Origin: Planoprotostelium fungivorum
Lineage: Eukaryota > Evosea > Variosea > Cavosteliida > Cavosteliaceae
Direction of reading: 5' to 3'
Length of the DNA: 45,651 nt
Assembly (NCBI GenBank): GCA_003024175.1
Contig: MDYQ01000218.1
Location: 1 to 45,651 of the forward strand
Position 1 is the stretch's first letter; the number at the start of each line of letters is the position of its first letter. This document shows, piece by piece, positions 1 through 45,651 of the stretch. Both the position numbers and the translations under genes were made by a program. The notes below the pieces were generated by a model. The model saw only the letters and a list, made by a program, of their open reading frames with translations. It was not told where the DNA came from and searched no databases.

Positions 1-30
1 TACAAGAACACAGCCAAGAGAATACATTAG
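1..30 (+). CDS. RCL1: 3' end of a second RCL1 copy (partial)
   Basis: The first ten codons read YKNTAKRIH followed by TAG. These are exactly the C-terminal residues of the complete RCL1 gene on the opposite strand (stop at 1874-1876). The reading frame is open at the window edge. A second, convergently oriented RCL1 gene, or a 3' fragment of one, therefore lies to the left. Whether it is intact cannot be seen from here. Confidence 0.7.
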   Translation, partial: YKNTAKRIH

Positions 31-481
31 AGGTCGTCGAATCTTCTCTTTCAACTCGTGCAGTCCACAGATCACGTGCTTATCTTCTAAATCGAACTGT
101 ATTCCATGTGTCTCTTCGGTTTCTTCATCACGGTGCGTCTGATGCTTCAGACTTGGTGCTCGGTATGGTGGTCGGAGGCTGCACCTTTTTGTTGTGACAT
201 CGGATTCGGTTCCCAACAAACTACTGCGGGGAGTTGATTGTCAGTGACACGATTAAGGATACAAGGTGACAAGTACAACCGCAATCCTCTACCTTATCTC
301 GAGCTGGACCGCAGGTCAGTCCGGTTGCTTAACGTGGTGTCGTTAACCTCAATCAGTACCGAGGTAAGCACCTTCTCTCTTCACTTTTAGAGATATTCTT
401 CCTAAGACACAGGATGATGCAACGGCTGTGTGTCCTCTTTTTCCTCTTGGCAAAGCTTCATGCTGAGCAGGTTTCTCTGAC
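1..481. repeat. Left arm of an imperfect inverted duplication
   Basis: This stretch reappears in reverse complement at 1448-1903. The similarity starts at base 1 of the window, so the arm may continue further left. It covers the last codons of an RCL1 copy, the spacer and the first codons of the fibro-slime gene. The arms are close but not identical: the left arm has roughly 19 extra bases near 113-138, and there are scattered substitutions, for example just before the ATG at 414. Such divergence argues for a real, aged duplication and against a fold-back assembly error. Confidence 0.9.
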
Positions 482-1470
482 GGCTACCTTTAGAGATGTA
501 TGGCCTTGCTCACCCAATGCGTTGGGCGCTCCTGCTCCTTATAAGTGTGGCCAGAAGACAACCGACCAAGTGGATTGTGCGAACAACACCTGCAGTCAGA
601 ATTTTGAATACACCGATTTCGGAAGGGTGACCATCCACAATGATCAGCCTCTTCTGACATCATCCCGAGGTCTATTCTGGTAATGATCCGGACCCCGGCA
701 TCGTTCAGAACACGTTAGACAAGGACAACAAGCCTCAGTTCAATCCCAATTACAGAGGAAGATCGATCATCGATCCGACAGAGTTTCCACAATGGTTCCG
801 CACTACCCCCAACTTCAATTTCCCCATCATCCAGAATCTCACATTCTTCAACTGTGACCCTAAGGTCACCCAAGGTTGTGACGATCGTCTATATGTGAGT
901 AGAGCAGAGAGACGATGTCGGTGACACCTTGCAGGTGAAGGACAACAGATGGAATGATCAGACCGGTGTGGGTTACTGGTGAGTGTCATCAAATTACCCA
1001 GACACCATCTGATCTCATCGTCACACATGTTAATGGAAGGACAGGCCTTTAGATAATAGAGGCTGGGGTGATTGGTGGAATCTCCCCGTGTCCAGGACTG
1101 ACCACAACTTCGGTGGGATCCATCCTCACGTTTGAAACTGATGAAGGAAAGGTTTCACCATGGAGATCGCCACACGATTCGTCTACAGAGGAGGAGAGGT
1201 GTGACCCTCACTTGCTCATATGATGAGCGACACATCACATTGACACATGATTACAGATCTTCACCTTCAATGGAGACGATGACCTCTGGATCTTCATCAA
1301 GTGAGACGGATCTCGCAGCTCCGACTGACCACACATCCAGCAACAAGTTGGTCGTCGATCTCGGAGGCGTTCACAACGGTCTACAACGAACCATCAATCT
1401 GGGTGGGCTTCCACCATATAGATATTCTTTCATCTTTCTGAAGCTCCACAGAGAAACCTGCTCAGCATGA
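414..1470 (+). CDS. Secreted fibro-slime (PA14-like) domain protein, C-terminally broken
   Basis: The protein opens with a signal peptide (MMQRLCVLFFLLAKLHA) and enters a fibro-slime domain: an N-terminal LTATFRDVWPCSPN segment, then HNFGFTMEIATRFVYRGGE, then the hallmark [25 protein letters not shown]. I infer short introns at about 660-705, 898-940, 983-1045, 1112-1140, 1198-1255 and 1304-1340. In dictyostelids this family includes secreted and cell-surface proteins such as prespore-cell-inducing factors. The frame runs unspliced from the GGVH motif to a stop at 1468-1470, just inside the right arm of the inverted duplication. The end of the domain and any downstream part are therefore missing. 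It may be a truncated secreted protein or a decaying copy. Family assignment is firm; functionality is uncertain. Confidence 0.75.
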
Positions 1471-1514
1471 AGCTTTGCCAAGAGGAGGAAGAGGACACAC
1501 AGCCGTTGCATCAT
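1371..1514 (-). pseudogene. Orphan signal-peptide copy of the fibro-slime gene
   Basis: On the minus strand the ATG at 1512-1514 starts nearly the same signal peptide as the gene at 414 (MMQRLCVLFLLLAKLHAEQ). Homology stops after VSL, at the end of the inverted arm. The frame then reads through the antisense of the plus-strand fibro-slime gene and ends at a TGA at 1371-1373. This is a promoter and 5' end duplicated without a gene body. It would encode 47 residues, and nothing suggests that product is used. Confidence 0.7.
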
Positions 1515-1903
1515 CCTGTGTCCGAAGAATATCTCTAAAAGTGAAGAGAGAAGGTGCTTACCTCGGTACTGATTGAGGTTAACGACACCACGTTAAGCAA
1601 CCGGACTGACCTGCGGTCCAGCTCGAGATAAGGTAGAGGATTGCGGTTGTATTTGTCACCTTGTATCCTTAATCGTGTCACTGACAATCAACTCCCCGCA
1701 GTAGTTTGTTGGGAACCGAATCCGATGTCACAACAAAAAGGTGCAGCCTCCGACCACCATACCGAGCACCAAGTCTGAAGCATCAGACGCACCATGATGG
1801 AATACAGTTCGATTTAGAAGATAAGCACGTGATCTGTGAACTGCACGAGTTGAAAGAGAAGATTCGACGACCTCTAATGTATTCTCTTGGCTGTGTTCTT
1901 GTA
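1448..1903. repeat. Right arm of the imperfect inverted duplication
   Basis: This is the reverse complement of 1-481. Base 1 pairs with about 1903, and the similarity ends near 1448, opposite 481. The central unique part (482-1447) is the fibro-slime gene body. The arm includes the C-terminal codons and stop of the complete RCL1 gene. Confidence 0.9.
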
Positions 1904-3458
1904 GCCGACACCTCTGCAAGTCAATATGACTGTCTTTCCTTCGTCTCCCGCCTCGATCTTGAACGTAACCCCGAAGAACTCTCGAATGTGTCGCAGGAAC
2001 GTGACTCTGTCTTCCATCAACTCAACCGTCTACAACGTTGTAGACTCACGTGAACGGTGACAATTTCCCCACTCGAATCTTCGATATGGCGTCGGGCGAG
2101 AGGACCATGAATAGAATGGCCGTAGTCTGGTTGATGGTGTCCACACAGCCCCCGTTACTGATCTGGATGACGTCATCACACGTCATCAGGTCACGTGATC
2201 ACCTCGGTCAGCAGTAGTTTGGATGCCGCGAGGCCGAGGTCCTCGGGTGTCGTTCCCGCCTTCGCCATCAGCTCAGCCGAGAGGGAATAGCCTGTGGTCG
2301 TCTCGGCAACCAAGGTCAAGCCGAAGCCGGGAGATCTCAAATCCGTCAGTCTACAACGAGACGAACGGATTTGGGCTCACAGTCCAGACTCAGGGCCTTT
2401 GAAGTGGTCGGAGTAGATGAAGACGTCTTGCATGTATTTGTTGATGATGGACTTTGCCGCTGTGACCATTCTGCCTCCGTTCTGTGGTGAAACTCGCGTG
2501 GTGTAACTGGAATGATCGGTGAGAATGCGTGGAGATTTCGAGTTACGTACGCGATACCACGGACTCTGCGGATCTGTCCTTCGTCGATCAATTTGACGGA
2601 ATTGAGTTCTCTTCGGACAATGGGGCAAGTCAGGATCACGTGACCTCCACCCAGAGGGGGTGACCCCCTCTTCAATATCTACAACGAGTTAGAATCGATG
2701 CACACACGATCACCCTTCGTCTAATGTCATCACATGATCACGACCAGCTCACCTTGAAGACAATCTCTTCTTCTGCTCCGATTCCAAATTGTTTGAGGAG
2801 AGGTATCGTAACGGTTCGAATCAAGTCAACCTGCGTTCGTAAACGTCGATCGGGAGAGATGAGATTGACTCACGGATATGTCGGTATCGTCATTCGTGAT
2901 GCCGTTGAACTCGATGGTGAAGGTATCTTTCGCAAACGGCATCAGACCGATGATGCCTTCCACTGACGACATGATCAGATGGATGAAGGAAAGGAGGGAG
3001 CCTCACGGAAGTAGCCGATCGAGCGAGAGGTGCCACAATCATGCTTGATCTTGCCTCCTGTGATGATTCCAGGTTTGATGGTCACTTTTGTACCCGTCGA
3101 ATTGATGACGATCTGTTCTTTCGTTCAGAAAAATCTGGGATGTGGAGACGAAGAATCTAACGTCGTGATGATGAGAAGAGATGGGATGGAAGCTGACCTT
3201 CGAACCGTTTGTCATCTTATCGATCAATCGTAGAAAGTTGGCTTCGAAATCTGAGATGAAAATCAGATCAGAATTCGAAGATTGCATGTACATATGGACT
3301 CTTTTGGATCTTAATATCATGACAAACCGACCTTTGATACCCGGGCTCTGATCCTCTGATCTGATGTCTTCTATCGATGTAGGTTTACCGCTCAGAATAG
3401 AGCATATGATTCTGTGCCTGAAATGCGCACATCCCTTGAACTTTAAGAAGGTTGTCAT
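1874..3458 (-). CDS. RCL1: RNA 3'-terminal phosphate cyclase-like protein (18S rRNA processing)
   Basis: The protein starts MTTFLKFKGCAHFRHRIICS and continues ILSGKPTSIEDIRSEDQSPG, DFEANFLRLIDKMTNGSK and ITGGKIKHDCGTSRSIGYF. Later exons give HVILTCPIVRRELNSVKLID, EGQIRRVRGIAYVTR, MQDVFIYSDHFKGPESG, SPGFGLTLVAETTTGYSLSA, NGGCVDTINQTTAILFM and VTFLRHIREFFGVTFKIEAG. These follow human RCL1 in order and cover its whole length (about 370 residues). RCL1 is a catalytically inactive cyclase-fold protein of the nucleolar SSU processome that works with BMS1 and is required for cleavage at site A2. The last exon (TVILTCRGVG...KRIH) ends inside the inverted repeat. An intron near 2007-2049 holds an 18-nt perfect palindrome. 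The start at 3458 is the Met that aligns with the family N-terminus. Confidence 0.92.
2028..2045 (-). repeat. 18-nt perfect palindrome in an RCL1 intron
   Basis: The sequence GTCTACAACGTTGTAGAC is its own reverse complement. It sits directly after the 5' splice site of a roughly 43-nt intron on the minus strand, between the exons encoding LSPFT and VTFLRHI. It is the archetype of the intronic CTACAAC/GTTGTAG word seen throughout the window. Confidence 0.85.
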
Positions 3459-3977
3459 CTCTCTCTCTCCTCTGTATGATGATGTCTTCCGAAATTCTTC
3501 ACCCAAAGGGCACAAATATTTGTTCCGAGGTCGTTAACTGCTGCCAACCTTCAAAAGAGGGAGGGCAGACAGGTCGATTGAAAGACTGACCTCTAAAACA
3601 TTACATAGAGGTGAGAATCTGTCGGCTCACTTCATAATTCGATTCCGCATCGAGCACAAACAAATCTCGGGAGTCGGGAAGATATCGTGCGCTCGACCTC
3701 TTAAGGGCGTTCTGAGGGGTTATTGAATAGAATCTAATCGTTGTCATCGCAGAGAGAGAACAATTTGAACTCTTCCATCTCCATACACCTCTAGTCGACG
3801 AGCGGAGGAACGAGGGAACATCGGAACTGAAGAGGTAAACCTTGACTATCTCGAACGATAATCTAAATCGGTTCTTCCTTTATGTTAACATATCGCTTAA
3901 CCAAATCGCTTCTGAAATCCATCTCCACAGCCGCACCACAGGACAACGTTTCACCTCTAGAGGGTCACACCAACAAC
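3459..3977. promoter_or_regulatory. Divergent spacer between RCL1 and the giant repeat protein
   Basis: About 520 bases separate two divergently transcribed start codons, so both promoters should lie here. I see no clear TATA box or convincing ORF over most of it. From 3882 there is an in-frame upstream ATG that would extend the plus-strand gene by 32 residues (MLTYRLTKSLLKSISTAAPQ...). That extension looks like an amphipathic, Lys/Arg/Ser-rich leader, but it is more likely 5' UTR. Confidence 0.5.
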
Positions 3978-6900
3978 ATGTCGGACGATGAGGACTGGGA
4001 TAAGGATTTTGCCGACGATGATTCTTCCTCTCTCTCTTTGGGCCCTCCAACAAGACTGAGCCTCTCTATCAACACAAAAACAATCACGCCACCCTCCAAA
4101 GACGATGAAAAGTCGGCTTCCTCTCCCGCCATCATGATCAACGAACCGAAGAAGATGGTTCAATTTGTAGAAGAAGACGATGAACCCTTTGAAGATTTCG
4201 CAGACAGTCCCATCAGACTCACAGGAGGTTCACCCATTTCAAAGAGCCCATCTCTTACCCGATCTCTGAGATTCCAAGATTCAGATGAAGAGAAGTGGGA
4301 CGACGATTTTGACGACGTCAAGGAACAGCCGGTCATGCAGATCAGAGGTGATGCATTGAAATCGTCTGACCATATGAGATTCACTTTTTCGATCGATGAT
4401 AGACGACTAATGAGACACAGGTATTAAAGCTGATCCGAAAGGAAAAGAAGAAGATTGGGACGAAGATTTCGATTTCGGTCCATCAGCTCCCATCGGCGCT
4501 CCCCTTCTTCGCGATAATTCGGGTGGGCTCTCATCACCTCATCGTCTCTCACCTCTCATCACCTCGTACTTCACATCGACTCATCTCCATCACCATCATC
4601 TCCCTCCCATCATCCTGATCTCACCTCCGTTGCCAGTCGGTCGCAAGCAGCTACAAATGAGCCGCGTCCACTCTTCCGCCCTCATGTCCATCACGACCAA
4701 AGTCGAAAACACACTGAAAGAGATCCACGCCAGCTGGCCGAGTGAGCGACTCTCTCTTATCTTTCTCTCACTCTCCTGCAGCGCCAGCGGACAAACAGAA
4801 GAAGAAGAGTAAGACGAGAAATCAATCCATCACCGAGCTCGATGATGAGTTTGAGACCGCGAGAACGTATTCCCTGGGGGGCCCACAGAAGATCATGGAG
4901 GAGGCGCAGTCCAGTCTCAAATCTGCGATCGAATGCGCCGCGAGAGGAGACAAGGGGGAGGCCATGAAGCATCTGAAAAATGCGCAGAATATTCTGGGAG
5001 GATTGTTTCAGAGAGATAAGGGTGAGAGGAGGTGTGGCGCGTTGTAGTTTGACGTGGGATAGATTTCGCCCTGGAGGCAGAAGTCTACTATCAGACGGGA
5101 CTCTTGATGAAGGCAGAGCCGATGGAAGCTGTCTCGCACTTCAAATACGCCATCGATATGATGTCTCAACTCAAGGTACATATCACACCCACTATTCAAT
5201 TTTCCCTCGAATTTCTGACACTTTTCCTCCATTTTTCACACTGTACAGGGTGATATCGACCCGCCTTTCAAAGCTCAAGTGTACCATGAGCTAGCCTCCT
5301 GTTACATCCAACTATCTAACCTCAGTACGGCCGCAATTAACCTGTCAGACTGTCTCAAGACTCTCTTGGCCCCTCCTTACCCTCTCATTCAGTGGGGTCA
5401 GGTCGCCCAGGCAACGCTATCCCTGTGCAATTGTCTCAAAGACATGAATCTCAGTCGAGAGATCTTACCTCAATACCTCCACAAATGCGTGGAGGCTGCC
5501 CAGCTGGTGGGAAATTTCCCCGTGACACGAAATCTCACGGAAAACTCGCAGGCTTCCGATTTGACCACGCAGAAGGAGGCAGAGGATATGCTACAGACTG
5601 TCCCTGACTTTCCCAAGACACCCATCAAGCCAGTCCCAGAGTCTCCCCTCAAGGTGGGTCTATTTTTATCTCGACTCGTTGTAGATTGACGTGTCTTCTC
5701 AGTTGAGGACGCAAGTCGTGCAACCTGACACGCTCTCCCTCTCAGCCAGTGAGACCGAATCGGACAGTGAGAATTGGGACATGGAATTGGGACTGGACGG
5801 TCAACAGCGTCAGACCCTCACCCTCGCCTCCACCGGTGGCGCTCCCGCCAAAATGAACTCCGATCCCGAGGAGCGAATTCCGAAGCGGTACAAGTTTTTG
5901 GACAGCCTCAAGCAGGAAGTAGAGATCATCAAATATCCAAAGGCCACCTTCTTCTACACCATGAAAACATCTGAAGGGCACAAATTATTGGGCGAGCAGG
6001 CGCAAGAGAGTTGGCTGGGAAATCTCATCGGAAAACACCCACAGGCCCTCGTATACAGAGAGTACATCGAGGAGAACGCAAACAAGGCCGTCCGAGAGCT
6101 CGTGCAGGAGTTTGCCAACAAGCAGGAGGGAGTGAAGAAGGTGAGTCGATCTACAACGCTGTAGATGACGTGAGCAGCTGTCGATCGAGTGGGCCAAGAG
6201 TCATCTGATTTTCTGTACATTACTGTATAAATTGGGACACAAGGATATCTGCTGGGAGAGCCTCTACAACTTTTTCGTAGACTTGGTCGATTGCAACATC
6301 ACTCGAATGACACTCTCCGATCAGTACAGTGAGTTTTCATCGAGTTTTCATCGAGATTTACGAGAGGAGGTTTCACCCACATCGTTATGAGCACGGCACT
6401 TTTGGCGGCAAAATTGTGGAGGTCGGATGATGAGAGGCCGACGGAATTCAAGACCATGATCAAAAACATTGAAAGATTCAATCCAAAGGCAGCCGATCTC
6501 ACCAAAGTCCTCGAGGTGATCTACACCGTTGTAGATGACCGAAACCTAACGACCGTATCAGGTGGAAACCGCCGTGCATCACAAGTACATGGAATTGGAT
6601 GACATCGAACCTTCTTTCATCATGTTCTGTCTCGTCACCCTCAGCAATCTGTACCGAAAATTGGCGGGAACCGAGTCCTCCGAAGCCAAGGCCGACCCCA
6701 GCAGCCTCACCCCCTACTACAACGAGGTATCTCCCACCCGAAATCTCTCTGACATCCACAGGTGGACCCACTCGTCGTCCGCGCTCGAATTCTCGTCGAC
6801 ATCCACTTCATACTCAACGACATCTCTCCATTGACATCGAGAAATCGTCAAGTGTCAGACGAAGACAGAGAGAATTCAGAGAGGAAGGGTATCTCTAACG

Positions 6901-9900
6901 GTGCCCTGGAGACGTTCATCTTGGACAATTCGGAGCTGTTCGATTCGAACAAGAGGATGCAGACGCTGACGGAGATCTATCCTCAGGTGGGAGACGTAAC
7001 GAGACGTAACTGATGACGTCATAGATTCCCACGTGCTTCGTGAAGGCGAAGGCGGCTTACGCTCTGGGTCTGTTCAGGTCGTTTGAGATGGAGGAACACG
7101 GCGTGGCCGAGCAGCTGTATTTGGACTGTGTCTACATTTTAGACCACTGCAAGTCACAGATCGAGGGAATCCCACCCGTCGTGTCGACACTGGGTACCAG
7201 CGCTCTACAACGCTTCGGAGAGGTTTTATTGTTGAATTACAAGTATCAATATTCCATCGCCGCCTACGAGGCCGCCGTGAAGGTGACACCCGGCGTGTAT
7301 GACGTGTGATGACGTCATCAGATATTACGATTGAAGAATGATGCCGGACTGTTACCTCTCATTCACAAGTTGGCCACTACAACGCGTGAGAATGATGACA
7401 CGAAGAGAGCCATCGAGTACCTGCGCGAGGTATTAGACAGTTACTCCCGTGACAACAAGTCCAACGAGGTGACCTATTTCTCCGAGATTCCTCCAGTTTC
7501 TCATCGAAATTTCAGTTCCGCTACGTTGCCGTCATCATCTCGCAGCTCCATCGTGACATGGGAGATTTCCGCAAGGCCGAGACGTTGCTTCTCAACGCCA
7601 TCTCGAAGGGTGCCGGCGTGCAAGCTCTCTCCAGCTTCGAGCCGACGAAATTAGACCACGCCTCTTTCCGCCTTCAGGTTCAACTGATCGATCTATATTT
7701 AGAGAGCTACACGTTTGAGAAGGGAATCGAGCTCTTGGAATATCTGACCACCTGCCAATTGCCGTTGAATTCGGCCCAGACTGTTTTGAGTAAATTAACA
7801 AAGGCTTACATCAAGAAGAGATGGTTCGTAGATGCTTCGAGGGTCCTCAGCAAGCTGAAGGAAGAGGTGAGCGTTGTAGATGGAGGGGGTGATGACGTGT
7901 CACAGGTCTCCAAGCCTGGACAGGGTATGAGGACCAATTCCGACGACCTGATGAAATACTACGAACTGCAAGCTCTCCTGCACCACCACTCTGGAAAACA
8001 CACCGACGCCCTAGTGTACGTACCATCTACACCGTTGTAGTCTGACGTCTCCAGCTCCATCGAGACCGCCATCAATCTGTGTTCATCCACTTCCCTCGCT
8101 GCCCTCGCTCACTACTGGACGGTCAGGGCGAAGATCTTCCGCGCTCTCTGCTCGTTGATTCACATCACTTTTCCCACCACCCTCAAGCCAAACCCGACCG
8201 ATCCAAATTTGTCCTCCAATCGAGGCACGAACAGCCAAGCGAAATTGTACACTTGCGTGGGGGACCTCATACAAGAGTGCGTCTACTCGTACGACAAGGC
8301 CTACCACTACTACAAGGTGGGAGAAAAACGGATGACATTTCGACTTACGTGGTAGGGTATTGGGGATGACATTCACATCGCGAAGACGGTGAACGGTATC
8401 GTTCAGACGTACCTGGAGCGTCTCTTCTGTCCCGTCGCTCTGTTGCACTTCCGCTACAACGACCTCGCTCGTCTACCTTTCTTCGAAATTTCTGACTTCG
8501 CCAAGACGGCGGGAACACCGGGTAGTAACAGCAAGCACAGGTGAAATTTCGCGGAGATCTCGTGACACTGTTGATTGAACGATAGAAGGACGAAGTCTTC
8601 TGTCGACGCTGGAATCAACATTCCTCTCACAGAGAAGAAGGAGTTTTTCGTTTCGATTGAAAAGATTGAAAATCCGGCTCTCTGTGCACTGGAGATCTGT
8701 GCCGAGACGTTCGATCCCATCATCATGGCCCAGAGGTGATCGTCTACAACGTTGTAGATGGCTGAAATGGGACAGTTTCATGAACATGGCGGAATTGAAG
8801 TACCTCCAAGGAGAACAGGAGACCGCGGTGGCCTTCTGGACCGAATGCAAGGAGCTGTGAGTGATGACGTCATCACACGTAACTGATAGCTGTCAGTATC
8901 ATGTCACTTTTCATGGAAGATTCCAATTACACTGTTCTCCTGGGTAAAGGGATGCCACCCAGCATGCTCAAAAAATTGGACCACGTTTTCTCCCGCGTCA
9001 CTCGCTTCATGTTCAGCCTCGATTCTACTTTCATCAACCAAGTGAGATTTCGTTTCCCGCCATTTTCCCCTGACCTTCCCAGCACCTCAACGTCATAGAT
9101 GCGTACAACCTGCTGCAGATCGACATCGAATCGTCCCACAGGAGGCCCACGCAACAGTTTGTGAAGAGCGAGACGAAGGAGGAGCTGTTGGCTTCTTTAG
9201 AAGGTGGTGAACTTTCACCACGAGGCTCGATATCGCAGACTAAGCCGCCAAAAATAGCCGTACCCAGCTTGTCTTCCGTCCCCTCTCATCTGAAGGTTCC
9301 CAGCATACGTAAACCCCTCGCCCCTGAAAGCGACACCCGGTGACACGTCTCACCTCCGTCAAAATCTGACTCGTTGTAGATTCAGCGATCACAAGAGAAA
9401 ATCGGTCGGATTAGAGAACAATCCGCTGCAAAAGATCAACGACATCAACGAAGAGAGTGCAGAGAGAATCTGGGGCTTCTTATTCGCCATCAAGACCCAA
9501 ATTGCCAATTTCATCAAGGGAAAGATGACGCAAGAAGAACTCTTGTCTCGAAACCGAAAGACAGTGAGGAAGATCTTGCAGGTGAAAACTCGATGAAAAC
9601 TTGAGACTGTCAGATGACGTCATCAGGTAAAACGACAGAACGAATTGATCAAGGGGTCCAACGAGCCAGAGACCGGTCACAGACTTTCAGACCCGAAGGC
9701 TCCGGGGGAGGCCAATCCATCTACAACCGGCCCCGCCTTCGAAGAATTCTCCGAGACTCACCCGGGTTTCTCACGGCTCCTCTACGTACTCACGGTGGAA
9801 GATTACATCATCTATTACGTACCCGTCACCGGAAGTGTACGCATCCAGCAGCTGGGAGGCAGGGAGGATGACGATTCCCGCGCAAATATCGTGGGCCCAC

Positions 9901-11698
9901 AGCCGTCCATGCGTTACGTATCCATACACATCGACAACGATTCCGTCACCTTGCTGTTGCCTCCCTCCGTCACGCTCGATAAACTCCTGAGGGTGGGTCG
10001 TGGCCGGTTGTAGATGGCTGATGACGTCACAGCACCTGTGCAACAAATCGTACTGGGAGCAGGATCCGGGAGAAAGCCGAAAGAAGAGCTTTTTCGGCTC
10101 CTTCGGTAGAAATTCCGCACTCAATTCCAGGAAGATCAAATTCGTAGACCGCACGAAAGGTGAGGATCCCATCTACAACCCGCCATTTCGCATCGAAATT
10201 TCCGTGACATTCCCGTAGGTTTCCAGTCTTGTCTCGAAGACATTCTGGCACAGATTGCCATCCGCGACACCCCGGCCGGTGAAGTTCGAGGAAATCGAGA
10301 GTGGACGACAGAGGACCTCTCCCTCGTCGCCTTTGCAAAGAAGACGATCAACCCCATCGACTCTTCTTCCATCTTCTGTCCTCTCAACGTCTCTTCTTCT
10401 AGAACGGTGAGGTAGATGTCGGTGTCGTGTCTCACGCGTGGCAGGTGGCGCAGTGTTACTCTCAGCAGGAGCTGAAAGAGTGCTCCATGGATAATCCGTT
10501 ACGTCTGTGGATCTACTTCTCCACGGGAGGGTCATCTACAACGGAACAGACGAGAGACTTTTTAAACAAGACGGTTTTCTTTTCGAAACCCATGCTGACT
10601 TACCTTTCTAACATCGTGGACGACGTGGAATCTGAAACTGCAGAGGCGAGGAAGAGCGTACAGAACGTACAAGATGCTCTGTTCTCCACGCTGATTGATA
10701 TCATACCCGATGGAGACCCGACCATACCCGTGGTGAGTGGAAATGGCGGGAAAAAATTGGGACTGAATTGGGACAGGCCATGGTGATCAGCAAGGCGATG
10801 GCATTGATGCCTTGGGAATTGATGATATTGGAACCCGTTTGTAGATACATGTCGGTCATGGATATGAGAGCTCACCTGCGGAAGGTGAGGCCACTGTGGC
10901 TCGTTGTAGATGGAACTGACCCTCCCGCAGAGGTCGTTCGTGGTGAAGAAGGACGAAGTCATTCCAAAGTTTTTCTCCATTCACAATTCGACCTTCGAGA
11001 AGAACAACGCACAGGAGGAATCGGATAGGAGGAGATGGATCCTTGCGGAGAACTTCAAGCGTCTCTACGTCAAGAGAAAGGTGAGAAACCTCATGCCTCA
11101 TCATCATTACAACATCACGATCGCGATGATGTTGACACGATGATGATCATCACCTTCATGATCTAACACTCGATAGACACCATCCTGCCAGAAGGTCCAC
11201 CACCAAGTAGTTCCCTTCCACACACCCCTGGTCAAATTGGGAAGAAGAGTCTCCGCCTACAAACGACCGTACAAGCTGATCCAGTGGATCGATGTATCCA
11301 GCATCTCTCAGCCAGCAGAGATCGTTCCTCTCTTCAAGAACATCGACATGTCCCCTCCTTCAGTCATGCTCTTTACCTTTGCCGATCTACTCGAGTTCAA
11401 CGACACCTTACAGTATCTCATACGGTGAGACTCTTTCATCATCATCATCATCATCATCGCACGCAGCATGATGATCTGAAATGTCTTTAGGAGTCGATTA
11501 GAATGTACGTACTTGTTCATCCCGGCCTCGAAGATGAAAGTGGTGACGACAAAGTTGATGAAGGTGGCGGAGGACTATCTGAAGACGAAAGAGAAGGCGA
11601 GGTCCGTTATGGAGCCCCAACAGTGGCTCATGAACACTGTCTCCTCTATCCAGAATGAACTCAACATCCCCATAGCCATCATGTGTCCCATGACTTAG
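3978..11698 (+). CDS. Giant TPR-like helical-repeat protein with acidic WDxDF motifs
   Basis: This is one gene of about 30 exons encoding over 2,000 residues; coding sense continues through every short GT-AG intron with no internal terminator. The N-terminus is acidic and holds three related motifs (DEDWDKDF, EEKWDDDFDD, EEDWDEDFDF) and a weaker fourth (SENWDMELG). A long series of amphipathic helices follows, typical of TPR repeats, for example IMEEAQSSLKSAIECAARG, FRKAETLLLNAISK and GIELLEYLTTCQLPLNSA. The C-terminal part contains AMVISKAMALMPWELMILEP and ends IAIMCPMT. The WDxDF motifs recall those of Byr4/Bfa1-type scaffolds of small-GTPase signalling, and the MPWELM stretch recalls CHAT domains that follow TPRs, but neither assignment is secure. 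I do not recognise an orthologue. The start at 3978 is preferred because MSDDEDWDKDF resembles a true N-terminus; 3882 is the alternative. Confidence 0.7.
8743..8758 (+). repeat. 16-nt intronic palindrome
   Basis: TCTACAACGTTGTAGA lies within a 40-nt intron (about 8736-8775) of the giant repeat protein gene. It is identical to the core of the palindrome in RCL1 at 2028-2045. Confidence 0.85.
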
Positions 11699-11749
11699 TA
11701 TCAATACAGAGAAAGAATTATAGACAATTTATTTCTATACAAAAAGTAG

Positions 11750-12598
11750 TTATCTGCTGGCATCATCGTGATGTTTGTGTGTCGCTGATGATGAAATGGA
11801 GGTTGACGTCCTCCAGCGGCTGAAAGCGGGATGAGATAAGATCTCATGCGGTGTGATCCTCTCCTTCGGGTTGGGTTCTAACATCTTCTCGATCACGTCG
11901 ATCGTCTCCGGTGGCACGTCGGTGTCGGCGGGAAACTCCAAATAAGACGATGACGACAGATCGTCTCGTTGGAACGGGTAGTGTCCATAGACGAGACTGT
12001 AGAAAACGACCCCCAGACTCCAAACATCGACCGCTGCGGCCGAGAAATTGGAGACTCTTGCCTTCATCTCTGGCGCAGCGTAGGGTAATGAGCCGCAGAT
12101 GTCATTGCAAGTCGGCTCTCCGTTGATGTAACAGAGTCCAAAGTCGATGAGGGTTGCTTCCTTTGTCGTGGGGTTCCACATGATGTTCTCGAGCTTGATG
12201 TCCTTGTGATATACTTTGCATGCGTGGATGCGGATGAGAGTCGATACGACTTGTACAATGATGCGACGAGCGAGTCTCTCAGATATCCCTTCATAGCTTC
12301 TGTCCTCTAATAGTTGCAGCAGATCGCAGCCGGGAATGTGATCCATCGTGATGTAGTAGTGGTTGTCATCTTGTGTGTATGACTGCAAGTGAGCGACACC
12401 CTTCACTGTCTTGAGTAGAAGGCCAGCTATGATCTCGGTGGCAGCCCTCTTGTTGCTCCTCCTCTTCGGTATCATCTTCACCACCGAGCATCGTTCTTCA
12501 TCTCCTTCGATCAACAAGATCTTCCCCTGGCTGCCAGACCCTAAGAAGCTGGCGTTGATGAGCAGAGACGAAGTGACAGAGGGTTCTATTCTGCACAT
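11750..12598 (-). CDS. Serine/threonine protein kinase (intronless)
   Basis: A single exon encodes 282 residues that are essentially all kinase domain. Visible motifs are the glycine loop GSGSQGKI (about residue 20), the VAIK-type lysine in VVKMIPKR, the catalytic loop YHKDIKLENIMWN (HKD in place of HRD; Asp and Asn present), the metal-binding DFGL, and YAAPEM as the APE motif, with subdomain IX DVWSLGVVFYSLVYGHYPF. All catalytic residues are present, so it should be active. The pattern is CAMK/SNF1-like, but there is no regulatory tail and substrates cannot be inferred. It is one of very few intronless genes here, which may point to retroposition. An AATAAA on this strand (11728-11733) follows the stop by about 17 bases. 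The gene converges with the giant repeat protein, only 51 bases away. Confidence 0.9.
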   Translation of the reverse strand: MCRIEPSVTSSLLINASFLGSGSQGKILLIEGDEERCSVVKMIPKRRSNKRAATEIIAGLLLKTVKGVAHLQSYTQDDNHYYITMDHIPGCDLLQLLEDRSYEGISERLARRIIVQVVSTLIRIHACKVYHKDIKLENIMWNPTTKEATLIDFGLCYINGEPTCNDICGSLPYAAPEMKARVSNFSAAAVDVWSLGVVFYSLVYGHYPFQRDDLSSSSYLEFPADTDVPPETIDVIEKMLEPNPKERITPHEILSHPAFSRWRTSTSISSSATHKHHDDASR

Positions 12599-12934
12599 GT
12601 CTTCCGTCCTCTATTCGTGTTGTGTGTCGGTTTAATTGGCAATATGTGAATTCGAGGAAGAATCTTCTGCTGACGCGAATTTCACATTCTTCCTTTGGAA
12701 AGTAAAGTAATCCAGACTTCTTGGGTCGACGCCAAATTGTTCCGACCCAGTCGCGATTTTACACCAACAACGATTGCAAAACGATGACGCGATCGGCGGG
12801 TGGTGAAGAACGCTACACTACGATCCTTCACTCTCTGTCACGTTGAGATCAGAGGAGGGATCTTGATATCACACATGAAATCACAAGGTGCTTATACATC
12901 GGGTATGCAATGTTCCGCTGTTGTTTATTCTCTC
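12599..12934. other. Spacer with a small stem-loop and a polyadenylation signal
   Basis: No convincing gene is present. An AATAAA on the minus strand (12924-12929) serves the small gene to the right. At 12722-12748 there is a 7-bp inverted repeat (TGGGTCG/CGACCCA) around a loop. At about 12640-12690 the sequence shows partial dyads such as GAAGAATCTTC. These lie where the promoter of the minus-strand kinase should be. Confidence 0.4.
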
Positions 12935-13312
12935 TCACTTTCCGTGCTTCTTCTGGACCGTCTCTACGGTCTGCTTCTGCAGCTCCTCGACTGATTTATC
13001 GGACGAGCGCTCTGCCTTGATGACAGCTTCTGAGTTGGAGGCGACAGCTTCGTTCCATCCCTTGTGCTCTGGAATGGTGTCCACGTGTTGGTCTGACATT
13101 CTTTAGACATCGAATACAGTGACGTCACTGCGCTCACTCTTGAGGGTCTTCTCCTTCTCGGCGTCAGTTCTTTGCTTCTGTCCTGTCTTGTTGGGGTTGT
13201 TCGTCTCAGGGTCGTGAGAAAGCTTCATGGTGCGTGTGGTGTGAAGAGGTCTTCTGACTTGAGAGGGAACAGCGATCCTTCTGGTGTTCTGTACGATCTT
13301 GGCGGCGAGCAT
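12935..13312 (-). CDS. Small charged protein, probably mitochondrial
   Basis: Two exons appear to join by a 36-nt intron (GTGACGTCA... to ...GTCAG, about 13086-13121), giving roughly 111 residues. The N-terminus MLAAKIVQNTRRIAVPSQVR, followed by RPLHTTRT, is a typical arginine-rich, acid-poor mitochondrial presequence. The mature part is hydrophilic and ends HKGWNEAVASNSEAVIKAER, then SVEELQKQTVETVQKKHGK. The GWNE...SEA.IKA(D/E)R...EELQ pattern resembles small fungal proteins of unknown function, from memory. Without splicing the first exon ends after VTVFDV. The stop is followed by AATAAA within 6 bases. Confidence 0.65.
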
Positions 13313-13611
13313 GGTGTCGGTTGCGTGTCTGTGTGCTGATGATATTGTGCCGCAGGAGGCGGTCGAAATCTGAACGAAAGTTGAGTCACGTGATGCCCTT
13401 CACAACTATAAAATGAGTGTATTGGATTTATTCTTCATGGTGGCTGTCAACTCTTTTTCGGACTTCCTTGAAGTCGGAACATTTGAGCAAAAGCAAAATC
13501 GTCATCACGGCACTTCCTTCACTCTCTTCGAAGAGGGCACGTATCATCGTACCTCTCATCGCCTTACTCTTCTACTACTTTTTATCTTCTAATAGCAACG
13601 AGAGAACAACC
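13313..13611. promoter_or_regulatory. Divergent promoter region with a TATA-like box
   Basis: The spacer lies between the small minus-strand gene and the aminopeptidase. CTATAAAAT at 13406-13414 is the best TATA-like element, with an E-box CACGTG at 13387-13392. If transcription begins 25-30 bases after the TATA-like box, the ATG at 13417 would not be in the mRNA, which favours the start at 13612. Confidence 0.45.
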
Positions 13612-16600
13612 ATGTCTGAGAAGCAAGAGCGTGTGTTGCTGCCCGAATCGGTCAAGCCAAGCCAGTATCACATCCACTTGACGCCTGATCTCAAGAACTT
13701 TACGTTCCATGGAAGCATGTTGATCGATGTTCAAGTCAAAGAGGCTACGGACACCATTCAACTGCATTCCCAAGAGATCAAGGTGATAGGCGATTGTATG
13801 GTGAGAAACTAAAGGCAGTTTAGATCAACAGCGTGGCGATCACTGCCATTAGCTCTTCTGAGAAGTTCAAGGCCACTGAAGTCTCTTACGATGAGGGAGA
13901 AGAGCGCGCCATCATCAAATTTGCCTCTGCCATCCAGCCTGGACACGCCCAAATCGATATCGATTACGACGGAATCCTCAACGACAAGATGAAGGGATTC
14001 TACAGAGCCAAATACACTCTCAACGGTGAACAGAGGTGCGTTATCATCTTCGAAGCATTCGACTCATTTAATCGCTGACGTCATCCATAGACACATGGCC
14101 ACCACTCAATTCGAGCCCACTGGCGCCAGAAAGGCTTTCCCATGCTGGGACGAACCCGCAGTGAAGGCGATCTTCAACATCACACTCACATTCCCCGAGC
14201 ACCTCACCGGCCTCTCCAACATGGATCCCGTGCAAGAGTCAGGTACATCCATCTACATCGATGTAGATTGACTCTCACCAGTGCAAAACGGACTCAAGAC
14301 GGTCAAATACGCACCATCTCCCATCATGTCCACCTACCTCGTCGCTTTTGTCATCGGAGAGTTCGATCATGTAGAAGGTCACACGAAAGACAATGTTCGT
14401 GTTAGAATCTACACCCCCGTCGGTAAGAAAGAGACCGGTCTCTTCTCTCTGGACGTTGCAAGTGAGCCCACCTCTAGAATTTTCTCGGAAGATTTACGCG
14501 GGAACAGTCAAGACCCTCGAGTTCTTCAACGAATACTACGGCATCCCTTATCCTCTAACTAAGATGGACAAGGTAGCCGTACCTGATTTCTCCGCTGGCG
14601 CCATGGAGTGAGTTGGCGGGAAAATTTTCTGCGATTTTTCTGACGATTCCAGGAACTGGGGTCTCGTCACTTACCGTGAGACCGCCCTCCTCATCGATCC
14701 CAAATTATCCGGACTCACCAGCAAGACCCGCGTCGCCTACGTCGTCGCCCACGAGCGTGAGTCGTGTCTCGTTGTAGATGGCTGATGACGTCATAGTCGC
14801 CCACCAATGGTTTGGTAACTTGGTTACCATGGAGTGGTGGAAGGAACTGTGGCTCAACGAAGGTTTCGCTACCTTCGTGGGAACCCAGGCCATCGATCAC
14901 ATTTTCCCGGAATGGAAGGTGACATCCATCTACAACGGCGTTGTAGATGACACGGATAGGTCTGGACGCAATTCATCAGCGACTACATCAACACGGCGCA
15001 GTCTTTAGATGGTCTGGAGAGCTCTCACCCCATCGAAGTGGAAGTCTACAACTCGGCACAGATCGAGGAGATCTTCGATGCCATCAGCTACAACAAGGGT
15101 GCCTCCGTACGTACAGAAGATGGTTCGTTGTAGATTGACGTTCGCAGGTGATTCGCATGATCTGCGATCAGATCGGAGAGGCTGCCTTCAGAAAGGGACT
15201 CAACATTTACCTCGAGCGCTTCAAGTATTCCAACGCCGTCACAACAGTGAGTCCATCTACAACCCGCCAATCTCATCTTCCTTAGGACTTGTGGAACGCT
15301 CTCTCTGAGGCATCTGGCTATGACGTGGCAAATTTCATGAACGGCTACACGAAGAAGACAGGTTACCCTCTCGTCACTGTAGAATCTACAAGTGATCCTT
15401 CTGTCTTCAAGGTATCTCAACAGAGGTTTTTGGCCTCCGGAAAGATTATCGTGAGTGTTCGTCTACAATGGCGTTGTAGATGGTGATTAAATGACGTTCA
15501 GCACGACGATCTGTGGTGGGTTTCCATTCGCGTCCGATCCTCCAACAACCCCAACGAGGTGAGATTTGGCGGGAAAAGGGTCGATCTACAACGTTGTAGA
15601 TTCTCTCGTACGATTTCAAGGAGAAGGAAGGACACATCACTTTCAAGAACGTCGAGGGAAGCCGTTGGATCAAGGTCAACGCTGATTCTTCCGGATTTTT
15701 CCGTGTCCGCTACTCTTGTGAGAGATATTTCCCGCCGAAATCCTCGACTGACGTGTAACAGCGGATTTGGCGGCAAAATTGACCGGCCCAATTCAGAACA
15801 TGGAATTGGGACCTGTAGACAGAATCGGTATCCAAGGCGACGCCTTCGCCCTCTCCGTCGCCGGTCTCGCCCCCTTGTCTGAGGTACCGTCCCAAATTAT
15901 TTGGCGGGAAAACTGACGTCCCAAAGGCGCTCAACCTGGCTCGCGCCTACGTCAACGAGACGGAGTACACCGTCTGGGCCGATTTGGCGGGAAATCTTGC
16001 CAAGGTTGGAATCGTGTGGTCCCTCGAGCCCAACAGCCAGCAGTACAGAAGATTCGTCGTCAACGTCTTCTCCTCCATCGGAAACAAGTTGGGGTGAGCT
16101 GCCACGTCATCATGACGTCATCTGACGTGGCAACAGCTGGGACGCCAAGCCAGAAGACACCGACCTCCAAAAGTTGTTGCGCGTCACCGCGTTGGCTCAG
16201 CTGGTGAGAAGAATAAAATACAATAAAATAAAATTCTGACGTGACTGCAGGGTAACAATGGAGACAGCGCTACCATAGAAGAAGCGAAGAGGAGATTCAA
16301 AGAACTCGTGGCGGGAAGACTAGAGATGCCAGCAGACATCCGTGCTCTCGTCTACAAGTTGACCGTCGCCCACGGCGGCCACGAGGAATTCGACCAAGTC
16401 GTAGACATCTACAGGTGACCCTCTACAACCCGCCACACGTTCACACTCCACAGAAAGACCGACCTCCACGAAGAGAAAGTTCGCGCCTTGAGAGCCCTCG
16501 GTGCATCAGATCGTCATGATCTCATCGCGAGAGCGTTAGACTTCATCATGAGTTCTGAAGTCAGATCGCAAGACTTTTTCGTCGGTCTACATCCTCTCAC

Positions 16601-16945
16601 CCAAACGGCACCCGGTCGCGTGGCCGCGTGGAAGTTCCTCCAAGACAGGTATGACTCGTCACTCTACGTCACGAGCTGACTCGTTGTAGATGGGTGGAGA
16701 TCGAGAAGACCCTGGGAGACTCTGCAGGTCTGTTAGACAGGACCATTGGATATGCCACCAGCACGTTCGCCTCTGATGAGAGAGCTGATGAGATCGAAAA
16801 CTTCTTTAAGACAAAGTCTGTGCCACAGGCAGAGAGGACCATCAGACAGTCTCTCGAGGCCGTGCGTGCCAACAGCAGGTGGTTGAAGAACAACCGCGAG
16901 GGTGTCGCCAAGTGGTTGAACGACAACTTTCCCAACTCTCAGTAG
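13612..16945 (+). CDS. NPEPPS: Puromycin-sensitive-type M1 aminopeptidase
   Basis: This zinc metallopeptidase removes N-terminal residues from peptides; the PSA subfamily is mainly cytosolic. About 20 short introns interrupt the gene, and the product is roughly 870 residues, as expected. Visible are [20 protein letters not shown], the substrate-binding GAMEN motif (SAGAME, split by an intron at 14609-14652, then [13 protein letters not shown]), and the zinc site HELAHQWFGN (split by an intron at about 14759-14798) with the third ligand in WLNEGFAT. The C-terminal helical ERAP1-like domain runs from [10 protein letters not shown] to the end ([10 protein letters not shown]). An alternative upstream ATG at 13417 would add 65 residues with a hydrophobic stretch (IIVPLIALLFYYFL) and make a membrane-anchored form, but the TATA-like box argues against it. 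AATAAA follows the stop at 16953-16958. Confidence 0.93.
14251..14268 (+). repeat. 18-nt intronic palindrome, variant centre
   Basis: ATCTACATCGATGTAGAT is a perfect palindrome in a 39-nt intron (about 14241-14280) of the aminopeptidase. It has the same arms as the CTACAAC palindromes but a different core (ATCGAT in place of AACGTT). The symmetry is therefore kept while the sequence changes. Confidence 0.85.
14927..14949 (+). repeat. 11-bp inverted repeat with 1-nt centre in an intron
   Basis: CATCTACAACG and CGTTGTAGATG flank a single G. It fills most of a 41-nt intron (about 14919-14959) of the aminopeptidase. Confidence 0.85.
15584..15601 (+). repeat. 18-nt palindrome spanning a 3' splice site
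   Basis: ATCTACAACGTTGTAGAT is a perfect palindrome at the end of an intron (about 15560-15599). Frame continuity places the acceptor AG inside the palindrome (GTTGTAG followed by ATTCTCTCG). The same intron also contains TTTGGCGGGAAAA. Confidence 0.8.
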
Positions 16946-16991
16946 ATTGTGAAATAAAATCAATGCAAGAACAATCGTCTATCTACATCCA

Positions 16992-18957
16992 TCACAGACG
17001 TTTATTCTCCTTCGGTGGATGACTCCACGTTTCATTCCTCAAACATATAGAGACTACTAAGTCTAATCTTCTATCTGTCTCTGTGATGTTTCTTTTGGAA
17101 GGACCAAAGCGCAGACGACACAAATGACCTGACTTCCTCAGTTTCCTTCCAACAGATACTCCCACCAATAAGACGATATAAACAGGTAGTGCAAATGTGA
17201 TGTCCCAGCCTCCTAACACCTGATTTCCTCACATCAGATCTCAGCCGAACGATATCGAATTCACCTGAGCCACGAATGGAGTGACAATTCCACCGAATCT
17301 CGCAAACGCTTGGAGTATTCCATAACCTGAAGATCTCACACTGGTGGGCAGCAACTGTATCCGTCACTCCACGTTCATCTTCACATCCTCCACCTCAGGG
17401 ATGTATTGATAGGTGACCTGCAAGCTTCCCACGATGGATCCTCTCATGACAAATAGAACGAGGACGATGAGTGAACGACTGGCACTCGACATGACACAGA
17501 GCAACAAGAAGCAGAAGCCCACACAGCACGTGGCAAAGTGGGACGCCAGTACCTGCGACGTACGTATTCGTCCTGAGTTACCGTCGAAATCTCACCTTCT
17601 TACGTCCCACGTAACGTAACAAGACGGAATTGATCAAGAGGACCAACCATTCTGCGGACCCAGAGACTAAGAAGCCCAAATAATCGGAAGCTGTGATATC
17701 ACGTGAGATATCATCTGAATGGGTCACCCACCGATCATCTGTGGACATCCACTGTCGTCTCTCGGTCTGACGCTGATCTGGTTGCTGTTGTCCGCCAATA
17801 CAACGAGTGACACCAGATTGATGCCGTTGTAGACGAAGGTGTTGGTGAAATTGATGATCGTGAGGAGGACCATCGATTTGAAGAGAGATTTCGAGTAGAA
17901 TTGACGGAGATCTCCTCGATCGGTCTCTGGTACGGGGAGGAGGGGTCCGGGTGGTGGCTGTGGCGTGTCATGATATCATGTGAGATGTCTTCGGACCTTT
18001 CGGTTCAGTCTGGCCATATCTTGAATCTGCGCCTGCGCTTGCGATTGTCGACCCATCGTCATCAGCCACCGAACGCTCTCGGGTACCATCCTATCGTGTG
18101 TCGACATTTAGCGGTCGACATTTAGCGGTCGACATTTATGATCACCTGAACAAGACCACAGGAACGAGTGAGGGGATGATGGTGAGAGCCAACAGCAGCC
18201 TCCAGCCTGCATTTGGGACGACGAGCCAAGCTAAGAGGCAAACCAAGTTGATACCGCTCGTGAGCCACACCGATTGTCCCAAAATGATGGCGTAATGTCG
18301 CATTCGAATGGGGAAATACTCGACCATGGTTGCCATGGGAACGTGTGTCCCACCGATCCAGAAGCCAATGATGGTGCGACAGATTAAAAAGAAATAAAAA
18401 TTTGGAGAAATTGCGCTCAAGAGACCAAAGAGGGCGACGCAGGCGGTAGATACCAAGAAGATTGGCCGTCTACAACGAGTCAGTGGTGGGTTGTAGAATG
18501 AAGAAATCATATACCTGCCGTAGCGATCAGAACAGACACCACAGAAGATGGAGCCCAGAGACATTCCAACATAGACGACGGTGCTCAGACTCGCCTTCTG
18601 GACCTTTGTCACGATCAATTGTGGACGTCGTCATCATGCATGATTGGAAATGAGATTAACACACGGCGGATAGCCCCCACAGACAAGTGATGGGGAGTGT
18701 GATGAAGACAACGAGGACGAGCTCGGCGCCATCGGTGATGAACGCTGGCCCGAAGAGAAGAACCATTCGTGTCTGAAACCAACCGAAACCCACTTTCTGA
18801 TCGATCTCAATCATCAATCGAGACGATCGGCGTTATAATTATCTATCCCTCGATCAAAAAATTTCACCTCGATGGCGTCACCAGAGGACAATTGAGGTTC
18901 TATGTCGTCACCTTTGATCTCTGACAGTTCTTGATCGATGGCTGCATATTCCGTCAT
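16992..18957 (-). CDS. Major facilitator superfamily transporter, SV2/SVOP-like
   Basis: The N-terminus MTEYAAIDQELSEIKGDD leads into VGFGWFQTRMVLLFGPAFI, then DGAELVLVVFI. This is the SV2/SVOP-type first helix with its conserved Asp and Glu. The loop 2-3 signature is GVCSDRYGR, followed by FLICRTIIGFWIGGTHVPM, GWRLLLALTIIPSLVPVVLF and PESVRWLMTMGRQSQAQAQI. A later exon has LPTSVRSSGYGILQAFARFG and TPFVAQVLGGWDITFALPVY. Twelve helices are expected and most can be traced. The substrate is not predictable. The last exon is uncertain: one frame runs to 16992, but an AATAAA on this strand at 17001-17006 suggests the message ends about there. One intron contains a tandem repeat (18101-18137). Confidence 0.8.
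18101..18137 (-). repeat. 14-nt unit repeated about 2.6 times within an MFS intron
   Basis: On the plus strand the unit TCGACATTTAGCGG occurs at 18101 and 18115, with a partial third copy at 18129. It lies in the transporter intron between the exons encoding PVVLF and PESVRWL. In the sense direction each junction gives GCTAAATG, a branch-point-like word, so the repeat duplicates the likely branch site. Confidence 0.8.
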
Positions 18958-19145
18958 TAGTCAGCGTACGAGAGATCTGATCATCGATTGGTATTCATGG
19001 GCAGTTGTAATTCACATCGGGTGCACGCATCGTACATTCGTGTGGACAAAGTCTCACGTCTTCTTCAATGGTTCGTATACTCAAGGCATCAGCGTCCAAT
19101 ATATAATGTTGTCAAATTTGACTCATTATTTGATTTATTGCTCGA

Positions 19146-19562
19146 ATGATTTCCCTTCATAACGTGTGTGCAAGCGATTCTAATCACCGATTCCAATCCA
19201 GTTGGCCTCAGAATCTGTTCTACGGTGTAATCATCAGGGAAGACGAACCTCCCGCACGTGCATCGAGAAGAGAGGGCGGGACGCATTCAGATTGAAAACT
19301 ACTTGGCGCACAGCCGAGGATCTCGAGGGAGCAGAACTCTACCATCGAGATCCTCTTATGCGTGGGCTTGTATCTACACGAGCATCTACCGTCTCTCGTC
19401 TCTCTGCAACATGCAGGGGTCGATCATTGGATCACACGCGATCGTCCCATCATTCTACAACGTCTCAACCGTCACGAAAACAACAGCGTGTTCTTCTGGG
19501 AGATTAACGGAGATGAAGAGGATGTTATCGACAACAGTACAGTGTCTATGTCTGTGTCTTAG
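19146..19562 (+). CDS. Small unrecognised protein (tentative model)
   Basis: Three putative exons give about 100 residues: MISLHNVCASDSNHRFQSSW continuing to NLFYGVIIREDEPPA, then PEDLEGAELYHRDPLMR, then VDHWITRDRPIILQRLNRH and NNSVFFWEINGDEEDVIDN. Inferred introns are about 19256-19311 and 19369-19423. The joins keep an acidic, plausible protein sense, but unspliced readings in the same frame contain a TGA at 19293-19295, so a decayed gene is possible. I recognise no family. The gene lies between the divergent MFS transporter and the dynamin gene, 125 bases upstream of the latter. Confidence 0.4.
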
Positions 19563-19687
19563 ATGTTCGTCGTCACCAGATTGTGTGGTAGTGTGGAACG
19601 GGCAAACCGAAAAGCTGCGACTCTGATTTTTCAAGTTGAAAACTCTGCCTGATAACAGCTTCCGTGGCAAAGGTTTCATCTTCAGAC

Positions 19688-22600
19688 ATGTTCGGCCACA
19701 AAGACAAGAAGGAGAAGAAAGAGAAGGAGAAGGATAAGAAGGACAAGAGGAACACGCTAGGTCCTAGCAAACTAGCAGAGCTGGAAGGTGGGAAAATGAA
19801 TCGATGTTTGACGATTCGGGCGATCTGATATCGATTCAGCGGAGAAGAGAGACGCAGCAAGCAACGATACTTCCCGCCAGGTATGTTCGATTCGGACGGA
19901 CTCACATTTTCCTCTGAATTGAAACTCATTGCCCCCAGATCTCTCGCACACCCAGCGGTAATTCCCTCCCTACTTACTCTGCCCCTCCCTCCAATTACGG
20001 TACGACTTCCAGTGTCAGTCAGACCCCAAAGCCATCGGTCCAGAGTGTATTCCCTGCGGCACCTGCACCTACACCCGCTCCGATCACTGTGACTCCTCCA
20101 CCTTCTACTACTGCTGCCACTTCTGCCACCAATGGAAGGCCCTCTAATACGAGCTCACCCACCAAACCGACCACCACAGTAAATCCCGATGCACCTCTAT
20201 CACCCACCGCGGATCAAAAGGAGAAGGGTGCAAAAGCTAAGACCGGTGAGATATGCAATTATCATTCATCCAATCACCACTCATTTGAATGATAGGTGTC
20301 CGAGCGAGAGAGAATGTCGAGCAGGAGCTAAAGACATTGAACGAAGTCAAGATCGACGATCCCGAAGTTCACAAGAGAATGTATCAACAGTACGATCGAC
20401 AAGTGAATCACGATGACTCATCTTCTTCACCTCTGACGTCCACCTTCAGGTCTATCTCGCCTACGATAAACTGCAATACTACGCCAGAGAGTGAGATATC
20501 TGCCTCGTTGTAGTCTGACGTTCCCAGTCTCAATACATACATGACCACCCCCGAGATCGTCTTCGTGGGCAAGAAAAGTCAGGGAAAATCCACCCTCATT
20601 GAGACTCTATTGGGAGAGCCCATCAATTCCGTTGGCGGGAACGGCACCAAACGACCCATCATCTTCAGCTTGGTCAACAACCCCTCCGCTCAGAGTCCCA
20701 AATTCACCATCAAGAAGGATCCCCTCAAGCCCAACGACCGCGACACCGAGGTGATTTTCGGCGGGAAGCCCAATTGGGACTCAGATCTCCAGGTCTCCGC
20801 GGCGGAAATTTCGGCGGAACTTTCGAAGCGAGCGAGCCTGCAGACTGAAGAGCCCATCGTGGTCGTCTACGAATCGTTCCGTGTGACCAACGTCAACTAC
20901 ATCGACACCCCTGCTTTAGAGGGTCAGCAGGTATAGAGGACACGATATCGAGAGAGTGACCAGAGACAGAGCGAGAACATCGTGAACAATCTGTGCAAGC
21001 CAACGCATCGTCTCATCGTCTACGTCGACGGATCAAACGATTGGTCCACCTTGGAGCATCCCTCCATCATCAAGCAGGTGGAGTCTATTTTTAGACCGTT
21101 GTAGATGGATATTGATCTCATGCAGTTGGATCCTGATTACGCGAGGACGATTTTTGTCTACACTTCCTTCTCCGGTCATCTGTCTACCCTCAGCTCCACT
21201 CGTGAGGTGATATGACGTGTGATGACGTCATCGTGACGTCATGATGCAGGTGAACAAGTACCTATCCGGAGCACTCCCCGATGTCAAGTCTTTCTTCGTC
21301 TCTTCTCCCTCTGAAGCAGTCAAGGCTACCGCCAAGGACATCGATTCTTACCAGAAGAAGGTCCGTCTACAACCAGCCACTCTGAACTATCGTAGCCTAT
21401 TCATTGATTTCATTTTAGGTGTACCAGTACGGCAGGAGAGACTTGAACACTTTGGAATCACTCTCTTACGACAAGAGGTAAATTTCCACGAAATTTCCAT
21501 CTACAACGCTCACTCCCCCAGACACGAGTCCCAGATCGGCATCCACGCCGTGAGACATTACGTCCTCGATTATGCATGGAGATTCTATGAAGAGTCCATT
21601 CCAAGAGTTCTCAAGCAACTGAGAGTGAAGAAGGCTGAGACAACGAAGCAGACGCGACAATTGCAAGCTCAGCTCGCAGCTTTGGACACGTCTAAATTAA
21701 GATCTCTCGCCTCCAATTACGTCATCACCTTCCTCCAGACCGTAGAGAGACTCATTGAAGGTAAGTCTGAAATCTGCGATTGCGATCCGCGCCAACGCTA
21801 GCAGGTACCTCCGAGGGTAACCCTGGAGTCAACGGTCAAACCTTAGACGAGGAGAAATTCTCCTTGGGTGATGGAGACTGGCTGGACCATTCGAATCGTC
21901 CCATTCGCTTCGACCCTGCCTCGTACAACATCCTCTACTGGGACAATAAGTTATACGGTGGACAGCAGTTTGAACGCTTACTGTCCGAATTCAAGGGCGT
22001 CGCGGAACATATTCAGATCTCCGCCTTCAGCGTGAATGACGTAGCCACCGCCGCCGGTATCAACAAGTTGAACAACATCCCCAACTACCACTGGGCGGTA
22101 CGTAACGTGAAAACTCCGTCGATTTTCGCTGACGAGTCGTAGGCCAGTGATCTCGCTCAGCAGAAGTCCCAGGAGTCGTTCTTACCTCTCATCGAACAGC
22201 TGACCATCAGGGCTGTCTATATCATGAAGAGACTGGCTGCCATCGTCAGAGCTGTCTTAGATGCCAGGAGGAAGAAGGCGAGTGGTCCAGACGGCTACGA
22301 GAACCCCGCGAGCAGTCTGGTAGAGGACGCGGACCACTATCGTTACTTCACCAACCACGTAGAAGAGCTCTACTTCAACTTTATCGAGAGCACGGCGAAG
22401 GTGAAAGCGATCGGCAGGTTGTAGATTGACGAAGATGCAGCAATGCAAAGAGAAGGCTTTGGATGAGTTTTACTCCACCCGAACCATCTACTGGGAATCC
22501 ACCGTAGAGTGAGAAATGGCTCGTTGTAGATGAAATGTTCATGGAAAATCAGGTTCGGTGATAGAGGTTTACCCCTGGACCGTAACGGCACGGACGATAC

Positions 22601-22986
22601 GAGAAATTCCGTGGAGAACTTGGCGACGGAGCTGTTCCTCCGCTTGAAGGAGAGAATTACCAAGAATGTTCTCTTGAAATTCTACAACTTTTTCCTCGTT
22701 CCCATGTGAGAGACACCATCATCATCCATCCATCGTCTACATCATCAACGACGAAGAATACATCGGCTGATGTGTCATCAGTCAATCGGAGCTGTGGGGA
22801 GACATCCAAGGAAAAGTCAACACCCTCGGCGACACCGAGTTCGAGCAGGTGTTCGAGCTGAACGACACGAAGGCGAAACTGTCCGCCGAGATCAAGAGAT
22901 TAGAATCCATCACGGCCAGAGCCACCGAGCAAGAGTCAGAGTTCGTCAAGCACGTCGGTGTCTTCACCAAGCGCGATAAGAATTAG
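19688..22986 (+). CDS. ARC5/DRP5-type dynamin-related GTPase
   Basis: The protein has about 830 residues. The N-terminus is lysine-rich (MFGHKDKKEKKEKEKDKKDK), followed by a Pro/Ser/Thr linker. The GTPase domain shows G1 GKKSQGKSTLIETLLGEPIN, G2 NGTKRPI, G3 YIDTPAL and G4-like YVDGSNDW. Downstream similarity to plant ARC5 is clear: LDPDYARTIFVYTSFSG, ESQIGIHAVRHYVLDYAWR, FYEESIPRVLKQLRVKK and LYGGQQFERLLSEFKGVAE. In plants ARC5/DRP5B divides chloroplasts and peroxisomes and DRP5A acts in cytokinesis; Dictyostelium homologues (Dlp proteins) also act in cytokinesis. A role in cell or organelle division is therefore likely but inferred. No PH domain or proline-rich domain is seen at the C-terminus, as in that subfamily. 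AATAAA lies at 23001-23006. Confidence 0.9.
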
Positions 22987-23208
22987 ATGGGACACCATCG
23001 AATAAATATCTTGTTCAAGGACATAAGGACCTCTCCGGACGAGATTCAGTGATTCATTGCACATTGCAATTACCCTGCGTATATATGTCTGTCGCTCTTC
23101 TTTGTGGAAGACGTTCTCACGCATGAGGTCAGCTTGGAGATCCACATAGAAGAGGGTGTTCGTGGAATTCTTCCTAAACGCAATCAAGGAAGCCGAGGAG
23201 ATCAAAAG

Positions 23209-23631
23209 ATGAAAGCTCGGACTTCCAGCCTCCGCCGGTTGCCGACCTCGGGACTCACGTCTCGGTCGGGCCGAGGCAACATCATCCAAACGGACGCAAC
23301 ACACAAAGTCGATAGAACTCGATCTAGCATGCACAGTATATTGAAGAGACAGAGATCATTCAAGAGAGTATCGTTCTCTGAGGAACTGACCACCGATGTG
23401 GTCTCACTGCCCAATCAATATTCATTTGGACAGACGATGAGGAAGTCACAGACACAGATCGTGACGGGGGAGCCGATGTTCTCTCTGTATACCGATTCTC
23501 AATTGAAGCAATACCAATCGATGTGCACTTGGTTTATCATAGCCTGCCTCATTGTGGCCGCCTTATCTGCTGGCGCTGAATGGGGAATCGCAACGACCCA
23601 CACAAGTAGAAGCCTGGCCATTTTATTGTGA
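23209..23631 (+). CDS. Small single-pass membrane protein with SILK and RVSF PP1-docking motifs
   Basis: The 140-residue product is basic at the N-terminus (MKARTSSLRRLPTSG). It then carries SILKRQRSFKRVSFSEEL, in which SILK and RVSF are the two canonical docking motifs for protein phosphatase 1, six residues apart. Acidic and Ser/Thr residues follow RVSF as usual. One hydrophobic segment near the end (CTWFIIACLIVAALSAGAEW) is a likely transmembrane helix, suggesting a tail-anchored or type II protein that could recruit PP1 to a membrane. The rest is low complexity and has no recognised family. An upstream in-frame ATG at 23104 would add 35 residues. No intron is needed. Confidence 0.65.
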   Translation: MKARTSSLRRLPTSGLTSRSGRGNIIQTDATHKVDRTRSSMHSILKRQRSFKRVSFSEELTTDVVSLPNQYSFGQTMRKSQTQIVTGEPMFSLYTDSQLKQYQSMCTWFIIACLIVAALSAGAEWGIATTHTSRSLAILL

Positions 23632-23857
23632 AGAGAACAGACACATCACGGGCGATTTTCAAAGCAGCCCACAAAACAAGGATGAATGAACATATGTGTA
23701 TATCAGATTGTCTACATCTTCTTCTCACAGCGCCAACGATTCTGTGACAGTGCAGCTACAGTAGCTGCTGGAACCTTTGGACGTTCTACACATCTGTAGA
23801 TGACAATATCCGTTTAACGGTCGTTTTGAAATTGAACCACCAAGAGGAGGGACAGAG

Positions 23858-24843
23858 ATGGTGTCGGAGAGCGAGCTGGAGAAGGAGGCGAAAGAGATTA
23901 TAAAGGCTGGGGATGCCTTCACTCTCACCTTCAACAACATCTACGAACAATTAGAGACCAAACATGGATCATTACGAGAGCACAGGAAGTTCCTCCGTCG
24001 ACAAGTGAAGAAGATCGTTCAGGAAGAATCGCTAGCAACAGAAAACGAACCAGTCAAAGAGGAAGAATCGATCGAAGATAATGACGATGTATCCAAGGAA
24101 CCTCCCAAGAAGAAAGAAACCAAACCGAAAAAAGAAAAGAAGAAGACGCCTGAGCCCTCTCCAGAACCATCGGAGGAAGAGAAAGAGGATAGCGAAAATG
24201 AAGAGGATCCCAACGAAGAACTCGTCAGACAAGGAGGTAAAGACTAGAACAACTATCGCCACTAAAATCGGACGTTAGTCTTGACGAAAGAAGATTTGGA
24301 GGCACAGAGGGCCATCCTTCAGACAATACAGAGCGGTGGAAGGAGAAACACTCGCAGTGGAGCCGCAGGTGAGAGAGATCTATACACCATTGCTCATCAT
24401 GCATACCAGGTGCCCCGGCCAAAACAAAGAAGAGTCCGTTCAAGAGATCGGCACCCAAAACTGGAGATGGTGAGCACCATCTCATTTCATTCCACTCATC
24501 ATTCAATCAGCAGATGAAACGCCATCGAAGAAGAAAAAGCCCACTATCAACAAACCTCTCATCCTCTCTGACGCTCTATCCGAATTCTTCGGGGGAGAAA
24601 CGAAGATGACTCGTCCTGATGTAGTCAAACGCATCACCTCTTACGTCAAGGTGAAGTGCAAGGACGATGATGATGGCTCGCTCACATTTACCTCAGGAGA
24701 ACAACCTGCAAGATCCAAAAAATGGAAGGAACATCTTATTAGATGAGAAGATGCAGAACGTCTTCAAGACAAAGAAGACGAATTATTTCAAAATCAACGC
24801 CCTTCTATCGAAACACCTGTACAAACCAGAAGAGGTAGCCTGA
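23858..24843 (+). CDS. DEK_C plus SWIB domain protein (UAF30/TRI1-like)
   Basis: The N-terminal 55 residues (MVSESELEKEAKEIIKAGDA to FLRRQVKKIVQEE) fit a DEK C-terminal-type helical domain. A long acidic/lysine-rich linker follows (KKKETKPKKEKKKTPEPSPE). After four short introns comes a SWIB/MDM2 domain: INKPLILSDALSEFFGGETK, MTRPDVVKRITSYVK, ENNLQDPKNGRNILLDEKMQ and FKINALLSKHLY. This arrangement is that of yeast Uaf30 (RNA polymerase I upstream activation factor) and Tri1. Role in rDNA transcription or chromatin is inferred from architecture only. The first intron starts at about 24238 (GTAAAGAC), where the unspliced frame would stop. Confidence 0.88.
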
Positions 24844-25034
24844 GATGAGAAACCGATCGCTCCATCTGTACTTACAACGAGAGAGAATGAATCATCGGTT
24901 TAGCTCTGTAGATGGTCTGCAGTCTGCATGTGTTCGTGTGCACTCTCGCTGCGGCGGAGAAAATTCGTGAAATTCCTGCTCTTTACAACGGATCGGAGTC
25001 CGAGGTCGCTTTGTGATCACAACTAACAATCACG

Positions 25035-25852
25035 ATGAGCGATTCCGATTGGACGAGAGCTGCAGCCATCGGCGTGGGAATCGCTGGATTAGGATGTGTG
25101 GCTGTCAGTCGTTCTATCTATCACCCACGTCTTCAACACATCACATCTGCACCATATCGTCGCTTGACGGAGTTGAGCGACGTCTCGCGAGACCAAAGCA
25201 TCTATTGTAAGATTCACGGTCGTGTGGAAGGAGAGAGATACATCTCAGCACCGGTGAGAGCGATGGATTAAAATGTGATCATGATTCGATTCGATAGTTA
25301 TCTGGAAAGAACGTAGTGCTCTGGAGATTACGACACTGGTCGAACCCCTTCTTACAGACGAAAGACACACCCATGTGGATAATGGAAGGGAACGAGAAGG
25401 TGTCAGTCGACATCAAGGGAGCTTCGTTCAATTTGGACGAGTCGGATTACCTCTCCGTGCGTGATGAATCGTCTCATCTTTCCTCCATCTGATTCCTTCC
25501 AGTCGATCGAACACATCATCGAGGCAGGCAGCCCCGCCTTCATCGTGAGCCATTCATCTTTTCATCACCCTCCACGATGACAGTATTTAACCTCCATCAG
25601 GTCGGTGAGATCATCAAGAACGACGCCGGAGCGTTTGTCATTCGCCAACCACAAGATGGAAGGCCGTTCATCTTCTCCACTAAGAGCGAACAAGAGACCG
25701 TACAGCAGCTGAGAAATCTCAAATACACGTGGCTGGCTGTGGGTGGCATCCTCATCGCTGGATCACTGGCTCGTCTGCTCGTCTTTGGAGAGGATGCGGT
25801 CATTCCAAAGTGGCTGGAGAGCTTTGTCGTTGCGATTCACTCTCACAGATAA
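25035..25852 (+). CDS. GIDE-domain membrane protein lacking RING (MUL1-related)
   Basis: About 200 residues in four to five exons. An N-terminal hydrophobic segment (AAIGVGIAGLGCVAVSRSIY) is followed by a GIDE domain: DQSIYCKIHGRVEGE, NVVLWRLRHWSNPFLQTKDT, NEKVSVDIKGASFNLDESDY and VIRQPQDGRPFIFSTKSEQE. A second membrane segment follows (LAVGGILIAGSLARLLVF). MUL1/MAPL places two membrane helices around the GIDE domain in the outer mitochondrial membrane and ends with a RING finger. Here the protein stops about 20 residues after helix 2 (FVVAIHSHR), with no cysteines for a RING. It resembles the RING-less GIDE proteins of prokaryotes in layout and presumably is not itself a ligase. Confidence 0.8.
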
Positions 25853-26008
25853 AGAACTACCCTTGTAACGTGTCCCTCGTCGTATGTGTCACGTCGTTTG
25901 CACTCTTGACTTTGTGTCTCTGTCTCGTGTTTTCGCGAACAGATTTGAGAATAAAAGGGTTTATTCTTTACGTTGTCGGAAGAAGATCAAATCGCATCCA
26001 CACGCGAC

Positions 26009-29000
26009 ATGATGCAGTTAGGGCCGATCTTGTTTTGTATTCTGTCCGTGTGGCTGGGAGTCACTCAATCACTAGAATGCACCTGGAACTGTACGTCTGT
26101 CCAATCATGGAACGTCCCCACATGCTGGCAATGCGGTGTCATTCCAAGTGCTCAAGATCAGGTCATTATATCTGGAAGCACAGTCATACTCGATAGCACT
26201 GCCACGGTTGATTCTGTACTCGTCAAAAAGTGAGTTCTCTAAGATCCTGAAACCTAACAAGGCTCCAGTTCTTCAACTCTCATTTTAGACTCTCTCGCCA
26301 GTCTGCAGGTCTGTTGAATCATCCGATCTGATGATCTGATAACCCATCACTAACACGAGACAGTTTGAGAAAAACTTGACAATTGACTCCAATTCCATTC
26401 TATCCCTCTCGAATACGACTTCCATCTCTAGCTCGAATGCAAGTCTTCCGGCCAGCTTGATACTTTCAGGAACAGCCACCGTATCAGGCAACGTTAATAA
26501 CCTCCTCTTCACAGTGAGTGATGATCCTCTACTCGACTCATACCACATCAGATCGATGGTCTTCTCGACCTTCAAACACAGAGCAGTCTGAACGGGAGCG
26601 TGGTCAATGTATCACCCAATGGTACCCTCTACTTCAACCGTACCCAGACGATCCCATTCAACTCCCAAGTCATCAACCGAGGAAGGCTCGTTGTAGATGG
26701 AGCCGTCACCCTAGTGGGTGAGGGATCAATCAACCACCTGGGTGGACGTATCGAGGTGGGCTTACGTACATTACGCACACCTAATTTCATCAGTTGAACG
26801 ATTTCTCCCGCCTCTATTGTAAAGTACCTCTCGTCTCCAGCTCTCCTCTATTTTTAGACACCTCTTCCCTTCTCGTGCTGGAAGCTAAAAATAACGTCCT
26901 GGGTGGTACCCTCAGCCTGTCGGGTAACTCTAGCCTTACATTCTCCCGGGGTGGTAGCAGTTCTTGGAACGATCTAGATGTCATCGGTAACGGAGAGGTC
27001 GTGTTGATGAGCCATACGGTGAGTACGTACCGTACGTCACATCTGACGTAAAAAAGATCGATCTATTGGGCTCGGTCAACGCGAACACGACCACACTGGT
27101 GTCGACGGGTTCCTCCCTGGTTTTGGCGGGAAACAATTCTCACGTCCTATCGTTCCACAACGCCGACGTGAAAGGCTCGACCTTCACCGGAAATTCACGC
27201 CTCTCTGTCACTGCGGAAGACATCACCTTCAATTCCCTCCAATCAGAGGTGGTTGTCGATTTAAAGGCTGAGAGGATCCATCTCAACGGTGAGTTCAACG
27301 TGACCCAATTGATCGTGAAGGGAGAGGTGAGGGAGGTCATCGTAATGAAGAGACATCTGTATTCGTTGTGTCCTCTGTGACGTAGAAATTGAAATTGAAA
27401 TTGGAGCAGCTCACGGTGGGAGAGAATTTCTCGGGTGTGAACGGTGTGCTCGATCTGAGTCAGAGGTGGAGATTTTATTCGATTTTATTTCTCAATGGTA
27501 TAGGGGTACTCTCACACCCACTCAATCCATTCGAGCCGGATCTATGAACCTCATCCTCCCCTCCCTCTACATCGTTGTAGATGACACTATATCCCCTCTC
27601 TTCACCACCTCGGCCGGCGTAACATTCGTAGAAAATTCCACCATCACAACCCTGGTCAACGGTACCGCCTCGAGCGTCAACGGTTCACTCGTCATCGCTC
27701 AATTTCGAAATTTGAATTCTCCTTACGTGCCGTCTCTGGTCAAGCAAGGATCCTTCGCCTGTCTGCCCAGCTCGCTCGTCGTCGAAGAGAAATTTCTGAG
27801 ATTTTTCTCGGGCAGACCCAGGGTACCAGAGGTGAATGCGACCGTGACCCCCGTGGGTGACCGTCTACAACTCGCCTGGAATAATCCAGTCGACCTCTGT
27901 GGTGGATTACTCTTGTCGACCACGAACATCATTGACAAGGTGAGAAATCAGCGAGATTTCACCCACATTTCACTCATCCACCCAGGCCAACAAGGTCAAC
28001 GTAACTCTGCCTCCTAACGCAACGACGTGGTTGTTCCCCACCACAAATGACACTTGTCAACATTTCGACATCGAAATCTCACAGACTTTTCTGTGGCCCG
28101 CCCAGGCTGCAAACTACCAGAGTAACTCGAGCAAATTTTCCGTCGTGAATTCAGCCGGTGCCATCAGGAGGTGATGAATCGTGACGTCATCACATCACGT
28201 GACACCCCACAGTTACAAACCAGTGGAACCCCTCACCATCCGCAACGTAAACTCTACCTTCGTCGAAATTTCGTGGAATCCCGCCTCAGATTCCCAGACC
28301 TTCCCCTGCTCTTTCCGTCCCAAGAGCTTAGTCATCGACGCCGTCGGTTCGACTCACTACAACGAGTCAATTCCGTTCTCTCAGGGTAAAGCCCATCTGG
28401 CCTTGAGACCCTGCGACCCGTACACACTTCGCTACCGCTTGGAATTCGAAGGAGACGTGTTCGGTCACTCTTCAGATTGGAGCCTGAAGAACGAGAGCTT
28501 GTTCGTTGTAGAGCCAGCGAGAGTGAATAACAACGGGACTCAGAGCGTTGTAGAGGAAGAGAAGGTCGCATTCTTATGGGAAGAAGGTCAGTGCGGCTGC
28601 AAGGGAGAGGTGTGAAATGTCGATGAAAACTCGCGGACTGATCGGATCAGTTGTACGATCAGAAGTACATCGTTTACATCGACGTGGCTGACGCTAAGAC
28701 AATGGAGAACGTGACGTCATCACACGTGGTGGTCAGCAGGACGGGTAAAGAGAGGGTGGACATTCAAGTCGTGCTGCAGTGCACTTATTTGGGATCCAAC
28801 GGTGTCTCTGTACAAAGCCAGCCTTTCAATGCCACTGTGGAGGCTTTCCTCGCCGAAGAGACGACTGGAAAGGTGAGATGAGATGGAGATGGTGATGGTG
28901 ACTCGAGGACGACAGATCCTCATCGTCCTCATCTTCTTCTCGGTGTTGTGTGCGCTCGCTCTGATCGGACTCATCGTTCTCTTCATCAATCGGTTCTTTG

Positions 29001-29068
29001 GAGGTCATTCGGAGGAAGAAGAGGTTTCGACTTCGGCCAAGAAGAAGGGTTATCACCAGATTGGATAA
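26009..29068 (+). CDS. Large type I surface glycoprotein with beta-repeat ectodomain
   Basis: About 800 residues over some 15 exons. The start at 26009 gives a signal peptide (MMQLGPILFCILSVWLGVTQ). The ectodomain begins with a Cys-rich stretch (CTWNCTSVQSWNVPTCWQCG) and continues with many short beta-strand-like repeats rich in Ser, Thr, Leu, Val and Asn (for example ILSGTATVSGNVNNLLF, GGTLSLSGNSSLTFSRGG), as in right-handed beta-helix surface proteins. Many NxS/T sites suggest heavy N-glycosylation. A fibronectin-III-like part follows (PLTIRNVNSTFVEISWNPAS). The end is one transmembrane helix (ILIVLIFFSVLCALALIGLI) and a short cytoplasmic tail (HSEEEEVSTSAKKKGYHQIG). It is probably an adhesion or recognition receptor. 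I recognise no named family. Confidence 0.75.
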
Positions 29069-29081
29069 ATAGATGTCTCTT

Positions 29082-29123
29082 GTCTCTGTCTTTATTGGTA
29101 TGGTCTCTGTCTTTATTGGTATG
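29082..29123 (+). repeat. Exact 21-nt tandem duplication in a 3' UTR
   Basis: Two perfect head-to-tail copies, at 29082-29102 and 29103-29123, lie just after the stop of the surface glycoprotein gene. Each copy contains CTTTATTGG. They may arise from slippage. No hexamer AATAAA is seen on the sense strand here, so the polyadenylation signal of this gene is unclear. Confidence 0.8.
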
Positions 29124-29278
29124 GTCTGTTCAAGGACGGCAGGAGGAACCTGATGATGGACGCACGGTGATTTCCTTGTCGTAGTTGTTAGGGTGAAATG
29201 GTGATTTGGATGTCTCTTTACAACGCAATCGGAGGAGCTCGCTATCAGTTTCCACCATCCTCCCTATCCGAGAACAAG

Positions 29279-31427
29279 ATGCCCGTCGTAGCTGTACTCA
29301 GGGCCAAGTATGACTTCCAAGAGCCAGGGGCTGAGGGAGAGAGGATCATGTTATTGAAGGAGGGAGACATCATCTTCTGTCTGTTCAAGCATGAGAGTGG
29401 TTGGGCGAAAGGTGAATGATTCATAAGACACAGACGATGGAGATCGGGTCTTCCGATGAGTTTATATCGATTGGATCTACAGGTAGAAAGTTAGACACGG
29501 AGGAGAAAGGATGGTTCCCCATCGATTACACGGAAGAGATAGGTAAACCTGGAGATATGGTCGACATACCCAAATCGGATGAGAGGATCAAGAACGAAGC
29601 TCAAAAGGACGAGAACTTTAAGAAGGAGAAGGTGAACGGTTCAATATATATATCAGCGTTCATCAACTCACCATCCCTTCTAGTTGAAGGCATTACCCGA
29701 AACAGAAGCGAGACGATTCAACATCATCTTCGAGATGTTCACCACGGAGAAGAGCTACAACAACTCCCTCCAGAAGATCACCAACGTGAGACGATCACCT
29801 CATCCCCATCTTCTCACCTCCATCTGCAGTTGTACCTCCAACCCATCAAAGACAACGAGTCACCCGTCGAGCCAAAGTACGTCCCCAGAATCTTTGCCAA
29901 CATCGAGGAGCTCTCATCCGTCTCCACTGTCTTCCTCGGAGAGCTCAACAATGCCACTCAGAATTGGGAGGCAGGCCACACCGTAGGACAGTTCTGGGCG
30001 GCCCTCGTGCGTCACCATCTCCCTCCATCTCTCATCGTCTTCAGATCCCCAAATTGGACATCTACAACTCTTACATGAAGAATCATCACACGACCATCGT
30101 CACCATCAACAACCTCATGGAGAGGAAACAGATCGCGGCGTGGCTCCAGGCGAAGAAAGAAGAGGCGGCAGGTTTAGACTTCCTCGCTCTCCTCATCATG
30201 CCCGTGCAGAGAATTCTGAGATACAAACTGTTGTTAGAGGTACGTCGTAGAACGACAGACGGAGACTGAGACGAGAAACAGGACCTCTTAAAGAACACAC
30301 CGGACACTCATCCCGATCATGAGCAGCTGTCTGTGTCTCTGAAGAACATTCTGGATTTGGCGGGAAACGTGAACGAGAGCATCAAAGCAGAAGAAAATTT
30401 CAAGAAATTGTGTTCCATTCAGCGCAGCTTCGTTGGTAACGTCAAGGTGAGTGAATGAAATAGAATAAAACAGAATAAATTGAAATAAAACAGAACATCG
30501 TGACGGACGAGAGGAAGTTCATCTGCGAGGGACCCCTGTACAAGGTCTGCCGTAAGTCAGCGAAATTTCGCTGGGTTTTCCTCTTCTCAGACGCCCTGGT
30601 GTACGCATCTTACGTCGTCATGACTTCCAGGAACGCAAAGACAAAAAAGGCGGGAAGTGGTCCCATCATGAACAAAGAGTCCGATTCTTATCCAAAATAT
30701 CTCTTCCACCGAATGATCTCCCTCTCTTCCACTCAGATCAAGGTGAGATCTCACCGTCTACAACGATGTAGTGTCATGACGTCATCAGGACGTGGAAGAT
30801 ACGGAGACGCAGAAGAATGCCTTCTCGGTCATCACGACGGAGGAAAAGTCTTTCACTGTTTTCGCTGAGACGAAGCAGGACAAGCAGATGTGGATGACTC
30901 ATTTGGAGAAATTGACCAGTAATTCCAGTGAGTAGACGTTCATCTACAACGAGATCGTATCTATCTACAACGAGGCGGAGACTGAAATTTCGCGTAGGTC
31001 TCGATGCTGCGGCACCCGTCTGGGCACCCGACTCTTCCACGAAAAAGTGTGTCTTGTGTCAGAAGAGTTTCAACGTCGTGCAGAGGAGGGTGAGTCCATC
31101 TACAACCAGCCACTCCTGACCTCCCCCAGCATCACTGTCGCTACTGCGGTAGGGTGGTGTGTGGCTCGTGCAGTGGACAGAGCATCAACATCACACACAT
31201 ATCCAGCAAGGCCGTTCGTGTCTGCAAAGAGTGTTACTGCTCTCTCACTGATGCCACGTCACCCAACTCGAGGCAAGTGTCCCAGGTCCGATGTGAGTCC
31301 GAACGGCGCGTTGTAGTTGTCCTGATTCCGAGCAGCTTCGACCATGTTGACTGCCAACTCTTCTGCCAGCTACGCGAACGAGGCACCAAAGGCGAATCCT
31401 CCGCAGGTCACCACGGCCAAGGAATAA
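29279..31427 (+). CDS. SH3-RhoGEF(DH)-PH-FYVE protein, FGD-like
   Basis: The order is an SH3 domain (VVAVLRAKYDFQEPGAEGER, GWAKG, then EKGWFPIDYTEEI), a DH domain (FNIIFEMFTTEKSYNNSLQK, FLALLIMPVQRILRYKLLLE; the second is the conserved helix that contacts the GTPase), a PH domain (FICEGPLYKVCRKSAKFRWV, ETKQDKQMWMTHLEKL) and a C-terminal FYVE finger (APVWAPDSSTKKCVLCQKSF, RHHCRYCGRVVCGSCS, VRVCKECY). The WxPD, RxHHCRxCG and paired cysteines needed for PI3P binding are present. FGD proteins activate Cdc42-type GTPases; coupling to PI3P suggests endosomes or macropinosomes. It has about 480 residues. The stop TAA is embedded in AATAAA (31423-31428). Confidence 0.88.
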
Positions 31428-31470
31428 ATCCAAAATAAAACGTGTCTGTATTCCAAAACATCTATGTCTG

Positions 31471-32295
31471 TCATGAGGTGATGTTGTCACGAGCTACTTC
31501 TAAAGATGGTTTCGCCCTGCGATTCGATACGATAGAGAGGTAAGAGTTCCATCCAAAGGCGACAAAGTTGGCCCACAAGACTCGGTAAGGATAAGGAATG
31601 AAGATGAAGTTGATGGCACTGGCTGGAATCCAGACCATCCTGTTATAGATCAGAACACAAGTACATGTGTCGATCGTGATGATGTTGTGAGGAACTCACC
31701 AGTTGACGATCAGAGTTGGTTTGAAATCTTGGCGGAACTTGTTGTTGATCTCCTCGTAGCTCCTGATGATGCGATCAGATCTTGCTGTTGGTTTTCGTCG
31801 CTCGTTACCTCCCGTTGAGAAGAGCTACGGAGCCTAGATTGGCGACCAGCATGTAAGGTGAGAATAATGACTGATCGATCAACAGTTTCTTTGTCACTTG
31901 TTTGACGCCTCCACCTGGAATATACTTTTCTAAGATCTACAGCATTCATCAGATGATTCCCAATGATCTCATACCTTATGCCAGCTGCAATGTGTGAGTG
32001 GATGATGATCGATTTAGTCTCAATAGTAATTGCTAGCACCATTGATCGTGATACCGATCAAACCCATTCGTAATGTTCTTGCAGGAGAAAACTCTTTCAA
32101 CCACGATTCGAGATGTATGGACGAATGACGAGACTCATGTTCGATCGATTGAGCCACAACATCACCAATCATCATAATAACTGAATAGACTGAGAAACGT
32201 TGATCGATTAATCGGATTGACTGACCCGAAGAGGTGATACATCTCGTCTGAAGTGGATGAGATTGTAGGTATCGTACATAATGTGACCAAACCAT
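31471..32295 (-). CDS. Mpv17/PMP22-family membrane protein
   Basis: The protein begins MVWSHYVRYLQSHPLQTRCI, then GDVVAQSIEHE and ARTLRMGLIGITINGASNYY. It continues EKYIPGGGVKQVTKKLLIDQ, SLFSPYMLVANLGSVALLNG, EEINNKFRQDFKPTLIVNW and MVWIPASAINFIFIPYPYRV, then LWANFVAFGWNSYLSIVSN. The W.Y...L...P..T, gD..aQ and final W...lS motifs are diagnostic. Family members are four-helix proteins of the mitochondrial inner membrane or peroxisome, possibly channels. No clear mitochondrial presequence is visible. Introns are about 32182-32226, 31956-32015, 31761-31810 and 31634-31700. Confidence 0.9.
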
Positions 32296-32837
32296 CCTGA
32301 GGTTCTGTTGGTGTTGGTGATGATTGAATGATCGGAAACGGACACTTTTCGCAATCCCGAATGCGACGTTGAAACTTGGTGAATGTGGCAGCCAGCCTGT
32401 TTAAAGCCCTATATATGTGGCTGCATCTGCCCGATAAGAAGAATGCCCTGCATCAGTATCGCATATTATTCCTACCATAATTGCCTTAAAACAGTGAGTG
32501 TGGGCGTCGTTTACAGGTGTAAGAAATCCAGCATGTTTTAATTAGTTGTACATCATTCCCATACAAACCCTAATGGTTTACTATGGATGTCATTTGATAC
32601 ACAGACAACCTCGCGTGGGCACCTGTTGTTTATCATAAACATATAGGAATCACAGGAGACACATCCACCCTTACCTCTCAAACTTACAAAGAAGATAATA
32701 TACACGATAGTTGACACTCTTCACGCGCAGTGTCATCACGACCTCATCAAAACGGTGATGTGTAGCTTCAGATGAAGAAGGATGAAGAGAAGAGATTGGT
32801 CATTTTCTCTTTTATTCTCGAGACACGGGGACTACAT
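32296..32837. other. 540-base spacer, AT-richer, with no gene recognised
   Basis: The spacer lies between the start of the Mpv17-like gene and the 3' end of the eIF4B-like gene, so only one promoter is needed. Composition is more AT-rich than the flanks. There is a TATA-like CTATATATG at about 32410-32418, followed after some 50 bases by GCATCAGTATCGCATA, which faintly resembles the 5' part of U4 snRNA. No matching secondary structure, Sm site or typical 3' end could be established. It may hold a non-coding RNA, but I cannot support one. Confidence 0.3.
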
Positions 32838-34859
32838 TTAATTCGACTCCTCCTCCCCCAAGGTTTCAAACAAGTTGGCTGACTTGGCTTGGAACTATCT
32901 CTATCAGCTCTCTCTTCTATGTATCTAACTATGAACTCACTTTGTTATCGGCTGTCTTCTCGGCAGTATCTCTACGACCTCCTCTTCCTCTCTCAGCTCG
33001 ATCACCTCTGGTGCTGCTGCTGCCTCTGTCGTCTCTTCTCTCGAAGCTACGGCCTCCCCTGTCGCTGCCACCACGTCCGCGGAACGAGCCTGAATGAATC
33101 AGCACCTCATCCATCTACAACAAGCCTCACCACCGAAACCTCCCCTCTTGTCCTCTCTGGGTGGTCTGTCTTCTCTCGGTCCTCTGTCTTCTCTCGGTCC
33201 TCTGTCTTCCCTGGGGGCCCTCTCTTCTCTCGGTCCCCTGTCTTCTCTTCCACGTCCACCTATTCACCTCAGAGAAATCTCACACATTCCAACTTCACCA
33301 TCACCTCTGGAGTATCCTCCTCCCCTGGGTGCATTGTACAGCTTCTGGTCCTGTCTGCGAGGCTTGTCTTCCTCTCCCTCCTCTTCTTCCTCGCCGGTCT
33401 CTCCCTCCTTTGCCTCTCCTCCGTCCTTCTTCTCTCTCTCCTTCCTCTCTTCCTCTTTTCTCCTCAGAATGGCCGCCTCGTCTCTCGGCTTTGCGGCACC
33501 AAAGGGGTTGCTCTTTCTCGAGTCACCGGAACCATCCTCACTGTTGTCACCGTGGGAGACACTTCTGGGTTGGAGGTTCAGTCTGGGTCTCTCCTTCCTC
33601 TCGTCGTCGGTTCTCTGCTTGTTCTCGGGTGTGGCCACGAGTACCTTCAAGTTTCTCTCCTGGAGGGTGATGCCGGTCTGTCCTTGCTCTACAACGCTCT
33701 TGAGATCCTCCAAGCTCTCCAATTCAACGTAACCGAAGCCCTTGTTCTGTCGGCTGGGATCGCTGAAGGGTGGAACTCGGACGGAGACCACGTTGAAGTT
33801 GAGAGTGGACTGGAAGTATTCCTTCAGTTGATCGGCTGTGACGTCCCAACTGAGGTTGGAGATGAATGCGGTGAAGGGGGCAGCCTCTGGGAAGGGAACG
33901 GGGGCGAGGGGCTCTCGGCCTGTGGGGGTGAGAAAGGGCGGGAAAATGATTTGGGACTCACGACGATCGTCTCTTCTGAACTCTCTGTCTCCTCCTCTGT
34001 CTCCTCTCTCTCTGTCGTGGCTGTCTCTGAAGCCTCCACGGAAAGAGTTGCCAGAGTCTATGTCTTTCAGCTCCTTCTCTCTTCTTCTCCTCACCTCTCG
34101 AGTTGAAACCGCGATCGCGATCACCAAAGGTGTTTCTCTTCTCTCCCTCTTCTGTGTTTCTAGAGTAGTAGGTTCTGGTGGGAATCTCGCTGGGGGCGTC
34201 GTTGTTTCTTCTGGCCTCACCACCGGGGGCTCTAAAGTCAAAGTCGTCTCTTCTGCTGTCTGTTCTGTCTTCTCCTCCTCTTCTCTCGCTTCTGTCGCCT
34301 CCTCTGAAGGATGATTCACCTCTGGGTGGGTACTCTCTCGTCGATCGACCCTCATCGCGATAATCACGGCGAGGTGCGGCGTCGTCGCGGGGACCTCTGA
34401 AGTCGTCTCCGCCTCTGTGAGATTCCCTGGGCCCTCTATCGTGTCTGGGCTCCTCGTAGCTCCTCTCGGATCTGCTGGAGGCAGCGGGCTCGGCTGGCTT
34501 AGACTTGGCGCCTGGAGGAGGGAAGTCCTCCTTTCCGCTCAGAGTGGGGAAGTCCTTCGTAACACTGGCAGCTGCGGCTGATATGGAGTCATACGGTTGA
34601 ATGAGAGGAGACGAAGCGAAAATGTGTTCTCACGTTTAGCGGCAGTCTTGGCCCAAGGAGCAGGGGTGTGCTCTAACGATCATTTAAAATGAGAAGACGG
34701 AGAGAGTTGACTCACTGACGACGGGAGTCTCTTCGTCTGCTTCGTCGGCCCAAGAGGTGCTTGGCTTCTTAACGTCTATATCATAATCAGATTAAATGAA
34801 GAGAGTGAGTTTACGAAAGGTCGTGAAGAGATCGTGAACTCACCGGTCTTGCTCGCCAT
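32838..34859 (-). CDS. eIF4B-like RNA-binding protein with one RRM and Arg-rich repeats
   Basis: The start MASKTDVKKPSTSWADEADE is typical of eIF4B. A charged linker rich in Arg, Asp, Ser and Gly follows (DRSERRGGEDRTDSRRDDFD). The RRM has FTAFISNLSWDVTADQLKEY (RNP2) and NKGFGYVELESLEDLKS (RNP1). An Arg/Glu-rich region follows, then a DRGPRE repeat array (33154-33243), and an RGG-type tail (SFRGRGGSDRGGRSFERRDD). I infer a last intron beginning at about 32941 (GTGAGTTCATAG), so the final exon is FQAKSANLFETLGEEESN, ending at 32838. Without that intron the frame would stop at 32929. eIF4B stimulates the eIF4A helicase in translation initiation. The long plus-strand open frames here are antisense artefacts of the low-complexity coding sequence. 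Confidence 0.85.
33154..33243 (-). repeat. 18-nt coding repeat encoding DRGPRE-type units
   Basis: About four to five copies of an 18-bp unit (sense CGAGAGAAGACAGAGGAC-like) encode DRGPRE or DRPPRE in the Arg-rich tail of the eIF4B-like protein. Copies are near identical, suggesting recent expansion or slippage. Confidence 0.8.
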
Positions 34860-35149
34860 ATTTACGAGTGTCTTACTAAACTCTCTTCACGAATCTGATC
34901 TGATATAGACATCAGACGAGTGGAAATATAATCCTCGTGAACTCACCAAAAACTACACTCAAACGTAGAATGTGGCTGATGAGTCTGAGATGGGCAAGAG
35001 ATGGAACGGTTCTCTCCTTTTTCTCGAGCCGGGAAGATAAGATATCTTAGTCCATTATCTCTTTCCGCGATTTACAAACTTGTCCTTTGCCACCACGACA
35101 GAGACACACTGCAGGATAACGTATATATCACAGAAGATGCATCCTCTTT
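34860..35149. other. Spacer upstream of the eIF4B-like gene
   Basis: This 290-base spacer lies between the eIF4B-like start codon and the stop of the next minus-strand gene. It contains the eIF4B promoter. GTTCACGAGGATTATATTTC-like sequence near 34928-34945 (read on the minus strand) is the only AT-rich TATA candidate. I see no gene. Confidence 0.35.
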
Positions 35150-36390
35150 TCATCGTAACTCGTTGTATTTTATCATCGATACTGCCCACAGATAGACTTC
35201 CTTCTGTCTCTGCTCTCTCGCCTTGTGCATGATGCGACTCATATCGGGATGGCAACCTTGGCCGTATAGCCACTTTAGAATGTGCATGTGTCCTTTGAGT
35301 GCCGCGATCTCACACAGTTTTCCCGCGTCCCAAGGTACTCGGTGACTGACCAGCCACTTGAGAGCCTCTAAATTGCCAAAGTGTACGACGTTGTTCGAGT
35401 CCTTCTCACTCAGCGGCATGCGATGTGTGTGGAGCCAGTCCATGACGTCAGGACCAAAGTCGAGGGCTCTCCGATAGACGGGGCTGTCGATGATGACACC
35501 TCTTCGGATGATGAAGTTCAACGTGTGGGCGGGGGTGTAGAAGGTGTCGTCGTCGTTCATCATGTGTTCCTTGTTCAACATCCAGTGCAGGAGGACAAAG
35601 TCCCACTGGGAGAGCTCCTGAGCCGGTGTGTTTGGGTTCCAGCCCAGACCTCTGATGTAGAGCCACTCTAACACTTCGATCCTCTTCTCGATCGGCATGA
35701 GATTGTAACCGTCCATTGCACTCCGCATGATGTTCTCCTTGAGTTCTTGACCAACGGAATGGAGAAAGTCCAACGCCTCGGCCTGGGCGTGTCGTACGGC
35801 GAGATCACAGAGGTCGTCTTTGAGGCAGCCCTTGGCATGGAGCCATCTCAAAATCTCGATCTGGCCGGACATGACTGCGACTTGAGACGCAGAGTTGAGG
35901 GAGAAACCGCGATCGTGTAGCCATTGAACGACTTCTAATCTGCCCTCTGAAATGGCCGCGTTCAACATGAGACTATATGACGTCAGGAGGTGAATGTTCA
36001 TCCGATGACTCACTTGTTGGGGGGACGTCCCACGTCGAAGAGATATTGGATGACTGGCAGGCGCCCCGACGCTGCTGCACTGCGGTACATCTCAGTATCG
36101 AGGAGGTCATTGCAAATCATCCACTCCAATGCTTCTATTCTCCCCTCTTCTGCTGCTTTTCCCTTCAGCGTCTTCGTGATGGTCATGCCAAACACGTTAG
36201 AGTACCACTCCATCATATCATACCCGCCATCAGGTAGTTGATCATACGTAGCCCAGTATATATCTACATCGTATTTTCCATAAGAGAGGACGAAGAACCG
36301 GCGTGAGGCAAATGAGACGGGAATGAGATTGATTGGATCGATGTACGCAACGATCTCGGTCAGAAGGTCACTTGGGACGTCATCCAGCAT
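35150..36390 (-). CDS. F-box plus ankyrin-type repeat protein
   Basis: Two exons, joined across an intron at about 35970-36010, give some 400 residues. The N-terminus (LDDVPSDLLTEIVAYIDPIN, then LIPVSFASRRFF) has the F-box pattern. It is followed by repeats of the form AA..G.lEilqWLh..G (for example ISEGRLEVVQWLHDRGF, VMSGQIEILRWLHAKGC and LKGHMHILKWLYGQGC). Such F-box/WLxxxG ankyrin-type proteins are greatly expanded in some amoebae and in giant viruses that infect amoebae. The protein would act as a substrate adaptor of an SCF ubiquitin ligase. Upstream of 36390 the frame stays open with a QQQQQ run but offers no ATG, so an earlier exon is possible. Confidence 0.78.
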
Positions 36391-36684
36391 GAGGCTCGCG
36401 ATGGAATGTACTGATTCCGACTGCGGACTCTGCTGTTGTTGTTGGGTTCCGAGGGATACTACTTGCAGCTGACACAGAGGTGAATCTGTCAGCGGTTTGA
36501 TTAGCCAACCGCAGAGCTCGGGCTAGACTGTACCTCGTTGATATGGACGATGAGCGCCGAGATGTCTGTGACTGTCCTCTATGACGTGAGTTGTTCTCAG
36601 TTCAAGGGTTGGTATTCTAAAAAATGCGACAACACTCGCGAAAGTGCGACGGGGAGGCATCACACCACATTAAAACGAATCAAC
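36391..36684. promoter_or_regulatory. Divergent spacer between the F-box gene and KIN17
   Basis: Two divergent start codons face away from this 294-base segment. An upstream in-frame ATG for KIN17 at 36538 would add 49 residues absent from the family, so I treat it as 5' UTR. No clear TATA box is seen. Confidence 0.4.
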
Positions 36685-38133
36685 ATGCCGAAGCACGATG
36701 TTATGTCACCAAAGGCCATAGCCAATCGTATCAAAGCGAAAGGACTCCAGAAGTTGAGATGGTACTGTCAAATGTGTAGCAAACAGTGCCGTGATGCAAA
36801 TGGTTTCAAATGTCACGTAGAATCAGAGTCACATCAGAGGAACATGCTTCTGTTCGCAGAGAAACCTAGCAAATACATCAACACCTTTTCGAAGCAATTC
36901 GAATCGGGAATGATGTCCATCATAGCCAACAACTTTAAGAGCACACGCGTTCAAGCTAACGTAGTGTATCGAGAGTACATCAAAGACAAGACACACATTC
37001 ACATGAATGCAACACATTGGGTGACTCTAACTGGTTTCGTTATGCATCTCGGAAAAACCGGTAGATGTAAGGTGTGTAGAGGTCTTATCCATCTTTACGT
37101 GAACGATTGAACATTTTGTAGGTGGAGGAAACTCCTAAGGGCTGGTACATCACATACATCGAGAGAGATCCCGTTCTGTTAGAGAGGCAAGCTGCTGCGG
37201 AGAAGAAGGAACGTATGGAATTGGATGATACGGAGAGGGAGAAATTGGACATCGAGAGGAGAGTCAAGAACGCACAGCAACACTCCACCGTCACCGACGT
37301 GAGTCGTTATCTATCCATGATCTCTTAACTGTGTGAGATTGACTCAGATGGCAGGTCAAACCCACCGAAATGAAGCCGATAGACAGGCCCATTGGCTTCT
37401 CATTAGGATTGGGCAGCAAGCTCCCCACCCTCGCGAAGCCTATTAAGAAGATAGAGGTTGTGGAAGAAGAGACGAACGGAAAAGAGGAAGCCATGGAGGC
37501 TGAGCCCATCGAGAAGGTGATCACTCATCTCGCATTTCAATTTAAAGTCTACCTTCTGACCGCGATTCAGGCGCCAGTGATAGAGATACCATCTACAACG
37601 AACAACTATGCAGACACCAAGTGGGATCAGAAGGAGAGGAAGGAGGAGACCATAAAGAAGACGACCAACGCGATGGAAGACATCATGATGGAAGAAGAGA
37701 GGAAGAGAGACCGAAAGAACCGAACGGACTACTGGTTGAAAGAAGGAATCGTCGTCAAAGTCATGAACAAGAGACTGAAAGACGGAAAATATTACAAGTG
37801 AGATGACATCATCACCATCACGAGACAGATGACTGAGAAGAATGCAGGGAGAAAGCCATCGTGAGAGAAGTCATCGACAAATACGTCGGAGTCGTCCAGA
37901 TGATCGAGGGAGGAGACAAGATCAAATTGGACCAAGACCAGCTGGAGACCGTCCTCCCTTCTTTCGGTGGAAAAGTGTTGATTCTCAACGGAGGCTACCG
38001 AGATTTCGAGGGCACATTACAGTGCATCGAAGAGGACAAGTTCAAGGGACAAGTCAGAATCGATAATGGTCCTTATCATGGAAGAACGGTGTCTCTGCCT
38101 TACGAGGACTTCAGCAAGTTGTATACACAATAA
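36685..38133 (+). CDS. KIN: KIN17 DNA/RNA-binding protein
   Basis: The start MPKHDVMSPKAIANRIKAKG, then LQKLRWYCQMCSKQCRDANG and FKCHVESESHQRNMLLF, is the CCHH zinc finger region of KIN17, near identical to the human protein. The winged-helix domain follows (VYREYIKDKTHIHMNATHWV, GKTGRCKV, EETPKGWYITYIERDP). The C-terminal SH3-like/KOW region includes DYWLKEGIVVKVMNKRLKDG, EVIDKYVGVVQMIEGGDKIK and VLILNGGYRDFEGTLQCIEE. The product is about 400 residues (human 393). KIN17 is a nuclear protein linked to DNA replication, repair and the spliceosome. About five introns. The stop TAA overlaps AATAAA at 38129-38134. Confidence 0.95.
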
Positions 38134-38287
38134 ATAGATAGAGACGAAGGTGTGATGGATGATGGGCTTCGTAGAGGTGAAGATGGGGGAGGAGATGGAT
38201 CGATGAAGAGGGGTGGAATTGCAGAGTGTTGTATGTCTAAAGTTTGGGATGAGCTGTGCTGATGGTGTTGTGGAGGAGATTTTAAAA

Positions 38288-38310
38288 ATTATTATTATTA
38301 TTATTATTTA
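38288..38310. repeat. ATT microsatellite
   Basis: About seven ATT units (AATTATTATT...) lie in the KIN17-RING ligase spacer, directly upstream of an E2F-like site. Confidence 0.9.
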
Positions 38311-38322
38311 TTTGGCGCGAAA
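38311..38322. promoter_or_regulatory. Palindromic E2F-like site
   Basis: TTTGGCGCGAAA is a perfect dyad and a textbook E2F/DP binding site. It lies 31 bases before the ATG of the RING ligase gene and after the KIN17 stop. A cell-cycle-regulated promoter is a reasonable inference, but the similar word TTTGGCGGGAAA also recurs in exons and introns here, so occurrence alone is weak evidence. Confidence 0.5.
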
Positions 38323-38352
38323 GATTGGGACAACAGCACATCGATCGAGATA

Positions 38353-39341
38353 ATGCAGACCACAAGCTCTACCGGCAGACGCCCTCTTGAAATTGACACA
38401 GACAGCGATGTTTCTCGCGATGTCAAAGCGATGAGCCTCGATGAATTAAGAAGATTGAGAAGACAATTAGCGGACCATATGGAGGTGATCGAGCGAGAGA
38501 TTGATACGGTGAATATTTCACGTCAATATCCAAATGATCTCACATAAAAAAGAGGGAGCAGCAGCTGCGCGCTGATGAACAGATGGCCAGAGATCTAATC
38601 GAAGACGAAATGAGAACGACATACATGGCACCCAGAGGTTTTTCATCCTCTCGAAAGCATGATGTAGCTTCCGAGGATAGTCGATTGGCACGTCTGTTGG
38701 CCGCCAGGTGATCATCGAGGAACCGATCTATCCACTCACAACCAACCAGTGTTCTCGACGAAGAGAGGAATCCCCCCTGTATTGATCTCACAGCGGACGT
38801 CGGAGTGAACAACAGTTTCCTCCTCGATGATGAGGAACTGGCTCTGGCCATTCAATCTCAAGAAACGAGTCATTCGAGAGGTCGATCTCACCATCATGAT
38901 CATTCCTTTCTGGTAATCATTGGGAACATGGATTCCACCATCACTCATTCTCATGTAGTTGACCCAAAGACCTCGAGAAAGGCAACCCGACGTAGACAAC
39001 ATGACATACGAGCAGTTACTCGAATTAGGAGAACGCTTGGGACAGGTGAGATCCTGATGTCATCCTCTAATCATCATCCACCACCAGGTGTCACGAGGTG
39101 CTTCACGTGAGGACATCAACAGCCTTCCCACCATACAACACACGCTCGAGACCCAGAACTGTTCTGTCTGTCTCGATGACATCCATGCGGGAGAGAAAGT
39201 CAAGATCCTCCCCTGTCTGCACAGGGTGAGCTTTTATTCGTGAGGGAGATTAAGAGGAGACAGTATCACGACAATTGTATCGACAGCTGGCTGAAGATGA
39301 GTCGAAAGTGTCCCGTCTGTCACAAAGAGATCGCCACGTGA
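38353..39341 (+). CDS. RING-type E3 ubiquitin ligase, BIG BROTHER-like
   Basis: About 220 residues in several exons. An N-terminal coiled segment (AMSLDELRRLRRQLADHMEV) is followed by acidic helices, one of which (LDDEELALAIQSQE) resembles a ubiquitin-interacting motif but is off register by one residue. The C-terminus has MTYEQLLELGERLGQ, VSRGASREDINSLPTIQHTL and a RING-H2 finger: NCSVCLDDIHAGEKVKILPC, LHRYHDNCIDSWLKMSRKCP, VCHKEIAT. The YEqLleLGe.lG...G.s...I..LP segment before the RING is the signature of plant BIG BROTHER and animal RNF44/38-type ligases. All eight zinc ligands are visible. Confidence 0.88.
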
Positions 39342-39372
39342 TGAATGTATAAACGGCTCGTTGTAGAACGAT

Positions 39373-40781
39373 TTATATCCCCTTCTTCTTCGAAATGTAC
39401 TGGGATAATTCTTCGGCCGTATCGATCGATCTACAACGCGTCTCAATTCTGTGTGGTGATATCGACATACAGATGACTCACGTGCAGACAGCAGAAGGAA
39501 CGATCTGCTTGGCTAATCCACTCAATACTCTCGCAGCTCCGATCTCTACAAATTCTTCCACCCCTGTTGGTTTGAGTGGAAATGTTTGAAAAAAGCGGAG
39601 AAATTACCATCGTCTCTACAACGCAATATACTATCGTGCCACATGACCGTTGCGGTCACTTGCTCGCTCAGTAGCCTTCTGATCTCCTCTGGGTCTTGTA
39701 CCTATCTATAATCAGCCAGTTTCATTGAGATGAGACCCACCCTCTCGTGAGTCACGTTCGATACGATGGGTACCCTCCCTCTGTGGATCTGAATTTTCTC
39801 CAACTTTTCCCTCAACTTTTCCGCCGCAGGTTTCAGTATAGAGGAGTGAAAGGGTGCACTGACATTCAACCTCCTACTCTTACACCGAAATCCCAACGAA
39901 GATTCACTGCCCAGCTGTACGGCCTTCTCTACCGCCTCCACGTGACCGCTCAGTACGATCTACAACGAGTCAGAAGAGTCAAGTCACGTGACTCACCTGT
40001 GAGGGAGAATTGATGTTGGCGATCTGACAGATCTTCCCCGTAGAAGATTGAGATTCTCTCGCTAAGACATTTGCCTTCTCTCGGTCGATGGGCATGAAGG
40101 CTGCCATGGCGATCTGATCGGGCTCGATGCACTCTTGCATCCATTTGCCTCTACACCTCTGTCCTCTCGTTCATCACTCGTTGATTGATGGTGAGCATGA
40201 CGATGATGGTGATGTTGATGGTGATGTATGATGATCACCACTAGATCAGCGGCGTCTTCGGCTGTAATGTATTCGGCAGCTGCTAATGCAGAGAATTCAC
40301 CCAGAGAGTGTCCCAACACCGCAGAGATCTCCCGAAAATCGAGAACACCTTCATCCTGCGATCATCAGATCGTCTCATCAGGACAGACACGAACCTTTAA
40401 GACTTGAACAATGGCCATCGAATGAGAGAGGAGAGCGGGTTGGGTGTATTCGGTCAACATCAGCTTGTCCATTGGCCCCTCCCACATGATGTCTATGTTC
40501 TCTGTCAGAATGGGCGGTCAATGGTTTGGGGATGAAGTACCTTGGAGTGGCAAGTCTAATCGTTTCGATATGCGAGATAGAAGATGTCGAGCGGAATCGT
40601 ATTTGGCACAGATATCGGCTGACATGCCTACGTATTGGGCTCCTTGTCCAGGAAACATGAGAGCAATACGCTTCCTCGGTGGAGTGTGGAGTTGTCGTCT
40701 GATGATGCATTGTACATCACGTGATGTTTTCGGCTGTGTAACTCCTTTGGGAAAGGATCGAATCACAGACGAACGGTGCAT
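39373..40781 (-). CDS. MCAT: Mitochondrial malonyl-CoA:ACP transacylase
   Basis: The N-terminus (MHRSSVIRSFPKGVTQPKTS, then RRQLHTPPRKR) is a mitochondrial presequence. The FabD fold follows: IALMFPGQGAQYVGMSADIC, LMLTEYTQPALLSHSMAIVQ, VLGHSLGEFSALAAAEYI (GHSLG, catalytic Ser), ECIEPDQIAMAAFMP, ICQIANINSPSQ, LNVSAPFHSSILKPAAEKLR (catalytic His in PFHS), TATVMWHD and EEFVEIGAARVLSGLAKQIV. It loads malonyl groups onto acyl carrier protein in type II mitochondrial fatty acid synthesis, the route to lipoate. The last exon encodes DTAEELSQYISKKKGI. About seven introns; about 355 residues. It shares a short divergent promoter (about 100 bases) with the GSAP-like gene. Confidence 0.93.
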
Positions 40782-40884
40782 GGTTTGTGTTCGTTTTGAT
40801 GCGAAGGTGATGTGACGTTCTACATCAATGTTGCTCTACAACCGCTCACATCATCGACTTCGAGCGTTTCCATATCTCCAACCG

Positions 40885-43800
40885 ATGTTCAAGTTTGAAC
40901 TCATCCATAATATCAAAGAGGATGTATTAGCTCGTGCCAAACAACTGCAGTCGGCTACTGCTTCTCCTCAACGATCTACGTCTACTACATCACCATCTAC
41001 AAGAGAAGAACTCAACACGGTTCGAATCGTTGGCAACGAGAGAGACGGAACGATCATCTGCACGCGTGATACTATCGATCGGGTAATGATTTGTCGAATG
41101 ATTTGACGACACAAACTCTTTGAATTTCGTTTCAATCTTAGAATTGACTCTGTCTCAGAACGGAGCGACGATCACGGCATTCGATTTTTACGATGTTAGC
41201 ACTAAGAGGGTATTGCTCAATCAACATTTCGAAAGGAGACATTTAGACGTCATCGGTTGCTCTGTATCACAAGATCGGTCACTGATCGGTATGCATTGAA
41301 TAATCCACCACACACAAACTGATGCAAGATGATAGCTTATACCATTTGTGTCCAGAATTCAACCAGCGGTGAACTTTCTGATGGCAGCAGTGGATCGTAT
41401 CTATCTATCGATGAATACGAGACATGGTGGGGCGAACTCCATCCGCAGGCCACGATGCAATGTCTGAAGCGCTCTTCCTCCCCCATGCGAATCCAAGTGT
41501 GTCTCCTTCATCTCATCCACCCTCATTCCTGATGATCGTTCAGTTCATCTATTCGAGCGATTTCAATGCCTCCACCAACAACTTCACATCGAAACGAGCC
41601 GTCTACTTCTTAGGCTTCGGTCTCAACGAAAAGATCGAACTACAACACTCTATCGAATTGTACCACGTCACTCTGAAATTCAGAGACGGTGTATACGTAT
41701 CCTGACGTCATACTTCACCGCGAGATTTCCTTGACTTTTCACAGAAATTGCTGACTGTACCGAATAAGAAGGTAGTGCTGGCTAGCTCGTACATTTGGTG
41801 TGAGTGGGATACGAAAAAAGCTTCATTGTACATCGTGTCGACAAAGCCTGGGAAGGTGAGTTTTCATCGAAATTTCGACTCGTAACCGTGTACCTCTAGA
41901 GTAATGCCAGTGAACCGAACATCTTCTCGCTCAAGTGAGTACATGGGTTTTAGGGTTTATCTCGATTGACGTGATAGGTGCTATACCTTTCAAGACAAAA
42001 AATCGGGTATCTTACATTCCATCTATTCATCGGAGGACTACACTCTGTCTTATGAAATTCCGTTGGAATTTCAATACGAAGGTTTCGACCCACTCCACAT
42101 CCTGTACCCCCTCACTCCCTACGACAAAAAGTGCGATCTACACATGCAAATGATCCACATGAGAGAGGTGAACGACGTCGTTGTAGATGGAAGATTCACG
42201 ATTATTCCTCAGAACGAGAACTGTCTCTGCGTGCAGCATCCGATAGAAGGAGAGGGACAGAAGAGGAGCATCACTGTCACCCTCTTCATCCTCCACACGA
42301 AGACAAAGATGGACATCAAGGTGATCATCCATCACATCACATCCGAATCATCGATGCGATCGATCTCATCGACGATTAGATTCCCATCAAAGTGACATCA
42401 GACATGGATGTGTCACGCATCCGAGTTACGTTCGAACATCTCCTGGACTCCATCATCTTATTTATCCCTGGAATTTTCTTTCAGATCGTACACTGTGGGA
42501 ACGACCGTGGACCCGTCGCCGGGCTGTCTATCAACCGTGAGCCCTTTCGAGTCGAAATTTCGTCGAGTTCTACCGATTCACCTGCCTCAGAGGATCAGAC
42601 TTGCGTCCTCCAATCGATGACACGAAAGACGGAGAGATCGGATAAATCGTCCGTCCCAGTGGACCCGATGATGGAGAATCTGTCCCAGCCTGATGTATTT
42701 GGGAGGCAACTCACGGGCTTCCGCGGGAGAATGAAAGAGACGAGGAGATCTGACGGAGACAAGAAGAAGAAGACGAGTGATTCGATGGTCTTGTATGACT
42801 GCGAGGAGGTGGGTGATGCGGTACGATGACGTTCATGACGTGTACAGGGCATATTGTACAGGTGTCAGTTCAATAAGAACTCGATCCGGGCCATCTACAC
42901 TCTGCCAAATTTCGACGAAGACACGTTGCTGTTGGGGTTGCACCTGTCCATCATGCACCTCAAGGACAAAGACATTGCAGATAAGGTGAAATGTCGTCGA
43001 AATTTCAAAAGATGACAGTCTCAGATCCTGAAGCTGATCTGCGAGGGAGATCACATCGGCACGGTGGCTGATCTATTTAAAGAAACCCTAGTCGGTACGT
43101 CGAGATATCGATGAAAATCGAGTGAAATTTCACAGCCAATGCCTTCATGCGTACATTGAAGAAGAGCAAAGCACACAATCACACCATCAACTTTGATCGA
43201 TTATTACCCCTCACCATCATGGATGAGACGGTGATCCATACGTAACTCTCAGTGGCTCATTGTAGACAGACGTACTCGACCGTAAGAATGAACCACAGCG
43301 ACATTACCTTCACTCGCCTCAACGGCTACACTCACATCCCCGGAACAAAGACCGTCATCCGCGAGGTGATATTCCTCCGTCTACAACGTTGTGGATTAAC
43401 TGTCCCAGAGAGAAGATCGCAAGAGGATGATCATAGGCCCCACGCCACGCACGACAGCCCCCAACACTCCCACCCAGCAGCCAGGACTCAAAAGATTCGT
43501 CATCGATCTACTCGGTTTAGAAGATGAAGGTACGTCATCGCTCTCTCATGGAGACTGAAACATGCGATAGCAGCCGCGCGAAACGCAGAGAAGGCAGCAC
43601 AGACGGACAGAGATGCTGAATCCATACAAGCAGAGAGAATTTTCACGGAATGTCTGACAGCTCACCTGTCCACGACTTATCCCAAAGAGAGACAGTCCTG
43701 CCAACAGATCTCCCTCATCTACGCCAAGCAGAGGGTGAATGTCGCGTGGAACTCGTGGAGAACTGATTGACCACCAGCAAGTGGAGGCGAACAAGTTGTT

Positions 43801-44863
43801 TGAATCAGTGAGATTGTACGGGAGAAAAGGGAGAATATTTGAATTGTTGGAGCATCTTTATTCTTCCCTCGAGGAATTACAATTTCCACATCCAGACGGT
43901 TTCAACGCCGAATTCATTCGAGTGGGGTACAGGTGTTTGCCCAGGAGGTGAGCGTCTACAACGATGTAGATGACTGAGACGCGCAGTGTCTTCATGCAGT
44001 ATCTGGACAGGGGAATATTTTATCCTGACGTGGGATTTGTAGATGCGGTGGTGAAGAACCATGAGGATGCTTCTTTCATCTATCACCTCGCATCCAAAGT
44101 CCATCCACAGGTGATACATCTATACGTACAGTACGTATCTGAAGACTGACGGGGGTAGAATGTGATGGCGGATATACTGAGGCCCAGGGAAGAATTCGGA
44201 CAATATCCTTTTATTTCATTTTATTCGTATCTACCTATCCTTGACCGTCTTCACTGCCTTGTGTGAGCACACGATATCGAATATAGCTCCCGCAAAAGTG
44301 AAGGAAATCTACTCACGTGATTCCGTTGGATTAGACATGGAGGTGATGAATACTTACCTCATCACCATCTACGTCATCATTGTGATGATCATCGAGTTGA
44401 TGAGTTTCATCAGGTTGGTGAGGACTCACCGTTCATCCCCTTCACTGTCTTTATTAATTCGATCAAACCCGAATATCACAAGCACATCCACTCTGTCGTA
44501 GATTATTCCTTCATGAAGCACGTAGAAGAGGTGTGTCATCCCCTCCCTCTCCTCCCTTCATCTTCTCTCGTTCTTTTTTTCTCATTTTCTTCTCTTCTCA
44601 CTCTCTTCAGGAAGCATACGAGAAGCTGTTGGGTGTCTCATTCTTTGACACGAATCACTCTTATGTGACCAACCCACAGCTGAATTTGATTCAACACGAG
44701 GTGGTGGTGATCATGGTGATGATGACTGACGAGAGACCAGATGATGACGATCCCCATCTCTTCTCCGAGGTCAAAGAGGATGGATTCGCCGGGTATCACA
44801 GGCAGTCCACTGTCTAAAATCCACTTTGGAAGCCCCATGATGAGAAGCCGGAACAACAGCTAA
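40885..44863 (+). CDS. GSAP: Gamma-secretase-activating protein (pigeon) homologue
   Basis: About 20 short introns; close to 1,000 residues (human GSAP 854). Similarity to GSAP runs through the whole length: FELIHNIKEDVLARAKQLQ, VRIVGNERDGTIICTRDTID, ITAFDFYDVSTKRVLLNQHF, VIGCSVSQDRSLIG, VLYDCEE with GILYRCQFNKNSIRAIYTLP, LDRGIFYPDVGFVDAVVKNH, FIYHLASKVHP and, near the end, FIPFTVFINSIKPEYHKH followed by EEEAYEKLLGVS. In animals GSAP is reported to bind gamma-secretase and modulate APP cleavage; its ancestral role is unknown. I infer a final 43-nt intron at about 44701-44743, which replaces an acidic readthrough by a Ser/Pro-rich tail (MMTIPISSPRSKRMDSPGIT...) ending at 44863. Confidence 0.8.
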
Positions 44864-44889
44864 AGATCTACGAGAGAAGACAGACGAAC

Positions 44890-44911
44890 ATGATGATGAT
44901 GATGATGATCG
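44890..44911. repeat. ATG microsatellite
   Basis: A run of about six ATG/TGA-phase trinucleotides lies just after the stop of the GSAP-like gene. A similar CAT run is at 11436-11459, inside an intron of the giant repeat protein gene. Confidence 0.85.
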
Positions 44912-44974
44912 AGATGACGACAACCGATCATGAGGCTTGACGTACATAAACGAAAATAGGAAACATTCATTTAT

Positions 44975-45651
44975 TCAAAAATATTGTCCCTGCATCCTCT
45001 GCTTCCTCTCGATCTCATCGAATGCTCCTGGTGGGAAGAGCTTCTTCACCTTGTACGAGTGAGATGTCTGCATCGTGTGTGAATGTTCTCACGCTCTCGG
45101 GCACCACTTTCGGTTGTTTGTTCTGAAGGATGGCCGTAAACCACTCGAAGAACTTTCGGTTGATCAACTTCTTCAACTCTTCGACGGAGGTACCCTTAGA
45201 TGGGTCTTTGGCGATCCTCTTTGTGGCATCCTCTAACATCCTCTCCTGTGACAGGTTCATATGATGGATGGTGATGACGACTGCGATCGATTGTCACCAT
45301 GCTTGGCTTCCATTTTGTACTGAGAGCTCTCTTCTCGATGTCGGATTCAGATTCGGTCTGTGAACCGAAGAGGGGCTTCATTTCTCCACCCTGATTTTAG
45401 ATCAGATGGGAGGGACATCTTCACGAGATTCACCGTCTCTGAGAATGTTTCTTCGATCGCCTGCTGAAGGCGAGGACATATTTCTTTGTACAGTTTGCCA
45501 GGATGTGATTCTTGAAATCTAAGACGAGATGAGTCTGGATGGAGTAGTACTCCAACATACCCCTTCTCACATATGTGAAGGCCGATGATTCCGAATTTAT
45601 CGCCTAATGATTCGAATTGCGAATGTACTCCTGCAAGATGTGAGTGAACTA
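44975..45651 (-). CDS. Unrecognised protein, 5' end beyond the window
   Basis: Several short exons read from the right edge. Visible parts are GVHSQFESLGDKFGIIGLHI, then CEKG, FQESHPGKLYKEICPRLQQA, IEETFSET, GEMKPLFGSQTESESDIEKR, ERMLEDATKRIAKDPSKGTS, VEELKKLINRKFFEWFTAIL, and the C-terminus SYKVKKLFPPGAFDEIERKQ, RMQGQYF. Inferred introns include about 45502-45545, 45376-45419 and a very short one at about 45076-45100. The protein is helical and charged, and I recognise no family. The stop TGA (44975-44977) overlaps an AATAAA at 44970-44975. Confidence 0.6.

Follow-up and report, generated by a model that had tools for sequence, protein, structure and literature searches.

A few exact DNA words recur in thousands of very short introns of Planoprotostelium fungivorum, and they look more like double-stranded DNA sites gripped by protein than like mobile-element insertions or RNA hairpins. 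The most conspicuous, word A (CTACAAC or, read on the other strand, GTTGTAG), occurs as a single arm (half-site) or as two inverted arms (dyad). Within the window, the 45,651-nt stretch of contig MDYQ01000218.1 that was analysed, CTACAAC was found 43 times and GTTGTAG 29 times, and 33 of 167 introns of 35-75 nt in ab initio gene models carried the word. The excess over chance anticipated by the original prediction was 50-110-fold in introns of about 40 nt: among 747 introns of 35-56 nt (245.7 kb; 9 of the 20 source stretches were picked near motif matches), GTTGTAG was observed 48 times against 0.42 expected and CTACAAC 43 times against 0.82, under a first-order Markov model. The excess persisted in 15 contig-start stretches picked blind to motif matches (9 versus 0.26 for GTTGTAG and 10 versus 0.46 for CTACAAC), where the word was present in 20 of 456 introns. 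Across the genome (36.9 Mb), with each pattern read backwards as its control, ATCTACA-N4-TGTAGAT scored 876 versus 0, CTACAAC-N(0-6)-GTTGTAG 768 versus 11, and CCATCTACAACG 1160+1191 versus 5+3. Introns are the preferred location: in 285.7 kb, predicted introns (75.1 kb, 26% of the sequence) held 32 of 38 [AG]TCTACA-N4-TGTAGA[CT] dyads, five more lay in predicted exons that by eye resemble missed introns, and one was intergenic. The intergenic DNA (36.3 kb) had 12 copies of CTACAAC/GTTGTAG and none of GTTGTAGATGG. Word-bearing short introns (113 of 781) were spread over 66 gene models and clustered by gene to a degree matched by none of 5000 permutations. Models came from our own ab initio Viterbi gene finder, which missed some in-frame introns; apart from the aminopeptidase and a kinase, genes were named by eye (myosin, telomerase-like and others), and RCL1-like is the name given in the original prediction. 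A fibro-slime-like gene was also recognised by eye. The predicted introns are taken to be real because the spliced aminopeptidase (residues 2-857) aligns with puromycin-sensitive aminopeptidase 9o5k at 842 bits across 17 introns, 9 of them with the word. A literature search found no description of these words in introns, and the full 14-mer was absent among the matches listed for three sequence strings.

Inspection of the window confirmed perfect palindromes at 2028-2045 (GTCTACAACGTTGTAGAC, in intron 2007-2049 of the minus-strand RCL1-like gene), 8743-8758 (within a dyad at 8742-8759, intron 8736-8775), 14251-14268 (core TCGA, aminopeptidase intron 14243-14281) and 15584-15601, where the dyad crosses the acceptor of intron 15559-15599 and its final two bases are exonic. 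Near-perfect dyads were likewise present at 6149-6166 (core ACGC, intron 6141-6177), 6519-6536 (core CCGT, intron 6516-6561) and 43954-43971 (core ACGA, intron 43948-43986), and the one predicted at 14927 is a dyad with a gap of 7 (ATCTACAACGGCGTTGTAGAT, 14928-14948, intron 14919-14959). Another dyad, CTACAACGATGTAG, occupies 30758-30771 in intron 30743-30788, together with the word TGACGTCA. Plus-strand half-sites were located at 5678-5686 (GTTGTAGAT, intron 5654-5702), 7873-7883 (GTTGTAGATGG, intron 7867-7905), 10007-10013 (intron 9993-10032, also with TGATGACGTCA), 10903-10909 (intron 10885-10930), 14771-14781 (with word B, intron 14757-14796) and 15127-15133 (intron 15107-15147, whose same-position paralog intron has the word as acceptor); word A is also found on this strand at 15473-15479 (CTACAATGGCGTTGTAG, intron 15451-15501). 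On the minus strand, half-sites accompanied by CCGCCA lie at 15257-15263 (CTACAACCCGCCA, intron 15247-15285, with a dyad in the same-position paralog intron) and 16423-16429 (intron 16415-16453). The suggestion that the word is sometimes itself the acceptor was borne out at 9373-9379 (CTGACTCGTTGTAG, intron 9340-9379) and 16683-16689 (intron 16649-16689), both on the plus strand, and more generally, as 26 of the 939 introns between 35 and 75 nt end in GTTGTAG. CTACAAC as a branch point was rejected, as it sits mostly near the donor whereas TGAC sits near the acceptor. The single arms that had been proposed were present within about 10 bases; those at 10173, 21501 and 30944 fall in predicted exons, some perhaps missed introns; the motif does occur in introns of several genes, in 8 gene models (window introns of 35-56 nt) rather than in at least ten genes.

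The geometry of word A is rigid. Half-sites of about 12 bp, (C)CATCTACAACG / CGTTGTAGATGG, are often inverted at a fixed spacing, as in a dimeric site: for ATCTACA/TGTAGAT, the 876 dyads with a gap of 4 compare with 1 at gaps of 5-6, 40 at 7 and 10 at 8-16, and the reversed controls gave 0 throughout. With splice-site ends excluded, introns contained GTTGTAG 56 times and CTACAAC 57 times, so that the word is independent of orientation relative to the gene; GTTGTAGATGG was similarly divided, 20 versus 16 for its reverse complement. Some flanked forms were biased (CTCGTTGTAG 14 to 4, CGGGTTGTAG 1 to 7 and GGCGGG 6 to 20). The core is sharply specific, since the 57 exact copies of CTACAAC have no halo of one-mismatch copies (24 versus 29.7 expected); one-mismatch copies of GTTGTAG were in some excess (43 versus 18.5). 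Flanks past about 12 nt are on average unconserved, and the dyad is internal rather than terminal within introns.

Word A is one member of a gene-specific lexicon that also includes TGACGTCA (word B), GAAATTTC (word C) and GGCGGG. By gene, its density correlates with that of B (rho 0.53), D (TTTGGCGGGAAA; rho 0.51) and C (rho 0.36), and TGACGTC was found in 24 of 243 A-free introns of A-rich genes versus 2 of 392 introns of A-free genes. Words A and D shared an intron 9 times (4.7 expected), which fits a composite element. Genome-wide, TGATGACGTCATCA occurred 501 times versus 0 reversed and TTTGGCGGGAAA 353+334 times versus 0+1. In the window, a word B (TGATGACGTCATCA) region lies at 8860-8879 (intron 8857-8896), and aminopeptidase introns on the plus strand have word D without word A at 14608-14652 (TTGGCGGGAAAA) and word B at 16094-16136 (CATGACGTCATC). 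Word D also enters coding sequence: at 15983-15994 (plus strand), TTTGGCGGGAAA encodes part of VWADLAGNL, which aligns to VWSDLSCNL of puromycin-sensitive aminopeptidase. Coding exons held 7 copies of TTTGGCGGGAAA versus 0.1 under synonymous shuffling, and of 7 unmasked LAG tripeptides 3 are written TTG-GCG-GGA (0.10 expected), while reordered codons gave 0 of 9 and 0 of 7. The case for word A in exons is weak. Of 10 unmasked IYN tripeptides, 8 use ATC-TAC-AAC (3.1 expected), but the same codons reordered are also frequent (YNI 4 of 4 versus 1.2, NIY 3 of 3 versus 0.9), and even the reversed 7-mer, the control, was above expectation (87 versus 48.9). Words B and D equal what we take to be the textbook consensus sites for bZIP (CREB/ATF) and E2F proteins, respectively. 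Two E2F_TDP domains scored above the cut-off (on contigs C441 and C351), and with 687 copies versus 1 reversed, word D is a putative E2F site. Codon-usage axes showed no correlation with lexicon density, hence no sign of a link to expression level, and GC3 correlated only modestly with word A (rho 0.31, p 0.011) and with the lexicon (rho 0.22, p 0.07); expression level was therefore rejected as the driver of the gene class.

Could the words act in RNA? A hairpin that joins the splice sites or serves as the target of a splicing factor is very unlikely in our estimation, even though dyads reside mainly in introns, the word is often a 3′ splice site, folding of the 42 dyad introns exceeds that of shuffled sequences (mean z -1.62), and one-mismatch dyads have 7 pairs that could form a G-U wobble in the transcript versus 2 of the A-C kind. 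The outermost pair is altered on both sides in two dyads (GTCTAC...GTAGAC). A stem kept with a free loop length was not what we found, because loops of 5-6 are missing although RNA would permit them. Moreover, 71 of the 113 motif introns are one-armed and have no excess folding (mean z -0.24, some at 0.0 kcal/mol), dyad introns fold equally well in antisense (mean z -1.82), changes at the core are mostly one-sided (CTACATCGATGTAG is the 1 two-sided change at that pair, against 13 on one side only), the lone word is orientation-neutral and other introns are unstructured (mean z -0.15). The missing loops and the one-armed introns led us to reject a universal RNA hairpin, and the predicted splicing hairpin finds no support as a general rule. 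Alternatively, the introns of one transcript might pair with each other through complementary words and so organise the pre-mRNA, which would explain the clustering by gene and would suit both the presence of both orientations within single genes and the self-complementarity of words B and C. We regard this as highly improbable, since any complementary pair would suffice, yet identical words recur across unrelated genes, and pairing between introns has no need for a rigid dyad gap.

We also considered other origins of the words. Short inverted-repeat elements, introner-like or derived from a MITE, might have spread and made or filled introns either way, leaving the words as remnants. A rigid gap could likewise be inherited by descent, and intron interiors are alike beyond shuffles in both orientations: at a local score of at least 15, there were 327 sense and 205 antisense pairs versus 2 among shuffles, and masking of the A arms left 87. 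Some high-scoring pairs are coding-like tandem repeats miscalled as introns (loci L011 and L021). Of 28 anchored flank positions, two intron pairs agree at 24, against column-shuffled maxima of 22-23, in a permutation test that is confounded by the linked dyad arms and of which only the best pairs were used. Aminopeptidase intron 14243-14281 shares 26-40 nt with C137 (48855-48893) and, inverted, with C109 (31503-31542), and a few introns in unrelated genes look copied. Only such isolated pairs are similar, rather than many introns over their full length. Paralogs speak against this origin. Introns at 15 positions (11 in the aminopeptidase and 4 in myosin) are common to a paralog, including 5 of the 9 aminopeptidase motif introns (paralog L033), and in the two gene pairs compared the new positions expected of introners were not the pattern. 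The word is on both sides at 2 of the 15 positions, on one side at 6 and on neither at 7, with one-sided words at 3 of the 4 myosin positions. Because positions are shared and words are often one-sided, the introns appear to be older than the words. Motif introns are no longer than others (median 42.5 nt for dyad, 41.5 for half-site and 44 for other introns), which also led us to reject insertion of an 18-24-nt palindrome into existing introns. The core lacks the halo of decayed copies although its flanks are unconserved, the dyad is internal, intergenic dyads are 1 of 38 whereas a MITE should leave copies outside genes too, word D stands in conserved coding sequence, and some of the similar pairs are the miscalled repeats. 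An introner or MITE origin, as put forward earlier, is thus disfavoured as the main source, and we judge it rather unlikely. Neutral homogenisation, in which recombination or repair copies short tracts among the introns of some genes and the words are functionless, would account for the modular resemblance between introns such as 9993-10032 and 14757-14796, and for the co-variation of the lexicon by gene; it appears quite unlikely, as the halo-free sharp core and fixed geometry imply constraint and word D also occurs in exons. An allelic comparison was set aside, contigs C35 and C112 being identical over 1601 aligned bases.

Comparison with known systems yields partial likenesses. The symmetrical (stw)introns of Hypoxylaceae also have inverted symmetry with a recurrent central palindrome (10 nt), and the symmetry is reported to be dispensable for splicing; those introns have terminal repeats of 45-55 nt in tens of closely similar copies at novel positions (PMC8469720), whereas here there are half-sites of about 12 bp in introns of about 40 nt, hundreds of dyads, unconserved flanks and paralog-shared positions. 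Amoebophrya introner elements, some of them hairpin-forming (PMC7789003), and introners from DNA transposons (PMC9860276) similarly place inverted repeats in many introns. There, the inverted repeats are terminal, direct repeats flank the intron boundaries, and similarity extends to whole families; our dyad is internal, and most motif introns have no full-length family. PATCs of C. elegans are an intronic non-coding DNA signal that affects expression of the carrier gene, but they are periodic A/T runs (PMC7725773) and not discrete palindromic words. In relative position and phase, motif introns are similar to other introns. They show no 5′ bias (KS p 0.21), unlike plant intron-mediated enhancement motifs, reportedly short intron words tied to gene expression in first introns. 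Classical bZIP and E2F sites are promoter-proximal, whereas their presumed counterparts here occur within gene bodies and seldom between genes.

Several features support recognition of the words at the level of DNA, one of the possibilities raised in the original prediction: neutrality to orientation, the rigid spacing of the dyads, sharp specificity, companion words and the exonic copies of one word. It seems to us an even call that word A is recognised sequence-specifically on double-stranded DNA, as part of a small lexicon (TGATGACGTCATCA, GAAATTTC and TTTGGCGGGAAA with word A) that would be distributed along the gene bodies of one particular class. Half-sites often joined in inverted orientation with a gap of 4, rarely 7, would meet the needs of a dimeric DNA-binding protein, and we infer that a protein dimer binds the word. 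The words would appear and disappear in place by point mutation within pre-existing introns, arising there because introns are gene-body DNA without coding constraint, and at least one may also be placed in exons. The putative factors would have a regulatory role: once bound inside a gene, they would probably influence its transcription or chromatin, much as an intragenic enhancer or a licensing signal spread over the gene might. Against recognition as DNA sites stand the poverty of words in intergenic DNA, the usual place of regulatory sites, the biased flanked forms, the G-U preference, the two two-sided outer changes and the GTTGTAG mismatch excess, as well as the introns that look copied, the weak exon evidence for word A, the excess of introns shared by words A and D, and the lack of correlation with codon-usage axes. 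More tentatively, and as less probable than not, we speculate that a gene-body code marks one gene class along its length with a factor-bound lexicon of dyad words, with introns of about 40 nt as docking linkers; point mutation would gain or lose the code gene-wide at fixed intron positions, a paralog would pass from marked to unmarked or back, and codon choice would write some of the code into exons.

These observations indicate that a palindrome recurring in introns is not necessarily an RNA hairpin or an introner, and that a test of gap length, a simple pattern count, can tell pairing from protein geometry. A bearing on why compact protist genomes retain tiny introns at such density would follow if introns hold a gene's DNA-level address: intron retention and differences between paralogs could then be tested with assays of binding and accessibility and with reporters.

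We analyzed a sample of the 36.86-Mb genome (471 contigs, the window being contig C167) taken as 240 kb of 10-kb stretches plus small paralog pieces; 9 of the first 20 stretches were picked near motif hits, and 15 stretches were picked regardless of hits. Gene models come ab initio from our own Viterbi gene finder, which covers both strands and models introns by splice-site matrices and length, motif-free. The final run, over 285.7 kb, yielded 1179 predicted introns (intron about 75 kb, exon 174 kb, remainder 36 kb) with a length peak at 37-44 nt and ends GTGAG...CAG. The spliced aminopeptidase of the window aligns with puromycin-sensitive aminopeptidase over residues 2-857 (842 bits), and the motif-bearing introns of this gene are therefore excised in the expected frame. 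Two stretches, L038 (C35:8300-9900) and L039 (C112:50270-51900), show 1601 identities and 0 mismatches, so the assembly contains some redundancy, which raises genome counts slightly. Window positions 1-1903 form a large inverted repeat (arms 1-107/1797-1903, 126-401/1524-1799 and 399-479/1449-1529, 94-99% complementary) surrounding a broken gene, by eye fibro-slime domain protein-like; it is possibly a mobile or duplicated element.

All sites of CTACAAC/GTTGTAG (word A) listed in the original prediction are present in the window, and the excess in introns was confirmed: in 747 predicted introns of 35-56 nt, GTTGTAG is counted 48 times (0.42 expected) and CTACAAC 43 times (0.82 expected). Word A is borne by 33/167 introns in the window, 68/316 in hit-chosen stretches and 20/456 in the 15 stretches picked regardless of hits; extrapolation from this last fraction and intron density places it in some thousands of introns genome-wide. 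Each half-site (one arm) spans about 12 bp, (T)CCATCTACAACG, with flanks further out near background, and CCATCTACAACG occurs 2351 times genome-wide, both strands summed, versus 8 for its reversal (the pattern read backwards). A lone half-site is frequently extended by CCGCCA; in the opposite sense the extended form reads TGGC-NN-GTTGTAG. The 3' splice site can be word A itself, CTGACTCGTTGTAG, and GTTGTAG is terminal in 26 of 939 predicted introns of 35-75 nt.

Where two inverted arms form a dyad, their spacing is narrowly set. In the fetched stretches CTACAAC and GTTGTAG abut 25 times and lie 3 apart twice, any other inverted spacing up to 60 nt occurring at most once. Genome-wide, ATCTACA and TGTAGAT are separated by 4 nt at 876 sites (0 for the reversal), by 7 at 40, by 5-6 at 1 and by 8-16, over nine lengths, at 10. 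RNA pairing should tolerate loops of 5 or 6, yet these gaps are all but missing. The splicing hairpin offered in the original prediction finds no general support: dyad introns (n=42) fold above shuffles (mean z -1.62), but their antisense does so just as well (-1.82), and half-site introns, 71 of the 113 motif introns, have no extra folding (-0.24, with -0.15 for 663 other introns and 0.03 for 500 exon pieces). Away from splice sites, intronic GTTGTAG is sense 56 times and antisense 57. At the dyad pair adjoining the central CG, 13 changes are one-sided and 1 is two-sided, which tends to speak against pairing; in its favor, the outermost pair is altered on both sides in two dyads, and one-mismatch dyads offer possible G-U wobble pairs 7 times versus A-C twice. 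Against a DNA-level signal stands the strand bias of some flanked forms (CTCGTTGTAG 14 to 4, CGGGTTGTAG 1 to 7, GGCGGG 6 to 20).

Descent of the words from copied elements, introners or a MITE, may account for some introns. Intron interiors are alike (a score of at least 15 is reached by 327 pairs in sense and 205 in antisense, against 2 in shuffles; masking the arms leaves 87), two intron pairs agree at 24/28 anchored flank positions, and the intron at 14243 has 26-40 nt in common with contig C137 and, inverted, with contig C109; therefore some copying happens. However, decaying copies should leave abundant one-mismatch forms, and CTACAAC in introns has 57 exact and 24 one-mismatch occurrences versus 29.7 expected; GTTGTAG, with 56 and 43 versus 18.5, does show some one-mismatch excess. 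Dyad and half-site introns are no longer than others (medians 42.5 and 41.5 versus 44), and motif introns did not differ significantly from other introns in relative rank along the gene (KS p 0.21) and were similar in phase. The aminopeptidase and its paralog L033 (C8:106200-110900) have 11 intron positions and phases in common, with word A at 5 in the window gene and at 2, both among those 5, in L033; in a myosin pair, 4 positions are common, with word A one-sided at 3 and on neither side at 1. Pooled, the 15 positions carry it on both sides at 2, on one side at 6 and on neither at 7, and this one-sidedness likewise favors an origin of the words in place over copying, which does not explain the bulk of word A introns. 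Several introns of the word-poor L033 are 150-234 nt where the word-rich aminopeptidase has introns of about 40 nt.

Word A introns cluster by gene (113/781 introns, 66 gene models; reached in 0 of 5000 permutations). Other words correlate with word A over 74 gene models: TGACGTC/GACGTCA (word B, rho 0.53), CCCGCC/GGCGGG (word D, 0.51) and GAAATTTC-type words (word C, 0.36). TGACGTC occurs in 24/243 A-free introns of A-rich genes versus 2/392 introns of A-free genes. Within single introns of A-rich genes the words are not stacked, A with D excepted (A+B 6 versus 8.0, A+C 1 versus 3.8, A+D 9 versus 4.7). A lexicon word is found in 78% of the 18 aminopeptidase introns and none in 27/69 gene models; among the gene models tested, lexicon density was unexplained by codon-usage axes, intron length or intron density. 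Word A occurs in 20% of the 41 introns of a gene (L005, 31-7874) that by eye resembles telomerase reverse transcriptase. Genome-wide, TGATGACGTCATCA occurs 501 times versus 0 for its reversal and TTTGGCGGGAAA 687 times versus 1; these resemble CREB/ATF and E2F sites, respectively. Two E2F_TDP domains lie above cut-off in the genome. Among the first matches listed, TTTGGCGGGAAA forms tandem pairs 13-15 bp apart (C6:23790/23804, C12:159212/159226, C21:111690/111703, C25:25564/25579). The most enriched palindromic hexamers in short introns of the 285.7 kb are ACGT-centred (GACGTC, AACGTT, TACGTA, CACGTG), plus AAATTT.

Exons were assessed by shuffling synonymous codons with the protein fixed, a comparison in which missed introns inflate exon counts: TTTGGCGGGAAA occurs 7 times versus 0.1 and ATCTACAAC/GTTGTAGAT 45 times versus 7.8, the reversed 9-mer giving 3 versus 2.6 and the reversed 7-mer being also raised (87 versus 48.9). 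After 42% of coding sequence was masked as possibly intronic, TTG-GCG-GGA remained at 3/7 LAG versus 0.10 (reordered codons 0/9 and 0/7) and ATC-TAC-AAC at 8/10 versus 3.1, with reordered controls high as well. Exonic use is therefore well supported for word D and no more than suggested for word A. One exonic copy of word D (window 15983-15994) lies within a stretch aligning with human-type aminopeptidase.

The nearest published intron phenomena are symmetrical stwintrons (PMC8469720) and introners (PMC7789003, PMC9860276); word A introns are unlike both in position, similarity and scale. Drawing on one genome, ab initio gene models and two paralog pairs, the evidence favors the words as putative double-stranded DNA recognition sites of fixed geometry, selected or maintained in the introns of certain genes. 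The DNA-level signal of the original prediction gains from the fixed geometry and orientation neutrality of word A. PATC-rich introns of C. elegans offer a precedent for an intronic DNA signal acting on transcription or chromatin (PMC7725773), and the outcome of word recognition may likewise be transcriptional or chromatin-related.
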